From the IMG/VR virus record IMGVR_UViG_3300032046_000073, positions 1 to 41,078 of that record: a stretch of 41,078 nt of DNA; one strand, written 5' to 3'. The notes beneath the pieces were generated by a model. The model saw only the letters and a program-made list of their open reading frames with translations, was not told where the DNA came from and did not search any database. The stretch is from a virus. The translations under genes were made by a program, and so were the position numbers. Within the stretch, counting starts at the first letter, position 1; the number at the start of each line of letters is the position of its first letter. Shown here in pieces: positions 1 to 41,078 of the stretch.

Positions 1-255
1 CAGACAGAAGCCCCGACAGAATCCCCTACCGAAGACCATACAGAAGACCAGACCGAATCCCCGACCGAATCCCCGACCGAAGCCCAGACCGAAGACCAGA
101 CCGAATCCCCGACCGAATCCCCGACCGAAGCCCAGACCGAAGACCAGACCGAAGCCCTGACCGAAGACCAGACCGAATCCCCGACCGAAGACCCGACCGA
201 ATCCCCGACCGAAGCCCAGACCGAAGACCAGACCGAATCCCTGACCGAAGCCCAA
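1..255. repeat. 12-bp tandem repeat array (left end)
   Basis: About 21 units of 12 bp, consensus GACCGAAKMCCV on the plus strand. Variation is almost confined to three positions, which on the minus strand change tetrad residue 1 (GAT, GCT, TCT = D, A, S) and residue 4 (GGG, TGG, AGG = G, W, R) while S-V stays fixed. The first 42 bases are more degenerate, with ACA in place of ACC. The array is much richer in GC than its surroundings. Positions 43-120 are identical to 41001-41078. Confidence 0.95.
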
Positions 256-647
256 GCCCTTAACAGGTCTATATGTTTCTGCGTAATCTTGGGGGGTTTA
301 ATTTTTAAAGGATTGATTGGATTTCTGGCTTCCTTAATATCAAAAGTATAAATCTGTTTCTTCCACTTTCTAAACGCTACCATACAAAAAGGTTTGTAGG
401 TTTTGTCCAACCACTCAGGTTTAACTTTCTCGTCAATTTGATAAACCCACCTATCAGGATTGAGGTAATCTTTATTCGCTGGTGGTACTTCTATTCTGGC
501 AAAAGTATTCTTAGGCGGTAATTTATCGTCTTTGAGTTCTTTGTCTTTTTTCTTAAATTTCTCCACTAAGCCATCGTGGGAATCAATACCTGCTTGCCAA
601 TAGACTTTTTTAGATTTAGTTACTAACGCTGAAAATGCTTGACACAT
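1..647 (-). CDS. Repeat protein with SV tetrads, N-terminal part (3' end cut by window)
   Basis: Start ATG at 647 follows an excellent ribosome site (AAGGAGG, 6 nt spacing). The protein begins MCQAFSALVTKSKKVYWQAG, runs about 130 residues of ordinary sequence (WVYQIDEKVKPEWLD, ARNPINPLKIK), then enters tetrapeptide repeats of the form [D/A/S]-S-V-[G/W/R] encoded by the 12-bp tandem repeat, and leaves the window still open. From memory, proteins with this layout (unique head, SV repeats, then a tail with a WKY and a PSFDG-x-x-WRLH motif) recur in uncultured phage genomes without a known function. The matching tail is at 40724-41078, so the two pieces are probably one gene interrupted by the contig ends. 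The gene lies downstream of the SSB-like gene. Function unknown. Confidence 0.8.
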   Translation of the reverse strand, partial: MCQAFSALVTKSKKVYWQAGIDSHDGLVEKFKKKDKELKDDKLPPKNTFARIEVPPANKDYLNPDRWVYQIDEKVKPEWLDKTYKPFCMVAFRKWKKQIYTFDIKEARNPINPLKIKPPKITQKHIDLLRAWASVRDSVWSSVWASVGDSVGSSVGDSVWSSVRASVWSSVWASVGDSVGDSVWSSVWASVGDSVGDSVWSSVWSSVGDSVGASV

Positions 648-773
648 CGAAGACCTCCTTTAATTATTGTTTTCTTCATTTCTCCTCCTCATTATTTCTC
701 ATCAACCTATTTATCTCAATCCAAAGCTCCGGCAAGATTTCTTTGGCATTGTCTTTGGTTAGCCTCTCGGAGT

Positions 774-807
774 CGTGCTGGTATGCAGTTGCCCGCCGAC
801 CAGCACG
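774..807 (-). other. Perfect 9-bp inverted repeat between SSB-like gene and repeat-protein gene
   Basis: CGTGCTGGT at 774-782 pairs with ACCAGCACG at 799-807 around a 16-nt loop. There is no T tract on either side, so it is not a classical terminator. It lies in the 177-nt gap 648-824, where the minus strand also has a protein-like reading frame without a normal start codon (about 783-661, ending in LMRNNEEEK). Similar long hairpins lie at 1512-1602, 7102-7141 and 8486-8554. It may be an RNA stability or processing element. Confidence 0.6.
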
Positions 808-824
808 ATTTCCGCAACTCCAAC

Positions 825-1343
825 TTAAAAAGGCGGTTCGTCTTCCATCACCTTGTTAATATCAATATCATCTTTTGGTTTTTCTTCTTCGTCTGTTTGT
901 TCAACAACTTTAACGGGTTCGTTTGGCTCTTCTTCTTTCGGTTTAGTAGAACTTCCATTAACTTTTCCGCCCTTCAGCCATTTTAAATAAACTTCTGCTT
1001 GCTTAATTTCTGCACCTTTTTCAATATTTTCGTTAGCGGTTAAGCGTCCTACTGCCATTGCCACCGCGTTATTAAGCGCTGTCTGTCTTGCATTTAATTC
1101 ATTTTTCTTTTCTAAATATTCTGGACTGAAGGTTGAACGAAATCCGCCACTTTTTATTTTAGTAAACTGCTTGCCGAAGTTATCTTCTTTAATATCTCCC
1201 TCATACTCTTGGCCAACCTCAACTGAACTAAAAGTGTTAAGGATTTGATCGTCTTCGCTTAAAAAGGTGGTCTTTTTAAGTGTTCGTCCATCTTTAGTAG
1301 TAATGTCTTTAGTTGAATCAATTTTCTTGACTTTTACTTTCAT
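825..1343 (-). CDS. Probable single-stranded DNA-binding protein
   Basis: 172 residues: a beta-rich N-terminal part (about 1-70, with charged strands such as KVKVKKID and EYEGDIKEDNFGKQFTKIK), a helical middle, then a low-complexity acidic tail ending MEDEPPF. An OB-fold domain followed by a disordered acidic tail ending in D-x-x-P-F is the standard layout of bacterial and phage SSBs, whose tail recruits replication proteins. I infer SSB from tail and size; the OB fold itself is not proven by eye. Its start overlaps the stop of the 52-residue gene upstream (ATGA overlap at 1340-1343). It is the only replication-type protein I can see in the window. Confidence 0.65.
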   Translation of the reverse strand: MKVKVKKIDSTKDITTKDGRTLKKTTFLSEDDQILNTFSSVEVGQEYEGDIKEDNFGKQFTKIKSGGFRSTFSPEYLEKKNELNARQTALNNAVAMAVGRLTANENIEKGAEIKQAEVYLKWLKGGKVNGSSTKPKEEEPNEPVKVVEQTDEEEKPKDDIDINKVMEDEPPF

Positions 1344-1498
1344 TTTTCCTCTAATTCCTTAAGTTTTTTTTGACAGAGTTCGACCTCTTCTTCCCATAAC
1401 TGCTTTTCTCTGTCATCGTGATAATTCCTTGTTTTGGGCACATTTAAAGCGGCGTCTAATCGTCGTTGCCAATAGATTTTGGGTTCTTGCCATTCCAT
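1340..1498 (-). CDS. Small hypothetical protein (52 aa)
   Basis: ATG at 1498 is preceded by GAGGT at good spacing. The product begins MEWQEPKIYWQRRLDAALNV and ends in a charged helix (EEEVELCQKKLKELEEK). It overlaps the SSB-like gene by 4 bp, so the two are translationally coupled. It follows a 110-nt leader with two strong hairpins (1512-1602). No family recognised. Confidence 0.7.
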   Translation of the reverse strand: MEWQEPKIYWQRRLDAALNVPKTRNYHDDREKQLWEEEVELCQKKLKELEEK

Positions 1499-1511
1499 TT
1501 AAACCTCGCTA

Positions 1512-1570
1512 TGGCTGGCTTGTGATGGGCGGAAGGGAATTTCACCACTTCCGACCAGTCAAACCAGCCA
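1512..1570 (-). other. Nested inverted repeat downstream of the lysin gene
   Basis: TGGCTGG (1512-1518) pairs with CCAGCCA (1564-1570), enclosing CGGAAG/CTTCCG (1530-1535 with 1548-1553). It lies just before the 52-residue gene and next to the terminator-like hairpin at 1575-1602. The outer GGCTGG/CCAGCC stem is shared with the hairpin at 8486-8554. Confidence 0.55.
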
Positions 1571-1574
1571 AGGC

Positions 1575-1602
1575 GAAGCCCCAAGCCTTCCCTTGGGGCT
1601 TC
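1575..1602 (-). terminator. Strong GC-rich hairpin after the lysin gene
   Basis: Perfect 11-bp stem GAAGCCCCAAG (1575-1585) with CTTGGGGCTTC (1592-1602) and a 6-nt loop, 7 nt after the stop of the lytic enzyme gene. There is no clear T run on the minus-strand 3' side, so termination would be partial, or the hairpin protects or processes mRNA. Confidence 0.55.
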
Positions 1603-1608
1603 TAATTG

Positions 1609-2208
1609 TCAACCGATTTCCTGCATATAACCCATTACTTCGGCGATATAATCGAATCGGACGCTTCCGTTATAGGCATATAACTTGCCAAAGGTCCCTT
1701 TGCCAGCATAAATAGGCAATTCGCTTAATTTTTGTGTAATTACTGCGATGCCTTCTTCGTAAGAGCCGAATCCGATCTTGCAGGAAGCCCACCCCCAAGC
1801 ATTGTTTTTGCAAGCGTGCAGGCCCCCAGTTGATTCGGCAAACGAAATCGCCGGTAAAAGTCGCCAATCTATCCCGTGCTCATCGGCTTCTTGGACATAT
1901 TTTGAGCCAAGCCCGACCATTGGCGACTTGCCTTTGGTTTTTTGGTAAAGCCAATCATCAATCTGTTTGGCTCGAGTGTCTTGCTTCTGTTCGGAGGGGG
2001 CCGAAACGGAAACTTTGTAGCACTGAACCGTGTTGTTAGTTACATCTTTTAGACACTGGACTTCGTTGGGATTGGCTTGTCCATAGACGATTACTTGTGA
2101 AGGTGCTTTCTGGTAGTTTTGGGTCATCTTTTGGATTTCAGTATTTAGATTTACTGCGATACCCGAGACGATTGTTAGGGCGACGACGATGCCCTTAAAT
2201 GTATAAAT
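1609..2208 (-). CDS. Lysozyme-fold peptidoglycan hydrolase with signal anchor, apparent ATT start
   Basis: The catalytic part carries the pattern of lytic transglycosylase/glucosaminidase-type enzymes: KYVQEADEHGIDWRLLPAIS, then FAESTGG with the likely catalytic Glu, then NNAWGWASCKIGFGSYEEGI. It should cut cell-wall glycan during entry or lysis. The first ATG is at 2127, but the frame is open for 27 more codons upstream, has no ATG, GTG or TTG there, and encodes a clean signal anchor (YTFKGIVVALTIVSGIAV). An AAGGAGGAG site lies 4-5 nt before an ATT codon at 2208, which I take as the start; the product is then 199 aa. It follows the HNH gene at 2227. The ATT could also be a sequencing error for ATG. 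Confidence 0.75.
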   Translation of the reverse strand: MYTFKGIVVALTIVSGIAVNLNTEIQKMTQNYQKAPSQVIVYGQANPNEVQCLKDVTNNTVQCYKVSVSAPSEQKQDTRAKQIDDWLYQKTKGKSPMVGLGSKYVQEADEHGIDWRLLPAISFAESTGGLHACKNNAWGWASCKIGFGSYEEGIAVITQKLSELPIYAGKGTFGKLYAYNGSVRFDYIAEVMGYMQEIG

Positions 2209-2226
2209 GTTCTCCTCCTTTTTGTT

Positions 2227-2820
2227 TTAAATTGCAGTTTTTATCACCTTGTTTTGAAAGTATTTTATCCAATAACCTCTATTATGATTTGTTTTGGCGT
2301 GGCAAGGACGACAAAGCATAATTAGATTTTCTGGATTACAATTTTTCTTATCGTAATCTATATGATGAATATCAAAGACCCAGTCTCCTTGTAAGTTTCC
2401 ACATATTTGGCAAGTATATTTATCTCGTTCCCTGATACTTCTTTTTAAGGTTTGTGTCCAATTGATTGTATAGGGTTCAAAGGATATTCCACCCCTCCAT
2501 AAATTATTCAATATCCCCCGTCGAGCAGATTGTCTCATCTTTTTTTTCGTTTCCTCTGTATGTTTTCGTCCTAAGTTATCTTTATGTCCCATACTGGCTA
2601 ACCCAATTCTCTTTTTTGTTTCTTTAGAATGTTTTTTACCCTTCATCGGACTTGGTTTCCCTTTGTGAGATTCACTAATTTTCTTTTTCCATTCTTCTGA
2701 TAATTTTTTATTCTTATGAGCTTTACTTATTTTTCTTTTAGATTCATTAGAATGATGTTTACCGAGCATTCCTTTTAAGGGTAAATGACCCTTTTTAAAA
2801 GATGTTGAGCTTTTAGCCAT
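2227..2820 (-). CDS. HNH homing endonuclease with NUMOD3 repeats
   Basis: 197 residues. The first ~110 hold several copies of the NUMOD3 DNA-binding motif (GKHHSNESKRKIS, GKKHSKETKKRIG, GRKHTEETKKKM). An HNH nuclease domain follows: CQICG, then FDIHHIDYDKKNCNPENLI, then LCRPCH. Free-standing enzymes of this kind cut intron- or gene-specific sites and spread their own gene. Start ATG at 2820 overlaps the stop of the 52-aa membrane protein (TAATG). A paralogue with the same tail (GGISF, IHHIDY or VHHIDY, NRSYWIKYF) is at 20852-21397 but is broken by an amber codon. Unlike three other HNH genes here it has no promoter 6 nt upstream. Confidence 0.9.
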   Translation of the reverse strand: MAKSSTSFKKGHLPLKGMLGKHHSNESKRKISKAHKNKKLSEEWKKKISESHKGKPSPMKGKKHSKETKKRIGLASMGHKDNLGRKHTEETKKKMRQSARRGILNNLWRGGISFEPYTINWTQTLKRSIRERDKYTCQICGNLQGDWVFDIHHIDYDKKNCNPENLIMLCRPCHAKTNHNRGYWIKYFQNKVIKTAI

Positions 2821-2978
2821 TATTTTTCCTTATCACAATTTGTTGTTAATCCATAGATGTTTTGACAAATATTATCATTATATTTTTTAACTTCTTGATA
2901 TTTGTTTACAAAATAAAACATATAAAGTAACCCGACAGTGATTAAAGAATAGATTAACAATTTAAGTAGTCTTTTCAT
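2820..2978 (-). CDS. Small single-pass membrane protein (52 aa)
   Basis: ATG at 2978 follows AAAGGAGAGG. Residues 4-25 (LLKLLIYSLITVGLLYMFYF) form one membrane helix; the rest is a short soluble tail with two Cys (NICQNIYGLTTNCDKEK). It starts inside the end of the ribbon-helix-helix gene and overlaps the HNH gene start. It belongs to a promoter-driven unit with the regulator. Function unknown; it is not clearly a holin (one helix) or a spanin (no lipobox). Confidence 0.7.
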   Translation of the reverse strand: MKRLLKLLIYSLITVGLLYMFYFVNKYQEVKKYNDNICQNIYGLTTNCDKEK

Positions 2979-3126
2979 TAAACCTCTCCTTTTTGTTTTG
3001 CAGTTCTTTTAGAATTAGTGTTTCAATCATATTGCTACGATTGCGGTTTTCTGATTTTGCCAATCTATCCAGCTTATCAACAATTTCCTTTGGCAAATTG
3101 AACATTATTACTTTTCTTTCTTTCAT
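2962..3126 (-). CDS. Ribbon-helix-helix DNA-binding protein (CopG/Arc-like)
   Basis: 54 residues, ATG at 3126 with GAGGT upstream. The pattern is that of the ribbon-helix-helix fold: a strand (RKVIMFNLP), helix A (KEIVDKLDRLAKSE), a turn with N-R-N-R-S, and helix B (NMIETLILKEL). Such proteins bind operators as dimers through the beta ribbon. The gene is first behind a consensus promoter (3143-3171), fitting an autoregulated repressor or an early regulator. A second RHH protein is at 5361-5516. Confidence 0.85.
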   Translation of the reverse strand: MKERKVIMFNLPKEIVDKLDRLAKSENRNRSNMIETLILKELQNKKERFNEKTT

Positions 3127-3142
3127 TTTTTACCTCAAAAAT

Positions 3143-3171
3143 ATTATAACATACTTATATATTTTTGTCAA
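3143..3171 (-). promoter_or_regulatory. Consensus sigma70 promoter for the RHH regulator unit
   Basis: On the minus strand TTGACA (3171-3166), a 17-bp spacer and TATAAT (3148-3143), both boxes perfect. The 17-nt gap to the ATG at 3126 holds a GAGGT ribosome site, so this mRNA has a short normal leader. Confidence 0.9.
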
Positions 3172-3228
3172 GTCCCCATACTCCAACCTATTATCTAAAG
3201 GTTATCCACAGCCCCTATTAAGAGTTTG

Positions 3229-3498
3229 TCAAGCCCCCCGCAGTTTTTTAAATACAATCCCCGTCAATTCCCTCCCCGTATGTTCCTTGTCGCCGTATTC
3301 CAGTAGATGATGTGCCAGTGGACAAGTCAAAATTGTCTCGTTAAAAGTCCATAAATCCTTGCGACCTAAATAATATCTTCGCTTCCTTTTGTGGGCGAAC
3401 GAAAGTCCGCTATAACGCCAGCAGTTGTGAGGCAAGTAAAGTTCACAGGAAGTTATATTCTTATCTTCATAGATTTTTTTGAGTTTTAATTTGGTCAT
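3229..3498 (-). CDS. Small HNH-like / Cys-His protein (89 aa)
   Basis: ATG at 3498 overlaps the stop of the preceding gene (ATGA) and follows TTGGAG. The motif layout is CELYLPHNCWRYSGLSFAHKRKRRYYLG, then ILTCPLAHHLLEYG. A Cys-rich start, an A-H-x-x-K-R core and a final C-x-x-x-H-H resemble a small group of HNH-type proteins often annotated only as hypothetical in phages. I judge a nuclease or metal-binding role likely but not proven. It is last in the chain 5516-3229; the region 3127-3228 between it and the RHH gene holds the promoter. Confidence 0.6.
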   Translation of the reverse strand: MTKLKLKKIYEDKNITSCELYLPHNCWRYSGLSFAHKRKRRYYLGRKDLWTFNETILTCPLAHHLLEYGDKEHTGRELTGIVFKKLRGA

Positions 3499-3689
3499 AA
3501 ATTCATCTCCAATTCACCGTATATATGTCTATTCCTAATCGAGAATTTGCCATCTTCTTCTTTTGGCACCTCATCAAAACATTCATTCTTTTTATCCCAT
3601 ATCTGTCGCTCATACTTATAAAAAAGGCAGTGAGGATAGTCATCTGATATAAAATAAAGTCGTTTTTTCACTTGGAGTTTTTTAATCAT
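3495..3689 (-). CDS. Hypothetical protein (64 aa)
   Basis: Starts at ATG 3689, overlapping the stop of the upstream gene, and ends overlapping the start of the downstream one; tight coupling in both directions supports it as real. Basic start (MIKKLQVKKRLYFIS), aromatic-rich middle (HCLFYKYERQIWDKKNE). No family recognised. Confidence 0.65.
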   Translation of the reverse strand: MIKKLQVKKRLYFISDDYPHCLFYKYERQIWDKKNECFDEVPKEEDGKFSIRNRHIYGELEMNL

Positions 3690-3940
3690 CTTCTAAGTGT
3701 CCATAAAAACAAACTAATCTTACAATTTATTTTCTGTTGCTTGCTTCTGGCTTGCTCTATAATTTCCTTAAATTCAGCCAATTTCCTATACATAAAGTCA
3801 AATTTTGTTTTACAAAGTCTTAACCACCGTTTTGGATTTGAATTTGTTACTTCTGCTATTTCGCTACTTAAAAGCCATAGTTTGTTTGTTGGTTTTTTTG
3901 TCAGGTGTTTGTTAGCTAACAAGTTTTTTAGAGAGTCCAT
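3686..3940 (-). CDS. Hypothetical protein (84 aa)
   Basis: ATG at 3940 lies just after the methyltransferase stop with AAAGG upstream. Basic, mostly helical (LLSSEIAEVTNSNPKRWLRL, KLAEFKEIIEQARSKQQKI). The stretch SSEIAEVTNSNPKRWLRLCK could be a helix-turn-helix, but this is only an impression. It forms a coupled chain with its neighbours 5516-3229. Confidence 0.6.
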   Translation of the reverse strand: MDSLKNLLANKHLTKKPTNKLWLLSSEIAEVTNSNPKRWLRLCKTKFDFMYRKLAEFKEIIEQARSKQQKINCKISLFLWTLRR

Positions 3941-3942
3941 AG

Positions 3943-5040
3943 TTAAACCTTTCTCATAATAAATAAATCCCTAAATCCTGCTAACATAAATTTATTCTTT
4001 CGAGCGTTTTCTATATTAGTAGCCGTATGATTTGATTGGTTACCACAATAAGAAACTACAATTCTTTGGACTGGTTCAAAATACTTTTTAAATATCTGGT
4101 AACAATCAAAACCTAAATCAATAAATTGATGCTCGCTGTAGCCGGGATTGTTGCCAATAATAAATCCAGCATATCTCCCCACTTTTAGCTTTTTAGCAGA
4201 ACTTACAGCCAAATTCTCAATCACAGCGATAAAATCCTCATATTCTAATTGTGATAAATCTGTTTTTTCTTGAGTATATTGATTTTTTTTAGCGTCAAAA
4301 TAAGGTGGGTCAAAAAAGATAAAATCAACAGAATTATTTTTTAAAGGTAACCCAGTTGTAATATCGTGTTTAATAATTTCTTTTCTTTGAGGGTTTAAAT
4401 CAAAAGCAACACACCTTCTATTCATATACTTACAAGCGTCAATATCTGTGCCAGAACCACCAAAAACAGATACTATTAAATCATTTTCTTTGGTATAAAA
4501 GTGTAGTAAATTGAGTAATATCTGGCCCGGTATACGACCCGGGTATGGTTGTCCAAATCGTGAGTCGCAAATAGGAAAATGCCAGTCAGTTTGCCACTGG
4601 AGCCAATCGGGCCAATCTTTTTTTATCTCTTCTTTTGACTGGGCGATAAGTCGTCTTAATTCTGCTTGTGGCATATGTTTTTCTTCAGCCAACTCCTTTA
4701 ATTCTCTCTTTTTACTAATTGGCAATTTTGCCTGCATAAGAGCTTCATAGTGCCAAAAAGATAACTGGTCGGTTGACCGACCATCTCTCAATTCAGGAAA
4801 ATTGGCAATGGTCAAATAAATCTTTTTCAAGGAGCTTGCCTCATACTCTAAATCCGGGTGAGTTTCTAAATCTCTGTAAATTTGTTCTTTTGGTGTATTA
4901 TAAGTATTGTGTAATTTTTCTACCTCCTCATAAACAAATCTTCCTAAATCAAAAGTGCTTTTAGCGAACCTGTTAATCCCAACAACAATCTCTTTAATTG
5001 ATGTCTGATAAGATATAATCCCAGCTTGGTTCTGTTTCAA
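3943..5040 (-). CDS. DNA adenine/cytosine-N4 methyltransferase with long helical N-terminus
   Basis: 365 residues. SAM-binding motif I is seen as VSVFGGSGTDIDAC (about 191-204), followed by CVAFDLNP, and the catalytic DPPY motif is at 244-247 (FIFFDPPYFDA). The order, SAM motif before DPPY, differs from the beta-class enzyme at 7151. Residues 1-140 are helical and rich in basic residues (SSLKKIYLTIANFPELRDGR, AELRRLIAQSKEEIKK) and may recognise DNA. It should methylate an exocyclic amine of A or C. No restriction enzyme is next to it, so host-restriction evasion is plausible. Start codon TTG at 5040 is supported by AGGAGG 5 nt upstream; it overlaps the previous gene by 47 bp. Confidence 0.85.
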   Translation of the reverse strand: MKQNQAGIISYQTSIKEIVVGINRFAKSTFDLGRFVYEEVEKLHNTYNTPKEQIYRDLETHPDLEYEASSLKKIYLTIANFPELRDGRSTDQLSFWHYEALMQAKLPISKKRELKELAEEKHMPQAELRRLIAQSKEEIKKDWPDWLQWQTDWHFPICDSRFGQPYPGRIPGQILLNLLHFYTKENDLIVSVFGGSGTDIDACKYMNRRCVAFDLNPQRKEIIKHDITTGLPLKNNSVDFIFFDPPYFDAKKNQYTQEKTDLSQLEYEDFIAVIENLAVSSAKKLKVGRYAGFIIGNNPGYSEHQFIDLGFDCYQIFKKYFEPVQRIVVSYCGNQSNHTATNIENARKNKFMLAGFRDLFIMRKV

Positions 5041-5380
5041 TTTTACCTCCTAATTCCTGAACCCAGTTAATATATTGCTCTTTTGAAAACTCGTTTTTAT
5101 TTTTAGTCCCATATTCATAAACGATAAATTTATCAAAACCATAATTTAAATAAACAAAATAAACTGGAGCAATCTTCTTTAGTTCTCTATAAACTATTTT
5201 TTCTGTTTCAGTTATTGTATCTTCACCAAAATACTTCAAATCTATAAAAGCAACTATTTTATTCTTTCGACACTCAACCCAAATCCTATCAATATCTGTC
5301 ATAGAACAATAGGGTGCTATTTCTTTGATATGAAAATCTGAATACTTGGCGTGGATAGAACTATTCGGATATTTTCCCAC
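4994..5380 (-). CDS. Hypothetical protein, possible PD-(D/E)xK-like nuclease fold
   Basis: About 128 residues from a GTG at 5380, chosen because AGGAGG lies 5 nt upstream; another GTG is at 5386. It begins GKYPNSSIHAKYSDFHIKEI. The pair TDIDRIWVE and KIVAFIDLKYFG has the spacing of D...(D/E)-x-K nuclease active sites, followed by PVYFVYLNYGFDKFIVYEYG. I infer a nuclease-like core only from this pattern. It lies between an RHH regulator and a DNA methyltransferase, a position compatible with DNA modification or defence. Confidence 0.55.
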   Translation of the reverse strand: MGKYPNSSIHAKYSDFHIKEIAPYCSMTDIDRIWVECRKNKIVAFIDLKYFGEDTITETEKIVYRELKKIAPVYFVYLNYGFDKFIVYEYGTKNKNEFSKEQYINWVQELGGKIETEPSWDYILSDIN

Positions 5381-5516
5381 CTCCACCTCCTAAATACGCT
5401 ATTATTATTTGTCTAATAAACTCACTTGTAGAACTTTTTTGTTTAGCCGCCGCAATAACAACTTCATACCATAAATCGTCATCAATTCTTAAACTTCTTA
5501 CCGGCCACTTGTCCAT
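5361..5516 (-). CDS. Second ribbon-helix-helix protein
   Basis: 51 residues, ATG at 5516 with AAGGAGG 5 nt upstream. Strand PVRSLRIDDDLW, helix YEVVIAAAKQKSS, then STSEFIRQIIIAYL: the RHH pattern of CopG/ParG-type regulators. A glycine run (GGGGG) near the end coincides with the ribosome site of the next gene. It heads the chain down to 3229 and sits downstream of the gap 5517-6038, so it may bind there; CACTTGTC-type words at about 5506 and 5561 could be operators. Confidence 0.8.
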   Translation of the reverse strand: MDKWPVRSLRIDDDLWYEVVIAAAKQKSSTSEFIRQIIIAYLGGGGGKISE

Positions 5517-5585
5517 AAAACCTCCTTGTTTACTATGTAATACGCAATAAGGTTACCCCCACTTGTCCAGCCGTTGTCCTTCCCT

Positions 5586-5723
5586 TTAACTTATGAGTGT
5601 CCTTCTCCAGCCAAATATGTTTTTACTTGTATTTGGCCAAGTGAGGTTTTTAAAACGACAAGTTATGAGGTTAAGGTATCCGTGTGTCCCGAACTTGTGA
5701 TCAAATTGTTTAAAGTCGCTCAT
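5586..5723 (-). CDS. Doubtful small ORF (45 aa)
   Basis: MSDFKQFDHKFGTHGYLNLI and on to TLIS. Only a weak ribosome site (AGGC) precedes the ATG at 5723, and composition gives little support. It fills the stretch 5517-5754, where I see nothing else certain. Confidence 0.25.
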   Translation of the reverse strand: MSDFKQFDHKFGTHGYLNLITCRFKNLTWPNTSKNIFGWRRTLIS

Positions 5724-5754
5724 CACGCCTATCGGTGGTTAGTGGCACGACTAA

Positions 5755-5790
5755 CTAAAAAAGCCCTCCTAAATTGATAGGTGGGACTTC
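5755..5790 (-). terminator. Intrinsic terminator of the small RNA
   Basis: Minus-strand GTCCCACCTA, a 6-nt loop, TAGGAGGGC, then TTTTTT. The stem has one A-A mismatch. A clear rho-independent terminator. Confidence 0.8.
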
Positions 5791-5868
5791 TTTAGATGAT
5801 ATAGAGTAATCACGAGATTTCTCTCGCAACACAATATTTTTTAAATTGTGGATGATTACTCTCATCAT
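5755..5868 (-). ncRNA. Free-standing small RNA with three-way junction and terminator
   Basis: Promoter 5903-5875 should start RNA near 5868. The transcript folds simply: GAGTAATCA pairs with TGATTACTC, enclosing CACAAT/ATTGTG and a CGAGA-GAAA-TCTCG hairpin with a GNRA tetraloop. It ends with a terminator: CCC-A-CCTA paired with TAGG-A-GGG, then CTTTTTT (5755-5790). There is no ribosome site or ORF of note. Length, about 110 nt, fits a regulatory small RNA. No known family recognised. Confidence 0.7.
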
Positions 5869-5874
5869 ATTTAT

Positions 5875-5903
5875 ATCCTATCACACTTTAAATCTTTTGT
5901 CAA
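5875..5903 (-). promoter_or_regulatory. Promoter of the small RNA
   Basis: TTGACA (5903-5898), 17-bp spacer, TAGGAT (5880-5875), with a TGA extension just before the -10. No ribosome site follows; the structured RNA begins directly. Confidence 0.8.
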
Positions 5904-5911
5904 GTGCCTTG

Positions 5912-5951
5912 TAAAAAATAGCCTAGCAGGGAGGGGCAAATCCAGGCTATT
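5912..5951 (-). terminator. Terminator directly behind a -10 box
   Basis: AATAGCCT pairs with AGGCTATT (8 bp) and is followed by TTTTTT on the minus strand. It starts only about 8-12 nt downstream of the TATAAT at 5964-5959, so RNA from that promoter would be about 40 nt. It also separates the gene at 6039 from the small RNA below. Confidence 0.75.
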
Positions 5952-5958
5952 TGTCTAT

Positions 5959-5964
5959 ATTATA
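5959..5964 (-). promoter_or_regulatory. Likely -10 box (TGTAGTATAATATAG)
   Basis: A perfect TATAAT in the context TGTAGTATAATATAG, close to the TGTGGTATAATA words at 34011, 30791 and 11065. No good -35. A terminator follows at once. Confidence 0.5.
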
Positions 5965-6038
5965 CTACATTACACAAAAAGGGTTCTAATTCTAATCCAA
6001 CCCTAACAAAATTAGTAGAATGGCTTGTAGAGGCATAT

Positions 6039-6293
6039 TTAATGCCTCTTCTTGCCCCTTGGAATTAACTTGCCCCAGCCATAAATAAAGTCATTCCATT
6101 CTCTTCTAAAAAGTCCTCTATATCTAAGTGTTGAAGTCTTACCTATATCATAGCGTGTCTTTTGTTGAGCAATACATTCTGTGTCTTCTTTGTATCGGAC
6201 TCTTTTATTTATTAGTGGATCAAGCGGACATTTAGGTGAAGAACATCCACTAAATTCAGGACACTGACTCATATATTTTGTTTCGTCTTTCAT
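6039..6293 (-). CDS. Cys-rich hypothetical protein (84 aa)
   Basis: MKDETKYMSQCPEFSGCSSP begins a C-P-x(4)-C-x(3)-x-C-P-L-D-P metal-binding pattern followed by DTECIAQQK; short proteins of this look are widespread in phages and bacteria without a known role. A perfect TATAAT with an extended TGA lies exactly 6 nt before the ATG, so the mRNA should be leaderless; there is no ribosome site. It is the first gene after the lysis block terminator. Confidence 0.75.
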   Translation of the reverse strand: MKDETKYMSQCPEFSGCSSPKCPLDPLINKRVRYKEDTECIAQQKTRYDIGKTSTLRYRGLFRREWNDFIYGWGKLIPRGKKRH

Positions 6294-6299
6294 AGTTTA

Positions 6300-6305
6300 A
6301 TTATA
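6300..6305 (-). promoter_or_regulatory. Extended -10 promoter 6 nt before an ATG
   Basis: TATGATATAAT with no clear -35. TATAAT is at 6305-6300 and the ATG at 6293; transcription would start at or next to the start codon. Confidence 0.65.
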
Positions 6306-6312
6306 TCATACC

Positions 6313-6379
6313 AAAAACCCACTCTTCCTATTCCTACGAACTTCTAAAAACTATCAGTTCAAATAGACAAGAGTAGGTT
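6313..6379 (-). terminator. Terminator after the lysis block
   Basis: AACCTACTCTT (6379-6369) pairs with AAGAGTGGGTT (6326-6316), 11 bp with one G-U, loop about 42 nt, followed by TTTTTGG. It closes the endolysin-holin unit. The promoter of the next gene overlaps its 3' side. Confidence 0.7.
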
Positions 6380-6408
6380 TTGTTTGTTGCAACTTTTTGA
6401 ATTATATA

Positions 6409-6588
6409 CTAAACAATATACAAATCAAGTCCGATAGTATCACGCAGATATTTGAAGAACGCACTAATTACAGGCGCTAAAGCCAGCCACCAAGTTTCGC
6501 CCGAATAAGTGGCGATTAGCCCCGCAATAAAGATAGATACCGCTACACGAACCAATCTAAGAAGAGCTCGTGTTAATGGTGATTTCAT
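6409..6588 (-). CDS. Probable holin (59 aa, two membrane helices)
   Basis: ATG at 6588 follows AAGGAG. Helix 1 VRVAVSIFIAGLIATYSG and helix 2 WWLALAPVISAFFKYL are separated by a short polar turn; the N-terminus is basic (MKSPLTRALLRLVR). A small two-helix membrane protein directly after an endolysin gene is the usual holin signature; it would make or trigger the membrane lesion at lysis. Ends at a TAG stop. Confidence 0.75.
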   Translation of the reverse strand: MKSPLTRALLRLVRVAVSIFIAGLIATYSGETWWLALAPVISAFFKYLRDTIGLDLYIV

Positions 6589-6597
6589 AAATTCTCC

Positions 6598-7083
6598 TTA
6601 TATTATAAATCCGAGAATTCGACCATCGCTTCTTAAAAGCGTTCTCTGGGTTTGAAGTCCCGACCTAAAATTAGTTTCCCTGATAGTGATAGTTGACATA
6701 CTTTCATCAACTACCCAAGCAAGATGACCCGTCCACGACTCATTCGTTTTAACCACCGCCCCTATTTCAGGATAAGCGGAGTTAATCGGATTAAGTTTCG
6801 CCAAGCCATAAACGGACTTACCCGATTTCTCTCGGACAAAAGGAACGCACTGACGATTGTCCCGACTAATCACCTTTACCTGCCCCACTTTTGAAAGAGC
6901 AATTTGGTCTTCATCATACCTTGATATTCCCGATTCGATTCTGACAATCCTATCAGGAATCACCAGTTGACCTTGAACCATTTTTATTTTTGTTTCGACC
7001 CCTGTCTTTGCATTGGCGTAACTTATCTGAGCGACCATTATCAGTAAGAACAGAATTTTCAGCCACGCCCTCGCAATACACAT
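6598..7083 (-). CDS. Secreted CHAP-domain endolysin
   Basis: 161 residues from ATG 7083, chosen because AAGGAG lies 8 nt upstream; an upstream GTG at 7122 sits inside a hairpin. Residues 1-25 are a signal peptide or signal anchor (MCIARAWLKILFLLIMVAQI then SYANA). The CHAP domain follows: RQCVPFVREKSG with Cys79, the G-A-V-V step, WTGHLAWVVDE with His120, and TIRETNF with Glu136. CHAP enzymes cut peptidoglycan as amidases or endopeptidases. With its own export signal it may need the holin only for timing. Confidence 0.9.
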   Translation of the reverse strand: MCIARAWLKILFLLIMVAQISYANAKTGVETKIKMVQGQLVIPDRIVRIESGISRYDEDQIALSKVGQVKVISRDNRQCVPFVREKSGKSVYGLAKLNPINSAYPEIGAVVKTNESWTGHLAWVVDESMSTITIRETNFRSGLQTQRTLLRSDGRILGFII

Positions 7084-7101
7084 AGGCGAAAACTCCTTCC
7101 A

Positions 7102-7141
7102 TTGGGATAGCCAAATAGTCACGCTGATTCAGCTATCCCAA
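7102..7141 (-). other. 10-bp inverted repeat before the endolysin
   Basis: TTGGGATAGC (7102-7111) and GCTATCCCAA (7132-7141), perfect, 20-nt loop, no T run. On the minus strand it stands between the methyltransferase stop and the endolysin ribosome site, so it could control lysin translation, stabilise mRNA, or act as an operator. Confidence 0.6.
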
Positions 7142-7150
7142 GAAAGTCCC

Positions 7151-8473
7151 CTAAAACAATTTTTCAGGTATCTCACTTATTCGCTTATTCACCATATCTA
7201 TGTAAGATTGATTAAGTTCAATTCCGATCCAGCGTCTGCCTAACTTCTTGGCGACAACTCCAGTCGTGCCACTTCCCATAAAGGGATCAAGGACTATTCC
7301 TCCATCGAAACCAGCGTTGCACCCACAATCAGAATAACCTTTATCAATTCGCTTACTTCTTAATGCGACATCAAAAATTTCTTTTAGTGGTCGATGATGA
7401 GACATCTCACCTCTACCTTTATTTCTTGGGTCTTGCGAACTTGGATTGTAATCAGGCGGTCTTTCGGTAACCATTATCTTCTCCCTCGCCTTCCCGCACT
7501 TCTTACAGATAAACTCGGGACACCCCGCTTTAATCATCGGCTCTATCAGTTTTTCGGGGAAGGTGGCAAAGTGGGCTTCTTTAAAACTTTGAGTTGGTAT
7601 CTTCCAGACACAGCGTTTGTTGCGACCCCTATCTAAGTGAATTTGCATTACTGCATCTTTACCCCTCTCATTCATTCCGCCCTGCCAATCTCTAACCGCC
7701 GCTTTATGAGTAAGTCCAACTCTCATCGTTTCCCTTTTTGCCATATCGGTTGTTGTTTCAAATGCCTCATACTGCATCTCAAACCAATACTTCTTGGACT
7801 TACTGAAAAAGAAAACAGGCTCGTAATCAACCGTAAATCTATCTTTGACGGAGGAGGGCATACAATTCGGCTTCCACCATATTAGCGAATTTCTCAAAAT
7901 CCAATCTTGGTCATCTATCATTTTAATTACGAGGCGGTAGTTTTGAAGAAGAAGGGATTTCGCTGGATAACTTCCTCTTGCTACCCGACTTCGTCCACTA
8001 TATTCGTCATTGGATAATCTATTTTTACCAGGATTATCTCCGTGCCAAAACCCTGTCTCCAAACTTCCTTCTGAAGCATAACTATCCCCGTGATTCCAAA
8101 ACATAACTCCCGTCTTTTTAAGAACTCGTTTTAGCTCACCCGTGATTAAAAGCATTTTGTTAAGATACAAATCAAGGGTTTTTTCAAGACCGAGCTGTTG
8201 GTCAATGCGTTTAGCACCACACTTACCGCAGATTTCTCTGTAAATACCATCGCCAATACCGCCTTCAACATTTCGTTGTCCAGTATTAGCATTTTTAGAT
8301 TTTTCATCTCTAAAGTGCTGGCAATCGGAATCTCCACCCTCCCACTTAGCTGTGCCATAATCTCTCAAACCATAATAGGGTGGACTGGTAATTATTGTAT
8401 CAACAAATTCATCTGGTAAAGTTTTTAAGGTGCTTAAAGTATCTCCTTGTAAAATTGTATTTATTTTATACAT
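7151..8473 (-). CDS. Beta-class DNA amino-methyltransferase
   Basis: The catalytic motif is near the N-terminus (VDTIITSPPYYGLRDYG) and the SAM motif near the C-terminus (IVLDPFMGSGTTGVVAKKLG, then WIGIELNQSYIDM): the beta order of N4-cytosine or N6-adenine methyltransferases. Two C-x-x-C pairs (EICGKCG, FICKKCGK) suggest inserted zinc knuckles. The start is taken at ATG 8473; a TTG lies 6 nt upstream, and no strong ribosome site is visible. It stands alone between the hairpin 8486-8554 and the endolysin, with no cognate nuclease. A role in protection from host restriction is likely. Confidence 0.9.
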   Translation of the reverse strand: MYKINTILQGDTLSTLKTLPDEFVDTIITSPPYYGLRDYGTAKWEGGDSDCQHFRDEKSKNANTGQRNVEGGIGDGIYREICGKCGAKRIDQQLGLEKTLDLYLNKMLLITGELKRVLKKTGVMFWNHGDSYASEGSLETGFWHGDNPGKNRLSNDEYSGRSRVARGSYPAKSLLLQNYRLVIKMIDDQDWILRNSLIWWKPNCMPSSVKDRFTVDYEPVFFFSKSKKYWFEMQYEAFETTTDMAKRETMRVGLTHKAAVRDWQGGMNERGKDAVMQIHLDRGRNKRCVWKIPTQSFKEAHFATFPEKLIEPMIKAGCPEFICKKCGKAREKIMVTERPPDYNPSSQDPRNKGRGEMSHHRPLKEIFDVALRSKRIDKGYSDCGCNAGFDGGIVLDPFMGSGTTGVVAKKLGRRWIGIELNQSYIDMVNKRISEIPEKLF

Positions 8474-8485
8474 TTTCAAAAAGGT

Positions 8486-8554
8486 GGCTGGCGGGATTGA
8501 CTAATACCGATTGGTAAGTGTGGCATTGTGCCACAGCCGTCTTAACCGCCAGCC
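8486..8554 (-). other. Nested inverted-repeat leader before the methyltransferase
   Basis: Outer GGCTGGCGG/CCGCCAGCC (8486-8494 with 8546-8554), inner TGTGGCA-TTG-TGCCACA (8519-8535). At 69 nt with a 7-9 bp closing stem it looks tRNA-like, but the anticodon loop lacks U33 and no T arm is present. A structured mRNA leader or an operator is more likely. Confidence 0.6.
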
Positions 8555-8570
8555 AAAATCAGACAGATAG

Positions 8571-8771
8571 TCAGAGCAAAAGCAACATCCTATTCGGTTT
8601 GCCAACTTTGACATATATATTCTTGCTTCCTGCCATCTTGGCAAAATGCAAAACTGATTCGAGAGATGGCAAGCGAATATGGAAGTGCTTTTTCTTCATC
8701 AGCACTGTCACCAGTGTCCAGTAATCAGAATTTCTGGGCAGTGCTTTTTGGGATTCTTCCCAAAGTGACAT
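8571..8771 (-). CDS. Hypothetical protein (66 aa)
   Basis: ATG at 8771 has a strong AGGAGG site. Sequence MSLWEESQKALPRNSDYWTL, then KKKHFHIRLPSLESVLHFAK. No family recognised. In the gap 8772-8892 the minus strand has a short open stretch (VALQIFEEKTTDLSEL) with no normal start, possibly from an ATT after GGGAG; not called. Confidence 0.55.
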   Translation of the reverse strand: MSLWEESQKALPRNSDYWTLVTVLMKKKHFHIRLPSLESVLHFAKMAGSKNIYVKVGKPNRMLLLL

Positions 8772-8892
8772 TTTTTTTGCCTCCTCTACCCTTGATGTGC
8801 CGTTTTCTTCTTCGGATAAAGTTCTGATAAATCAGTTGTCTTCTCTTCAAAAATCTGTAAAGCGACAATCCCATCACTCCCTTCTTAAGGTG

Positions 8893-9021
8893 CTAAGTGC
8901 TGAAGGCAGAGCCTCTCACTCTGTATTTTGTATGGTTTTTTAGCTTGACTAAGCATCCATAACGGGACTCTCGACCCTTGTATTCTCGGTTTGCTTTAAA
9001 GGTAATTAACCAAGTTGTCAT
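8893..9021 (-). CDS. Hypothetical protein (42 aa)
   Basis: MTTWLITFKANREYKGRESR, ending RGSAFST and a TAG stop. The ribosome site is weak. It is basic and protein-like in composition, in the row of small genes after the coiled-coil gene. No homologue recognised. Confidence 0.4.
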   Translation of the reverse strand: MTTWLITFKANREYKGRESRYGCLVKLKNHTKYRVRGSAFST

Positions 9022-9062
9022 CTTTGCAAACCAAAGGCGTTATTACGCCAATCCTTCAGCAT

Positions 9063-9239
9063 TTAGAATCCTAAATCTTTCTGTCGTTCCTTCATTCTTT
9101 TCACCAGCTTCTCGGCCTCTTCGAAAGATTTTAACCGAGCAATCGGAAATTTATCAATTTTTTTCGTTGGCAGTTGTTTCATTACTAAATAGTCCTGTCC
9201 ATCTTTTTTAATTTCTAATTTATATCCGAGATTTATCAT
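9063..9239 (-). CDS. Hypothetical protein (58 aa)
   Basis: ATG at 9239; its AAGGAG site is the end of the preceding gene. MINLGYKLEIKKDGQDYLVM then PIARLKSFEEAEKLVKRMKE. Looks like a small beta-alpha protein; no family recognised. Confidence 0.6.
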   Translation of the reverse strand: MINLGYKLEIKKDGQDYLVMKQLPTKKIDKFPIARLKSFEEAEKLVKRMKERQKDLGF

Positions 9240-9240
9240 T

Positions 9241-9381
9241 TTACTCCTTATAATTAGGATTATATTTACATCTTTCGCATATCTCCCACTTCCCCCAATT
9301 CTGACTCCATTTTATCCATTCTCCGCATTTACATTTTAATCTGCCCAAGAATATGGCATTGAACCATTTGATGATTTTCAT
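9241..9381 (-). CDS. Small zinc-ribbon-like protein (46 aa)
   Basis: ATG at 9381 overlaps the stop of the coiled-coil gene (ATGA). C-K-C-G and C-x-x-C (RLKCKCGEW, EICERCKYN) flank an aromatic core WIKWSQNWGKW, so one zinc may be bound. Function unknown. Confidence 0.6.
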   Translation of the reverse strand: MKIIKWFNAIFLGRLKCKCGEWIKWSQNWGKWEICERCKYNPNYKE

Positions 9382-10187
9382 TTTATCCCTAAAAACTTTC
9401 GTAATCCTAAAGCAATTAACTGACTGGCAGAATAATAATCAATTCCGCTCGAGGTTTTCTCTTGCTGAGACTTTAAACTTGCCTCTAAATCTTTTATTCT
9501 TTTATCGGCAATTTTTAAAGCTTTTTCGTGTTCTTGCATCTCTAAAATCTGCTCATTTTCTAAATCCTTGATTTTCTTTTCGGCGACATCTCTTTCTTTT
9601 TGAACCTTGATAAAATTATCCCAGTTTTCTTTTTGTTTTCGTTTTGTTTCTTCTTGATTTTCAGCTTTAACTTGTAAATCCTTATAAGCCTTCTCACACT
9701 CGCTCAATTTCTTTTCAAATTCAGTAGAGATTGCTTTTTCTTTTGAGCAATCGCAATCTGGGCAGACTGGCTCTGGTATATTACAATCTTTTTTCTTCAT
9801 CCAAGTATTGTCTTTCGCCTTCGAATAGTTAATCAGAATATCAGCCAAGACATCGACATTACCATTCTTGATTTTAGCCATCGCCGAGGCGACATCGGCT
9901 TTGAGTCCCGCCTCATCAACTTTACCGAGACTTATTTCTCGTTGTTTTCGCAAAGTTTTTTCGACGATTAACTCCATATTTGAATCCGAGAACCCAGTCA
10001 TAGTTTCTCCTTTCGGTCTAAATAACCTAAATGATTTTATATTGTAATTATTTACTGTGATTAAAGATGGATAGATTAAAGGGTCAATTATCATTCCTGT
10101 GTCAAGATTCAAACAAAAAAAATGTTGAGGATAGTTTTTATCTTTGTAAAAATTAGTTTCAGCAATTATCCAACCATCATTTTTCAT
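9378..10187 (-). CDS. C-terminal half of split C39-like peptidase, continuous with a coiled-coil protein
   Basis: Residues 1-57 (MKNDGWIIAETNFYKDKNYP, QHFFCLNLDTGMIIDPL) hold the His and Asp regions expected in the second half of a C39-type papain-fold domain whose Gln/Cys half is encoded at 10779-11048; the HNH gene at 10184 lies between. The start ATG overlaps the HNH stop (ATGA), with AAGGAT upstream in the HNH coding end. The rest is a long charged coiled coil with a C-P-D-C-D-C cluster. An in-frame AAAGGAG before Met63 (10001) suggests a separate 207-residue coiled-coil product, perhaps originally a separate gene. Whether the two peptidase halves reassemble is unknown. Confidence 0.7.
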   Translation of the reverse strand: MKNDGWIIAETNFYKDKNYPQHFFCLNLDTGMIIDPLIYPSLITVNNYNIKSFRLFRPKGETMTGFSDSNMELIVEKTLRKQREISLGKVDEAGLKADVASAMAKIKNGNVDVLADILINYSKAKDNTWMKKKDCNIPEPVCPDCDCSKEKAISTEFEKKLSECEKAYKDLQVKAENQEETKRKQKENWDNFIKVQKERDVAEKKIKDLENEQILEMQEHEKALKIADKRIKDLEASLKSQQEKTSSGIDYYSASQLIALGLRKFLGIK

Positions 10188-10747
10188 ATTAACTTATCCT
10201 TTTTGTAATCTTTCCATCTTTTTTTAGAATTTTCGCTTCCAGTGATAAATTGTATATTTTTAAGAGTATAATTCTTATCATTGTTTATCCTATCAAGGGT
10301 CGGTCTGTACTTATACTTGAATCCACCTTTGACCCAATTTTTATAAATCCTTATTAAACTATCTGATTTTTCTGCTATTTTTTTAAACTCCTCGAAAGTA
10401 AAAAACAATTTTCTTTTTTTATATGTATCATCTTTTTTAATCCTATATCCAATCCATAAATACATATTTCTGATTATAACCTCTAACTTTTTTTTATAAA
10501 CAATGTCATATTCTCTTTTTTTCTCATAATCATAGGAACTTTTTATTCGTTCTAATGCAGATTCACGATTTTTTTTGTACCACTTTTTAGATTTTTCTTT
10601 TATTATCTCTTTGTTTACAGAGTATCTTTTTTTTGCTTCAAAAGAATGACAGCTTTTACAAATTCCAATATATCCATCTTTGTATTCTGTATTAGCATAA
10701 AAATCGGTTAATGGTAATTTTTTGTTACACTTTTTACATATTTTCAT
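10184..10747 (-). CDS. HNH-type homing endonuclease interrupting the peptidase gene
   Basis: 187 residues. An N-terminal zinc knuckle (MKICKKCNKKLPLTDFY, ICKSCHSFEAKKRY), a long basic helical stretch, then the nuclease core YRPTLDRINNDKNYTLKNIQ followed by FITGSENSKKRW. This D-R-I-N/D-N form of HNH is common in phage free-standing homing enzymes. Its ATG is exactly 6 nt after a TATACT box, so it should be made from a leaderless mRNA with no ribosome site. Insertion between codons for ..NFL and KNDGW.. splits the peptidase gene. Very AT-rich. Confidence 0.85.
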   Translation of the reverse strand: MKICKKCNKKLPLTDFYANTEYKDGYIGICKSCHSFEAKKRYSVNKEIIKEKSKKWYKKNRESALERIKSSYDYEKKREYDIVYKKKLEVIIRNMYLWIGYRIKKDDTYKKRKLFFTFEEFKKIAEKSDSLIRIYKNWVKGGFKYKYRPTLDRINNDKNYTLKNIQFITGSENSKKRWKDYKKDKLI

Positions 10748-10753
10748 ATCTAA

Positions 10754-10782
10754 AGTATAACACTTTTTTATTTGGTTGTCAA
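10754..10782 (-). promoter_or_regulatory. Leaderless promoter of the HNH gene
   Basis: TTGACA (10782-10777), 17-bp spacer, TATACT (10759-10754), then 6 nt to the ATG at 10747. The TGA of TTGACA is the stop codon of the upstream peptidase half. Same geometry at 34711-34739 and 31669-31697. Confidence 0.9.
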
Positions 10783-11048
10783 GTATTCAAAAAGTTTATC
10801 GCTTCTTCTATGTCGGTAGTTTTACCATTATACTCCAATCCCAAAGTTCCAGCCGCACAAGCAGAATCTAAATATCCTTGACTATCGAAGCAATTATGGT
10901 CGTCTAAAATTCTTGCCACTTCTGGCGGTTCTTTATCTATAAGACAAGCAAGTGAAGTCAGAAAACAACCATAGGAACCAATGCTTAAATTGGCTGGGCT
11001 AAATGTTTTATATTTCCATCTTGGGTCTTTTTGCGAATAAGAGGTCAT
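10779..11048 (-). CDS. N-terminal half of split C39-like peptidase
   Basis: 89 residues: SYSQKDPRWKYKTFSP, then IGSYGCFLTSLACLI with the likely catalytic Cys28 and the oxyanion Gln6. This is the first half of the papain-like C39 fold found in many phage lytic or virion peptidases, normally about 150 residues. It ends INFLNT-stop, where the missing half would continue KNDGWIIAET (10187). It lies just after two small membrane proteins, so a role in lysis or cell-wall cleavage is plausible. ATG 11048 overlaps the preceding stop. Confidence 0.75.
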   Translation of the reverse strand: MTSYSQKDPRWKYKTFSPANLSIGSYGCFLTSLACLIDKEPPEVARILDDHNCFDSQGYLDSACAAGTLGLEYNGKTTDIEEAINFLNT

Positions 11049-11131
11049 TATTTAATCCACCTATATATTATACCACAAAGGCAGGCGACAAAGATAATGA
11101 AAATTAAAGCCCAACCTTGTTCAGGGGTCAT
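11048..11131 (-). CDS. Tiny membrane protein (27 aa)
   Basis: MTPEQGWALIFIIFVACLCG then IIYRWIK: one hydrophobic helix with a basic end. It overlaps both neighbours by 3-4 bp. Its coding sequence contains TGTGGTATAATA, the same word as the extended -10 promoters at 34011 and 30791, so it may also hold a promoter for the peptidase/HNH region. Possible second holin or antiholin component. Confidence 0.6.
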   Translation of the reverse strand: MTPEQGWALIFIIFVACLCGIIYRWIK

Positions 11132-11298
11132 TTTCCCTTCTTTGGAATGGGTATATATTGTCCAAAATAAAATCCCACCACTAAACCGATTAGGGCTTTT
11201 ACTTCTCCATCGTGCCCAAAGACAATCATCAATCCGCCACCGACAATTATAATAATGGCAATAATCCCTGAAACTAATTCTCTAAATGTTGGTCTCAT
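11128..11298 (-). CDS. Small two-helix membrane protein, holin-like (56 aa)
   Basis: MRPTFRELVSGIIAIIIIVG, then GGLMIVF, a short charged turn (GHDGEVK), and a second helix ALIGLVVGFYFGQYI. The layout suits a class II holin or a hydrophobic virion protein. It is next to a peptidase gene half, which favours a lysis role, but a better holin candidate sits beside the CHAP endolysin at 6409. Confidence 0.65.
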   Translation of the reverse strand: MRPTFRELVSGIIAIIIIVGGGLMIVFGHDGEVKALIGLVVGFYFGQYIPIPKKGK

Positions 11299-11299
11299 C

Positions 11300-11515
11300 T
11301 TATTTAACTCCTATCTTATTATTTATAGCCGTGATTGCCGTTTTGATAGTATCAATATCTACCTTTAAATCTTCTAACTTGATCTCGGGTTTAATCCCGT
11401 AAAAAGTATTGATTTCTTCTTGGGTATGCTTAGGACAAACCATTCCGCTTTTCTCGGTTTTAACATTAGTGACACCTACAATTTTTCCACAAATTTCACA
11501 AAGCAAGTTTGGCAT
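11300..11515 (-). CDS. Small zinc-finger protein (71 aa)
   Basis: C-x-x-C at the N-terminus (LLCEICGKIVGV) and C-x-x-H (MVCPKHTQEE) form a likely zinc site; the C-terminal half (LKVDIDTIKTAITAINNKIG) looks like a short coiled coil. It stands between the Gly-rich fibre and the membrane genes. Role unknown. Confidence 0.65.
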   Translation of the reverse strand: MPNLLCEICGKIVGVTNVKTEKSGMVCPKHTQEEINTFYGIKPEIKLEDLKVDIDTIKTAITAINNKIGVK

Positions 11516-11527
11516 AAAATACTCCTT

Positions 11528-12583
11528 TTATTCAAATGTACCGTTTGTTAAATTAAACTTTAAGACTGTTCCTCCCCCCGTTCCTGCCCCATTGCCTACC
11601 GTGCCATTATCACCCACTCCTCCAGCACCCCATCCATCTCCGCCTGTTCCAACCGACCCAGCAGGAGCAGATATTGTCCCTGTATTTGTAAGAGTTTTAT
11701 AAACCAACCAGAGTATTCCGCCACCACCCGGAGCTCCGCCTCCACCACCACCAGTAGATATTTCGTAAGATTCTCCATCTCCTACTCCACCATTGCCTCC
11801 ATTACCGCCTGGGACAGTAATCGTCCCTGCATTGACAATATTTTTGGCAAAGATGACAACCGTTCCAGCACCAGAACCACCGCCCCCGCCCCCACCACCC
11901 TTAGCTGTACCTCCGTGTCCACCACCACTCGAACCACCCCGTCCCCCAGTTCCACCAGAGATAACAGTTGAAACTCCATATTTTAACATACCGTATAAAG
12001 TCCTTAATTTCCTAACTGTTTCAGCCCTATAAGCACCCGCTGTTCCGCCAGCATAACCACCTTCATTAGCGGCGGCACCAGCACCACCACCCCCCCCATC
12101 TCCGCCATCGCCCGTTGCAGCGGTTGGTTGAGTCGCCGCCGCTCCCGCACCTGTTGCTCCAGCCGCTCCAGCCGTTCCCGCTCCGCCAGCGGCAAGGTCA
12201 GTCGTTGTTAAGACCGCACCTGCGGCTCCAGCCCCAGAGGTAGTGCTATTCCCGCCATTATTAGGCGTCCATTGTATCTTCCCGCCACTTGCAACGGTTA
12301 AAGTATCTTTAACAAAAATCCTATATCCTGCCGTGTTTAAGGTAACCCCATTGGGGACAGTCAGATTATTATAAAACATTGTCCTTGTTAAAGAACCGCT
12401 TGAAGCGGTAACATCATTATCCGAACCGTCGCCGAAGAATAAAGTCTCGGAAAGAAACTGCGAAAAAGCGGCCGAATCTGTTCCGTCTAATAAATCAGAA
12501 TCAGCGGCTTTGGCTAATATACCAAGATATAAAGCATCGGCGGCGGATTGGGAGATTCCTTTTTGTGATTCGTGTCGTGGCAT
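11528..12583 (-). CDS. Glycine-rich tail-fibre-like protein (351 aa)
   Basis: The head MPRHESQKGISQSAADALYL with LLDGTDSAAFSQF resembles fibre attachment segments. The middle and C-terminal parts are Gly/Ala-rich repeats with runs of GGGGGG, interspersed with short beta strands (GAGTVVIFAKNIVNAGTITV, GGILWLVYKTLTNTGTI). Such polyglycine-helix domains are found in receptor-binding tips of phages. A related protein is at 24168. No catalytic motifs. Likely host recognition at the tail. Confidence 0.7.
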   Translation of the reverse strand: MPRHESQKGISQSAADALYLGILAKAADSDLLDGTDSAAFSQFLSETLFFGDGSDNDVTASSGSLTRTMFYNNLTVPNGVTLNTAGYRIFVKDTLTVASGGKIQWTPNNGGNSTTSGAGAAGAVLTTTDLAAGGAGTAGAAGATGAGAAATQPTAATGDGGDGGGGGAGAAANEGGYAGGTAGAYRAETVRKLRTLYGMLKYGVSTVISGGTGGRGGSSGGGHGGTAKGGGGGGGGSGAGTVVIFAKNIVNAGTITVPGGNGGNGGVGDGESYEISTGGGGGGAPGGGGILWLVYKTLTNTGTISAPAGSVGTGGDGWGAGGVGDNGTVGNGAGTGGGTVLKFNLTNGTFE

Positions 12584-12621
12584 AATTAAAAGTTTCCTTT
12601 TAAATATTTCATAATTATCTT

Positions 12622-12909
12622 TTAGATGACCAAAAACGATAATCTTTGATTATTCGCAGAAGCTATAACATAAATCTCATCGGCATCTCGTCCTTCGACC
12701 ATCAAAGATTCTCCAGCGTTTAACTCAAATCCATCAGTGGCGTCAGTCGTCCCCGCCGTAACCCCAGCCCCCCCCACATAAATTATTCCTGTATTAGTAT
12801 TAGATGCCTTAATAAGTATCCCTACACTTGGCGCAATACTGGTTGTGATCAACTGTTCGGCAGTTGTATCAACATCGCCGTTAGCACCAGTGCTAAATCT
12901 TAGACCCAT
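12622..12909 (-). CDS. Small virion protein candidate (95 aa)
   Basis: AGGAGG before ATG 12909; the start abuts the stop of the gene at 12910. Beta-rich sequence: TTSIAPSVGILIKASNTNTG, GFELNAGESLMVEGRDADEI, YVIASANNQRLSFLVI. It resembles small capsid- or tail-decoration domains that align to an axis or fibre. No family is certain. Confidence 0.5.
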   Translation of the reverse strand: MGLRFSTGANGDVDTTAEQLITTSIAPSVGILIKASNTNTGIIYVGGAGVTAGTTDATDGFELNAGESLMVEGRDADEIYVIASANNQRLSFLVI

Positions 12910-13245
12910 TTAATCCTCCATATATTCTTTGGCTACATTCGCGACCGCTCTTATAAAAGCACCCTTCTTATTTACCTTTTTATCCATTTCTTCGTTACCG
13001 TGGCTTTTACCATCCATTTCAATCGCTTGTCCGCCTAAAACGTGAAAAGAAGCCCGGACTTCTTCTTTTTGATTGGGGTTATACATATTTCCTTTATTGA
13101 TTGAAACCATCTCAACCGAAAGTTTGACGATGTAAGACTTCCCCACATCCCAATCCTTAATTGCCGGGATTAGGTGTTCGGAAATCTCTAATGTTGAGGG
13201 ATTCTCTTTTTCGACTTTTGGCACGACACTTTGTTCTAATTCCAT
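12910..13245 (-). CDS. Hypothetical protein (111 aa)
   Basis: GGAAAA upstream of ATG 13245. The middle has beta strands (SYIVKLSVEMVSINKG, VRASFHVLGGQAIEM) and the end a helix (GAFIRAVANVAKEYMED). It lies beside the plus-strand RNA unit; an isolated TATAAT at 13268-13263 could promote it. No family recognised. Confidence 0.55.
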   Translation of the reverse strand: MELEQSVVPKVEKENPSTLEISEHLIPAIKDWDVGKSYIVKLSVEMVSINKGNMYNPNQKEEVRASFHVLGGQAIEMDGKSHGNEEMDKKVNKKGAFIRAVANVAKEYMED

Positions 13246-13274
13246 TTTTTCCTTTCTAAATGATTATACATCAC

Positions 13275-13303
13275 TTGACAAAAATTTATGTTTGTGATAT
13301 AAT
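13275..13303 (+). promoter_or_regulatory. Consensus plus-strand promoter of the structured RNA
   Basis: TTGACA (13275-13280), 17 bp, TATAAT (13298-13303), with TGA directly before the -10 (extended). It is the strongest promoter on the plus strand and points against all neighbouring genes. No ribosome site follows for more than 400 nt. Confidence 0.9.
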
Positions 13304-13309
13304 AAATTA

Positions 13310-13720
13310 TGAAAATTTAGTTAGCTGTGAGAAGTTCGTACGAGCTTCAGGAAATTGGCTCGCATGGTCGGCTCACAGCTAACATGCGAGCCTTTTTAAT
13401 ACGCTAACAAGAGAAGAACTCGGTTTAGCAAGTCGTAGGAGAATGTGAGAGTAGGGGTTGACTACTAAGCTGGCTCTCACAGACTGGGAAACGACTTTAA
13501 AGAAGCACCTGAAGCTCGGAATTCTCTTTTAGCATTTACAAGTTAATGTTACGAAATCTAAGTTGGAAATCATCCAGAATGAAACTTATAAAGTAGAAAA
13601 CTTGTCAAAAGAATTTTTAAGTAGCCCAGTAAAAACGGCAGTCTCACCTTCTCCGTCAAACCTGATGGGGAAGGGGGGTATTGGCAGCAAGTAGTAAATT
13701 GGTTAATTAAAATAAGTTAA
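13310..13720 (+). ncRNA. Large, highly structured non-coding RNA
   Basis: No ORF of note, but many long perfect complementarities. S1 13321-13331 with 13372-13382 (11 bp); S2 13341-13351 with 13508-13518 (11 bp); S3 13357-13366 with 13383-13392 (10 bp, then TTTTT); S4 GCTAA-c-AAGAGAA 13403-13415 with 13522-13533 (12 bp, one bulge); S5 13430-13436 with 13491-13497; S6 13445-13451 with 13474-13480; S7 13538-13544 with 13599-13605; S8 13647-13658 with 13663-13674 (12 bp, AACC loop); ACTGGG 13483-13488 with CCCAGT 13625-13630. S1 and S3 interleave as a pseudoknot, and S2 crosses S1 and S3. Size and ornate pairing recall phage-associated large RNAs such as ROOL or GOLLD, but I cannot assign a family. 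3' end uncertain. Confidence 0.85.
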
Positions 13721-13729
13721 GGTGCGAAT

Positions 13730-13903
13730 ATGAACAAATGGCGGCAGGCAATTAAAGAAAATATCTTATTGATTATCATATCTCTAATTGTGATTATAAT
13801 TTTATTTGTTATTTTTAATGAATCTGATCTCTTTCCCTTTGCTTTACTCATATTTCTTTGTGGACTTTTTCTTGGACTCAATCCTTGGAAAAGAATACTT
13901 TAA
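13730..13903 (+). CDS. Small membrane protein, only plus-strand gene (57 aa)
   Basis: ATG 13730 follows AAGGTG. MNKWRQAIKENILLIIISLI starts a first helix (LLIIISLIVIIILFVIF); a polar NESDLF turn leads to a second (FALLIFLCGLFLGL), ending NPWKRIL. It abuts the stop of the convergent 1260-residue gene. It is probably co-transcribed with the structured RNA. Function unknown. Confidence 0.65.
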   Translation: MNKWRQAIKENILLIIISLIVIIILFVIFNESDLFPFALLIFLCGLFLGLNPWKRIL

Positions 13904-16900
13904 TTATTTTTTATAATATTTCTTAAATAATCTTTCTCTTACTTTTTTTCTATTATTATCTACAATTTTCTTAACCTCATCTTCTAATTCAGATGGAGAC
14001 AATTCTCTTAAATAACCTATTCTTCCTTCTAATTCTTTCTTAATAGCTTGGCCAGATTGCTCTAAATATTGATCATATTCCTCTGGTGATAATTTTGTCT
14101 TAGCAATATTTGTTGAAGGAAAACCAATATCCACTCCTGCTTTTCTTAATATATCTTCTAATGGACTGACTTGTTCTGTAGTTGGAAAAAATGGAATACC
14201 AGTTGCTCTTTGTCCTGTTATCGGTTCTCCAAAAGCATTTCGTTTTGGTATCAACCCTTCAGTAACTCCATATCTTTGTTTGAGCATCTCGGGCAAAGTT
14301 TTTGTTTTGTAAATTTCTGGTTTAAATAATCTCATTGTTTGACTGACAATCCCAGGTGAAGCGAATGATGATACTGTTCTATTGAACCAATTTAATCCTT
14401 CTTGTTCTGGACTATCTAATGCATTAAATAGATTACTGATTCCTTGTAAATAACTTTGGTCTAATAAACTATTACCTACTTTAAAGGCAATCTCTGCAAT
14501 ATCTTTACTTTCTATTGCTTTCTCTTTTTTCTTGTATAATTCGTAGGCATTTCCGACCATTGATAAAGGAATATTAACAGGATTAATATTTTGGTAAGAA
14601 TACCATTTATTGCCTATTTTGATTGAGTTCGGTTGCCAGCCAGTTCGATATAGGGCATCTCTTTCTGCTGCATCCAATGATCTACCACTACCAGAGATTC
14701 TATCTTGCATAGCATAAGTTGCCAACCCCGCTAATGTTAATGAACCGAGTGTAGCTCTGGCAATAGCCATATTTCTTTCTCTGATTGTTTCTCTTCCTAA
14801 TTTGAGAAATCCTAATGGGCCTGCTTCCAATCCTTGCTTCATAATATTAGAAGGGGTTTGAATAAAAGGAATGACAAATTTAGTTGGTTTAAAAGAATTG
14901 GTTAAATCAGACAAAGCAGCCGTTGCTTTATCTGGTGCGGTTTGGAATACTCCCCTTGCGCCATATTTATTAGCTGCTTCCATCATTTCTATTGTTGGAT
15001 TTTTAATAAGTTCAGCTATTCTATTATTTAATGCAGTACCTTTTAATCCTTCTTTTTGAGCTATCTCTGTAGCCTTCCCCCACAATTCACGACTTTTAAA
15101 GACTGACCTAAAAATTTCATCTGAGGCAGTTAATAATCTTGTTGGCAGATTGACAATAGTTCCTAATTTCCCTTTTATTGCTTGTGGCCTTCTTATTTCC
15201 AACATTGCCGCTGATTCCGCTTTATATCCGTGCTGTAAGGCATATAGACCTTTTTTAATACCTTCCTGTAATCCCCTAAATCCACCGACAAAAGTGTTAA
15301 TAGATTCTTTCACAGCACCCTTTTTACCAATGACAGAAATAGGTTGAGCCGCAGTTTCAAATGCTAAATTGGTAGTATTGCCGATTATATTGCGTAAATG
15401 TGTAATTGGTCCAGACAAAATAGAATTATACCATAATTCTTCTATATAATCAGTAAATTTTGGTTTATGCAGATTTCTGATAAAATCATAAATTCCTTCT
15501 GTATCAGTCGGGTCAAAAGAAGCAAGTTTTTTTGCCATATCTTCTGTAAATTCTCTACCACCAAGTGATTTTAATACTTTATTCATCATTGCTTCATCTT
15601 TTGTCTGTAGAGCTTTAGAAGTAGATTTTAGAATATTTAAAGTTCTGCCAGCTTCCGCTCTTGCGCCCATTTGAATCTGCTGTAATCCAGCCTGTTCTAT
15701 TGTCGCTTGTTGCAGTTTAAGCAAATTTTCAGTGTTATTTTGTCCTTTCAAATAAATTAGATCTTTTAATTGAGCTACTTCTTCCGCCTTACCGCCGGCC
15801 ACCATATCTAATCGTTTTAATTCTTCGGCATTAAACGCCTTACCTTTAGGAGTCTTCATAAATGTTTCTATGGTTTTAGATGATCTTTCTGCGCTTTGGG
15901 TAGTTTCTGCCCAAGTTTTTACTCCTCTGGTTTGTTTAGCTAAATCATCCCAATTTTCAAGCCAAGTATTTTGATATTGGCTCTTGGCCTCTGGGGTTAA
16001 ATCAAGTTTATTCATTCGTATATTGCCAATAAATCCTTCTTTACTAATAGGTGCAGGCAATCCACCCAATTTAGATAAACCTGTTTTCTGTCCAGTTATA
16101 CTTTGCACCACTTCTGGTAACTCTACTTTCGGTTTTACTTCAGGTATAACAGATGGTTTTACTTTAGCCCCCTCTCCTACTTTAGCCCCCCCACTGACGG
16201 GAGGGGAATAGGAATTATTAAAAGTCCTTTTTTCATCTTGGAGTTTGTAAATTTGTTTCTGTAAGTTTGTTTCTGTATTTTTCTCAACATTTGTTAAAAA
16301 TCTATAATTACCAGTTTTATTATCATAGAATGATGAATTTAAACTTTCACTTGGAGTAAACTTTAACTTACTTTTTAATTGTGTTATTTGTCTGTTAAAA
16401 TCATCTATTTTATTTGCAAAATTTTTATCATAGGTTACTTTATCTACTCCCCCCACCTCTCCTGGCTTTAGGGATTGATTGAATTTATTAAATGATTTTT
16501 GAGCTTCTGGATAAATTTTAAAGAAATCTTGACGATTTAATTCTTTTGCTTCACCAATTGGCCCGGAGTCTAAGTGTAATACTTTTTTGCCTTTTGTTTG
16601 AATAAGATTTTCAACTTCATCTTTGAAAAAAGATTGTTCTTTTGGTGATAACGAAGTATAGATTCTACCAGTGGGAGTATCTACCGCCAGTCTTGCCACC
16701 TCTGGTTTCGGAGCCACCACCTCTGGCATTTCCGCTTTTGGTTTGACTTCTGGTATGACTGGTTCAGGAAGTTTTTTAGTGGGTTTAGTAATTTCTTTTA
16801 TCACCTGTTCTTCAATTTGATTAACAGTTCCTGCTCCTATTTTAGTTTTGGAAGCCCATTTCATAAACCCTGGTATTGGGGAAAACAAAGTCCACAGACC

Positions 16901-17686
16901 AGCTTCTTTAGCAACATCTTTAACAGTGGGCATTTCACCCTCAATCGCTTTTTCCTGGACCTCAAAAGTTGTACCAGCGGCTGCCATACCAGGTGCTCTG
17001 GTTGCCGTAGACCTTACTGCCCTCATAAGAAGACCTGTTGCTTGGGGAATTTTTGTAGCGATTTTAGCAGTTATAGCTTCCTCTGCTAACCCTGGAATAT
17101 AAAATTCTGGGGCCATACCAGCCATAGTTCCCGCACCTCGTGCTACTTTTTCTGCAGTAGTCTTTGGAGAAACCCCAACGGTTGAAGGAAAAACTTCTGC
17201 TGGGGTTTTAAATTGAGGTTTTATTTCTTCCCCAGGTGCAGGAGCATGAGCAACACTAACAGGCGATAATGATTGTGCTACATTAGTCAATCGTTCTAAT
17301 GCTCCTCCAGTAAATTGACGAGTCCCTTCCTCAATTACGGATGGAAGCTCTTTTAAAACTGCTCTTACGGTTGGTTGAGGCTCTCCCGGAATTCCCACAA
17401 CCGCAGTTTTGGCTTTCTGATATGCTTTTGAGACATTTTGTGGTGATATAGCTTGAGTAAATCTATCAGCAAAGTTTAATTTCGGGCTTTGTATCATTCT
17501 TTGAAACCAAGATTGTTGTTGAGGTTGAAATTGGGTTGGCTGAGGAGCGGGTGTTATTGTGGCCTGAGTCGTTCCAACGCCAGTATATCCCCGACTACCA
17601 ATAACGCCCAACCTGCCAGAAGGTCTTTCATAGGTTGCTTCTTCTTCATCTTCTTTTCGCCGGCTAATCACGCCTAATCTCGCCAT
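13904..17686 (-). CDS. Large virion/ejection-type protein (1260 aa)
   Basis: The N-terminal ~650 residues are Pro/Lys-rich and variable (PTQFQPQQQSWFQRM; three related PEVKPK linker segments at about 310, 515 and 525). The C-terminal half holds the pattern ELWYNSILSGPITHLRNIIG and GNTTNLAFE, typical of a domain recurrent in giant phage polyvalent or virion proteins (I believe LPD38), followed by a hydrophobic stretch (ATLGSLTLAGLATYAM) and a basic C-terminus. In podoviruses such long proteins beside the tail genes are usually packaged and ejected with DNA. The assignment rests on size, position and the LSGP motif. It ends against the convergent plus-strand gene. Confidence 0.65.
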   Translation of the reverse strand: MARLGVISRRKEDEEEATYERPSGRLGVIGSRGYTGVGTTQATITPAPQPTQFQPQQQSWFQRMIQSPKLNFADRFTQAISPQNVSKAYQKAKTAVVGIPGEPQPTVRAVLKELPSVIEEGTRQFTGGALERLTNVAQSLSPVSVAHAPAPGEEIKPQFKTPAEVFPSTVGVSPKTTAEKVARGAGTMAGMAPEFYIPGLAEEAITAKIATKIPQATGLLMRAVRSTATRAPGMAAAGTTFEVQEKAIEGEMPTVKDVAKEAGLWTLFSPIPGFMKWASKTKIGAGTVNQIEEQVIKEITKPTKKLPEPVIPEVKPKAEMPEVVAPKPEVARLAVDTPTGRIYTSLSPKEQSFFKDEVENLIQTKGKKVLHLDSGPIGEAKELNRQDFFKIYPEAQKSFNKFNQSLKPGEVGGVDKVTYDKNFANKIDDFNRQITQLKSKLKFTPSESLNSSFYDNKTGNYRFLTNVEKNTETNLQKQIYKLQDEKRTFNNSYSPPVSGGAKVGEGAKVKPSVIPEVKPKVELPEVVQSITGQKTGLSKLGGLPAPISKEGFIGNIRMNKLDLTPEAKSQYQNTWLENWDDLAKQTRGVKTWAETTQSAERSSKTIETFMKTPKGKAFNAEELKRLDMVAGGKAEEVAQLKDLIYLKGQNNTENLLKLQQATIEQAGLQQIQMGARAEAGRTLNILKSTSKALQTKDEAMMNKVLKSLGGREFTEDMAKKLASFDPTDTEGIYDFIRNLHKPKFTDYIEELWYNSILSGPITHLRNIIGNTTNLAFETAAQPISVIGKKGAVKESINTFVGGFRGLQEGIKKGLYALQHGYKAESAAMLEIRRPQAIKGKLGTIVNLPTRLLTASDEIFRSVFKSRELWGKATEIAQKEGLKGTALNNRIAELIKNPTIEMMEAANKYGARGVFQTAPDKATAALSDLTNSFKPTKFVIPFIQTPSNIMKQGLEAGPLGFLKLGRETIRERNMAIARATLGSLTLAGLATYAMQDRISGSGRSLDAAERDALYRTGWQPNSIKIGNKWYSYQNINPVNIPLSMVGNAYELYKKKEKAIESKDIAEIAFKVGNSLLDQSYLQGISNLFNALDSPEQEGLNWFNRTVSSFASPGIVSQTMRLFKPEIYKTKTLPEMLKQRYGVTEGLIPKRNAFGEPITGQRATGIPFFPTTEQVSPLEDILRKAGVDIGFPSTNIAKTKLSPEEYDQYLEQSGQAIKKELEGRIGYLRELSPSELEDEVKKIVDNNRKKVRERLFKKYYKK

Positions 17687-17696
17687 TTATTTCTCC

Positions 17697-18464
17697 CTAA
17701 AAGTAACCTTCTTCTTCATAAGGACTACGAATATCATAGACCATTTTTTTAATTTCTTCTCTGGTGAGTCCTAATGGTAGATAATGTTCATAGAGAGCGG
17801 GGAGTAGTTCATTTTCCGTCCAACCCTCAGTTGGGGTAGCTTTAATTTCTGATACCCAATATTCAAAATTATCAGAAATATCTTGTTTTAAATCATCTTT
17901 CGGTTTTGCTTGAGTTGTTTTCTTAGTTCCACCTCCACTTGATCTTGCCGCCGCTCTGGCAAAATCCTCTGCCCTTTCTCTCTGACGAGTTTCTTCAGCG
18001 ATTCTATTTTCTTCTTGTCTCCTGGCCTCTTGTTCCCTACTTAAAGCTCTTGAATAAGCAGATTCCGTAAATCCTAATCCTGTGGCGGCTCTACTGGTTT
18101 CTGCTCCATACATCGCCGTTGCACTTGCTGTAGCCACACCTAACGCCTCTGCTCTCATCGCCAGTTCACTTCTAATATCAGCTATAGGAGCATATGCTTG
18201 CGCCACATCTTGTGCCACAAATCTATTTCTGGCATAAGGATCCCAAATGTTTTTATTCTTTTCTAATGCCGTGGCCCCAGCAGAAACATAGCTTTTTAAA
18301 AGATCAGCTTCTTCTCTTCGTAAATTGGCAGTCTCCGCCCCGCCGGCTCTTTGCCATTCTTCAGAGATGATAGATGGAAGTCTCCCCGCCCCCTCTAATC
18401 GAGAAAGATAATTTTTTTGCTGGCGTTCTAATTCGGTTTCTAATTCTTGAGTATTTGTGGCCAT
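17697..18464 (-). CDS. Helical virion-associated protein (255 aa)
   Basis: Start at ATG 18464 (AGGAG, 6 nt spacing); the frame is open further upstream but would overlap the previous gene. Long Ala/Glu/Arg-rich helices (RREEADLLKSYVSAGATALE, LSREQEARRQEENRIAEETR) suggest coiled coil, then a Gly/Lys linker (SSGGGTKKTTQAKPK) and an acidic end. It sits between two presumed ejection or internal virion genes and is likely another internal virion protein. Confidence 0.6.
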   Translation of the reverse strand: MATNTQELETELERQQKNYLSRLEGAGRLPSIISEEWQRAGGAETANLRREEADLLKSYVSAGATALEKNKNIWDPYARNRFVAQDVAQAYAPIADIRSELAMRAEALGVATASATAMYGAETSRAATGLGFTESAYSRALSREQEARRQEENRIAEETRQRERAEDFARAAARSSGGGTKKTTQAKPKDDLKQDISDNFEYWVSEIKATPTEGWTENELLPALYEHYLPLGLTREEIKKMVYDIRSPYEEEGYF

Positions 18465-18472
18465 TTTAACTC

Positions 18473-19318
18473 CTATTTTAACCCGTATAAATATTTGCTT
18501 AATAAATTTTGCCAAGTTTGTTTTTGTTCTTGATATGGGTCCCAAATGGTTGTTTGATATACACCACGTCTTTGATTTTGAAGCATTTCGCTAGTGGATT
18601 TAGTAGATTCTTCGTATGCCCGACCGAAGGCAGTATTCTGTCTTTGACTGACTTCAGATAATTTCTGCTCCCCCACTTGTCTTAATCCCGATTGCGGCCC
18701 CCCAGTAATACCCGTAGGAGTATCTGTTGTATAGCTTAATCCAGTTGTCGGGTCAATTTGGGCCGTAGGAGTAGTTGCCGCCGCACCCCAGAGTCCTCTG
18801 CGAGAAAATCCCTGCCTTGCATTTTGGAGAGCAGTTTTATATTCTTCCCCTGATTCTGTCGCCTTCTCTTGAAAATAAGGCCTATCTGTTTCTCTTGCAG
18901 TTCTCCAGTCTGCCGCTTCTTCTTCGGGAGTGTATTGATAACTGCTTGGACGTTTTGGCTCCATAGAATACCAATCACGGTAAGCCTTTCTATAAGGAGC
19001 AGTTTGTCCTTCAGGAGAACCTGAAAGGATTTCTCTCAAATTTGCTTCACTGCCGCCACTTTGAAGATAATTGATATAATTTTGGAGACCACCAACGTCA
19101 GGATTCCTGTAAAGAATATCTTTATAAGCTTTGGTTACTATGGCTTTGTAATTAGTCCCACCTCCGCCAGTTTTACTCTTGTATTCTGCTGATTGTCTGA
19201 TTGCATTCTCTATTTCCGATTGACTTAAATCATTGTAAGAAGCAATTCCAGAAGGGTCTGGGGCTCTACCAAGTAATTTCTTGTAAGCGGCTTTGATAGC
19301 TGATGATGCTTTAGCCAT
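18473..19318 (-). CDS. Virion protein with two DUF4214-like repeats (281 aa)
   Basis: Two copies of the Y-x-x-(L/I)-L-x-R-x-P-D-x-x-G motif: AAYKKLLGRAPDPSGIASYN and KAYKDILYRNPDVGGLQNYI, each followed by a helix, as in DUF4214 repeats. The remainder is Gln/Arg/Tyr-rich and helical. It is the first gene after the leader-hairpin promoter at 19328-19378 and starts the block of internal virion genes. Confidence 0.65.
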   Translation of the reverse strand: MAKASSAIKAAYKKLLGRAPDPSGIASYNDLSQSEIENAIRQSAEYKSKTGGGGTNYKAIVTKAYKDILYRNPDVGGLQNYINYLQSGGSEANLREILSGSPEGQTAPYRKAYRDWYSMEPKRPSSYQYTPEEEAADWRTARETDRPYFQEKATESGEEYKTALQNARQGFSRRGLWGAAATTPTAQIDPTTGLSYTTDTPTGITGGPQSGLRQVGEQKLSEVSQRQNTAFGRAYEESTKSTSEMLQNQRRGVYQTTIWDPYQEQKQTWQNLLSKYLYGLK

Positions 19319-19327
19319 AGTTATCCT

Positions 19328-19378
19328 TTCAAAAAACCCAAGTTTTGCGACTTGAGTTCTTCTCTTTGTCTTATTATA
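19328..19378 (-). promoter_or_regulatory. Extended -10 promoter with immediate leader hairpin (module C)
   Basis: TGATATAAT (TATAAT at 19378-19373), then within a few nt a mini-hairpin GAG-AAGAA-CTC (19364-19354), overlapping a terminator-like stem AACTCAAGT/ACTTGGGTT followed by TTTTTT. The ribosome site and ATG of the gene at 19318 come right after. Compare modules at 30735 and 33946. Confidence 0.7.
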
Positions 19379-19400
19379 TCATATTTTGTAAAATTATTTT

Positions 19401-19844
19401 TTATGCCCCAGGATCGGCGAAGATGTAGTATTTGTAAATTATTGATTTTGTATTAAAAGCGAATGTCTTACCCGATCCGGTCTTTTTTATACTTAGCCGG
19501 AAAACAATATTGGTCGAATCGGTATAGGCGGTAAAAGCAGCCTCCGTATAATTTCCCATAAAAATATCTCCATTAAATAAATATAAAGGTAAAATAGAAT
19601 AGGGACTCGCAATATAATTAAAATTAAAATAAGTTATAAACGCTGGTGTGTAATCAAATCCGTGAGCAACAGTTCCTAATGTATAATTATTTGTCTCGGC
19701 ATAATTGGTTGTAAAATTAAATGTCAATGTCCCAACTTTAGCGATTTTAAGCATAGAATATTTAGTTGTAAAAACTAACTGATCATCTGTTGCAGTCTTA
19801 ACATCTACTCCATCTTTTGAAATTTTTAATCCATAATTCGCCAA
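19401..19844 (-). CDS. Tail-fibre/receptor-binding repeat protein (147 aa)
   Basis: Start codon TTG at 19844 with AGGAG. It opens with the repeat signature NYGLKISKDGVDVKTATDDQ, also present twice in the next gene, then a beta-sandwich-like segment (HGFDYTPAFITYFNF, IIYKYYIFADPGA). The Y-G-x-K-x-S-x-x-G-x-D-V-K-T-A motif is typical of short phage virion surface proteins. Probably exposed on the tail. Confidence 0.65.
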   Translation of the reverse strand: MANYGLKISKDGVDVKTATDDQLVFTTKYSMLKIAKVGTLTFNFTTNYAETNNYTLGTVAHGFDYTPAFITYFNFNYIASPYSILPLYLFNGDIFMGNYTEAAFTAYTDSTNIVFRLSIKKTGSGKTFAFNTKSIIYKYYIFADPGA

Positions 19845-19852
19845 GATAACTC

Positions 19853-20602
19853 CTAAAAAGATGGGTCTTTAAATATTACACACGCATATTTACCAGTATA
19901 TCCAGTCAACCCCAAAACTGTTGTCGTTGTCGTTATTGATATTGAACTATCGGTAGCGTTCGTTACCATCTGCCATCTTGTAGCGGGGTCAAGTAATAAA
20001 TACCATAATACCATTGGCACATATCCAAGATTGTGAGTTATGGTTGTATTACCAGCTACTCCGGGCAAATCACCAGTAGTTATTGAATGGACGATATGCA
20101 ATCTCGCCTCTTCGCCCGCTGCTTTTCTACCAGAGGTCATAATAAGATTTTTAACCGTAGCAGTTTTTACATCATAAGTTGATTTAGATGCCTTTACTCC
20201 ATAATCCGCCACCTGTGTTCCTTGTGATGTTGCGGTCGTCTGAACATTCACTGGTGAATAATTCTGATTTAATTGTTCTTGAAAAATATAATAATAACCA
20301 GAAGTTAGTGGAGTAGCCCCTTGTATTAAGTTTGTGCTATTTACCAGTGGTGATGAATAATAAACCATATCTTCTAAAAATGTCGGCATTACATAACTAT
20401 TAGTACTGATACCATATACCAAAAATATCGGTACATACCCTAAGTTATGAGTAGCGATCGTCTGGCCTGCTGTTTTACCAGTAAAACTTCCTTCCATATA
20501 TATTTTAAGGTGCTTAAATGAACTATGTAAAAGCATTTCTTTATCAGCGCAGGTTTTAACATCATAACCTTGTTGTGAAACTTTTAAGCCAAAATTGCCC
20601 AT
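19853..20602 (-). CDS. Tail-fibre protein with two repeat domains (249 aa)
   Basis: Two domains, each starting N/D-Y/F-G-x-K-x-S (GNFGLKVSQQGYDVKTC and ADYGVKASKSTYDVKTA) and each holding a THNLGYVP motif (about 52 and 190). AGGAG precedes ATG 20602. With the gene at 19401 there are three repeats in a row, pointing to domain duplication. The role is inferred as tail or host contact. Confidence 0.7.
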   Translation of the reverse strand: MGNFGLKVSQQGYDVKTCADKEMLLHSSFKHLKIYMEGSFTGKTAGQTIATHNLGYVPIFLVYGISTNSYVMPTFLEDMVYYSSPLVNSTNLIQGATPLTSGYYYIFQEQLNQNYSPVNVQTTATSQGTQVADYGVKASKSTYDVKTATVKNLIMTSGRKAAGEEARLHIVHSITTGDLPGVAGNTTITHNLGYVPMVLWYLLLDPATRWQMVTNATDSSISITTTTTVLGLTGYTGKYACVIFKDPSF

Positions 20603-20610
20603 TATTTCTC

Positions 20611-20862
20611 CTAAAATCCATCTTTATAATATCCGAGAATAAGTCTATCTAAATTAGTTGACTCTTCTCTAACAATAATAGTTTTAGCATATACCGTTCC
20701 TTCCATCATCGCTGATCCGATTGCCGATCCTTCTGTCATTAAATTAAAGTCTTCACTTGTTTGATAATTAGGGTCTAAACTTTGTAAACTTCTGGTAAGG
20801 TAAGGATCATACCCTAAATTTTCGTAAGTTGGGTCTTCTTTTGCCTTAATTTCACTTGACAT
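20611..20862 (-). CDS. Hypothetical protein (83 aa)
   Basis: MSSEIKAKEDPTYENLGYDP and SEDFNLMTEGSAIGSAMMEG, ending LDRLILGYYKDGF. Its start overlaps the end of the broken HNH frame (20852). It lies within the fibre and tail genes; likely structural, not recognised. Confidence 0.55.
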   Translation of the reverse strand: MSSEIKAKEDPTYENLGYDPYLTRSLQSLDPNYQTSEDFNLMTEGSAIGSAMMEGTVYAKTIIVREESTNLDRLILGYYKDGF

Positions 20863-21397
20863 CGCCGAGCCTCTTTTCTTGAAAATATTTTATCCAATAA
20901 CTTCTATTATTATTTGTTCCCGCATGACAACTTCCACAAAGTGTAATTAAGTTATCAGGACAACAATTTTTCTTATTATAATCAATATGATGAACTATCC
21001 ACCCATTCTTACTACAAATTTGACAGACAAATTTATCTCGTTGTCTAATACTCGTTTTTAAAGTTTCTGTCTAGTCGGTAGTATATAGTAAAAAAGATAT
21101 TCCACCCTTCCATGAAGGACTATTCTCGCCACAATATTTTCCAATTCTTGCTAAACTTAATTTCTTTCTATGTTCTTCTGAAAGTTTCTTTCCTTTGTTC
21201 CAAGAGATTCTGCCCTTTAATGATATGCTCAACTTTTTCTTTGTTTCTTCTGATAAATGTTTGCCTAACGTATGACGAGAATGATTTTCACTTATTTTTT
21301 TTCTAACTATTTCCTCAACAGGTCGTCCTTTATTCCAAGGAGTATATCCTCTTTGAAAACCTTGAGTTTTTTTTCGTGGGTAAACACCTATTGGCAT
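20852..21397 (-). pseudogene. NUMOD3-HNH homing endonuclease broken by an amber codon
   Basis: The first 108 codons (MPIGVYPRKKTQGFQRGYTP, NUMOD3 motifs GKHLSEETKKKLS and GKKLSEEHRKKLS) end at a TAG (21071-21073). The same frame then continues 72 codons with an intact HNH domain: VCQICSKNGWIVHHIDYN, NLITLCGSCHAG, SYWIKYF. In the paralogue at 2227 the matching position is Trp (NWTQTLK against D-stop-TETLK), so one G-to-A change (TGG to TAG) explains the break. TAG ends other genes here, so recoding is unlikely. It is inserted between the beta-propeller gene and the gene at 20611. Confidence 0.85.
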
Positions 21398-21406
21398 ATT
21401 ATGCTC

Positions 21407-22792
21407 CTATTCAACAGAACCCAAACGCCCGGGCAAGATTTCTCCAAGTGCTAAATGACCAAGGATAGTCTGTTGGCTACTTAAAGAATTTGTAGAATAC
21501 ATAATCCTTATATTATGTCCTCTTGTCCCCGGAGGAAAAGCCAACTCCGATACGGTATTGTAAGCCGTTCCTAAGGGTTTGAAATCCTCAAAATCAATAG
21601 AATATAATACATCTATTCCTGATTTGGCAGTTCTATCTAAAAAGACATATAAGTATTGGTAGTCTTTTTGGAGTTGAGGGTATCCTGACATTTGCGGTGC
21701 TCCTACCCACTTAAAAGGTATAGCATCAGAATTATCATTTAATCCTGTTTTGAATTTATACACCTGTCCAGCGTCATCGCCAAAGTAAGCCGAGCGAACA
21801 TTGCCTGAAGTTGTCAGTATCGCCGCCATCTTAACAACATCGGGCATACTCTTATAAGACCAGACATTATTATCAAAGTCATAAATTAAGAGACAATTAG
21901 TAACTGAATTAGAAGTCCCGATATAAAGATAATAAAAATTATCCTCTGCCCAACCGACTGGTGTGGTAATATCAGAGATTCCGTCAATAAAAGGTTTAAC
22001 TGCTTTAGATATTCTAAAAGGTTTGCCGCCATTAGTCGCCATCACTCCCTTATGTGAGAGCCAAAAAGTCCAATCATCAATTGTGGCGATTGATTTAGGC
22101 GCACGACAACCGACGGATGTATTTAGAGTTCGGAGTTCGTAAGTATCCCACTTCCAAGTGGAATAATTTTTAAATATAAGTAAATTATTATTATTAACAG
22201 TCCCACCTGTTATCTCATCACCAACACCGATATTAGTCGCAACATCTTGTATATTAGTTGATGTCCAAGTTTCAATCGTTCCATCATCAGACCACCTAAT
22301 TCTGTAAGGATAAGATGCTAGATTCAACGCATAAACCTTGTTGTCAAAAGTAATCCAATATTTAGCTTTAGGCGGAGATCCATCAAGAGTAGAGAATGAA
22401 ATCCCATTAGTAGATTTAAGCGGTGAGTCTGAAATACTTCCACCTATTAAAGTATCTAAGTGAGTACAAAATGTTATATCTTCGGCGGTAGTTACAGTAG
22501 CACCAGTATCAGCCCAAGTACCAGAATTATCATAGTAAAGTTTAGTAGCATTTTTAGTTATCCACTTGCTAACACTGGTAGAAATAGTTTTAAAATCATA
22601 TAGACCTAAAATAGCCGAAGTTGATATTTTATTGCCGTAAGTTGAAAAGCCGGGAAATCTTGCCAATTCACCGATTATATTAAAATCGCAATTAAGAGCC
22701 TCGGTGCATTCACCAGCTTTCAATAAATATTGATTAACGCCCAAATTTAATCCGTCTGCTAAAGAAAATGACTTGAATAAAACTTGACTCAT
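21407..22792 (-). CDS. Tail/packaged-DNA stabilisation protein, beta-propeller (461 aa)
   Basis: Repeated blade-like segments with W and G at regular spacing (IGGSISDSP, AKYWITFDNKVYALN, DDWTFWLSHKGVMATNGG, NCLLIYDFDNNVWSYK). N-terminal LADGLNLGVNQYLLKAGECT and NCDFNIIGELARFPGF match the opening of phage tail-tube-B/stabilisation proteins of the P22 gp10 kind. It should sit below the portal and adaptor and close the channel. Its place directly after the adaptor gene supports this. Confidence 0.75.
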   Translation of the reverse strand: MSQVLFKSFSLADGLNLGVNQYLLKAGECTEALNCDFNIIGELARFPGFSTYGNKISTSAILGLYDFKTISTSVSKWITKNATKLYYDNSGTWADTGATVTTAEDITFCTHLDTLIGGSISDSPLKSTNGISFSTLDGSPPKAKYWITFDNKVYALNLASYPYRIRWSDDGTIETWTSTNIQDVATNIGVGDEITGGTVNNNNLLIFKNYSTWKWDTYELRTLNTSVGCRAPKSIATIDDWTFWLSHKGVMATNGGKPFRISKAVKPFIDGISDITTPVGWAEDNFYYLYIGTSNSVTNCLLIYDFDNNVWSYKSMPDVVKMAAILTTSGNVRSAYFGDDAGQVYKFKTGLNDNSDAIPFKWVGAPQMSGYPQLQKDYQYLYVFLDRTAKSGIDVLYSIDFEDFKPLGTAYNTVSELAFPPGTRGHNIRIMYSTNSLSSQQTILGHLALGEILPGRLGSVE

Positions 22793-22823
22793 AACTATAT
22801 CCTTTTAAAATAATTTATCCAAT

Positions 22824-24155
22824 TCATAAATAAAGATCCCGGTCGTTTGTAACTTCTACGGTTCGAGTCATATCAGGGTTACGAACTTTCAAAGTCTTCA
22901 CCATCGTTTTCTTACCATTTTCAAACATTGCTATTCTCTTTATAGATTCATTCTTATCATCCGTTCCTTTGCCGACAGCATAATCAACAATAGAACTCTT
23001 AAAATCTTTTAAGAGATATGGTAGTTCCGATCCTTCATAATTTAAAGAAGGTATTCTTCGCTCATACCACATCTTAATTCCAGTCGTTACGGCGGCAGTC
23101 GGCTCTGGTTTTACCCCGATAACATTGTCTCTGATATAATATCTCGGATCGCTTTCATCATAATCAGCATCAGGAATATCATCGGATATTCTCATCGGCG
23201 TTGCCTTATCGTAATCTGTGCCATTATAGGAAATCCAAACGGAAGTTAGTTTTCTAAAATCATCAAACAAAGGATATTCTCCTCTTGAAGCGTCAAAATC
23301 AATCGTATCGTAAGCGCTTAAATAATCCTCTTGAACATCAGAGACAATCGCATTAACCAGTTCTCTAATAGCGTCGTTTATATCTCGGTCTATCTCGGAA
23401 CGAGTCCTTCTTTTGGCTTGAGGGTCTTTTAAGTCGGATAGAACTTGGTCTTCTAAACTTCTTAAAGCAAATTCAGTAAATCCTTCTACTTCAGCGGCGG
23501 AGATAATAGAGGATTTAGTTGAGGCAAGAGTTGAAGTTGAATTATAGTAATCAGTCCTGTAATAATCCTCTGCCAAAGCGTCGGTATCGTCCCAAGTAGT
23601 TCTCTCTTGAGTAATCGCAATACTGGAAGTATTTTGAGAAGTAAACTGGACTAAAGCATAGTCGGCGCTTTCCAAATCCTCATCGGTGTAGTTTTCGGTT
23701 AAAGTTATTTGGGTCGCCGAGTCCACCGATTTAATATCATACCATTTGCCGTTTAAGAGGAGGGCGTAAGCAGTGGTAAGAGCCGTCCAAGTCGTCCCCG
23801 AACCTGTTAAAGTCGCCGAGTTCTTACTAATTGAGATAGTCCCAGTTGAATATCTTGCCGACCAGTCGCCCAAATAAAATCTAACCTGATTATACTTAAT
23901 AAAGGTCACCCAAGTATTTACAGAAGCCGCCGCACTCATAGCATCACCGACTAAATTAATAGTCACGGTTGTTGCAACAGTTGAAATCTTGTGAAGTTCT
24001 GCTCCTTCTTGTCCAGATTTACCAATAACAATATAATCAGCAGCCACAAATCCTGCATTGTTAGCGACAGTTAAGGCAGTCCCTGCGGCCGCAACAGAAG
24101 CCGTTAAATAAGTTTTGGGTTCGGATATGTCGGGTAATGGACATTCAATTGTCAC
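22824..24155 (-). CDS. Head-to-tail adaptor with N-terminal beta domains (443 aa)
   Basis: GTG start at 24155 after AAAGGA. Residues 1-170 form beta-rich modules (TASVAAAGTALTVANNAG, GTISISKNSATLTGSG). The C-terminal half matches phage adaptor/gatekeeper proteins: SEIDRDINDAIRELVNAI, YPLFDDFRKLTSVWISYNG, PYLLKDFKSSIVDYAVGKG. The adaptor joins the portal to the tail knob. The neighbour is the beta-propeller stabilisation protein. Confidence 0.7.
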   Translation of the reverse strand: MTIECPLPDISEPKTYLTASVAAAGTALTVANNAGFVAADYIVIGKSGQEGAELHKISTVATTVTINLVGDAMSAAASVNTWVTFIKYNQVRFYLGDWSARYSTGTISISKNSATLTGSGTTWTALTTAYALLLNGKWYDIKSVDSATQITLTENYTDEDLESADYALVQFTSQNTSSIAITQERTTWDDTDALAEDYYRTDYYNSTSTLASTKSSIISAAEVEGFTEFALRSLEDQVLSDLKDPQAKRRTRSEIDRDINDAIRELVNAIVSDVQEDYLSAYDTIDFDASRGEYPLFDDFRKLTSVWISYNGTDYDKATPMRISDDIPDADYDESDPRYYIRDNVIGVKPEPTAAVTTGIKMWYERRIPSLNYEGSELPYLLKDFKSSIVDYAVGKGTDDKNESIKRIAMFENGKKTMVKTLKVRNPDMTRTVEVTNDRDLYL

Positions 24156-24167
24156 TTTAATTCCTTT

Positions 24168-24941
24168 CTATGTTAAATATCTTATTATTACTACACCTGC
24201 GACTCCATCCGTAGGGTCTTTACCGGAACCACCATTGGCGGAGGCGCCGCCTCCTCCACCGCCATATGTTGTTCCGGGGGCACCAGCCTGAGAAGTAGTC
24301 CATTTACCGCCACCTCCACCAACACAATAAGTAACCGAAGCACCCGAAATAGAGTTGGCCACTCCTATACCCCCTGTGCTGCCAGCTTCTGAGTCCACCC
24401 CAGCACCGCCAGCACCCCCGCCTCCACCACCATTTGCAGGAGAAGTGTCACCTCCAGCGCCACCGTCATATCCTTGACCAGTAGTCTTATTACCCTTTAC
24501 ACCATTAAGATGAGCTCCACCACCACCCGAACCACCAGTCCTACCACTATTTGTAGATGAATTATAAGCCCCACCACCTCCACCACCACCGACTGCGGTA
24601 GAAGTATGAAAAATTGATTGTCCACCATCACTGCCTTGATGAGGAGCACCTGCAGCACCTGCAGCCCCTAATGCACCGACAGTTGCCCCATAAGTTCCAG
24701 CGGTTAAGGCGTGAGATGCTTCATAAATGTATCCTCCAGCACCCCCTCCACCCGAACCACCATAACTCGCATGACCCATACCACCACCACCGCCTCCAGC
24801 AATAACAAGATAATCAACGGTCAAATTTTCGTTTAGCACAAAATTACCGTTACTTGTAAAAGTATGAATTGTATAACCACCCGAATATGTGATTGTTCCA
24901 CCGGTTGCCTTAATTGATGTTCCCCATAATGGATGTAACAT
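24168..24941 (-). CDS. Glycine-rich fibre-like protein (257 aa)
   Basis: After a short beta-rich head (GGTITYSGGYTIHTFTSNGN, LTVDYLVIAGGGGGG), which is the classical opening of bacterial and phage glycine-rich domains, the protein is mainly G, A and S with repeated runs of five to seven Gly and ends GVAGVVIIRYLT. It is related in style to the protein at 11528. Probably a tail fibre or virion surface adhesin. Confidence 0.75.
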   Translation of the reverse strand: MLHPLWGTSIKATGGTITYSGGYTIHTFTSNGNFVLNENLTVDYLVIAGGGGGGMGHASYGGSGGGGAGGYIYEASHALTAGTYGATVGALGAAGAAGAPHQGSDGGQSIFHTSTAVGGGGGGGAYNSSTNSGRTGGSGGGGAHLNGVKGNKTTGQGYDGGAGGDTSPANGGGGGGAGGAGVDSEAGSTGGIGVANSISGASVTYCVGGGGGKWTTSQAGAPGTTYGGGGGGASANGGSGKDPTDGVAGVVIIRYLT

Positions 24942-24950
24942 AAAATTCCT

Positions 24951-25598
24951 TTAAGCTGGGACTGCAAATGCCTTTAAACAATTTCCATACATATATGTCC
25001 CGTCGCAATAAAAAGATATAATATCTATTGCCGCCGCTGTTGTTGTAAGTGTTGGTGCGGTTCCTGACGGCCATTCATAAACATTTCCATATGCCAGCGT
25101 TCTTGAACCCGTGCCATCTTGAGTTACTTTTAAAATATAAGTTCCTACTTTCATATTTGTCGGATTAGATAGGGTTCTGTTTCCTCCGAGAGTAACGGTC
25201 GCCACTTCTCCTAAATTCATATTCCAAGCGATACTAGTCCCATCTGTTAGCGCTTGAGTCGTGGCTATTGGATTAGTTAATGTTTTGTTGGTAAGTGTTT
25301 GAGCGTCTGTTGTTCCTACGATGGCTCCGGTAATAGTTAAATCTAAATTAGCTTCTGGTATATTAGCACCATCGTCAGATGAGGCGTCGTGAGTATGAGT
25401 TCTATAAGCCCCAGAGGCGTGTTTTAGAAAATAGTCAAAGGAAGTATTAACTGCCGAACTATCAACTCCCACTTTCGTCTCTATCGCTTCAATCTGCTCG
25501 GAGTGATTGTTGTAAATTGTGCTGGTGATTTCAGTCGAACTGTCTTTTACGCCATTGTCGTCTATCGATGTGGGAAATAAACTTTGGCCTGCACCCAT
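24951..25598 (-). CDS. Tail-fibre-like protein (215 aa)
   Basis: It contains segments common in phage fibres: NNHSEQIEAIETKVGVDSSA, DYFLKHASGAYRTHTHDASS, DAQTLTNKTLTNPI, then a C-terminal beta domain GGNRTLSNPTNMKVGTYILK and IDIISFYCDGTYMYGNCLKA. The TLTNKTLT motif is frequent in fibre knobs. Likely receptor-binding or fibre protein. Confidence 0.75.
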   Translation of the reverse strand: MGAGQSLFPTSIDDNGVKDSSTEITSTIYNNHSEQIEAIETKVGVDSSAVNTSFDYFLKHASGAYRTHTHDASSDDGANIPEANLDLTITGAIVGTTDAQTLTNKTLTNPIATTQALTDGTSIAWNMNLGEVATVTLGGNRTLSNPTNMKVGTYILKVTQDGTGSRTLAYGNVYEWPSGTAPTLTTTAAAIDIISFYCDGTYMYGNCLKAFAVPA

Positions 25599-25871
25599 CT
25601 AAGTCCTTTCTCTTTTAAAAGATATTTTTGCCCTATCATCGCTTCGGTTAACTAAACTTTTATCAAATACATTACTTATTTTAGCTTTATCACTACTGAC
25701 TACTGAACCAGGTCTACCTTTGTCAAAGTAATGCCCATCGTCAAATAAATATCCTTGATCAAATAATAAAGGTAAATCCCTACCTTCAGATGCTGACTGG
25801 TTATTCCCATAAATAGAAGTTTTTTTATTACTTATGGATATTTGAGCTTTGTCTGATGTGAATGTTGGCAT
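25599..25871 (-). CDS. Small repeat-containing virion protein (90 aa)
   Basis: Three copies of S-D-(K/R)-A-(Q/K)-I-S are visible (FTSDKAQISISNKK, SSDKAKISNVF, SDDRAKISFKRE) around an aromatic Asp/Gly-rich core (LLFDQGYLFDDGHYFDKG). It overlaps the upstream gene by 1 bp. No family known to me; structural by context. Confidence 0.55.
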   Translation of the reverse strand: MPTFTSDKAQISISNKKTSIYGNNQSASEGRDLPLLFDQGYLFDDGHYFDKGRPGSVVSSDKAKISNVFDKSLVNRSDDRAKISFKRERT

Positions 25872-26344
25872 TAATACCCCCTGATATCAGCACCTTCTGT
25901 TATAGGTAATCCAATAACATTTGAACCGGGTGTGATTGCCTTCCATAAGCAAATGTAGTATATGTTTCCTTCTGTTATACTTGCATCTTCGAATGTCTCA
26001 ATAATATCTGCGCCATTGACTATTAGATAAGGTCCCAGAACTGATGCTAATGTATCCACTCCCAGAGTAGGCGTCGCATCACTCCAAATTTTATTCTCAG
26101 TAATATTGGTAGCGGTTGTTCGAGCTATTAGTTTCTCAGTATTACCCGCAACTCCTACTTCAAGAGTTGCCTCACCAACTAAATCAGCCGTGCATACCCC
26201 AAATATTCTCACCAATACGTCACCGTTTACTTGAAATAAAATCCAATCAATAGGAGTTCCTAAATCACCCCTTGTCTCACCAAAAGCATCCGGTATCGCT
26301 ACCGCTATCTCGTAACCATCTAAAGTTGGAATTTGTTTAAGCAT
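25871..26344 (-). CDS. Virion protein, downstream copy of a tandem pair (157 aa)
   Basis: Start at ATG 26344 (TTAGGAG); the earlier in-frame start at 26362 overlaps the previous gene. LKQIPTLDGYEIAVAIPDAF, FQVNGDVLVRIFGVCTADLV, GPYLIVNGADIIETFEDA. Clear paralogue of the next gene (LDGYE, FQVNGDV, IFGVCT, LGPY, VNG-x-DIIET shared). Beta-rich, likely a head-decoration or virion surface protein. Confidence 0.65.
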   Translation of the reverse strand: MLKQIPTLDGYEIAVAIPDAFGETRGDLGTPIDWILFQVNGDVLVRIFGVCTADLVGEATLEVGVAGNTEKLIARTTATNITENKIWSDATPTLGVDTLASVLGPYLIVNGADIIETFEDASITEGNIYYICLWKAITPGSNVIGLPITEGADIRGY

Positions 26345-26351
26345 ATTACTC

Positions 26352-26843
26352 CTAACTATCAAATCTTACAGAAGCACCACCAGTAATCGGCACTCCCTTA
26401 ACTGATGATCCTGGACTCAATGGTCTCCAAAGACAGACATAATAAATAACTCCGGCTGTTAAATCAGTTGTTTTGGTAGTCTCTATAATATCTAATCCAT
26501 TTACGATTACATAAGGCCCAAGAACAGTTGACCAAAGATCCACTCCAACTGATGGTGCAGAATCGCTCCATAAACAGCCCGCATCTATATTTGTAGCGGT
26601 GGTCAGTGCTATAAGAGCGGCGGTGTTGCCCGTGACTCCAACTTCTAAACTTCCGGAAGTCCCTACGACATTTGTAGTGCATACACCGAATATTCTTAAA
26701 ACCACATCACCATTGACCTGAAATATAGTCCAAGCGCCGCTGGCGGTGTCTTTGTCCCCGTGAGCACCAGAAGTCCCTGTAAAGGCGGCAGGTGCAGAAA
26801 CTGCTACCTCATATCCGTCTAAAGTGTTAAGTTGTTTTTGCAT
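26352..26843 (-). CDS. Virion protein, upstream copy of a tandem pair (163 aa)
   Basis: MQKQLNTLDGYEVAVSAPAA, FQVNGDVVLRIFGVCTTNVV, LGPYVIVNGLDIIETTKT, YYVCLWRPLSPGSSVKGVPI. Along the whole length it aligns with the gene at 25871 at moderate identity, so the pair arose by an old tandem duplication. The role is inferred from position after the capsid block. Confidence 0.65.
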   Translation of the reverse strand: MQKQLNTLDGYEVAVSAPAAFTGTSGAHGDKDTASGAWTIFQVNGDVVLRIFGVCTTNVVGTSGSLEVGVTGNTAALIALTTATNIDAGCLWSDSAPSVGVDLWSTVLGPYVIVNGLDIIETTKTTDLTAGVIYYVCLWRPLSPGSSVKGVPITGGASVRFDS

Positions 26844-26854
26844 AATAGTCCTTT

Positions 26855-27184
26855 CTAATAAAATTTCGTGCGCGTGGCAATTTTAGAAACTTCATCTGAT
26901 ATTCTATGGATCTTCTCATCTCCTTCTATGTCTATCTGATTATTGTGTTCGTCCATATCTTTGATCAAGTTTTTATTCTGCCACGAATCCATCTTATAAA
27001 GTTTTTCAATGTGTCCCCGGTTTGGATAGCAGAACTCCCCGGCGTGCTCTATTACGAGTATTTCGCGGGGGTAGTTCTGCCTATCCTTGCGGTATATTAC
27101 ATATCGTCCTAATGTTTTATCCAACTTTAAAGTCAAGGTTTTGTCTAAGCGCTTCATTTGGCTAATAAAGTTAGGTGAAATCAT
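26855..27184 (-). CDS. Hypothetical protein (109 aa)
   Basis: MISPNFISQMKRLDKTLTLK; the middle holds GRYVIYRKDRQNYPREILVI and GEFCYPNRGHIEKLYKMDSW. It overlaps the preceding stop by 1 bp. Mixed alpha/beta, no family recognised; located between capsid-associated genes. Confidence 0.55.
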   Translation of the reverse strand: MISPNFISQMKRLDKTLTLKLDKTLGRYVIYRKDRQNYPREILVIEHAGEFCYPNRGHIEKLYKMDSWQNKNLIKDMDEHNNQIDIEGDEKIHRISDEVSKIATRTKFY

Positions 27185-27441
27185 TATTTTGTTTCCTTGG
27201 GTTCTTCTTCTACTTTCACAACTTCTTCCTTAACTATCTTTTCTTTCTTAACTTTCGGTGCAACTTCTTCTACAACAGCTTCCACAATCTCTGATACAAA
27301 TTCTAATCCCGTGCCTTCTCTGACAATTTCGGCAGCAGGACCTTCATTAAAGGATTTAACTTCGCCCGGTTGGAAGTAAATTTGCATTCCATCAAACTGA
27401 ACTTGAACTTCTATACCTGATGTGTTTTTTACTTCTTTCAT
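27184..27441 (-). CDS. Small acidic/lysine-rich tail protein (85 aa)
   Basis: The N-terminal 50 residues (KNTSGIEVQVQFDGMQIYFQ, PGEVKSFNEGPAAEIV) look like a small beta domain, common in phage head genes. The rest is a low-complexity K/E/V tail (EEVAPKVKKEKIVKEEVVKV). Unknown function. Confidence 0.6.
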   Translation of the reverse strand: MKEVKNTSGIEVQVQFDGMQIYFQPGEVKSFNEGPAAEIVREGTGLEFVSEIVEAVVEEVAPKVKKEKIVKEEVVKVEEEPKETK

Positions 27442-27451
27442 AGTTTCCTTT

Positions 27452-27661
27452 CTATTCGTTAATTTCTAATTTGTCCATGATCTTTTTAAGTCTGCGGAGG
27501 ATTTTGTCGATATCTGCCTGCAGGTCGGTAATATCAATTTTATCTTTTGCTATATACCCTGAACCTGCGCACGGTATACACTCCCCACTATTTATACTGG
27601 TATTGTCAAAACCAGTTCCCATACATCTTGGACACATAAATTTAACGTCCAGGTTAGTCAT
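27452..27661 (-). CDS. DnaJ-type zinc-knuckle small protein (69 aa)
   Basis: Two C-x-x-C-x-G-x-G motifs, MCPRCMGTGFDN and CIPCAGSGYIAKD, as in the cysteine-rich DnaJ domain, followed by a short coiled coil (LQADIDKILRRLKKIMDKLE). Likely a zinc-binding accessory in the head gene block. It has no J domain. Confidence 0.7.
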   Translation of the reverse strand: MTNLDVKFMCPRCMGTGFDNTSINSGECIPCAGSGYIAKDKIDITDLQADIDKILRRLKKIMDKLEINE

Positions 27662-27676
27662 AATTATCTCTTAATT

Positions 27677-28585
27677 CTATGTGGTTATCGCAGAAGCACC
27701 ACCGGAAGCACCATCTCTGTTGTCAACAAATGAAACTGATGCAGTCCCACCATTAATTCCAAGTGTAGTAGCAACAGCACATCTGTTATTTACCGCTGCG
27801 CCTGACGTCAAAATATCAATAGCATGGGTGATTGTGCATAAACTACCACAAGTGGAAATATAGTTATCGGCAACCATACATTGTGCTCCTTGTGCAAGAA
27901 TACCATAGGTGACTGTCCCAGATACAATAGTTATGTGATTTCCAATGATATCTATGCCAGTTCCCGTTGAAGAACCTATAACGGCTGTAAAATCACCACC
28001 TGTTCCAGTAGAAAATCGGTTGTAACTTATATTGCCATAGGAAGCGGCACTACCAACAGCAACGATATAACACGCAGAACCTTGTGTCATCCAAAATGTG
28101 TTGTGATGAATGTTTGTTCTCCAGATGTTTGCAGGAACATCTATTGCTGCATAACCAGCTTTGTTGATTATCTGTAATCCTGCAACTTCTCCATATGCTT
28201 CCATTGTAATACCCACACAACTACCACCTTGCGTTAAAGCAACAGCGCCGTTAGTACCAACTGTTCTATTCAAACCATTTGCGCCAATAAGATGCATTGA
28301 TGATTTACCTGCAAAAGTGATTGCCGCAGCTAAAGTGTAAGCACCTGGGAATACATAGATGTAAGAGTTAGTGCCACCTTTTGAAGCTGTTATAGCTTGG
28401 TTAATTTGGACTTCATCAGCCGTTCCATCGCAGGTATATAACATACTTGGACTAACTCTGCCTCTTAACATAGCGTGTGAATTCGTATTCTCTCTACATA
28501 CATACCTAACCTCACCGACATCAGACCCGATAATTTTAGTTACATCTATTCCTGCGTCTGAGGCGATGTTTCTGTTCTTAATCAT
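27677..28585 (-). CDS. Right-handed beta-helix virion protein (302 aa)
   Basis: Pectate-lyase-like repeats: an early YTCDGTADEVQINQAITASK followed by SYIYVFPGAYTLAAAITF, then rungs of about 22-25 residues (TNIHHNTFWMT, GNISYNRFSTGTG, IDIIGNHITIVSG, CMVADNYISTCG). Such folds make tailspikes or surface decorations, sometimes with glycan-cleaving activity, but I see no catalytic triad. It follows the major capsid gene, and the hairpin CTTTAC-GAAA-GTAAAG lies before it in 28586-28698. Confidence 0.8.
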   Translation of the reverse strand: MIKNRNIASDAGIDVTKIIGSDVGEVRYVCRENTNSHAMLRGRVSPSMLYTCDGTADEVQINQAITASKGGTNSYIYVFPGAYTLAAAITFAGKSSMHLIGANGLNRTVGTNGAVALTQGGSCVGITMEAYGEVAGLQIINKAGYAAIDVPANIWRTNIHHNTFWMTQGSACYIVAVGSAASYGNISYNRFSTGTGGDFTAVIGSSTGTGIDIIGNHITIVSGTVTYGILAQGAQCMVADNYISTCGSLCTITHAIDILTSGAAVNNRCAVATTLGINGGTASVSFVDNRDGASGGASAITT

Positions 28586-28698
28586 TTTAAACCTTTCATA
28601 GTTTACCCTTTACTTTCGTAAAGATACTTTAATTTATTAAGACGGTTTATTTATGGAAGAACTCCGCCAAACTTCCCCAAAAATCCTTTATGGAGGAA

Positions 28699-29985
28699 TT
28701 ATTGGACATAACTTAGGCAGGCGTTCTTCACACAGTTATTCGCCCCAAGATTGGCGTAGTAGTAAAGAAATGCCTCATAAGCGTCGTAGTTTGCAACTCT
28801 CGAAAGCACCGAACCATCTTCATCAGCCCAAGTAATAGGTGAAGATTCATAAAGTTCCAAAGTGCTTTTGTCAACGAAATACATCGTATAAGGTGTGCAG
28901 TCTTTATCTGGAGTAAGCGGCGTGCCGTTAAAGTCTACTGATTTGAATCCACCTTTTAATTCTGTGGTATTTACAAACCTTTTGTCTGACTGAAGGATCG
29001 TGACATAGGAATCTCGAAGTCCATAAGTGGTCAAAACAAACGAAACTTCGCCATCATTCTTTTCAGTCAATGTCTGTGCTTCCTGCATATATGCTTCAGT
29101 TAAGGTCGCAGGAGCGGCGGCTGAACCATAGTCAACGACAGATGCTTTCCAGTAGTTATTGCCCGCGGTTGAACGAGTGATAGTTTGTAAGGTATCAAGA
29201 TGACCAGAGTCATCAATAATCCCACGAAGCCCCATTATTTCGGAAGCAGCGGCGTCGTGTCTCATCAAGTAACCGTTATCATCGCCACCTGCGCAAGTAG
29301 AAACCGTCATACCTGTCGCAGAGTTGACCGTTGTAACTGTTGCGGCTGTTACATCAATCGTTGTGTAGGTAGTAGCGTCACCCATATCAAATTCCATACC
29401 TGCTACAAAGTATTTAGTAGGAGCAACCTCTGAACCAATGCTTGAAGGGGTTGTAAAGGCGATTCCAAGTAAAGAATCAAGAGCAGCAGTGTATACATCG
29501 CTCCACCCGCTATCAGGATCACCGTTTGATAACGCTAATTGACCAGTGCCATTCCCACAAGCAAGCTGTCGGTTGACATCGTTTCTCAGAGCCTTAGTAA
29601 CTGCTTCTGTTTCGACTTCTAAGGATTTCATAACTGAACCACGATTGTCTCTTGAAGCTCTCATTACATTTCCTGTAATTTCGATTCTTCCATAATTCTG
29701 CTTCATATACACATCAGTTGTTTCCAAACGAGTATAGCTTTTGTTTGGGAGTGGTTTACCTTCGGGTTTTGCGCCAACTGAAGGGTGAAGCGCTTTTTGC
29801 AGGGTAATTCTTGCGAATTGTCCAGAAGTATCAATCTTTTTTGCATCGCCTCTTTCGAGGTTCTGTAAAAGGACTGACTTCTGCGGGAATTGCGTCCTAA
29901 TTGCTGGCTGATAGTGAATCCTTAATGCGTCATCAAAGTAAGTGCCAGTAGAACCTACTTGCTGACCTGTTAAATCTGTTGCCAT
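28699..29985 (-). CDS. Major capsid protein (HK97 fold)
   Basis: 428 residues. Typical capsid features: FPQKSVLLQNLERGDAKKID near the N-terminus, RLETTDVYMKQNYGRIEITG, RASRDNRGSVMKSLEVETEA, the E-loop and spine region, and a C-terminal KSTLELYESSPITW with YDAYEAFLYYYANLGANNCV. It forms the icosahedral shell. Order scaffold then capsid downstream of portal is the standard morphogenesis cassette. GAAAGG ribosome site. Confidence 0.9.
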   Translation of the reverse strand: MATDLTGQQVGSTGTYFDDALRIHYQPAIRTQFPQKSVLLQNLERGDAKKIDTSGQFARITLQKALHPSVGAKPEGKPLPNKSYTRLETTDVYMKQNYGRIEITGNVMRASRDNRGSVMKSLEVETEAVTKALRNDVNRQLACGNGTGQLALSNGDPDSGWSDVYTAALDSLLGIAFTTPSSIGSEVAPTKYFVAGMEFDMGDATTYTTIDVTAATVTTVNSATGMTVSTCAGGDDNGYLMRHDAAASEIMGLRGIIDDSGHLDTLQTITRSTAGNNYWKASVVDYGSAAAPATLTEAYMQEAQTLTEKNDGEVSFVLTTYGLRDSYVTILQSDKRFVNTTELKGGFKSVDFNGTPLTPDKDCTPYTMYFVDKSTLELYESSPITWADEDGSVLSRVANYDAYEAFLYYYANLGANNCVKNACLSYVQ

Positions 29986-29997
29986 ATTTTCCTTTCA

Positions 29998-30666
29998 TTA
30001 TTCTTCGGCGGCGAGTGCGGCTTCGGTGGCTTCCCTAAAAGTTTTAGGCGTCTTGACATCAGGCTGTTTTGCTCCAGTTCCGCCTCTTTTTTCAAAGAAG
30101 GTGGTTGGCCGTTTCTTCTCAAGCGTCTGTTTCAACTTCCACTCATCCAATTCTTGCTCGTGCATTTCCTTATAGGCCGTTCTGGGATTAAACAATTGAT
30201 TTTTCATCCCGTATTCCAAGACATCTTTTTTAACAAACTTTGGTCTACCATCCGAACCGTCAAACTCTGCCTCTAAATTTTCAATTACTTTGTTAAACTC
30301 TAAATCTTCTCTTAATTGATCTTCTTTTTCTTTTTGTTTTGAACTAAGTTTTTCCTGCACATACGGATCAGCGAAGAAATCGTCAATCTGTTTGCGCCTT
30401 TTCTCTTCATCAGGTTCTAAGTTTTCAGGTTCTTTTTTCGGCTTCTTGAACTCTGCGAGTTCCTGACTTCGCTTTGTAAATTCAGCCGGCATTTCTTTCC
30501 AATCAATGTCTGGATACTTCTCCCTTAGTTCCCTGAAGCTCTTACCACTCTCGATCAAATCTTTGGCCTCATCGGCTGTCATTTCGACATCGCCGATAGT
30601 TACTTTTTGATCGTCCCCTGCATCCGCAGGGTCTTTGACATCGTCGTTAGACGCATCGTCTGACAT
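29998..30666 (-). CDS. Capsid scaffold protein
   Basis: 222 residues, strongly acidic N-terminus (MSDDASNDDVKDPADAGDDQ), then charged helices (KSFRELREKYPDIDWKEMP, QKEKEDQLREDLEFNKVIEN) and a basic C-terminus, as in phage scaffolds that template procapsid assembly and bind capsid through a basic tail. It lies directly before the capsid gene and after a leader-hairpin promoter. Confidence 0.8.
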   Translation of the reverse strand: MSDDASNDDVKDPADAGDDQKVTIGDVEMTADEAKDLIESGKSFRELREKYPDIDWKEMPAEFTKRSQELAEFKKPKKEPENLEPDEEKRRKQIDDFFADPYVQEKLSSKQKEKEDQLREDLEFNKVIENLEAEFDGSDGRPKFVKKDVLEYGMKNQLFNPRTAYKEMHEQELDEWKLKQTLEKKRPTTFFEKRGGTGAKQPDVKTPKTFREATEAALAAEE

Positions 30667-30734
30667 GTTGTCCTTTCTGACTTTCTTTTAGAGTTCGTCT
30701 TCCGACTACTCTAAAAGGTTCGTCTTATTTATTT

Positions 30735-30796
30735 ACAAAAAACCCACGATTTTTTTCGCGGGTTCTTCCCTACGATATTAAGTTACCACTATTATA
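30735..30796 (-). promoter_or_regulatory. Extended -10 promoter and leader hairpin before scaffold (module B)
   Basis: TTTGTGGTATAATA (TATAAT at 30796-30791), then mini-hairpin GGG-AAGAA-CCC (30770-30760) overlapping a terminator-like stem AACCCGCGA/TCGTGGGTT followed by TTTTTTG. It is in the 137-nt gap before scaffold. Read-through, and not termination, must feed the capsid genes. Confidence 0.75.
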
Positions 30797-30803
30797 CCAC
30801 AAA

Positions 30804-30995
30804 TTAAGATTTTTTGGCAGCTCGCACAAATGCACCTTTTGTGGATTTGGCAGAACTTTTGGCAGTTTTTACTTCACCTGCTATTGATGATCCGCCACCT
30901 TTTGGAAAACAAATATGGATAAATTTTCCACCACTAAGTTTTTTAGTTCTTACTCGGCCACCGCCACTAACACAAGATTCAAATTGTTGACTCAT
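30804..30995 (-). CDS. Small basic protein (63 aa)
   Basis: MSQQFESCVSGGGRVRTKKL, then GGKFIHICFPKGG, and a lysine/serine tail. Small proteins of this look (x-F-x-S-C-V-x-x-G-G-R-V-R-T) are familiar from other phage head clusters but without known function. Its AAAGGAG site lies in the 3' end of the HNH gene. It overlaps the HNH stop by 17 bp. Confidence 0.65.
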   Translation of the reverse strand: MSQQFESCVSGGGRVRTKKLSGGKFIHICFPKGGGSSIAGEVKTAKSSAKSTKGAFVRAAKKS

Positions 30996-31662
30996 ATGGC
31001 TCCTTTAAACTTTTTAAATGGATTGCTGATAATATAAATTTTGTTAAATATTTTTTGTGGTATTTTGTATGACAATATACACAAAGTGTCTTACCATTAT
31101 CTATATTATATGCTAATTCTGGATATTCCCATTTTTCTTTTATGTGATGTGCTATTAATAATCTTTTTCTTTTGCAACCACAAGCAATGCACTTATGATT
31201 ATCTCGTTGTAGTATCTTTATACTCCACTCTTTTAGTCTAACTTTATCCGTTTTTGATTCATCTGGTTTTCTCGTTGACAAATATCGGCATTTATTACTG
31301 CAATATCTTCTATTTTGTATATATCCATTTTTACCAATTATCCCATTTATTCTACTTGCCTGTATATAAAATGTATCACCGCAATACTTACAATCTATAT
31401 ATTTTCCATTTCTTTTGATACCTCTTAACTTATCTCCCCTATTCTTTGCAGCCTTCAATAATTTATCTGTTATCTTATGTGGTTTTCTTAATTTCTGTCT
31501 CCACAATGCATCATATTTAACATATTGCGATGGATTTGAATATTTGGTGGAACATTTTCTTGAACAAAATGTCTTTCTTGTAATATCACGTCTTATTTTT
31601 AATTGAATTTCTTTTCCACATTGAAGGCATTTCTTTTTTCCCAAATTTAGTTTATTTCTCAT
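30979..31662 (-). CDS. HNH endonuclease with zinc fingers, leaderless
   Basis: 227 residues. Three or more Cys clusters (KKCLQCGKEIQLKIRRD, DCKYCGDTFYI, RRYCSNKCRYL) precede an HNH core: KCIACGCKRKRLLIAHHIKE, then ELAYNIDNGKTLCVYCHTKY. A free-standing homing-type enzyme between portal and the capsid block. Its ATG is 6 nt after a TACAAT box, so no leader or ribosome site is used. The TGA of its -35 box is the stop codon of portal. Confidence 0.85.
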   Translation of the reverse strand: MRNKLNLGKKKCLQCGKEIQLKIRRDITRKTFCSRKCSTKYSNPSQYVKYDALWRQKLRKPHKITDKLLKAAKNRGDKLRGIKRNGKYIDCKYCGDTFYIQASRINGIIGKNGYIQNRRYCSNKCRYLSTRKPDESKTDKVRLKEWSIKILQRDNHKCIACGCKRKRLLIAHHIKEKWEYPELAYNIDNGKTLCVYCHTKYHKKYLTKFILSAIHLKSLKEPYESTI

Positions 31663-31668
31663 ACCATT

Positions 31669-31697
31669 ATTGTATGCCTACAGTGTTTGAAAGTCAA
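31669..31697 (-). promoter_or_regulatory. Leaderless promoter of the HNH gene after portal
   Basis: TTGACT (31697-31692), 17-bp spacer, TACAAT (31674-31669), 6 nt, ATG (31662). Same spacing as 10754 and 34711. It overlaps the last codons of portal. Confidence 0.85.
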
Positions 31698-33703
31698 ACT
31701 CCTTCTATATTTAATCCTTGACTTTTTTCTTCCCCCTTAATGTGTTCAAAAACCGCTTTCATTAAGTGTTCATTCTCTTGGACTTCCTCCGACTGACTCC
31801 AAGCAATGTGAATAGCCGTATGTTCTTTAGGAGCGTTCGGAGTTGGAGGGATTATTTTACCCGTTAACATTGCTTTATTCTCGTCATCCGCAAGTTTAGT
31901 CCACGAATCTCGTTGTGGCTCTTGTGGGGCTACTGGTTGACCTTCGGGTGGCATTCCACCTTCTGCCGGCATACCACCTTGCCCTGGCATAGGTTGGCCT
32001 GGCATACCTGTTCTCTTAACATTCTCAAGCATTGCCCCATTAAATTGCGATTGAGTGGATTCCTTAATCGCCTCATCCACATCGCCAAACTCGATAGCTT
32101 TGAGATATGTAGATGGGGCGATGACTTTTTGCTCTAACATTTTATCAAGTCGGGCGATCCTACCCTCTCTGGTGTAGGCCAAACCAGAACCGATAATCAC
32201 TTTGACTTGATTTTGATTACCGATCACATAAGTATCTTCAGGCAGTTGCTCTTTAGGTTTAACCCCCACCTGTCCCTTAATTTTAAAAGAAGAAGGTTTG
32301 CCATCTTGACCAGTAGTTTTGATTTGACGAGCGACTATTACTTTATTTGCTATAAGCTCCAAGATACCCTCTCCAAGTTGGGCCAAAGCCATCTCTAAAT
32401 TATCTTTCATATCTTGGAGGTTGTTAGCTGTTTGAGATTTGAGAGATTCAAGGGCTACCCCTGCCGTTACGCCTTGTGGGGCATTTCCGACAAAAGCGTC
32501 AACCACCCCTGAAATATACTTAAGATAATCTATCAACCGTGCTACTTGAGCGTGAATATCTGGCGAAAGCCCCGGGTGAGTCATTTCTTTGACTTCACTG
32601 CCGGCGTTATGTTCTATAATCTCAGCTGTTTCATTGGTAATCTTAGATACTCCAGCATCTTTATCGGCGATAAGTCTTCCTCGATTAACGAGATTATTGT
32701 ATTCGAGAATTTGAGATTCTAATCTATTAAGAGCTTTGTTGATTGGGACTAAATTCTTGATATATCCCTCGCCTCCAATATCATTTGGATTATCATCGGA
32801 AGGTATTGGAATAAGATTATACTTGTCATACTCCGTTTGTTCATTTCTTAGTAAGTGTCCGTCGATCCAAGAGGCAATCCAAACTTGTGTTTCGTCCTTA
32901 ACTTTCTTTTTATACCAAGTCTCGTGTAGAATCTTGGTTTTTAGTTCTTTATTGGAAGCAAAGTTATCGGCATACTGGTTTTTAATGATAATCTGTTTAA
33001 ACTCCGAAGCCGCCCGCACCGTATCGCCCGAGATATTATCTTTATCCTCCTCTTTATCAAACTTATAATTCGGATTGTTGATTATATTTTGGATGGGTTT
33101 AGAGATGACAATATCTACATAGCGACAGTTTTGAATATCGCCTGTCTCCATCCCCGCCGGGTCTAAATAAACATCAAACGGGTCTCTAACCCACACATCC
33201 ACTTCCCCTTTTTGATTATCCAATCCTACCCCCTCATCATCCCAGCCATACTGGAAATATCCTAACCCCTTTTGGATTACATGATTAGCCGCCTGTTTAA
33301 TCTTTTTAGGCATCTCAAGATAATCGTAATAGTTGTCTAATGTTTCGGCCGACTTACGATTATTGTTTATCTCATCTTCAGTTGTGGAGTTCGCCCCTAC
33401 TTCCCACTTAGGCCGGTAAGAAGTCGCAAAGTTTCTGATCGCCCGCACTATTGGATAAATATAGTTAACCGTTAATCTAATCTGGCCTTTTGGCCGGGGC
33501 GGAGTAACAATCTGATTAGTTCGTTTATTGAATAAAATATAGTGATTACCACGATAATAGTTATCATAAGTATACCATTCCCAGTCCTTCTGCTGGCGAT
33601 TCTTCTTAGCCGCTTCAAACCACGATCCAAGAACCCCCAAAAACTCGGTGTCATCGCCAGTTAGAGCTTCGTCGGTTGCGTCTATACCCTTATACTCACT
33701 CAT
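31694..33703 (-). CDS. Portal protein (P22-like)
   Basis: 669 residues. WEWYTYDNYYRGNHYILFNK, then GQIRLTVNYIYPIVRAIRNF and TSYRPKWEVGANSTTED are hallmarks of P22-type portals; the core continues VDVWVRDPFDVYLDPAGMET and a stem region NRLESQILEYNNLVNRGRLI. A Pro/Gly/Met-rich segment (about 575-610) precedes the C-terminus. It forms the dodecameric DNA channel and docks terminase. The start overlaps the stop of the gene at 33700. Confidence 0.9.
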   Translation of the reverse strand: MSEYKGIDATDEALTGDDTEFLGVLGSWFEAAKKNRQQKDWEWYTYDNYYRGNHYILFNKRTNQIVTPPRPKGQIRLTVNYIYPIVRAIRNFATSYRPKWEVGANSTTEDEINNNRKSAETLDNYYDYLEMPKKIKQAANHVIQKGLGYFQYGWDDEGVGLDNQKGEVDVWVRDPFDVYLDPAGMETGDIQNCRYVDIVISKPIQNIINNPNYKFDKEEDKDNISGDTVRAASEFKQIIIKNQYADNFASNKELKTKILHETWYKKKVKDETQVWIASWIDGHLLRNEQTEYDKYNLIPIPSDDNPNDIGGEGYIKNLVPINKALNRLESQILEYNNLVNRGRLIADKDAGVSKITNETAEIIEHNAGSEVKEMTHPGLSPDIHAQVARLIDYLKYISGVVDAFVGNAPQGVTAGVALESLKSQTANNLQDMKDNLEMALAQLGEGILELIANKVIVARQIKTTGQDGKPSSFKIKGQVGVKPKEQLPEDTYVIGNQNQVKVIIGSGLAYTREGRIARLDKMLEQKVIAPSTYLKAIEFGDVDEAIKESTQSQFNGAMLENVKRTGMPGQPMPGQGGMPAEGGMPPEGQPVAPQEPQRDSWTKLADDENKAMLTGKIIPPTPNAPKEHTAIHIAWSQSEEVQENEHLMKAVFEHIKGEEKSQGLNIEGV

Positions 33704-33936
33704 GGTTTATTTATCCCTTTCAAAACATCTGTGACATTAACACTCTCCAAGTCAACCAACTCATCTTCTTCTTTAGGAGGATTAACTTTCGCTTTTCGCT
33801 CTATATTTTTCATTTGAGCATACTCTTGAGGAGTTTTAGATAATGCTTTGAGTTCTAAATCTTTAATGTGTTCGTTCGTCATCCACTCACGATAACCAAT
33901 AAAGAGAAGAAAGGCGATGATAATTACTAATTCCAT
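33700..33936 (-). CDS. Small membrane-anchored protein (78 aa)
   Basis: AAAGGAG before ATG 33936. One N-terminal membrane helix (ELVIIIAFLLFIGYREW) then a charged soluble tail (KDLELKALSKTPQEYAQMKN). Coupled to portal by an ATGA overlap. Small proteins like this are often found directly before portal; role unknown. Confidence 0.7.
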   Translation of the reverse strand: MELVIIIAFLLFIGYREWMTNEHIKDLELKALSKTPQEYAQMKNIERKAKVNPPKEEDELVDLESVNVTDVLKGINKP

Positions 33937-33945
33937 ATTCTCCTT

Positions 33946-34016
33946 TACAAAAAGCCCGCATTGGTTATGCGGGTTCTTCCCTACAAAATTATTTAAATCT
34001 AATTTTCTATATTATA
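33946..34016 (-). promoter_or_regulatory. Extended -10 promoter and leader hairpin before portal unit (module A)
   Basis: AATGTGGTATAATATAG (TATAAT at 34016-34011), about 30 nt later mini-hairpin GGG-AAGAA-CCC (33981-33971) overlapping CCCGCAT/ATGCGGG (33973-33967 with 33961-33955), then CTTTTT. The ATG of the gene at 33936 follows. It is between terminase and portal. Confidence 0.75.
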
Positions 34017-34022
34017 CCACAT

Positions 34023-36053
34023 TCAAATAGAAATACCATCATCATATTTATCTTCTTGGCTGGCGTGTTTTTGAATCTGAACTAAAATCCTTTCTTGTGG
34101 CGTTAAAACCTTTTCTGTCTCCCAATCTTTTGGTCTTAATGATTCCATCCCATATCTAATTGAATTATGCACTAAAATATCGTTTGCAAAGTATTCGTTG
34201 CAGTCTTCAACAGTAATATCATAAACAGTATATTTATCTTTTAACCCTTGCTTTGTTACTACACTTTCGAGAACAGTATGTGGTATTTTCGTATTTATTT
34301 GATATAAATTGTTTGCTACAAAGTGGACATTTTTTCTCGACAAAATCAAGTTTATTACTTCTTCGCCATTGACTCTTGCATCTGTTGGAGCAAAATCTAT
34401 CCTTTTCTCTAAGGGTATAACACGGGAATGTTCTCCCACAACTATCGCATTGTTTATTAACTGGTTTTCGCTCTTTCCAATGATTTTTGCCGTGAATTCT
34501 TTTATCAATGAGTTCAAGATTTTTAATTCTATTATCAAGTTTATTCCCATTTTTATGATGAACATAAAACCCATTAGGAATTTTTCCAAAATTATCTTCC
34601 CATATTTGGCGATGTAAAAAATTAGTCCCATTATAGAAATAATATTTTCCCTTGCTGGGATATATAAAATATTTTCTTCCTTTGTGTTCTCTTGTTCTTT
34701 CCATACTTCAAGTATATCACCATATCTAATATCTGTCAAGCATTGCCAACCACGATTTTTAGTCCACACCTGATGTTTGGGTGTGCCAATCAATTTTCTA
34801 CCACTTGATAAAGATATTTTTATAACATTAGCATTCTTTTTAACCAACCAAGAATCTTTTACCTTTTTAAGTCCTTTTCTTGTGTAAACCAAATCTCCTA
34901 TCTTAATATCTTTAACTAACCTATCACCATCAATGGTTTTAACTAAAGTATCACCCGTGAGACAATCCATCGGGTTTGACCATTCGTGAATTGTATCATC
35001 AGGAACATTAATTACTTTGCCATTAATATCAGTTTTAAATAGATAATTTCTATATGCCTTGATTGTTTTGACACTATTTTTTGTGATTGATATTCTTTGA
35101 GATTGGACAAAATCTATTCCCCGACTCACTGAACCTTGACCTTTAACAGAACCGATAATGTTAATTCCATAACTTCTAATCTCATCGATTGACTTCGGCT
35201 CGGCGCTATCAGCAATCACAAGAGCTTTATCTAAATTATTTAAAGTATCGGCAATAACTTTATTAGAAATACCCTTTTGATATAGTTTCTCATCGATAAT
35301 ATATCCCCCATTATAATAATAAATTGCCTCGATTACCGCCGGGTCGATTGAATAACCGAAATCCAGTCCATAGCGTTCCAATCTTGCCTCGTGAGGCACT
35401 TCATCAATAATCCGCCAACCCTTGTAAATTCTGCCCTCAAGCTCGCCTAACTGCCCCAAACCATAAACCTGCCACCAGTTCTTATTGTTGCGCCTTGACT
35501 CAATCGACTGGATGATATTTGGATCAAGCCCCTCATTGTCAAGATAGGTAAGAGTTAAAAAATCAATATCATTATTCGGCATAACTTCGGTATACATCCA
35601 ATATTCGTGAGTTGGATTACTGTCTACCCAGATAATTTTTTTAGTTCTAACCTCTAAATGAGTATAAACATCAAAAGGAATATTATTACCCTCATTTATA
35701 AACAAAACATCCCTTCTTGGGCCACGAACTTTCGCTGGTTGATCTGCCGAAAAAAATTCTAATTTAGATCCGCCCTTAAATGTGTAAATAAAATCAGTTT
35801 TGTTCCAATTATTATCCTGAAAATAGCCGTGAGCGGTCATTATATTAACAAAATCGCGAATTGCCCCCTTTTTTAGATGCGGAAGTGTTTCCGAAACAAC
35901 ACTTACCATTTCTTGTTTTAAACTTTGGCAATAATCTATCAACCACATCAGTATAGATATAGTTTTACTTGCTCCTGTGCCACCATTCACAAATCTAATA
36001 CGCTTTTTTAACTTTATTATTTTTTTTAATGCGGTGGTTTCTCTAAATATCAT
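34023..36053 (-). CDS. terL: Terminase large subunit containing an intein
   Basis: 676 residues as translated. ATPase: Walker A-type FVNGGTGASKTISIL (about 21-35) and Walker B DVLFINEG (115-122). Nuclease: GLDFGYSIDPAV (Asp231), ALVIADSAEPKSID (Asp282) and, after splicing, NPMD/SIRYGMESLR, the third metal-site motif. Residues 364-630 are an intein; the mature protein is 409 residues. It packages DNA by ATP-driven translocation and cuts the concatemer. ATG overlaps the stop of the HNH gene at 36050. Inside the intein another gene is encoded in a different frame (34234-34704). Confidence 0.92.
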   Translation of the reverse strand: MIFRETTALKKIIKLKKRIRFVNGGTGASKTISILMWLIDYCQSLKQEMVSVVSETLPHLKKGAIRDFVNIMTAHGYFQDNNWNKTDFIYTFKGGSKLEFFSADQPAKVRGPRRDVLFINEGNNIPFDVYTHLEVRTKKIIWVDSNPTHEYWMYTEVMPNNDIDFLTLTYLDNEGLDPNIIQSIESRRNNKNWWQVYGLGQLGELEGRIYKGWRIIDEVPHEARLERYGLDFGYSIDPAVIEAIYYYNGGYIIDEKLYQKGISNKVIADTLNNLDKALVIADSAEPKSIDEIRSYGINIIGSVKGQGSVSRGIDFVQSQRISITKNSVKTIKAYRNYLFKTDINGKVINVPDDTIHEWSNPMDCLTGDTLVKTIDGDRLVKDIKIGDLVYTRKGLKKVKDSWLVKKNANVIKISLSSGRKLIGTPKHQVWTKNRGWQCLTDIRYGDILEVWKEQENTKEENILYIPARENIISIMGLIFYIAKYGKIILEKFLMGFMFIIKMGINLIIELKILNSLIKEFTAKIIGKSENQLINNAIVVGEHSRVIPLEKRIDFAPTDARVNGEEVINLILSRKNVHFVANNLYQINTKIPHTVLESVVTKQGLKDKYTVYDITVEDCNEYFANDILVHNSIRYGMESLRPKDWETEKVLTPQERILVQIQKHASQEDKYDDGISI
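34234..34704 (-). CDS. HNH homing endonuclease nested in the intein, different frame
   Basis: 156 residues: HRQIWEDNFGKIPNGFYVHH, then KNGNKLDNRIKNLELIDKRI form the HNH core; two zinc ribbons follow (QCDSCGRTFPCYTLREKDRF with CSNRC, and KKCPLCSKQFISNKYE with CSRKC). It runs -1 relative to the intein, starts at ATG 34704 right after an in-frame TGA, and stops at 34234 at the beginning of block F. It thus occupies exactly the endonuclease slot of the intein. It has its own perfect promoter 6 nt upstream and should be leaderless. Confidence 0.88.
   Translation of the reverse strand: MERTREHKGRKYFIYPSKGKYYFYNGTNFLHRQIWEDNFGKIPNGFYVHHKNGNKLDNRIKNLELIDKRIHGKNHWKERKPVNKQCDSCGRTFPCYTLREKDRFCSNRCKSQWRRSNKLDFVEKKCPLCSKQFISNKYENTTYCSRKCSNKARVKR
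34711..34739 (-). promoter_or_regulatory. Promoter inside intein block B for the nested HNH gene
   Basis: TTGACA (34739-34734), 17 bp, TATACT (34716-34711), 6 nt, ATG (34704). In the intein frame the same bases encode L-T in QCLTDIRYGDILE, so the promoter is embedded in conserved intein coding sequence. Confidence 0.9.
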
Positions 36054-36439
36054 TGTTGTAAATATTCTATCGCTTTATTTAATAATTTAGGATTGTCTTT
36101 AAAACTACCGAGACCCCAATTACAGCACTGACATAAAAGACCTCTTATTTTGTCGGTCTTATGACAATGATCAATTGATAACTTCTTGCCATTTTCAGGA
36201 TTACCACATATTGCACATAGTCCATTTTGTTTTTTGTAGAGTTGATTATATTCATCAAGAGAAATACCAAACTTCTTTTTTAACCTCATGTCCGTAAATT
36301 TATCAAATGTCTCTATATAATATTTCCTTCTCTTATTAATGTTAATCTTTCTGTAATCTCGACTATAAGCAATTTTTTTATCTTTATGATCAAGATAATA
36401 TTGACGATAATATTCGGCATTATATTTCTTTTTTTGCAT
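36050..36439 (-). CDS. Endonuclease VII-like HNH protein between terminase genes
   Basis: 129 residues from ATG 36439 (GGAGG, 6-7 nt upstream; a GTG at 36445 is less likely). The N-terminal half is basic and Tyr-rich (KKKYNAEYYRQYYLDHKDKK). The C-terminal half matches recombination endonuclease VII-type proteins: YNQLYKKQNGLCAICGNPEN, KLSIDHCHKTDKIRGLLCQC, CNWGLGSFKDNP. It may resolve branched DNA before packaging or act as a free-standing homing enzyme; the place between small and large terminase, like other HNH genes here, fits either. Confidence 0.85.
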   Translation of the reverse strand: MQKKKYNAEYYRQYYLDHKDKKIAYSRDYRKININKRRKYYIETFDKFTDMRLKKKFGISLDEYNQLYKKQNGLCAICGNPENGKKLSIDHCHKTDKIRGLLCQCCNWGLGSFKDNPKLLNKAIEYLQQ

Positions 36440-36782
36440 CTCCACCCTCCGATTCTTTCACTTCTATTCTCTTAACACTTACCCCTCCTAATATTGGAAT
36501 AATTATTGCATTATCTATCGGTATATTGGGAGCAGAACCTTGAGGCATACCATCAATCATCTTCCATAAAAGCTCTTTCATTCGGGGATTATGTAAATAA
36601 TAATCAGCAATATCATTAGCCATCTTTGGATCTGCTTCCAATTTCGCAATAATTATATTTTTAAAATTAGTGAAAGTATGAACGCTACCTTTTTTCTTTC
36701 CTCCAATATTGGGATGACCCTTTACAAATCTTCCGGTTCTATCCCTTACCATTATTCCCCCAGTATTTATTGGTTCATTCAC
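36420..36782 (-). CDS. Probable terminase small subunit
   Basis: 120 residues from GTG 36782 (GGAG 7 nt upstream); ATG 36752 is an alternative. RDRTGRFVKGHPNIGGKKKG resembles the basic N-terminus of many small terminases and DUF5681-type proteins; TFTNFKNIIIAKLEADPKMA, LHNPRMKELLWKMIDGMPQG continues in the same way. Position directly before the large subunit supports the call. It would recognise the packaging site. Confidence 0.65.
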   Translation of the reverse strand: MNEPINTGGIMVRDRTGRFVKGHPNIGGKKKGSVHTFTNFKNIIIAKLEADPKMANDIADYYLHNPRMKELLWKMIDGMPQGSAPNIPIDNAIIIPILGGVSVKRIEVKESEGGDAKKEI

Positions 36783-36930
36783 TTTTAATCTCCAATTCTA
36801 AATTTTTGCCTACTAACTCCCTCAACCGATCTAAACTGACATTATATATCTCAAAAGTAACTTCCGCTCCAGTAGAAGTAGGTTTGATTTTAGGATAGTC
36901 CGTTGTTGTAAAACTAATTATTGCTTTCAT
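36775..36930 (-). CDS. Small hypothetical protein (51 aa)
   Basis: MKAIISFTTTDYPKIKPTST, then GAEVTFEIYNVSLDRLREL and VGKNLELEIKSE: a compact beta-alpha protein. Its start follows the GGG-AAGAA-CCC element at 36968-36958. It overlaps the small terminase start. Unknown function. Confidence 0.65.
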   Translation of the reverse strand: MKAIISFTTTDYPKIKPTSTGAEVTFEIYNVSLDRLRELVGKNLELEIKSE

Positions 36931-36957
36931 TAAAGAACCTAAAGAATTATTATTTCT

Positions 36958-36968
36958 GGGTTCTTCCC
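36958..36968 (-). promoter_or_regulatory. GGG-AAGAA-CCC mini-hairpin (module D)
   Basis: Same 11-nt element as in modules A and B, followed by a weak stem (AACC-AGAA with TTCT-GGTT) but no T run and no adjacent -10 box; a TATAAT at about 37075 inside the upstream gene might serve it. Confidence 0.45.
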
Positions 36969-36992
36969 TTTAAGTTTTTTCTACGCCTTCTT

Positions 36993-37172
36993 CTAGTCTT
37001 CTCTCGCCTCATCGTTCTCACTCTTTCTCGACTCAAGCGGGACAACCACGATACTTTGGCGTATATCCATTATACAACCATACTTTACCAAAATCTGATT
37101 TATCTCTTCATTTACTTTTTCGCTTCGCTCTTTGGGATTTAATTCGCCGCTTAACTTTTTAAAAATACTCAT
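36993..37172 (-). CDS. Small hypothetical protein (59 aa)
   Basis: MSIFKKLSGELNPKERSEKV, NEEINQILVKYGCIMDIRQS, ending ESRKSENDEARED and a TAG stop. Start overlaps the preceding stop (ATGA). No family recognised. It is one of seven small overlapping genes between groEL and terminase. Confidence 0.6.
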   Translation of the reverse strand: MSIFKKLSGELNPKERSEKVNEEINQILVKYGCIMDIRQSIVVVPLESRKSENDEARED

Positions 37173-37363
37173 TTATACTCCTTAATAGTTATATTCGGTC
37201 TTATTTTTAATTCATATCTCTTCGGTAAAATCCTTCTTTGCCTAAAAAATTGTTTATCAAGATATTTTTTAGCATTTAACGATAATCTTTCAAAACTTTT
37301 CTCGTATTTTTTATAGAGCATCGGCGTGATTAGGTCTGGTATTGTGCCAAAAGACTTACTCAT
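37169..37363 (-). CDS. Small hypothetical protein (64 aa)
   Basis: Start at ATG 37363 behind GGAGGA; the frame is open upstream but that stretch is the coding end of the membrane gene at 37360. MSKSFGTIPDLITPMLYKKY, basic and helical, ending RPNITIKEYK. Unknown function. Confidence 0.65.
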   Translation of the reverse strand: MSKSFGTIPDLITPMLYKKYEKSFERLSLNAKKYLDKQFFRQRRILPKRYELKIRPNITIKEYK

Positions 37364-37455
37364 TTTAACTCCTCCATAAAAATATATATTATTATTAAAA
37401 CCAATCCAGTTAGCCCTAATACAAAAAACCAACAGTCTTTAAAAGTTTTAATCAT
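37360..37455 (-). CDS. Tiny membrane protein (31 aa)
   Basis: MIKTFKDCWFFVLGLTGLVL then IIIYIFMEELK: one membrane helix with short charged ends. It overlaps both neighbours by 3-4 bp, which is the main support that it is translated. Confidence 0.55.
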   Translation of the reverse strand: MIKTFKDCWFFVLGLTGLVLIIIYIFMEELK

Positions 37456-37631
37456 TTCATTCTCGTATCTTCGTCAAGTTTGATGGTCATCACACCTTTC
37501 TCAATCACCACTGGCTTACCATTTCGTAATTTGATTGTAATCTCACCGAACTTTATCGCCCTAATCATATCAATTAACTTTATATCTTCGGGGAATAATT
37601 GCTCCCAGCAAGTAATTCTTACATCAATCAT
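37452..37631 (-). CDS. DUF2292-like small protein (59 aa)
   Basis: MIDVRITCWEQLFPEDIKLI, then MIRAIKFGEITIKLRNGKPV and VIEKGVMTIKL. The block I-R-x-I-x-F-G-x-I-T-I-x-(L/V)-x-x-G-x-x-V-x-I-E-K is the pattern of the small DUF2292 family. Role unknown. It overlaps the tiny membrane gene. Confidence 0.6.
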   Translation of the reverse strand: MIDVRITCWEQLFPEDIKLIDMIRAIKFGEITIKLRNGKPVVIEKGVMTIKLDEDTRMK

Positions 37632-37642
37632 CTATCCCTCCT

Positions 37643-37909
37643 TTATTTCTGTAAAACAATATAAACTTTTTTATTTTTATTACTTTCCTCTTTATCTAAA
37701 TATATTTTAGCTTCTCCGTTAATAATATCTCGTAATACTTCCGATACACTCTGTTTTAATGCCACGAATTCATAGTCAAGTAATTCTAATAATTCTCCCT
37801 CTGGTTTATCCAATATTGCTATTTTAATAGATATTTGCATTGGGATGACAATTTCATCATCATTTGAAGCTTGGTTTATTTGTCGCATTAACAAAGTTTT
37901 ACTTTTCAT
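37643..37909 (-). CDS. Hypothetical protein (88 aa)
   Basis: MKSKTLLMRQINQASNDDEI, then VIPMQISIKIAILDKPEGEL and VSEVLRDIINGEAKIYLD, ending in a basic segment and VYIVLQK. It overlaps the 43-aa gene upstream (ATGA). No family recognised. Confidence 0.6.
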   Translation of the reverse strand: MKSKTLLMRQINQASNDDEIVIPMQISIKIAILDKPEGELLELLDYEFVALKQSVSEVLRDIINGEAKIYLDKEESNKNKKVYIVLQK

Positions 37910-38037
37910 TCTACCCTCAACTTTTCCTTAATATATTCCTCTTTAAGATATTCGTAAAAATTTTCTAAATTAAATTTACCACCATTTTCTTTTATATATC
38001 TATCAAAATTTACCAAATCCTTCAAAGTAATTTCCAT
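37906..38037 (-). CDS. Small hypothetical protein (43 aa)
   Basis: GAGGT precedes ATG 38037, directly after the groEL stop. MEITLKDLVNFDRYIKENGG, KFNLENFYEYLKEEYIKEKL. Helical and charged. Coupled to groEL and to the next gene. Confidence 0.6.
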   Translation of the reverse strand: MEITLKDLVNFDRYIKENGGKFNLENFYEYLKEEYIKEKLRVE

Positions 38038-38039
38038 AT

Positions 38040-39629
38040 TTACCTCACCCTCCCCGGCATTTGCTTTTTTGTCTCATTGTCATCTGGTATTTCACAAATT
38101 AGGCTCTCTGAACTAATTAGCATGCAACTCATTGACACCGCATTTTCAATTGCTTTTCTTGTAACTTTAATGGGGTCTATAATTCCCGCCTCGACCAAGT
38201 CCTTAAATTCATTCTTCTTAGCATCCCAGCCCCAACTCAAATTCTTATTTTCTAAAATCTTTTCAATTATTGTCTCTGGATTTTTACCAGCATTCTCAAC
38301 AATCTTTTTAATTGGAGCTTTTATCGCTTCATAAAATATTTGTTCACCTAAATCTTGAGTTTCCTTAACCAATCTTAGCAAGACCACACCGCCCCCCGCC
38401 ACAATACCCTCCTCGACCGCCGCTCTTGTGGCAGCTAAGGCATCCTCTATCTTGTGTTTTTTATAGATTAACTCTTGCTCGGTAGCCGCCCCAATTCTAA
38501 TTACTCCAATCCCACCTGATAATCTCGCTATTCGTTCTTTAATTTTATCTCGATCAAAGTCCGAAATAGCTTCTTTATAACCCTGCTTTAAGATTTTGAC
38601 TCTATCTTTTATTTTTTTATCACTTCCACCTCCCTTTACGATAATCGTATAATCGTGTTTTGAAATTACTCTCTCTGCCGAACCTAAATCCTGCGATGTG
38701 ACATCCTCTAATTTATCAATATCTTTGGAAATAAACTTTGCCCCACAAGCCACCGCAATATCTTCGCCTTGATTAGTTCTCTCCTCATCAAGTCCAGGAA
38801 GTCTTATCACTAAAAACGAAAATATATTTTTAATTGTATTTGTTACAGCCGTAGTTAGAGCTTCGTTTTTCATATCATCGCAGATTATCACTAATCCTTT
38901 AATGCCTTTAGCTAAAAGTCCGTCTGCTAAAGGTGATAATTCCTCATTAATAGAAATTATATGATCTGTTACCAATATTGGTACATCTTCATAGACCGCT
39001 TCTTGTCTGAAGGGATTAGTCATCAAATAGGGAGTGATAAAACCCTGCTCAAACTTAATTCCTTTTGCGACATCTTTTTCGAGTTTTATATCCTTTGAAG
39101 TCTCAACTGTAATAGCTCCGTCTTTACCAACCTCGTGCATCATTTCACCAATAAGTTTACCAGTAACTTCATCTTCAACCGCGATAGTAGCCACTTGGAC
39201 TAACTCCTCAATAGAGTTCAGTGGTTTTGATATTTTTTTAAGAGCTTCGATTGTTTCTTTTGATGCTCGTTCAATCCCTTCTTTAATCTCGATCGGGTCC
39301 CGGCCAGAAAGAATGTATTTAACCCCCTCGTTTGCTAAAGAGGCAGCAAGTATTACTGCCGTTGTTGTTCCATCACCCGGCTCGTTTTGTTTGGTTGCGA
39401 CTTCCTTTATAGACTGAACCCCCACATTAACCCAAGGGTCTTTAGTTTTGTTAAAAAATGATGCTATTGATACACCATCATTAGTGATAATAGGTGGTGC
39501 TGTATCCCTCGACAAAATAGCATTTTTCCCTTTTGGGCCAAGAGTAGCGCCAACCGCCTTTGATACGATATTAATCCCCTCTAATAGTTTCGCCCGGGCA
39601 TTATCACCAAAAATAACTTCCTTACTCAT
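38040..39629 (-). CDS. groEL: GroEL-like chaperonin
   Basis: 529 residues, close to the usual ~545. ATP-site motifs are intact: AVGATLGPKGKNAILSRD, NDGVSIASF, EPGDGTTTAVILAASL (Asp86), KIEDALAATRAAVEEG and GIVAGGGVVLLRL. The apical domain (EQGFITPYLMTNPFRQEAVY, ICDDMKNEALTTAVTNTIKN) is more divergent from bacterial GroEL, and the C-terminus (ETKKQMPGRVR) lacks the GGM tail. It should fold phage proteins, perhaps capsid, together with the GroES at 39817. Start overlaps the stop of the small gene at 39629. Confidence 0.93.
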   Translation of the reverse strand: MSKEVIFGDNARAKLLEGINIVSKAVGATLGPKGKNAILSRDTAPPIITNDGVSIASFFNKTKDPWVNVGVQSIKEVATKQNEPGDGTTTAVILAASLANEGVKYILSGRDPIEIKEGIERASKETIEALKKISKPLNSIEELVQVATIAVEDEVTGKLIGEMMHEVGKDGAITVETSKDIKLEKDVAKGIKFEQGFITPYLMTNPFRQEAVYEDVPILVTDHIISINEELSPLADGLLAKGIKGLVIICDDMKNEALTTAVTNTIKNIFSFLVIRLPGLDEERTNQGEDIAVACGAKFISKDIDKLEDVTSQDLGSAERVISKHDYTIIVKGGGSDKKIKDRVKILKQGYKEAISDFDRDKIKERIARLSGGIGVIRIGAATEQELIYKKHKIEDALAATRAAVEEGIVAGGGVVLLRLVKETQDLGEQIFYEAIKAPIKKIVENAGKNPETIIEKILENKNLSWGWDAKKNEFKDLVEAGIIDPIKVTRKAIENAVSMSCMLISSESLICEIPDDNETKKQMPGRVR

Positions 39630-39820
39630 TAGATTACCTCCTTAAAATTTAAATTTGCAAAATTACCATAACATTTTTTGGCTACCCTATCGTAAGCAAG
39701 AGCAGCTTCTTTTTTATCATCAAAGCGACCATTGAAAGACCACTTATATTTATTTAATAATTTATAATCGTCATTATCCAATATCATAAATTTACCTTGA
39801 GACAATTTTATCTTCTTCAT
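39629..39820 (-). pseudogene. Remnant of an HNH-AP2 homing endonuclease (core deleted), 63 aa
   Basis: The N-terminus MKKIKLSQGKFMILDNDDYK with LLNKYKWSF is the opening of phage AP2-type HNH endonucleases, and the C-terminus DKKEAALAYDRVAKKCYGNF then ANLNF is their AP2 DNA-binding end. The HNH core normally between them (about 80-100 residues) is missing, so two ends are fused in frame. It overlaps groES by 4 bp and groEL by 1 bp, so it may be kept for translational coupling of the two chaperonin genes or as a small DNA-binding protein. Nuclease activity is not expected. Confidence 0.75.
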
Positions 39821-40077
39821 TTTTCTATTCCCAATATTTCGTCATAATGTAAAATTACGTACTTAACTTTATCTATAAGAATATCCTGTGGCCCATAGCG
39901 TAAATAAATCACCTTATCACCTTTCTTAAATCTTCTCACCTCTTCGCCATCACCGACCGCAATAACTGTCCCCGAATCTTGTTTCTCTTCGTCTTTTTGG
40001 GTTAATAAAATACCTCCCTCGGTTTTTTCTTCTACTTTAGGTTTAACTAACAGACGATCACCGATTGGTATAATCAT
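39817..40077 (-). CDS. groES: GroES-like co-chaperonin
   Basis: 86 residues from ATG 40077 (AAGGAAGGAAA upstream). MIIPIGDRLLVKPKVEEKTE, GGILLTQKDEEKQDSGTVIA, the mobile-loop segment, DKVIYLRYGPQDILIDKVKY, then IILHYDEILGI-like end (VILHYDEILGIEK). It caps the GroEL ring. It is first in the chaperonin operon; about 130 nt upstream (40078-40207) hold no gene I can support, only a short AGTCA/TGACT inverted repeat. Confidence 0.92.
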   Translation of the reverse strand: MIIPIGDRLLVKPKVEEKTEGGILLTQKDEEKQDSGTVIAVGDGEEVRRFKKGDKVIYLRYGPQDILIDKVKYVILHYDEILGIEK

Positions 40078-40207
40078 AGTTTCCTTCCTTCTTAAAACCA
40101 GCAAGGGCGGGAGAGTCAGCTTTGACTAACCGAAGTTTTTAAGGGTGTATTTTATTGTCCTTAAAAAACATATTATCTTTTTCGCTTCGTCTCCTTTTTT
40201 GGTTAAA

Positions 40208-40345
40208 TCACAAATCTTCAGGTCTAAAAGTTTTACTAATTCTCATAGCAATTTTATTGCCTCTTTTGTCTTTTAATATCTTTGCCTTTTCCCAAAAACT
40301 CTTCATCCCCTTTTTATTATTTTGTTTAATCTTTTTACTCATCAT
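40208..40345 (-). CDS. Small basic protein (45 aa)
   Basis: ATG-ATG at 40345/40342 after AAAGGAGA and overlapping the preceding TGA. MSKKIKQNNKKGMKSFWEKA, KILKDKRGNKIAMRISKTFR, ending PEDL. Basic and helical. Unknown. Confidence 0.6.
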   Translation of the reverse strand: MMSKKIKQNNKKGMKSFWEKAKILKDKRGNKIAMRISKTFRPEDL

Positions 40346-40713
40346 TCTCCTTTCAATTTATTTAATTTCCCTAATTCTTCTTCGATTATCTTAATATGCT
40401 TACAACCAATTATATTTCCGTCATCACTAATCATCATTTTTGCATTCGATTCTTTTAATTTCTCTAAAATTCTTTTAGCCCCTCTGGCTTCGGCTTTGTC
40501 AATAACGCTTCCATCAAAAGTTCCTCGTTTATATCCCCGTTTCTCGGCGAGCTTGATTTGAGAGGAGATGAAGGATTTAAGTTCTTTATCTAAAAAACAA
40601 TCTCTTAGTCTAACAAGACTACTTCCAACACCGCTTCCACCGTCACCGCCTCCGCTTCTATAAATTGCTTTGTTTTGAAATTTCTCATCAAATTCTTCTT
40701 CCCAATTTTTCAT
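40342..40713 (-). CDS. Hypothetical protein (123 aa)
   Basis: Start at ATG 40713, because AAGGAG overlaps the stop of the repeat protein gene just upstream; longer reading frames run into that gene. MKNWEEEFDEKFQNKAIYRS, a Gly-rich linker (GGGDGGSGVGSS), then helices (LRDCFLDKELKSFISSQIKL, EARGAKRILEKLKESNAKM) and GNIIGCKHIKIIEEELGKL. No family recognised. Confidence 0.65.
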   Translation of the reverse strand: MKNWEEEFDEKFQNKAIYRSGGGDGGSGVGSSLVRLRDCFLDKELKSFISSQIKLAEKRGYKRGTFDGSVIDKAEARGAKRILEKLKESNAKMMISDDGNIIGCKHIKIIEEELGKLNKLKGE

Positions 40714-40723
40714 TTTGGCTCCT

Positions 40724-41078
40724 TCATATTTTCCCTTCCCAAAGTATCTTTGCTTTTCTGCCCCCGTGCAATCTCCAAGTAGTCCCATCAAAACTTGGCA
40801 CTAATCCTTGTTTCCACAAATCAACAGCAGGTTTAAAAGGATAAACGCCTTTTCTGATTTTCAATTTTTTGTAATCTACATATTTCCATTCTTTTAGGAG
40901 AAATAAAGAACCAATATAAGACCAGACCGAATCCCCGACCGAATCCCCGACCGAAGCCCAGACCGAAGCCCCGACCGAATCCCCGACCGAAGCCCAGACC
41001 GAAGACCAGACCGAATCCCCGACCGAATCCCCGACCGAAGCCCAGACCGAAGACCAGACCGAATCCCCGACCGAATCC
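40724..41078 (-). CDS. Repeat protein with SV tetrads, C-terminal part (5' end cut by window)
   Basis: The frame enters from the window end in tetrads such as DSVG, ASVW and DSVW and then reads SYIGSLFLLKEWKYVDYKKL, KIRKGVYPFKPAVDLWKQGL, VPSFDGTTWRLHGGRKAKIL, WEGKI-stop (TGA at 40724-40726). It is the expected tail of the protein that begins at 647; together they would give one protein of at least 330 residues. The repeat number cannot be known from this assembly. The next gene's ribosome site lies in its stop. Confidence 0.8.
   Translation of the reverse strand, partial: DSVGDSVWSSVWASVGDSVGDSVWSSVWASVGDSVGASVWASVGDSVGDSVWSYIGSLFLLKEWKYVDYKKLKIRKGVYPFKPAVDLWKQGLVPSFDGTTWRLHGGRKAKILWEGKI
40919..41078. 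repeat. 12-bp tandem repeat array (right end)
   Basis: About 13 units, same consensus as at 1-255. 41001-41078 equals 43-120 exactly (78 nt). Array boundary toward the gene end is at ATAAGACCAGACCG. Confidence 0.95.

Follow-up and report, generated by a model that had tools for sequence, protein, structure and literature searches.

The minus-strand stretch at positions 5755-5903 of a 41,078-base virus record, referred to throughout as the window, raises two questions: does it hold an independent gene for a small non-coding RNA and, if so, how might that RNA act? Annotation pipelines search for proteins and for known RNA families, and so seldom record small RNAs encoded by phages of uncultivated hosts. 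The candidate considered here is recognisable by anatomy alone. A sequence-only reading had described a complete small-RNA gene at this locus, and every part that it named was found.

Judged from sequence, the window is a tailed double-stranded DNA phage. Its recognised genes, which include a P22-like portal, a PHROG major head protein, an intein-bearing large terminase and a phage GroEL, lie nearly all on the minus strand. Both ends of the record (1-254 and 40918-41078) lie in one 12/48-bp tandem repeat, whose GACCGAAGCC units code for DSVGDSVW repeats; a circular or permuted genome is therefore probable, with the assembly broken in the repeat. Portal and capsid searches found three related records, G001 (34.6 kb), G002 (11.7 kb) and G003 (41.5 kb), whose capsid proteins are 80-90% identical to that of the window phage. 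The nearest described phages share a portal identity of only about 21-22%.

Anatomy of the predicted transcription unit

The unit opens with a sigma70-type promoter, TTGACA-N17(TGA)-TAGGAT (5875-5903), found by sequence scan. The -35 box is perfect (5903-5898), the -10 box TAGGAT (5880-5875) matches the consensus at four of six positions, the spacer between them is 17 nt, and a TGA immediately 5' of TAGGAT makes this an extended -10 element. Transcription is predicted to start at about 5868, where base pairing in the RNA also begins; the promoter thus leads directly into structured RNA, as the sequence-only reading had it. Such a promoter would be expected to recruit host RNA polymerase. Only four minus-strand sites in the window combine these features with a score of at least 11 of 14 points, and the small-RNA promoter has the weakest -10 box among them. 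The other three lie at 3171, 10782 and 34739. Just downstream of them lie, respectively, a ribbon-helix-helix (RHH) gene followed by an HNH gene, an HNH-like gene of 187 aa, and an HNH gene within the terminase intein, as if selfish cassettes had brought their own host-type promoters.

From the predicted start, the RNA folds into a three-way junction (5868-5796). The closing helix P1 pairs 5868-5854 with 5811-5796 (15 bp, one bulge). Within it, P2 pairs 5850-5845 with 5835-5830 (6 bp) beneath a 9-nt loop, UUAAAAAAU, composed entirely of A and U, and P3 pairs 5827-5822 with 5817-5812 (6 bp) beneath a GAAA loop of the GNRA class. The junction and GNRA hairpin that had been proposed are therefore both present. 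Pair probabilities in P1-P3 are mostly above 0.9, and a single structure dominates the prediction. The minimum free energy of -44.8 kcal/mol lies far below that of shuffled sequences (-18.2 +/- 3.4; z = -7.79), and none of 200 shuffles equals it. Of 3,414 minus-strand 115-nt stretches in the window, only one folds more strongly than this locus. The minus strand folds better than the plus strand (-44.8 versus -38.2) because of three G-U pairs.

The terminator follows at once. A hairpin at 5755-5795 begins on the base next to P1 and ends in TTTTTT (5762-5757), so that most transcripts would be expected to end at about 5757, giving a unit of roughly 110 nt. The sequence-only reading called this terminator textbook. 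The hairpin and its T6 run are there, but the stem has one mismatch and one bulge, a simple terminator scan did not pick it up, and three of its inner pairs (about 0.6) are the least certain of the RNA.

How unusual this arrangement is was assessed by scanning the whole window for T-run hairpins preceded by a promoter that scores 11 of 14 points or more, with 120 Markov-shuffled genomes as control. The window contains one such unit, at 5755-5903; the shuffled genomes together yielded one weak unit (mean 0.008 per genome), and none comparably structured. As the unit is the only one in the window and is not reproduced in the shuffled genomes, its promoter-fold-terminator anatomy is real and beyond chance. 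The unit also appears to be separated from the one upstream by another terminator-like hairpin (5911-5952, minus strand), in which a 9-nt perfect inverted repeat (AAATAGCC...GGCTATTTTTT) is followed by T6; the region folds at -13.0 kcal/mol. Promoter, fold from +1, terminator and insulation can all be read from the sequence as predicted elements, and the identity of the locus as a putative small-RNA gene is well supported.

One feature runs against the earlier statement that there is no ORF: a frame of 37 codons (5755-5868, minus strand) is open from an ATG at 5868, exactly at the predicted +1, to the end of the unit. It could encode a small leaderless protein, the RNA structure being incidental, and a weak codon signal (z 1.7) points the same way. 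Against this, 43 base pairs at z -7.8 would be unexpected in coding sequence, and the frame has no Shine-Dalgarno sequence, which several recognised genes of the phage do have. Its stop codon lies behind the U-run and would be missing from terminated transcripts, and tblastn finds no relative in phages. On these grounds the frame is probably fortuitous, and a coding function for the locus is very improbable.

Relation to the neighbouring genes

The sequence-only reading placed the locus between two regulators and upstream of a methyltransferase unit. The downstream regulator is recognisable: a 51-aa ribbon-helix-helix (Arc-like) protein (5361-5516, minus strand; PHROG 6506, E 7.6e-8; RHH_1 just under the cut-off) with the ribosome site AAGGAGG. 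It is the first recognisable gene after the unit. The upstream candidate, an 84-aa ORF, matches no family, so only one of the two regulators stands. The methyltransferase is confirmed downstream, further away than the RHH gene, as an N6_N4_Mtase domain match at 3943-5040 (minus strand). In viral contigs, no relatives of these neighbours (the methyltransferase and the 130-aa and 84-aa ORFs) were found.

This arrangement brings in the chief rival to an independent gene, a terminated leader. Here the promoter would serve the downstream RHH-ORF-methyltransferase genes, the 110-nt RNA would be a by-product, and read-through, whether passive, antiterminator-aided as in lambda Q, or RNA-aided as in HK022 put, would set expression of the operon. 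Antitermination at promoter-terminator pairs is known from phages (PMC6606751; PMC9378689). Consistent with a leader, 238 nt are untranslated from the terminator (5755) to the start of the RHH gene (5516), and no sigma70-like promoter reaching 9 of 12 occurs in this interval; those further down are weak. The absence of an RHH promoter says little, however, because most genes of this phage also have no consensus promoter. Nor was a Q- or N-like protein recognised among the neighbours searched. An antiterminator switch in particular was rejected: no competing fold was found, and when the native terminator pairs are forbidden, the RNA loses about 17 kcal/mol of folding energy and keeps its junction as it was. 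Taken in aggregate, the leader is possible, at clearly shorter than even chances, and the reading that we prefer is a gene in its own right, encoding a non-coding phage RNA of only about 110 nt with a high degree of structure.

Possible mode of action of the RNA

If the locus is an independent gene, its product might pair with messages or bind a protein. The sequence-only reading leaned to the former, suggesting that the RNA perhaps acts on host mRNA or on the plus-strand RNA. In such a base-pairing RNA, the A/U-rich loop would engage host or phage mRNAs, and mRNA pairing, in many cases with Hfq, is the mode of most phage small RNAs described in a recent review (PMC12197685). The RNA here does have a 9-nt loop and a terminator with a U tail. 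The pairing predictions lend this no support. Against phage gene starts, the best duplex of the exposed all-A/U loop has -5.9 kcal/mol, and the best duplex of the whole RNA, at -36.6, falls within the shuffled range (mean -32.8, sd 3.0; 6 of 60 shuffles as good). For the plus-strand structured RNA at 13304-13740, the predicted pairing falls short of the mean for shuffles. Thus, among phage targets, no accessible seed with complementarity beyond chance was found, and regulation by base pairing is improbable.

The alternative would be an RNA that acts in trans by its folded shape, with the three-way junction, the GAAA loop and the A-rich loop presented to a protein and not to mRNA. About 86 of 116 nt are paired (43 base pairs), 30 are unpaired, and the single sizeable loop is all A/U. 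Almost all bases are thus paired, and the predicted duplexes with phage gene starts do not stand out from those of shuffled sequences, which argues, without proving it, that a protein-binding or scaffold RNA would fit better than an mRNA-pairing one. We infer a protein-binding mode solely from this scarcity of exposed sequence. Gene and mode together, an independent gene for a structured non-coding RNA of about 110 nt that would bind a protein in trans rather than pair with mRNA, come to roughly an even chance.

Conservation and genomic setting

The claim that the RNA is new held at the sensitivities used, with no match in Rfam, phages, plasmids, viral contigs or species genomes. Rfam searches returned nothing at gathering score in the window and its relatives, or at E up to 10 for the locus, and blastn of the small RNA against phages and plasmids gave nothing beyond chance. 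An exact 16-mer of the junction matched 21 times in viral contigs, and patterns of the closing helix matched nine times in viral contigs and twice in genome contigs; by covariance model, none of these is a homologous RNA. A covariance model built from the single sequence, run on the window and the three related phages, found only itself. The three relatives share the structural half of the genome and show no DNA similarity in the small-RNA region. Absence from phages with 80-90% identical capsid protein says that the RNA is private to its lineage or evolving too fast to see. It is probably a real but lineage-private phage small RNA, of a known general kind.

Other structured elements occur in the window. 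A second promoter-led RNA lies on the plus strand at 13275-13545, divergent to the neighbouring genes, behind a perfect TTGACA-N17(TGA)-TATAAT. The predicted RNA (13304-13545) is 242 nt, non-coding and folds with z -6.6. In its 5' part, the helix GTTAGCTGTGAG/CTCACAGCTAAC and the helix GGCTCGCAT/ATGCGAGCC, the latter followed by TTTTT, either exclude each other or form a pseudoknot. Rfam gave no match for this element, and phages gave no convincing one. The strongest fold of the window, at 1496-1575 (minus strand), is a two-stem element, CTGGTTTGA..TGGTCGG...CCGCCCATC.CAAGCCAG. It recurs in G001 at 7060-7175 (L035) with different stem lengths and apical parts, and looks like a conserved RNA or DNA structure. 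At 8480-8560 (minus strand), a three-way-junction fold, GGCTGGCGG...CCGCCAGCC, followed by TTTTTG, lies directly 5' of the start codon of a second methyltransferase gene, which has no Shine-Dalgarno site.

The relatives carry further structured intergenic elements. In G003, two element copies (2797-2889 and 3325-3439; L037) flank an HNH gene; their ends are conserved (AGTAAC.G.TTGGAGCGGT ... CTGCTCCAACTTGTTCCTTA) and their middles differ, suggesting a repeated or mobile structured element. Hairpins of differing sequence lie upstream of a likely replication protein in G001 (1300-1390) and G003 (4690-4810). Their loops could pair near the ribosome-binding site as a pseudoknot, and translational control is possible.

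This genomic setting, with several structured elements, may be more notable than the small RNA itself. If the RNA is real, it would point to several RNA genes in this phage group that have escaped annotation. A bolder reading, which we regard as unlikely, is that the RNA represents a new, lineage-private structural class that binds a host or phage protein by way of its GAAA-capped three-way junction, and that structured non-coding elements are unusually abundant in this phage group.

Comparison with known phage RNAs

Several familiar RNAs were set aside. No tRNA or tmRNA was found. A hammerhead ribozyme was weighed for the CUGAUGA-like start and rejected, with no GAAA after the helix in the required place and no Rfam match. 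The phi29-type packaging RNA (Rfam Phage_pRNA) resembles the present RNA: it is short, comes from a phage, and combines a three-way junction with a helix that pairs the 5' and 3' parts. It was rejected, as Phage_pRNA is not among the hits to E 10 and the phage has the domains of a conventional, intein-bearing large terminase instead of a phi29-type packaging ATPase.

Closer in setting are the lambdoid late pairs PR'-tR' and 21PR'-21tR', promoter/terminator pairs at which Q acts (PMC6606751). There, as here, a short transcript from a strong promoter is terminated before phage genes are reached. Unlike at those sites, no Q protein or Q binding element is recognised here, and a regulator and a methyltransferase lie downstream, not late genes. 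The HK022 put RNA (PMC9378689) is also a structured phage RNA that starts near a promoter, and about 70 nt before the terminator is a further shared feature. However, put consists of two stem-loops with no enclosing helix and suppresses termination, whereas the junction described here is enclosed by a 15-bp helix and runs at once into a terminator.

The nearest functional comparison is with phage-encoded trans-acting small RNAs such as lambda PreS and VpdS of VP882 (reviewed in PMC12197685). These, too, are short phage transcripts taken to act outside coding. They pair with mRNAs, often with Hfq, whereas in the RNA at 5755-5903 hardly any sequence is exposed, and no target was detected for it. 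If real, this RNA would bring a type that does not pair to a list made up mainly of base-pairing RNAs.

Follow-up and report, generated by a model that had tools for sequence, protein, structure and literature searches.

A gene for a putative cysteine peptidase in a tailed phage has very probably been split, without splicing, by the insertion of an HNH endonuclease gene. The window analysed is a 41,078-base IMG/VR virus record, and the peptidase and HNH genes discussed here all lie on its minus strand. The first part of the peptidase gene (10779-11048 (-)), preceded by the ribosome site AGGTGG, encodes 89 amino acids that read MTSYSQKDPRWKY...SIGSYGCFLTSLACLID...AINFLNT and then stop; it carries the putative catalytic cysteine, C28, in the motif GSYGCFLTS. 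The HNH endonuclease gene (10184-10747 (-), 187 amino acids) comes next on the minus strand, and is followed by an open reading frame of 269 amino acids (9378-10187 (-)) which starts MKNDGWIIAET (its opening reads MKNDGWIIAETNFYKDKNYPQHFFCLNLDTGMIIDPL). Residues 1-62 of this last frame correspond to the beta lobe of the peptidase, with a putative histidine (in PQHFF) and a putative aspartate (in IDPL), and the rest is a charged tail. The order is thus Cys half, HNH gene, His/Asp half. The coordinates and termini of the three frames within 9378-11048 agree with an earlier sequence-only reading of this DNA. The span it gave to the peptidase needs trimming: the C half is present, but only its first 62 codons are peptidase, the remainder being a tail with a start of its own.

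At the first joint lies the promoter of the inserted gene (TTGACA-17-TATACT with an extended -10, TGT; 10754-10782 (-), score 11/12), and the stop codon of the N half (TGA, 10781-10779) sits within its -35 hexamer, TTGACA (10782-10777). At the second joint the stop codon of the HNH gene (TGA, 10186-10184) shares bases with the start codon of the C half (ATG, 10187-10185), giving an ATGA overlap at 10184-10187 (-), and the ribosome site for the C half, AAAAAGGA, falls within the last HNH codons, just 5' of the C-half ATG. It had been proposed from the letters alone that the -35 element of the cassette supplies the stop for the first half, and its last codons the ribosome site and start for the second; both arrangements were located as described. 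Both fragments retain a start, a stop and a ribosome site, and the quality of the ribosome sites suggests that both are translated. Read-through of the N-half stop was considered and ruled out, since another in-frame stop follows 14 codons later. From its GC content and the alignment to an intact homolog, the inserted segment is placed approximately at 10188-10784 (-), about 597 bp. Its GC content is 24.6%, against 37.5% for the N half and 38% for the window. The repeat at the ends of the insert can be read as 3 bp (AAT) or 4 bp (TGAA), which leaves the position of the edges ambiguous, and the direct repeats at the insertion edges, 3-5 bp in length, are not significant.

By sequence similarity the two reading frames are descendants of one gene, because each half matches the same intact protein. 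With the joined halves as the query, an intact relative was found in the phage record G003 (IMGVR_UViG_3300035701_000091) at positions 39706-40158 (E 2e-18); the capsid of G003 is 80% identical to that of the window phage. The homolog (G003/L007) is an uninterrupted frame of 296 amino acids. The N half alone aligns with its residues 1-74 (34% identity over 77 amino acids, pairwise E 3e-8) and the C half alone with residues 85-212 (36% over 141 amino acids, pairwise E 7e-16), so that the halves match separately and in the correct order, and chance is excluded. The blocks YSQK, GCFL.SL, IAET, PQHFF, DPL and TVNNYNI, and later W.KK.DC, are common to the window halves and the G003 protein. The putative Cys, His and Asp also occur in the same order, as C28, H109 and D122 in the joined reading and, from the alignment, as C25, H99 and D111 in the homolog. 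The expectation that the halves would join into one domain is therefore upheld by a single intact frame that covers both, and the possibility that the two parts belong to different families was looked at and is contradicted by their match to one protein. An alignment of the junction with an uninterrupted relative had been suggested as a check. The relative exists, but the insertion point is not base-exact, because this protein, the sole intact relative found, has a shorter junction region and shares about 40% protein identity with the window peptidase, with synonymous sites saturated.

Searches of IMG/VR, phage records and bacterial genomes gave no close relative of either half beyond G003, and a profile search for the peptidase returned G003 again and nothing else. 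All 24 records retrieved by way of the methyltransferase gene are without the peptidase. The capsid-related records G001 and G002 likewise have no peptidase match; they are uninformative on this point because their synteny with the window ends before the locus is reached.

No Pfam or PHROG family matched the halves, the joined reading or the intact homolog, and none of the Pfam C39 models reached its family cut-off. A sequence search against solved structures gave noise only. The assignment of the enzyme comes from a predicted model of the domain of the G003 homolog, which is of low confidence (pLDDT 58, pTM 0.60). The top four Foldseek matches to this low-confidence model are C39 peptidase domains. 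In structure alignment, the best match to the same model (pLDDT 58) is the C39 domain of ComA (Z 8.6, 113 of 143 residues, 2.9 A), followed by PCAT1 (Z 8.4), Z values of about 8 falling in the range of chance best hits; a pseudomurein endoisopeptidase and the staphopains are next (Z 8.2-7.8). Sequence identity to the ComA and PCAT1 domains is 14-16%. These two domains, to whose folds the model of the intact homolog comes closest, share with it the order Cys, His, Asp; they differ in being processing domains of ABC transporters, and the phage protein has no Pfam match. The supported reading is a papain-like cysteine peptidase with a predicted C39-like fold, which is not a family membership. The earlier label "C39-like" accordingly draws its support from the predicted fold only; the Pfam C39 models lend it none. 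In the model, the split point lies in a low-confidence loop between strand 70-73 and strand 84-87, and would separate a helical lobe bearing the Cys from a beta lobe bearing the His and Asp. A small membrane-protein gene precedes the peptidase gene in both phages. From that neighbour we guess at peptidoglycan as the substrate, and the lysis-cassette-type position after such a gene is suggestive only of an endolysin role.

The C half contains a second candidate start. The in-frame ATG at 10001 has AAAGGAG five bases upstream (AAAGGAG-AAACT-ATG; -8.7 kcal/mol, second best among 173 internal ATGs), and translation from it would give the C-terminal tail of 207 amino acids (9378-10001 (-)). The G003 homolog carries the same internal start (AGAAAGGACGAAACT-ATG), at -5.3 kcal/mol, a value typical of the genes of this phage. 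Judged by these sites, both phages could make the C-terminal tail (207 amino acids here) alone, as is reported for endolysins with internal starts (PMC12203907, PMC7098653). Because the site at 10001 can express the tail alone, the open frame of the tail is no evidence for peptidase function or for selection on it; the earlier reading overlooked this start, and any appeal to the length of the open second frame is weakened to that extent. The informative part of the peptidase is 88 + 62 codons, in which there is no stop or frameshift and the three putative catalytic residues are kept. The in-frame codon signal has a z of 4.4 in the N half and 3.7 in the C half.

We propose that, in a tailed phage, a free-standing, homing-type HNH gene with its own promoter would have entered the gene of a single-chain cysteine peptidase and cut it at the boundary of the Cys helical lobe and the His-Asp beta lobe. 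No splicing would follow, and the peptidase gene would be left as two cistrons flanking the HNH gene, the C half probably being translated by way of the AAAAAGGA site and the ATGA overlap. If the known split phage enzymes are a guide, the fragments would most likely associate without a covalent link. That peptidase activity was retained after the split, through reassembly, we give about an even chance. The intact expression signals, the kept residues, the position of the split at a lobe boundary and the precedents of split phage enzymes that are active (Aeh1 NrdA, the gene 43 product of Aeromonas phage 25 and T4 topoisomerase; PMC2988022) all speak for reassembly. An ATGA overlap also joins another HNH gene of the same phage (36050-36445 (-)) to the gene of the terminase large subunit, and the phage thus tolerates such coupling before an essential gene. 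That the peptidase is an active non-covalent heterodimer, and that the HNH family found between the halves of the N4-like RNA polymerase produced it, we hold a little short of an even chance. If the enzyme does work as a heterodimer, the leaderless promoter of the HNH gene would provide a further, independent way of expressing the second half.

A serious competitor, to which we give somewhat better than one chance in three, is that a recent insertion inactivated the peptidase, that the frames have not yet decayed, and that the tail is kept through its own start. The site at 10001, which the intact homolog has kept as well, accounts for 207 of the 269 C-half codons, and it is a small catalytic domain, of about 150 amino acids, that has been cut in two. 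Other genes that are weakly lysis-like, at 6598-7122 and 1609-2127, could make the peptidase dispensable. Against inactivation stand the 88 + 62 undamaged peptidase codons, the retention of the putative Cys, His and Asp together with the in-frame codon signal, and a C half that has a ribosome site as well as an ATGA overlap, like the joint of 36050-36445 to the terminase large subunit. It is improbable that the halves are by now separate proteins with new and differing roles: the tail does have its own start and the second frame is mostly non-peptidase sequence, but residues found in the intact enzyme persist in the peptidase portions of each half.

Self-splicing of the halves back together, by a minimal or unrecognised intron or by a split intein, is very unlikely. 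HNH genes often lie within group I introns, those of phage lysin genes included, and endolysin introns are mentioned in staphylococcal phages (PMC5526547). Here, however, Rfam at gathering cut-offs gave no match in the whole window, and with relaxed filters there was one weak, irrelevant match only in the 1.2 kb from 9900 to 11100. RNA folding of the region compared with shuffles showed no excess structure (z -0.59). The HNH frame occupies 564 of the approximately 597 inserted bases, and a group I or group II core has no room because only about 33 bp lie outside it. The description of the insert as a promoter plus an HNH gene with no intron core is thus in accord with all three results. For an intein, there are 14 residues beyond the aligned extein after the N half and 7 before the C half, which is too short for split-intein domains, and no intein family was matched in the Pfam or PHROG searches. 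Just as unlikely is an assembly artefact in which an HNH fragment from elsewhere, or from another phage, was wrongly built into the peptidase gene: the split allele is known from a single metagenomic record and a second copy was not found, but the joints are functional at both ends (ATGA overlap and ribosome site at one, promoter edge at the other), the HNH gene is complete and on the same strand, and the record is otherwise largely collinear with its relatives.

The HNH protein combines an N-terminal zinc knuckle (CxxC...CxxC) with a C-terminal HNH/endonuclease-VII-like motif. It scores best against PHROG 1035, endonuclease VII (E 2e-16), and other HNH families also match; the Pfam HNH models fell below threshold on the inserted frame. 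There is no Shine-Dalgarno sequence ahead of the gene (-0.4 kcal/mol). Its promoter, at 11/12 with an extended -10, is the best site in 4 kb, and the -10 element TATACT ends 6 nt ahead of the ATG, a leaderless geometry. Among the 794 ATGs on the strand, 8 have a promoter score of 10 or more. Translation of the gene probably relies on a leaderless transcript of its own and would be poor from read-through mRNA, since there is no ribosome site. The window holds a further HNH gene at 30979-31662 (-), with TTGACT-17-TACAAT 6 nt before its ATG (10/12) and a poor ribosome site; this is the second-best promoter of leaderless geometry in the window, and leaderless expression appears probable for both 10184-10747 and 30979-31662. 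The latter occupies the gap between the scaffold and portal genes, where the relatives G001 and G003 carry different endonuclease genes. No promoter common to all the HNH relatives emerged: in the comparison with shuffles, the window and the relatives L053 and L049 alone scored higher, L053 with a 10/12 promoter at leaderless spacing and L049 with a different spacing.

Many phages have free-standing genes for HNH relatives that begin with MKICKxC. The one in L049 lies directly 3' of nrdB. The RNA polymerase of N4 is a heterodimer. In Escherichia phage HK2 an HNH relative lies between genes annotated "RNA polymerase 1 subunit B" and "RNA polymerase", the parts of a split T7-like enzyme, and pSb-1 has the same layout at its split RNA polymerase. 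HNH genes between the split RNA polymerase subunit genes have been described in G7C and EE36P1, and the two-subunit polymerase was proposed to stem from HNH insertion (PMC5418858). A G7C HNH gene is among the matches of the window HNH protein, possibly another than the one described there. The N4-like arrangement (G7C, EE36P1, HK2, pSb-1) thus shares with the window the presence of MKICKxC zinc-knuckle HNH relatives between the parts of an enzyme; the polymerase split is common to a whole phage lineage, whereas the peptidase split is known from one record, beside an intact relative. With a related HNH gene now found between the lobes of another enzyme, the HNH route to heterodimers put forward in PMC5418858 becomes testable.

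The splitting of phage genes into two cistrons by homing endonucleases is well described (PMC2988022, PMC5418858, PMC3670811). In Aeromonas phage Aeh1, nrdA is split by mobE, and the resulting genes-in-pieces ribonucleotide reductase is reported to be active as fragments (PMC2988022, citing Friedrich et al. 2007); the peptidase insertion is of this genes-in-pieces kind. There too a free-standing HNH gene lies in one coding sequence, with two polypeptides and no intron. The Aeh1 enzyme belongs to nucleotide metabolism and its activity was measured, whereas the present one is a small putative cysteine peptidase known from sequence, and its HNH gene carries a leaderless-type promoter. T4 topoisomerase genes 39/60 with mobA, and Aeromonas phage 25 gene 43 with a seg gene (PMC2988022), likewise have a homing endonuclease lying between the two pieces of an originally single gene; they differ in their target, and in having another endonuclease or an uncertain order of events. 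An endonuclease also occupies the "lysin intergenic locus" of a PlyC-type lysin, according to PMC12294143 (citing Nelson et al. 2006). It too separates two components of a lysin system, but PlyCA and PlyCB are separate domains, whereas here two lobes of one catalytic domain are parted. A limited survey of the open-access literature turned up no description of a C39-like peptidase divided inside its catalytic domain. The gene would be a further target for homing-endonuclease splitting, a small cysteine peptidase and not a large replication or transcription enzyme, and one with an intact relative for comparison. The cassette is nearly self-contained, with a promoter at one edge and, at the opposite edge, a ribosome site that serves the gene it interrupts.

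Several other features of the phage were observed. In G003, a GIY-YIG/NUMOD3 endonuclease gene (L007:2443-3084 (+)) starts 97 nt past the intact peptidase gene; with HNH here and GIY-YIG/NUMOD3 there, the peptidase locus attracts two endonuclease classes. The HNH gene at 36050-36445 (-) is endonuclease VII-like and is flanked by the genes of the small and large terminase subunits. The gene of the terminase large subunit (34023-36053 (-)) has no similarity detectable by tblastn to its counterparts in G001 and G003, and since the portal and capsid proteins of the window are 68-89% identical to those of the same two phages, the packaging gene has apparently been exchanged. It carries an intein (34164-34964 (-)). 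An intein endonuclease is normally in frame with its intein. The centre of this one holds a complete HNH gene (34234-34704 (-); PF13392, E 1e-15) in another reading frame of the same strand, and the intein frame stays open. Phage-encoded GroEL and GroES (38040-40104 (-)) are common to the window, G001, G002 and G003. At 25871-26843 (-) there is a pair of neighbouring paralogous genes that share about 56% identity and are in tandem in G003 too.

Follow-up and report, generated by a model that had tools for sequence, protein, structure and literature searches.

The endonuclease of an intein is normally encoded in frame and belongs to the protein segment that is spliced out. An HNH gene lying out of frame within the intein of a terminase large subunit (TerL) was noted in brucellaphages in 2015 (PMC4422536). 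Hidden out-of-frame HNH genes have since been described in mycobacteriophage methylases, in the ShiLan domain and the Pacc40 insertion, by authors who ask how such an HNH is translated and suggest leaderless initiation (PMC11855218, 2025). Leaderless starts with a -10 box adjoining the ORF have been described in bacteria (PMC3160421, PMC12340547).

The window analysed here, the IMG/VR virus record IMGVR_UViG_3300032046_000073 at its full length of 41,078 bases, contains three HNH genes (HNH1, HNH2 and HNH3) with one common start arrangement. We consider it probable that these are homing endonucleases of different origin which share this arrangement without forming one portable cassette, that their promoters are sigma70-type promoters of the clade, and that HNH3 provides a TerL intein with its mobility. 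All features of the window discussed below lie on the minus strand.

Start geometry of HNH genes in the window

The pattern TTGAC(A/T)-17-TA(T/C)A(A/C)T-6-ATG is found three times in the 41,078-base record, each time in front of an HNH ORF, while the reversed-pattern control gives no match. Pattern search places it at 10782..10745 for HNH1 (TTGACA-17-TATACT-6-ATG), at 31697..31660 for HNH2 (TTGACT-17-TACAAT-6-ATG) and at 34739..34702 for HNH3 (TTGACA-17-TATACT-6-ATG). The 17-bp spacer and the 6 nt before the ATG reported in the initial annotation are exact at all three sites; the interval given there for the three genes, 10745-31697, leaves the third gene outside. With a looser promoter pattern five matches are obtained (control 0), the extra two preceding very short ORFs of 37 and 3 aa.

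HNH1 (10184..10747, 187 aa) starts with MKICKKCN and is a zinc-finger, endonuclease VII-like HNH protein that matches PHROG 1035 (endonuclease VII, E 2.4e-16) and no Pfam family at E 0.01. Its promoter occupies 10754..10782, with TTGACA at 10782-10777 and, after 17 nt, TATACT at 10759-10754, 6 nt from the ATG. HNH2 (30979..31662, 227 aa; PF01844, E 1.8e-6) is an HNH protein with zinc fingers, and its promoter (31669..31697; TTGACT at 31697-31692, 17 nt, TACAAT at 31674-31669) overlaps the stop codon of the P22-like portal gene upstream (31694..33703; PF16510, E 2.3e-28). As had been pointed out, the TGA within TTGAC is the stop codon of the upstream gene in two cases, namely at HNH1 (ORF 11048..10779) and HNH2 (ORF 33703..31694). 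A group I intron around HNH1-3 was considered and rejected, as the window has 0 Rfam matches at gathering score.

No normal SD was found at HNH1 and HNH2, where the longest match is 3 nt; of the 38 remaining minus-strand genes in the window that encode 80 aa or more, 34 show an SD match of at least 4 nt when their first three starts are considered. In front of HNH3, GGTGA stands about 12 nt 5' of the ATG, a distance too great for a good SD. The features of a leaderless sigma70 start (-35 and -10 boxes, a -10 box about 6 nt from the start, no SD) are clearly present at HNH1 and HNH2 and, except for the distant GGTGA, at HNH3. Judging from the boxes, transcription of HNH1-3 should be leaderless.

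Such boxes might be a matter of chance or of coding coincidence, the HNH genes being translated from a late polycistronic mRNA. The window, at 38% GC, is indeed rich in promoter-like sites (60 against 53.6 expected and 76 against 64.0 expected in two 20-kb scans), and the boxes of HNH3 lie in intein codons, with the GGTGA in front of its ATG. We nevertheless regard this explanation as unlikely in view of the empty reversed-pattern control and of the missing SD at HNH1 and HNH2 in a window where most genes have one; the comparisons with relatives and with other nested HNH genes, given below, also speak against it.

The initial annotation had instead proposed a portable promoter-nuclease module, in which HNH genes move together with a common promoter design and need no host leader. 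The identical geometry at three of three sites agrees with this proposal, but endonuclease-like ORFs in the window number six rather than three, and the geometry is found in three of the six. The others are a NUMOD3/HNH gene at 2227..2820 (SD AAGGA), a second one at 20852..21397 (SD AGGAG) with an in-frame TAG at 21071-21073, and an Endonuclease VII family gene at 36050..36445 (PF02945, E 2.1e-25) that adjoins terL and has CGGAGG before its GTG. At HNH1 and HNH2, moreover, the -35 box includes the upstream stop codon in the present sequence, which also counts against a module carrying its own promoter.

The surroundings of HNH1 offer the module some support, as the gene and its promoter may fill a gap in a split gene. 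The 89-aa ORF upstream (10779..11048), which ends with a TGA inside the -35 box, has no Pfam match and was assigned by reading as the N-terminal half of a C39-peptidase-like protein (relatives L353 and L319), and the first ~60 aa of the ORF overlapping the end of HNH1 (9378..10187) resemble the C-terminal half of the same protein. HNH1 and its promoter probably sit within a split gene; this reading stays suggestive because a search of named phages for the empty site gave no match to the joined two-half protein and the N half has no more than remote relatives in the clade. A survey of HNH proteins starting with MKICKKC revealed no common promoter, the upstream regions being mixed and several carrying an SD.

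The geometry in the clade and in other phages

The wider distribution was assessed in 1128 called genes on 56 non-duplicate sequence pieces from the window phage and related phages, taken from regions of 43 of 46 related records, with three records and two contig ends omitted and five near-duplicates dropped. Promoters scoring at least 10/12 peak at 5-7 nt before the start, with 19 genes compared to 1-8 in seven other distance classes. A leaderless-type promoter precedes 6 of 31 endonuclease genes and 13 of 1097 other genes (Fisher p 5.5e-6), an enrichment that comprises six genes and a gene list obtained by iterative phmmer with nine members removed by hand; without the window the figures are 4/26 and 13/1044 (p 5e-4). 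Seven of the nine were removed as aminotransferase-like by reading (A241, A357, A452, A590, A808, B1420 and B2070), the other two being B2388 and A496; the latter is a 574-aa ORF with a PF01844 match (G021:12700-12822) and an SD at its first ATG, and its omission tips the comparison slightly towards enrichment. This gene set does not contain the nested HNH3. A LAGLIDADG gene of the clade provides a replicate with a 12/12 promoter, TTGACA-17-TATAAT-6-ATG. Both the peak at 5-7 nt and such independent replicates among relatives argue against coincidence, and the clade enrichment is what a portable module would also predict.

Outside the clade the picture differs. Among 186 non-duplicate loci of other phages (29 duplicate loci dropped, genes at scanned pattern sites left out) there is no endonuclease enrichment, with 1/62 against 29/2393 (p 0.54). 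A scan of IMG/VR for the exact consensus gave at least 124 matches; among the matches listed, 79 lead into an ORF of 60 aa or more, and 3 of these ORFs are homing-endonuclease-like by phmmer while 76 are not. The equal frequency before ordinary genes that the initial annotation had named as the result speaking against its rule is what we observe outside the clade. These independent loci, together with a consensus scan that mostly matches ordinary genes, rule out a general HNH rule; the portable module is refuted in that form and appears improbable as an account of the three genes in the window. What stands of the shared promoter design is that the boxes exceed chance and are enriched in nuclease genes of the clade. 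Placing a promoter so that it stops six bases short of the ATG is a trait of this phage lineage and not a general rule.

An HNH gene nested in the TerL intein

HNH3 had been described as a separate insertion, but it lies within the terminase ORF 36053..34023, in another frame and inside an intein. The intein-interrupted TerL ORF (34023..36053, 676 aa) was identified from the ORF and profile matches; its relatives align mostly only to residue about 365. Most terminase relatives are without the intein, and empty sites therefore exist. The intein (34164..34964, 267 aa; Intein_splicing, E 3.2e-15) has Cys1, the block-B His and the C-terminal Asn followed by Ser, corresponding to C364, H427, N630 and the next residue S of TerL. 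Its structural model has a pLDDT of ~98 for residues 1-89 and 97 for residues 230-267, is low in the linker, and matches the gp41-1 intein in the PDB (E 3.8e-8), supporting a Hint fold. The intact splicing residues suggest that the intein would excise itself.

HNH3 (34234..34704, 156 aa; PF13392, E 1.1e-15) consists of an HNH_3 domain and two zinc fingers, and its register, (HNH start - TerL start) mod 3, is 2. Its structure is modelled with confidence (pLDDT 92.3), and a Foldseek search at E 0.001 gave no solved HNH structure as a match. The insertion is stop-free and has the HNH in its other frame, as in the hidden out-of-frame HNH genes, and the ShiLan type is excluded by the splicing domain, which the ShiLan insertion does not have. 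The promoter (34711..34739; TTGACA at 34739-34734, 17 nt, TATACT at 34716-34711) has boxes that consist of intein codons (..CLTDIRYGDILEV..). Because it is built from these codons, it is not an imported cassette, another point against a portable module. Codon resampling gives a score of at least 11/12 with P = 0.011 and 10/12 or better in about 10%, and the box match may in part be a coding constraint of a conserved intein stretch.

In order to place this arrangement in a broader context, 94 hits to the HNH3 family were gathered, of which 86 remained as non-redundant after removal of 8 near-duplicates; the partial hit L388, which runs antisense to annotated genes, was left out, as were the weak hits L052-L062. 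An ORF across the HNH is open in the +1 relative frame in 63/86 and in the +2 frame in 0/86, the remaining 23 having 1-13 stops in the +1 frame. Cys1, the block-B His and the terminal Asn align in 63/63, with C, S or T as the +1 residue in 63/63 (one row, L460, being aligned via a second intein), and Pfam Intein_splicing matches 57/63 of the nested ORFs, several terminase families also being matched. In 62/63 the aligned intein encloses the HNH core between its Cys1 and its last Asn; the genes start 60-103 codons past Cys1 and, in 61/62, stop 11-30 codons ahead of the Asn. When the nested HNHs are shuffled with their own codons, the intein frame acquires 2.5 stops on average where 0 are observed (P<0.05 in 38/62), compared with 7.0 observed and 6.7 expected in free-standing HNH3 relatives; by this test the intein frame over the nested HNHs is selected for openness. 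The layout of two genes in one intein is widespread by these alignments, recurring in dozens of other phages. At the nested site TerL alone is annotated in Acinetobacter phage Highwayman, Tetrasphaera phage TJE1 and Rhodobacteraceae phage LS06-2018-MD07.

Start signals were analysed in 62 nested HNHs (L462 had no start assigned), with start codons chosen by rule as the nearest ~36 codons before the core. An SD core is found at 36/62 starts compared to 155/1629 control ATGs (p 6e-20), the controls being ATG codons only while a few nested starts are GTG. The geometry TTG-16..18-TANNNT-6-start occurs in 6/62 and in 4/1629 controls (p 3.6e-7), a difference that speaks against coincidence; none of these six has an SD core, and 20/62 have neither signal. 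Recurrence in five other nested HNHs would suit a portable module. The geometry is missing in the relative L031 and in most nested HNHs, which counts against the explanation we favour.

Relative to TerL the nested HNH is always in the -1 frame, which would allow the HNH to be made as a fusion to the N-terminal half of the intein by -1 ribosomal frameshifting. In most cases the HNH frame has a stop shortly ahead of its start, within 5 codons in 31/62 loci and at a distance of 1 codon in the window, and frameshift fusion is therefore disfavoured; with a separate SD or promoter enriched at the nested start, we judge it very improbable. The least probable explanation in our assessment is that the out-of-frame HNH is the dead, frameshifted remnant of an in-frame intein endonuclease. 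In-frame HNH inteins do exist, as in the dCTP deaminase of cyanophage CL131 (PMC6293099), and one nested HNH, that of L429, has a broken reading frame. A remnant would, however, hardly retain the same register in 63 non-redundant loci, enriched start signals, the confident model of HNH3, or invariant HNH and zinc residues (H49, H50, N58, N62, H71 and 8 Cys) in 33/33 nested HNHs, the structure alignments having taken in 56/63 inteins and 33/63 nested HNHs.

Proposed explanation and comparison with known systems

According to the explanation we favour, many endonuclease genes of the lineage would carry their own sigma70-type promoter, mostly placed for transcription from or beside the ATG, giving a leaderless mRNA with no SD; its likely use would be expression by the host RNA polymerase, independent of the surrounding late operon. 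HNH1 and HNH2 would be inserted genes with such a promoter, and HNH3 the mobility gene of the TerL intein, occupying a second reading frame. Translation would run straight through the TerL frame and the intein would be spliced out, so that over the HNH the intein frame need only avoid stops and the linker would be a passenger. The nuclease would be made separately from its own start codon, via an SD or a leaderless promoter, the latter being embedded in codons of the N-terminal splicing block. By its family and by precedent, HNH3 may then cut intein-less terL, whereupon the whole unit would be copied in by homing.

On balance, we lean towards regarding phage terminase inteins as a large class of two-frame selfish elements with a fixed register, whose N-terminal splicing codons would also serve to express the nuclease, through an SD or, in roughly one case in ten including the window, through a promoter of the TTG-17-TAnnnT-6-ATG type yielding a leaderless mRNA independent of terL. 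With intein and nuclease overprinted, the dose of the nuclease could be uncoupled from host-gene level, and the nested nuclease can be overlooked by gene callers that retain a single ORF per region. The promoter pattern of the clade suggests that free-standing endonucleases of some phages use the host RNA polymerase and not the late programme.

Out-of-frame HNHs in TerL inteins were already known from brucellaphages (PMC4422536), and within the literature searched their scale and start signals appear to be new; no survey of them was found in open-licence PMC literature. The few sentences devoted to that intein concern brucellaphages only, and no survey was found in them, nor a register, start signals or a test of selection. 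The ShiLan and Pacc40 cases share the HNH in the other frame of an insertion kept stop-free in a host gene, but as described they have no intein splicing domain and a GTG start, whereas the nested HNHs here have a complete intein around them and an SD or promoter at the start (PMC11855218). Homing endonucleases of T4 likewise have promoters of their own, located either between genes or within the 3' end of the gene upstream; these are middle or late promoters, none early, several genes have none, and no leaderless case was found in what the review PMC2988022 relates of them. In bacteria, leaderless genes as described are a genome-wide feature of the host, while here the arrangement is concentrated on the endonuclease genes of one clade and on some intein-nested HNHs.

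Promoter units at the HNH genes of the window

The initial annotation had described the three HNH genes starting at 10747, 31662 and 34704 (HNH1, HNH2 and HNH3) as sharing one leaderless-type geometry, TTGAC(A/T)-17-TAtAcT-6-ATG. All three promoter-ATG units, located on the minus strand at 10782..10745, 31697..31660 and 34739..34702, match TTGAC(A/T)-17-TA(T/C)A(A/C)T-6-ATG exactly, with a spacer of 17 and six bases to the ATG, and in two of them the stop codon of the upstream gene indeed lies inside TTGAC. A pattern search of the whole record returned three matches, compared to none for the reversed-pattern control. Transcription would be expected to begin at the ATG, followed by leaderless translation. 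However, the geometry is present at three of the six endonuclease-like ORFs in the window rather than at all of them: the ORFs at 2820..2227 and 36445..36050 and a NUMOD3/HNH gene whose reading frame is broken by a TAG stop (20852-21397), all on the minus strand, lack it and carry SD-like sequences.

An 89-aa ORF beside HNH1 resembles the N-terminal half of C39-like proteins from two relatives, and the beginning of the ORF on its other side resembles their C-terminal half, the latter judged solely from alignment by eye and with MAFFT. If this reading of the sequences is right, the inserted DNA would be essentially the promoter plus the HNH1 ORF, and HNH1 would be the strongest candidate for a portable unit. 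The portal gene lies directly upstream of HNH2.

Elsewhere in the window, the region 13275-13720 (plus strand) begins with a 12/12 sigma70 promoter, downstream of which some 400 bases lack a long ORF and show hairpins by eye; this region, which matches no Rfam family at gathering score, is possibly a non-coding RNA. A TTGACA-17-TAGGAT promoter upstream of a short segment with a T-run at its end (5903-5755, minus strand) may mark a small RNA. The phage also encodes a chaperonin, Cpn60 (38040-39629, minus strand; PF00118, E 3.6e-55).

Leaderless-type promoters in the clade and in other phages

Genes were called in the window together with 55 sequence pieces from the records of related viruses (46 records found via terminase similarity, regions of 43 fetched, five near-duplicate pieces left out), yielding 1128 genes, and were searched for sigma70-like promoters scoring at least 10/12 and ending 5-7 nt before one of the first three start codons. 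Nineteen genes carry such a promoter, as against 1-8 genes in each of seven other distance classes in the same set; leaderless-type promoters are therefore a genuine feature of this lineage. They are enriched before endonuclease-like genes (6/31 versus 13/1097 others, p 5.5e-6), also with the window removed (4/26 versus 13/1044, p 5e-4), the replicates being a LAGLIDADG gene (12/12), two HNH/NUMOD-like genes from one record and a zinc-finger NUMOD-like gene. Because promoters 20-22 nt (2/31 versus 3/1097) and 27-29 nt (2/31 versus 4/1097) before the start are also enriched, albeit more weakly, the general feature of the clade's endonuclease genes is a promoter of their own, most often leaderless.

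This enrichment does not extend to other phages, where among 186 non-duplicate loci 1/62 endonuclease genes compares with 29/2393 others. The exact consensus TTGACA-17-TATAAT-6-ATG occurs at least 124 times in IMG/VR; among the matches listed, 79 lead into ORFs of 60 aa or more, of which three are endonuclease-like, and by eye many of the remaining ones resemble replication genes, nucleotide genes or genes of unknown function. On these two counts, the portable promoter-nuclease module proposed initially is rejected as a general design for phage HNH genes.

Very strong leaderless-type promoters were also seen before many ordinary IMG/VR phage genes (loci L149-L268), by eye including those for flap endonuclease-like, primase-like and clamp-loader-like proteins. 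In other phages, HNH genes starting with MKICKKC (L096, at 3594, and L068/L121) have a box resembling the Bacteroidetes -7 box (TAnnTTTG or similar) about 4-5 nt before the ATG, possibly a leaderless parallel under another promoter type.

HNH genes nested in terminase inteins

HNH3 lies in a different frame within the ORF of the terminase large subunit (TerL; 36053..34023), which most terminase relatives match only to residue ~365, where an intein begins. The intein carries Cys1, the block-B His and a terminal Asn followed by Ser, matches Pfam Intein_splicing (E 3.2e-15) and is modelled with pLDDT of ~98 and 97 in its two splicing halves and poorly in the linker overprinted by HNH3, with the gp41-1 intein as best PDB match (E 3.8e-8); the HNH3 frame modelled alone is confident (pLDDT 92.3). 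The intein is predicted to splice, and HNH3 may cleave DNA and support homing. The HNH3 promoter boxes are written in codons of a conserved intein stretch (CLTDIRYGDILEV). When synonymous codons were resampled, 1.1% of the draws scored as high as the observed 11/12 and another 8.5% scored 10/12, so coding constraint helps the promoter match without fully explaining it.

In a relative (L031) the intein sits at a different TerL point and the same out-of-frame HNH arrangement is found, as it is in Acinetobacter phage Highwayman, Tetrasphaera phage TJE1 and Rhodobacteraceae phage LS06-2018-MD07. Scanning IMG/VR with an alignment of nested HNHs and taking the best 80 of 429 confirmed loci gave, together with others, 94 hits and 86 non-redundant loci. 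The TerL-register frame is open over the entire HNH hit in 63 of these and contains 1-13 stops in the remaining 23, while the third frame is open in none. Intein_splicing is matched by 57 of the 63 nested-locus ORFs, many of which also match terminase families, and the HNH core lies inside the aligned intein in 62. Among genome contigs, 14 of 27 HNH hits are nested, under record labels including archaea, Bacteroidota, Patescibacteria, Nitrospiraceae and proteobacteria. Own-codon shuffling predicts a mean of 2.5 stops in the intein frame of nested HNHs, where none is observed, versus 6.7 expected and 7.0 observed in free-standing relatives; intein-frame openness is therefore under selection in the nested copies.

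In Vibrio phages 1.245.O and 1.238.A (L381, L382; 191-3919), the intein frame is broken: TerL ends after the N-terminal intein half, an HNH in the same register comes next, and the hint domain follows in an ORF of its own. This is possibly a split-intein derivative of the terminase with the HNH over the break. In record G023 (L342; 9200-9403, minus strand), a LAGLIDADG domain within a 753-aa ORF with a TerL-like start probably belongs to an intein that is read in frame and sits elsewhere in TerL.

Start signals were compared between the 62 nested HNHs to which a start was assigned and 1629 out-of-frame ATGs from the same ORFs. An SD core precedes 36 of the former and 155 of the latter (p 6e-20), and TTG-16..18-TANNNT-6-start precedes six and four (p 3.6e-7), or three and one at a stricter promoter score of at least 10/12; 20 nested HNHs have neither signal. 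All six with the promoter geometry (window, L399, L409, L441, L465 and TJE1) lack an SD core. On these counts, the geometry is a minority solution that recurs among unrelated nested HNHs.

Relation to known systems

Our literature search of open-licence PMC papers turned up no earlier survey of HNHs nested in inteins. Brucellaphages have been noted to carry, in their terminase gene, an HNH that is encoded by an intein and out of frame (PMC4422536). A review covers those T4 endonucleases that have promoters of their own (PMC2988022), and leaderless genes are known from bacteria (PMC3160421, PMC12340547). A hidden out-of-frame HNH with proposed leaderless translation is reported under the name ShiLan (PMC11855218); as described there it is without an intein, whereas HNH3 lies inside the TerL intein.

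Follow-up and report, generated by a model that had tools for sequence, protein, structure and literature searches.

RNA-controlled accessory cassettes in phages are, to our knowledge, represented by a few cases only (P4, P1 and Gifsy-1). In the c4 leader of phage P1, complementary segments located upstream and downstream regulate their own transcript, either its termination or its expression, and the RNA is processed out. The P4 CI RNA/seqA-seqC system likewise uses upstream and downstream complementary leader segments for this control (PMC4825925). The IsrK locus of the Salmonella prophage Gifsy-1 gives rise to a short RNA and a readthrough isrK-orf45 mRNA from one promoter (PMC4825925). IsrK has two folds that differ by about 1.5 kcal/mol; the short RNA ends at a Rho-independent terminator and pairs on its own mRNA, thereby opening the ribosome-binding site of an ORF (PMC4825925). 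ROOL and GOLLD are marked by a homo-oligomeric cage. These RNAs range from several hundred nt to more than 800 nt and are often, not universally, found near tRNA islands (PMC12286853). Here we analyze a locus of an uncultivated phage that resembles IsrK and transcription attenuators in its layout and that we tentatively read as a terminator-gated leader.

Results

An insert at a variable site of a podovirus-like phage genome

The window, that is, the whole 41-kb record analyzed here, comes from a podovirus-like uncultivated phage encoding a terminase, a portal, a major head protein, a T7-type internal virion protein and GroEL. These genes and all neighbors of the element at 13275-13720 lie on the minus strand, which bears out the original prediction of an RNA opposite in strand to the genome. 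The phage has few close relatives (three IMG/VR contigs), alignment of the major head protein against bacterial genomes revealed no prophage, and a tRNA search of the window returned none. The element sits in an insert with the following features:

13246..13903, whole insert, between a 111-aa gene and the gene for the 1260-aa internal virion protein
13275..13303 (+), sigma-70 type promoter TTGACA-17-TATAAT, a 12/12 match with TG before the -10 (extended -10)
13320-13331/13372-13383 (+), S1, perfect Watson-Crick helix of 12 bp, antiterminator candidate
13320..13383 (+), S1 extended loopward by CGAGC (13341-13345) with GCUCG (13358-13362) into one long hairpin
13341-13351/13508-13518 (+), S2, perfect 11-bp long-range helix that closes a multi-branch junction and crosses S1
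13357-13366/13383-13392 (+), S3, perfect 10-bp helix with TTTTTAAT directly after it, intrinsic-terminator candidate (13357..13400)
13403..13429 (+), small hairpin GCUAA/UUAGC
13430..13497 (+), two-helix hairpin (13430-13436/13491-13497 and 13444-13452/13473-13481; z -4.05 for 13395-13500)
13647..13674 (+), 12-pair hairpin without a U-tract, outside the significant core
13730..13903 (+), 57-aa (57-codon) ORF with two hydrophobic stretches, preceded by the Shine-Dalgarno-like AAGGTG at 13719-13724

The insert is absent from the relative G003, in which the homologues of the two neighboring genes abut (L055 9225/9238). The relative G001 has another cassette at this place, likewise antisense (L051:14465-15457), in which a TTGACA-17-TATACT promoter is accompanied by three ORFs (27, 186 and 65 aa). 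The 27-aa and 65-aa ORFs encode almost only hydrophobic helices, the latter with two hydrophobic stretches. None of these ORFs has sequence similarity to the 57-aa ORF, and the G001 cassette shows neither a structured leader nor a family match. Because one relative lacks the insert and another holds a different cassette, this is a cargo site for cassettes of small membrane-protein genes; the structured RNA arrived with, or evolved inside, one such cassette. The insert has the features of a phage moron in being located between conserved genes, having its own promoter, being oriented for transcription opposite to its surroundings and varying between relatives. A downstream terminator of the cassette's own was not found.

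Other parts of the record also deserve mention. The GroEL gene (38040-39629, minus strand) matches the phage chaperonin family with E 4e-115. A 12-nt tandem array is present at both record ends (8-336 and 40846-41078), which suggests that the genome is circular or terminally redundant and was opened within a repeat. A NUMOD3/HNH endonuclease gene (2227-2820, minus strand) has a partial DNA copy (75-80%) at 20873-21116, 18.6 kb away, and similar pieces are present in G001 too. At 1344-1608 (minus strand) a strongly paired structure (z -3.7) is found where an intergenic stretch begins.

A perfect promoter ahead of the element

The promoter at 13275-13303 (+) is a consensus one, as originally predicted, and places the expected transcription start at about 13309-13311 on the plus strand. 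Perfect TTGACA-17-TATAAT sites number two in the window against 0.03 expected from shuffles; the second is at 3171 on the minus strand. No good minus-strand promoter was identified near the structured element. Elsewhere, at 10747-10782 (minus strand), a TTGACA-17-TATACT sequence lies so close to the following gene that 7 nt separate its -10 from the ATG, which has the look of a leaderless mRNA.

Three perfect helices and a core of about 200 nt

S1, S2 and S3 all fall within 200 nt of the plus strand. Among 300 dinucleotide shuffles, Watson-Crick helices of at least 10 bp occurred once in 25 and twice in 2, and no shuffle had three. The three perfect helices announced by the original prediction are present, at 12, 11 and 10 bp instead of 10-11. 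The extended S1 arms (26 nt) are 77% complementary, and 13310-13400, which contains the S1 hairpin, folds at -33.3 kcal/mol (z -4.5). The junction closed by S2 contains S3 and the hairpins at 13403..13429 and 13430..13497.

The predicted fold of 13310-13720 (+) reaches -128.9 kcal/mol versus -96.4 in shuffles (z -5.1, 0/100). The significance is concentrated in a core of about 200 nt (13320-13518) within 13310-13530 (+) (z -5.8, 0/200 shuffles), and the 3′ half is ordinary (z -0.4 for 13531-13640 and -1.9 for 13600-13729). The claim that the pairing exceeds chance therefore holds for the core and fails for the 3′ half, and the description of about 400 nt with at least eight long helices was overstated. 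The tertiary contacts proposed alongside it also survive in part. S2 was said to cross both other helices; it crosses S1 and encloses S3. S1 and S3 do interleave with abutting 3′ strands, yet base 13383 is common to both. A 6-bp match between 13483-13488 and 13625-13630 exists, but simple arithmetic gives about 20 such matches by chance in a sequence of this length.

The minus strand of the core folds equally well (z -6.1). Fold energy does not choose between the strands, and the assignment to the plus strand is made because both the promoter and the T-tract point to it. Together, these results give good support to a structured RNA that is driven by its own promoter and runs antisense to the other phage genes.

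A terminator-like hairpin in competition with S1

S3 is followed at once by TTTTT, forming a terminator-like hairpin 90 nt behind the promoter and on the same strand (z -6.2 for S3 with its U-tract). A search of both strands of the 41 kb for hairpins of this kind (perfect stem of at least 9 bp, loop up to 20, T5) returned S3 alone, with 0.03 expected; a standard terminator scan, whose loop limit is 8, missed it. The S3 loop measures 16 nt and holds the S1 3′ strand, and its U-tract consists of five U and then AA. Termination at S3 may therefore be weak, given the long loop and the short U-tract.

The long S1 hairpin takes up the 5′ arm of S3, the common bases being 13357-13366 and 13383. Within 13310-13400 the S3 state amounts to -32.5 kcal/mol, so that only 0.8 kcal/mol separates it from the S1 state (-33.3) once the U-tract is made. 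When growing prefixes were folded, S1 stood at 100% until the S3 3′ arm was complete, S3 then rose from 7% to 33% as the U-tract was added, and S3 together with S2 was fully dominant once 13518 was out. The sequence thus contains the parts of an attenuator, namely a candidate intrinsic terminator in the leader (with a long, 16-nt loop) and a rival hairpin that shares bases with it and has similar stability. With a single base in common, S1 and S3 need not exclude each other and might form together as a pseudoknot; a static S1+S3 pseudoknot requires the 5-nt loop 13367-13371 to span S1.

The S2 strands also have a bearing on the predicted short RNA. The first 90 nt contain an 11-nt perfect complement to the later leader (13341-13351 with 13508-13518; p ~0.008, as in 0.8% of shuffles the first 90 nt find an 11-nt complement in the remainder). 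As far as sequence can tell, a short RNA terminated at S3 would be complementary to its own readthrough transcript.

The window has a second leader of like plan at 5387-5906 on the minus strand (fold z -3.15). Its promoter-like sequence is 79% alike over 43 nt to the one at 13275. After it come a hairpin of 75 nt, another that is terminator-like and has a U6 run, some 240 nt of further structure and a 44-codon ORF, whose product by eye resembles a ribbon-helix-helix repressor.

The downstream ORF

The 57-codon ORF was below the size of the first ORF list. Its product, judged by the two hydrophobic stretches, is probably a small two-helix membrane protein. It showed no family match and no relatives in phages or viral contigs, and an ORF without a homolog could be non-coding. 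Pairing of 13508-13518 was predicted to uncover its ribosome-binding site. The folds did not clearly support this expectation: the predicted unpaired probability was 0.37 in the full fold and 0.42 with 13508-13518 blocked, and ranged from 0.37 to 0.48 between states, so predicted accessibility changes little.

Searches for families and homologs

The Rfam covariance-model search proposed with the original prediction was carried out over 4227 families, including ROOL, GOLLD, OLE and HEARO, and none reached its gathering threshold; at E up to 10 there was only a chance-level Dictyostelium match (E 0.26) on the other strand. Distant blastn of the RNA in phages and plasmids found nothing. Exact 15-mers occurred in 47 stretches of viral contigs, and the flanks of none resembled the element. 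Helix-pair patterns (S1 and S2 in viral contigs, S1 in bacterial genomes), whose hits were checked by eye and with a covariance model built from the one sequence, gave chance matches only. That model had no match on the three relatives, and no second copy of the element exists in the window. Because the scan patterns catch near relatives only, the absence of homologs is weak evidence. Within the collections searched, the suggestion that the RNA belongs to no recognized family, and may be new, is upheld.

Several known classes were rejected. An intron is incompatible with an insert that sits between genes with no plus-strand gene flanking it. Integron attC sites, HDV-like ribozymes and RNase P did not fit by eye in helix order or motifs and were not found by Rfam; a tmRNA did not fit by eye and was found by neither ARAGORN nor Rfam.

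Discussion

Our leading interpretation, held tentatively and at a little short of even probability, is an autonomously transcribed cassette of the moron type whose leader would be a terminator/antiterminator transcription switch placed before a small membrane-protein gene. A terminator-gated leader would account most simply for the promoter, the competing hairpins, the U-tract, the closing helix and the ORF. In its favor, the promoter and the only such terminator-like hairpin are 90 nt apart on the same strand, and each was expected 0.03 times. The cassette would comprise a strong promoter, a structured 5′ leader and the gene for the 57-aa probable membrane protein, facing against the late genes. 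The long S1 hairpin would form first and sequester the S3 5′ arm. Were S1 opened or outcompeted, S3 could form ahead of UUUUU and transcription would stop, leaving an RNA of about 90 nt; otherwise polymerase would read on, the S2-closed junction would form and the 57-aa ORF would be transcribed. The short RNA might in addition bind readthrough transcripts in trans, its stem-loop with the S2 5′ strand pairing to 13508-13518, in the manner of IsrK. Against a switch, no known ligand, protein or upstream ORF is evident that would throw it.

An unlikely alternative, though the one that survives best, is a stand-alone trans-acting RNA of at least 200 nt in which S1, S2 and S3 form simultaneously in one intricate pseudoknot; the downstream ORF would then be there by coincidence, and the T-run would not serve as a terminator. 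S2 and the 13403-13497 domain, themselves non-random and located past the putative terminator, would suit a functional RNA that runs through, as would the abutting S1 and S3 3′ strands with their single shared base and the lack of any known family. Such an RNA would need 5 nt to span the 12-bp S1, leaves unexplained both the T-tract exactly after S3 and the Shine-Dalgarno sequence and ORF on the same strand, and has no homologs showing conservation.

Somewhat less probable still is that the main product is an sRNA of about 90 nt, from the promoter to the S3 terminator, whose targets would lie in the host or the phage, or in its own readthrough transcript in the style of IsrK, P4 CI and P1 c4. 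The promoter-terminator spacing is exactly that of an sRNA gene, and the apical part of the S1 hairpin carries the 11 nt complementary to 13508-13518. An sRNA of this kind has no conserved target, the phage genome contains few other exact 12-nt matches to it, all unremarkable, and the structured domain downstream would be superfluous. We are equally doubtful of a compact phage RNA of a new class, with an S1/S3 H-type pseudoknot, an embedded terminator and S2 closing the structure, which would be trans-acting or would sense a ligand or protein and travel as mobile cargo.

It is improbable that the element works on the minus strand, as an intercistronic structure of the late-gene transcript, or as DNA through its inverted repeats, with the plus-strand promoter serving the small ORF only. 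The minus-strand core does fold well and perfect inverted repeats are strand-symmetric, but the T-tract exists on the plus side of S3 only, and the promoter aims into the element with nothing between and has no good minus-strand counterpart nearby. Chance pairing in an intergenic insert is very improbable: although homologs and covariation evidence are lacking and one unusual element was picked from a 41-kb window, none of the shuffles equaled the locus in helices (0/300) or energy (0/100 and 0/200), and the promoter and terminator signals fit each other in both position and strand.

If the terminator-gated leader is real, the present locus would add an unrelated further design from an uncultivated phage lineage and would suggest that such leaders, with self-complementary short RNAs, are a recurrent restraint on phage cargo genes; being a single sequence without relatives, it stays a candidate.

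Like ROOL and GOLLD, the element is phage-encoded and structured and has pseudoknot potential. The original prediction likened it to these large RNAs, a likeness that its core of about 200 nt, the tRNA-free window and the Rfam result do not support. The terminator-like hairpin and the downstream ORF suggest a leader or switch instead. With attenuators and riboswitches the locus shares two competing hairpins, one of them followed by a U-run, before an ORF. It differs in that the terminator candidate is placed 90 nt into the transcript, some 330 nt short of the ORF, and is followed by a structured domain, and in having no recognized aptamer or leader peptide. As in P4 CI and P1 c4, complementary segments are found upstream and downstream in the leader; those RNAs are cut out by processing, whereas here a candidate intrinsic terminator would provide the 3′ end.

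IsrK offers the closest parallels, since both loci have one phage promoter, a short terminated RNA (predicted here) contained in a readthrough leader, a small ORF downstream, two folds of near-equal energy and complementarity of the short RNA to a downstream part. The two have no sequence match, the complementary site here lies some 200 nt ahead of the ORF, and predicted accessibility of the ribosome-binding site barely changes. The choice between folds would decide the terminator hairpin here, whereas in IsrK it decides translation. Belonging to none of the sequence families tested, the element resembles, in its anatomy, an attenuator or a locus of the IsrK type.

Follow-up and report, generated by a model that had tools for sequence, protein, structure and literature searches.

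Inteins are generally taught as splicing domains into which an endonuclease domain has been grafted in frame. Our study concerns an intein in the large terminase subunit gene (terL) of a virus; the stretch of DNA analysed, all 41,078 nucleotides of IMG/VR record IMGVR_UViG_3300032046_000073, is called the window, and its positions are used throughout. Canonical mobile inteins, whose endonuclease is a LAGLIDADG or HNH domain, share with the window intein Cys1, the TxxH motif, a terminal His-Asn, Ser or Cys at position +1, insertion at a conserved active-site motif, and an endonuclease slot between blocks B and F. However, the canonical endonuclease is an in-frame domain, whereas that of the window is a separate gene in another frame, and what the intein frame reads through the slot is a non-homologous linker.

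Three other described systems resemble this arrangement in part. Fractured genes, reported as split inteins whose halves are separated by a free-standing homing endonuclease (Dassa et al. 2009), resemble the window in having the endonuclease on a gene of its own between intein halves, but these halves are on separate genes, while the window has one continuous open reading frame (ORF) overlapped by the nuclease gene; in split relatives that carry the same HNH family the frame is no longer open. The endonuclease ORFs of group I introns are likewise independent genes in a removable insert; removal of the window insert would be by protein splicing, so that the host frame must stay translatable, a rule that does not apply to group I intron ORFs. 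The hidden HNH of ShiLan, which is out of frame and starts 17 nt into its insert at offset 2 (PMC11855218; also PMC9957025, PMC12613952), shares with the window its zinc fingers, an open host frame and the same frame relation. The ShiLan insert has no splicing domain and is thought to remain in a non-essential protein (PMC11855218), whereas the window HNH lies in a recognisable intein within an essential gene, in a layout that extends across a broad family. In the literature that we searched, which did not include preprints and most subscription journals, we found no description of a nuclease encoded out of frame within an intein. As a group, out-of-frame HNH genes inside inteins are apparently undescribed, and the mechanism that we propose for them is inferred.

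Results

A complete HNH gene lies out of frame within a terminase intein

The terminase domains and an intein splicing domain (Intein_splicing, Pfam E 3e-15) are found in the same large ORF, where the intein extends from Cys364 to Asn630 in TerL numbering (Table 1). The splicing residues that identify an intein by sequence are all present: C1, T61-P-K-H64 of block B, H266-N267 and S+1. The AlphaFold model agrees with a Hint fold, with residues 1-90 and ~231-267 at pLDDT 95-98, and the dual-coded linker (residues 91-230) is modelled at pLDDT 44-76. The closest solved intein, both by sequence and by fold, is gp41-1 (Foldseek, TM 0.88 of target), which reportedly comes from the study of Dassa et al. 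2009.

Table 1. Features of the terL locus in the window.
Feature	Position	Strand	Evidence or remarks
terL, large terminase subunit precursor with intein	34023..36053	-	676 aa; Terminase_3, Terminase_3C, Intein_splicing; PHROG terminase large subunit
N-extein, TerL residues 1-363, ending ...HEWSNPMD at nuclease motif III	34965..36053	-	
Intein, 267 residues, Cys1 to Asn267, followed by Ser+1	34164..34964	-	PF14890, TIGR01445, TIGR01443
Intein N-terminal splicing half, blocks A-B, read in a single frame only	34704..34964	-	TIGR01445; pLDDT 95-98
Stop codon (TGA) of the HNH frame, two codons ahead of its ATG	34708..34710	-	
Nested HNH endonuclease gene, 156 aa plus stop, ATG start, -1 frame relative to the intein	34234..34704	-	HNH_3 (PF13392) E 1e-15; phrog_15471 E 4e-22; pLDDT 93.5
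Dual-coded stretch: stop-free linker (intein frame) and nuclease (HNH frame)	34232..34703	-	
HNH_3 catalytic domain, HNH residues 29-72	34489..34620	-	His49, His50, Asn62 and His71 conserved
Two zinc-ribbon motifs, Cys86/89/105/109 and Cys126/129/144/148	34261..34449	-	Invariant or nearly invariant alignment columns
Intein C-terminal splicing half, blocks F-G, ...TVYDITVEDCNEYFANDILVHN	34164..34229	-	TIGR01443
C-extein, Ser+1: SIRYGMESLRP...	34026..34163	-	46 TerL homologues continuous here (NPMD joined to A/SIRYG)

The codons of the nested gene begin at phase 2 of the TerL codons (offset 2). Its frame opens with TGA (34710-34708), AGT and ATG (34704), and a stop so close ahead of the ATG, two codons away, speaks against translation entering the HNH frame from upstream; its own stop codon (34236-34234) lies immediately before block F. 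The HNH_3 domain and the catalytic His/Asn/His are present, with H49, H50, N62 and H71 invariant, as is required of an HNH_3 nuclease by sequence. The nearest solved nuclease relative is I-HmuI (1u3e), although a Foldseek search with the HNH model gave only a weak match to it (E 0.03). With 156 aa against ~200 in most relatives, the window HNH lacks the segment between HNH and zinc ribbon, and its activity could therefore be altered. There is no clear Shine-Dalgarno sequence, the best candidate being a weak GGTGAT 11 nt upstream.

The locus thus has one continuous TerL-intein-TerL frame with intact splicing residues and a complete -1 frame HNH gene with its own start. An earlier note on this DNA, made from the sequence alone, had proposed an HNH/zinc-ribbon gene in the -1 frame of the intein slot, starting just after an in-frame TGA and ending at the start of block F, with the intein frame open for 157 codons. 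All of these points held, the frame relation and the domain being confirmed by the ORF map and Pfam.

Two genes upstream of terL were also noted. A free-standing endonuclease VII-like HNH gene (36050-36445, minus strand; PF02945, E 2e-25) is directly upstream and shares 4 bases with the terL start; the next gene upstream of it (36420-36782) is perhaps terS.

Openness of the intein frame in the window

The intein frame has 0 stops over all 157 codons, and the third forward frame has 26 across the HNH region. The earlier note had put the probability of such openness by luck at about 5e-4, which proved overstated for the window: synonymous shuffling of the HNH codons gives 1.8 expected stops and P(0)=0.054, and shuffling of codon order gives P(0)=0.011. 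At this offset an intein-frame codon consists of HNH bases 2 and 3 and the next base 1, and a stop requires xTA followed by A or G, or xTG followed by A. Lys, Asn, Arg and Cys are abundant in the HNH protein, and its gene has few of the xTA/xTG codons that can form stops; the intein frame is intrinsically stop-poor here because the amino acids of the HNH and its own codons rarely yield stops in it. Openness of the window frame by itself is consequently weak evidence for dual coding, and the 157 open codons alone were rejected as proof of it for a single window.

Out-of-frame HNH genes characterize a clade of inteins

A scan of genome contigs with a single protein gave no match; searches with an HNH alignment returned 80 viral loci and 65 loci from GTDB genomes (individual loci are given L numbers below). 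To sort them, we built our own profiles of the HNH and of each intein half, and left L114, a near-copy of L113, out of the counts. As a result, we identified 82 loci in which two intein halves share one continuous frame and flank an HNH at offset 2, and 27 free-standing genes; the remainder are split or incomplete. In the 82 nested-open loci the intein frame has 0 stops, compared with 199 predicted by synonymous codon shuffling, and when they are clustered at <50% identity, the 58 clusters contain 0 against 141 expected.

It is important to note that openness helped to define the 82-locus set, and three unconditioned views were therefore taken besides. Where both halves are in the same frame at offset 2, the stop counts are 0 in the 82 loci and then 7, 7, 12, 12, 12, 14 and 14, with none between 1 and 6; such all-or-none counts are expected if an unbroken TerL must stay open. 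Free-standing HNH relatives read in the same frame have 192 stops, against 186 expected. NTA codons make up 1.8% of codons in nested genes versus 4.7% in free ones, and in nested genes NTA never precedes A or G and NTG never precedes A, while such pairs are common in free genes. A search blind to the HNH, using only the intein N half, returned 79 loci, 69 of which are unbroken inteins with an HNH at offset 2; the other ten are seven mini-inteins (126-165 residues), two loci running off the contig end and one with another insert (L269). The 82 and the 69 loci were not deduplicated between searches, and some of the 79 repeat earlier ones. Among these 82 and 69 loci, no in-frame HNH of the nested family was found in an unbroken intein.

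These inteins are well conserved in their splicing residues, with Cys1 in 82/82 nested loci and TxxH in 81/82, and PF14890 was detected in 58/61 host proteins scanned. These 61 proteins are nearly all TerL (58 matching phrog_2), and the commonest insertion site, as in the window, precedes the DAxRY motif of the TerL nuclease. Nesting at offset 2 also occurs in L028, L048, L049 and L050; in L028 the intein is at a different TerL site (between GYS and C) and an HNH of the same kind is nested in it at the same offset. Among named phages, the layout is present in Acinetobacter phage Highwayman, Tetrasphaera phage TJE1 and Rhodobacteraceae phage LS06-2018-MD07. At the insertion site of the window, 46 IMG/VR TerL relatives, L028 among them, are continuous, which indicates that the site is usually empty.

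Seven members of the clade (L216, L217, L220, L227, L248, L249 and L250) are mini-inteins of 126-165 aa without an HNH and constitute natural no-insert controls; the linker of L220 is maybe an HNH remnant.

One locus departs from the usual frame relation. In L181, a TerL intein of a Planctomycetota MAG (1536-3605), the HNH (2977-3495) is in the other forward frame, at offset 1. The frame used by this intein has 0 stops against 8.2 expected, and the frame usual in the other loci has 6 against 5.3; L181 being open in its own frame and not in the usual one, openness follows whichever frame the intein uses. This locus apparently represents a separate origin of nesting.

These results show that the open intein frame is far beyond chance once homologues are counted, and that the family-wide absence of stops is confined to loci whose HNH is enclosed by an unbroken intein. 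Dual coding, understood as a second frame kept open beyond what the codons of the first would give, is thus met at the family level and by L181. The out-of-frame HNH layout is characteristic of an intein clade and not unique to the window; its interpretation as a one-off was rejected on account of the relatives with the same nesting.

Selection and inferred expression of the nested gene

In nine close pairs of loci, substitutions fall at HNH codon positions in the order pos3 > pos1 >= pos2, and amino-acid identity is higher for the HNH than for the linker in all nine (e.g. 0.73 vs 0.49). The HNH catalytic and zinc residues are kept at 29-45% identity. Selection on the HNH protein sequence is shown by these data; the close pairs further support that the linker is constrained mainly to avoid stops.

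A start codon is present near the end of the intein N half in 81/82 nested genes, and most members have an upstream stop within ~20 codons of it. A strong Shine-Dalgarno sequence precedes an early start codon in 41/82 nested genes, compared with 10% per control position, the controls being random positions and not matched start codons; about half of the nested family has no strong Shine-Dalgarno sequence.

The remaining claims of the earlier note can be assessed against these comparisons. True dual coding by a separate nuclease gene, distinct from split inteins, was supported by the comparative tests, as was its proposal that the linker is open only so that terminase can be completed. Its description of the linker as hydrophobic and of low complexity was correct in part: the linker is hydrophobic in the AT-rich window, but in general the linker reflects the HNH sequence read in a shifted frame and is, for example, Thr-rich where it faces the HNH motif. 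The checks and refuting conditions that the note had suggested gave three results. First, homologues with a broken intein frame do exist, and where both halves could be read, IntN and IntC are in separate ORFs. Second, sites without the insert were found, as empty terL sites in 46 relatives and as HNH-less mini-inteins in the clade. Third, substitutions considered in both frames favour the HNH frame as the selected protein in the nine close pairs.

Discussion

Proposed explanation

We consider it most likely that a mobile, cis-splicing intein occupies TerL nuclease motif III and that its homing endonuclease is encoded by an overlapping gene of its own, translated from an internal start; that the intein splices, that the nuclease is made and that it cuts are inferences without experiment. 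Ribosomes reading the full terL frame would produce a precursor from which the intein excises itself, its linker being discarded, while other ribosomes would initiate at the internal ATG and produce the HNH nuclease. The nuclease would cut the intein-less terL motif in co-infecting phages, and repair would copy the intein and the HNH gene together. In such an arrangement the HNH would be freed from fusion to the intein, and the intein would serve as an excisable shelter in an essential gene. Nearly all members use one frame relation (intein codon from HNH bases 2, 3 and 1'), because only that one is naturally stop-poor for a protein rich in K, N, C and R. The homing function is inferred from the family and its patchy distribution, with no demonstrated cut site.

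Alternative explanations

Four alternatives were considered very unlikely. In the first, the HNH is a packaging nuclease working with the terminase, like HK97 gp74, and not a homing enzyme. In its favour, the hosts are nearly all TerL and free-standing relatives are often beside terL (L053-L056); HNH nucleases that act with terminase have been discussed, and packaging and homing roles need not exclude each other (PMC10448857). Against it, the intein and HNH are absent at the window site from 45 homologous TerLs, so packaging can proceed without them in this phage group, and the closest relative of known structure, I-HmuI, is a homing endonuclease.

The second alternative is a dead nuclease, once in frame and moved out by compensating frameshifts, now decaying as a relic in a working intein. 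The window HNH is indeed shorter than most relatives, and the clade has HNH-less mini-inteins. However, the catalytic and zinc residues are conserved, changes fall at HNH codon position 3, identity is higher for the HNH than for the linker, the model has a pLDDT of 93.5, starts are present in 81/82 with enriched Shine-Dalgarno sites, and no in-frame ancestor was found.

According to the third, programmed -1 frameshifting yields a TerL-IntN-HNH fusion without internal initiation. Relative to the intein the HNH is in the -1 frame, into which most bacterial frameshift signals lead, and half of the nested genes lack a strong Shine-Dalgarno sequence. Nevertheless, the window TGA two codons before the ATG would confine upstream slippage to a very short stretch, in most members a stop lies no more than ~20 codons ahead of the start, Shine-Dalgarno sequences occur in 50% vs ~10% per position, and the L181 HNH is in the other frame, beyond the reach of a -1 shift.

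The fourth is a split intein, or fractured gene, with a free-standing nuclease between halves that splice in trans. Relatives so arranged exist (Vibrio phages L051/L052, and L147, L153, L154, L157, L159, L160, L170 and others), and the nearest solved intein is gp41-1; in the window, however, N-extein, IntN, linker, IntC and C-extein form one uninterrupted ORF, with 0 stops vs 7-14 in same-frame split relatives.

Finally, a pair of sequencing or assembly frameshifts that gives a conventional in-frame HNH intein a false out-of-frame appearance is all but excluded: two single-base errors flanking the HNH would suffice in one assembly, but 82 loci from IMG/VR, GTDB genomes, Highwayman, TJE1 and LS06-2018-MD07 all have offset 2, as do the loci from the intein-only search, the HNH begins at a start codon of its own preceded by an in-frame TGA, and the set contains no in-frame form.

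Significance

A cis-splicing intein with an overlapping nuclease gene, as preferred here, would belong to a group, common in phage terminase genes, in which the intein protein never includes the mobility enzyme. This is among the cleaner natural cases of dual coding and has a built-in control, in that the free-standing or split-intein HNH loses the open second frame. The TerL records of TJE1 and Highwayman annotate one plain gene, and the nested layout explains why annotation misses these nucleases. This layout also connects cis inteins, split inteins and free-standing homing genes, and it provides inteins in which a long, unrelated linker is tolerated, a property of use in engineering.

Split, free-standing and antisense relatives

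The same HNH family was found between the halves of split TerL inteins in L051, L052, L091, L097, L111, L115, L116, L120, L147, L148, L153, L154, L157, L159, L160, L162, L170, L179 and L180. In these split relatives the IntN ORF ends near the HNH start and IntC is in a second ORF that overlaps or follows the HNH end; the overlap with the HNH 3' end is often at offset 2, and the set provides candidate natural split inteins. Free-standing relatives of the nested HNH lie beside terL in phages of Pseudomonas, Exiguobacterium, Brevundimonas and Acinetobacter, either between terL and portal (L054, L055 and L056) or upstream of terS (L053); the L053 HNH and the one nested in the Highwayman intein share 50% identity.

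On the HNH tree, the nested, split and free states are mixed. Parsimony gives 17 changes between nested and not nested when incomplete loci are assigned by stop counts, and five changes are forced by well-supported branches for the fully nested group. Because of its long branches the tree can neither date nor root the switches, the placement of the window in it is unsupported, and no direction is given. A bolder reading, which we regard only as possible, is that nested out-of-frame endonucleases are a general intein lifestyle and a route to natural split inteins: one stop in the linker, tolerable if the halves trans-splice, would turn a cis intein into a fractured gene. This reading rests on the occurrence of the same HNH family in nested, split and free states mixed on one tree, and on unrelated nucleases nested antisense (L269, L284).

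The latter two loci merit a separate description. L269 (same contig as L281; 1160-2326) is a Mu gpF-like head gene with an unbroken intein that contains a DUF559/Vsr-like zinc-finger nuclease of 276 aa (1361-2191, minus strand). L284 (2869-4059) is a head-morphogenesis gene intein with the same layout, whose nuclease ORF (2944-4005, plus strand) is 42% identical to that of L269. Both nucleases are wholly inside the intein, on the opposite strand and codon-aligned antisense, with the intein frame open. Antisense stops need TTA, CTA or TCA, none of which occurs in the L269 or L284 gene (36 Leu and Ser codons each). L284 is GC-rich and its openness could be due to chance, which makes L269 the better case. 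As an aside to the main finding, this antisense nesting strengthens the principle of nested nuclease genes in inteins.
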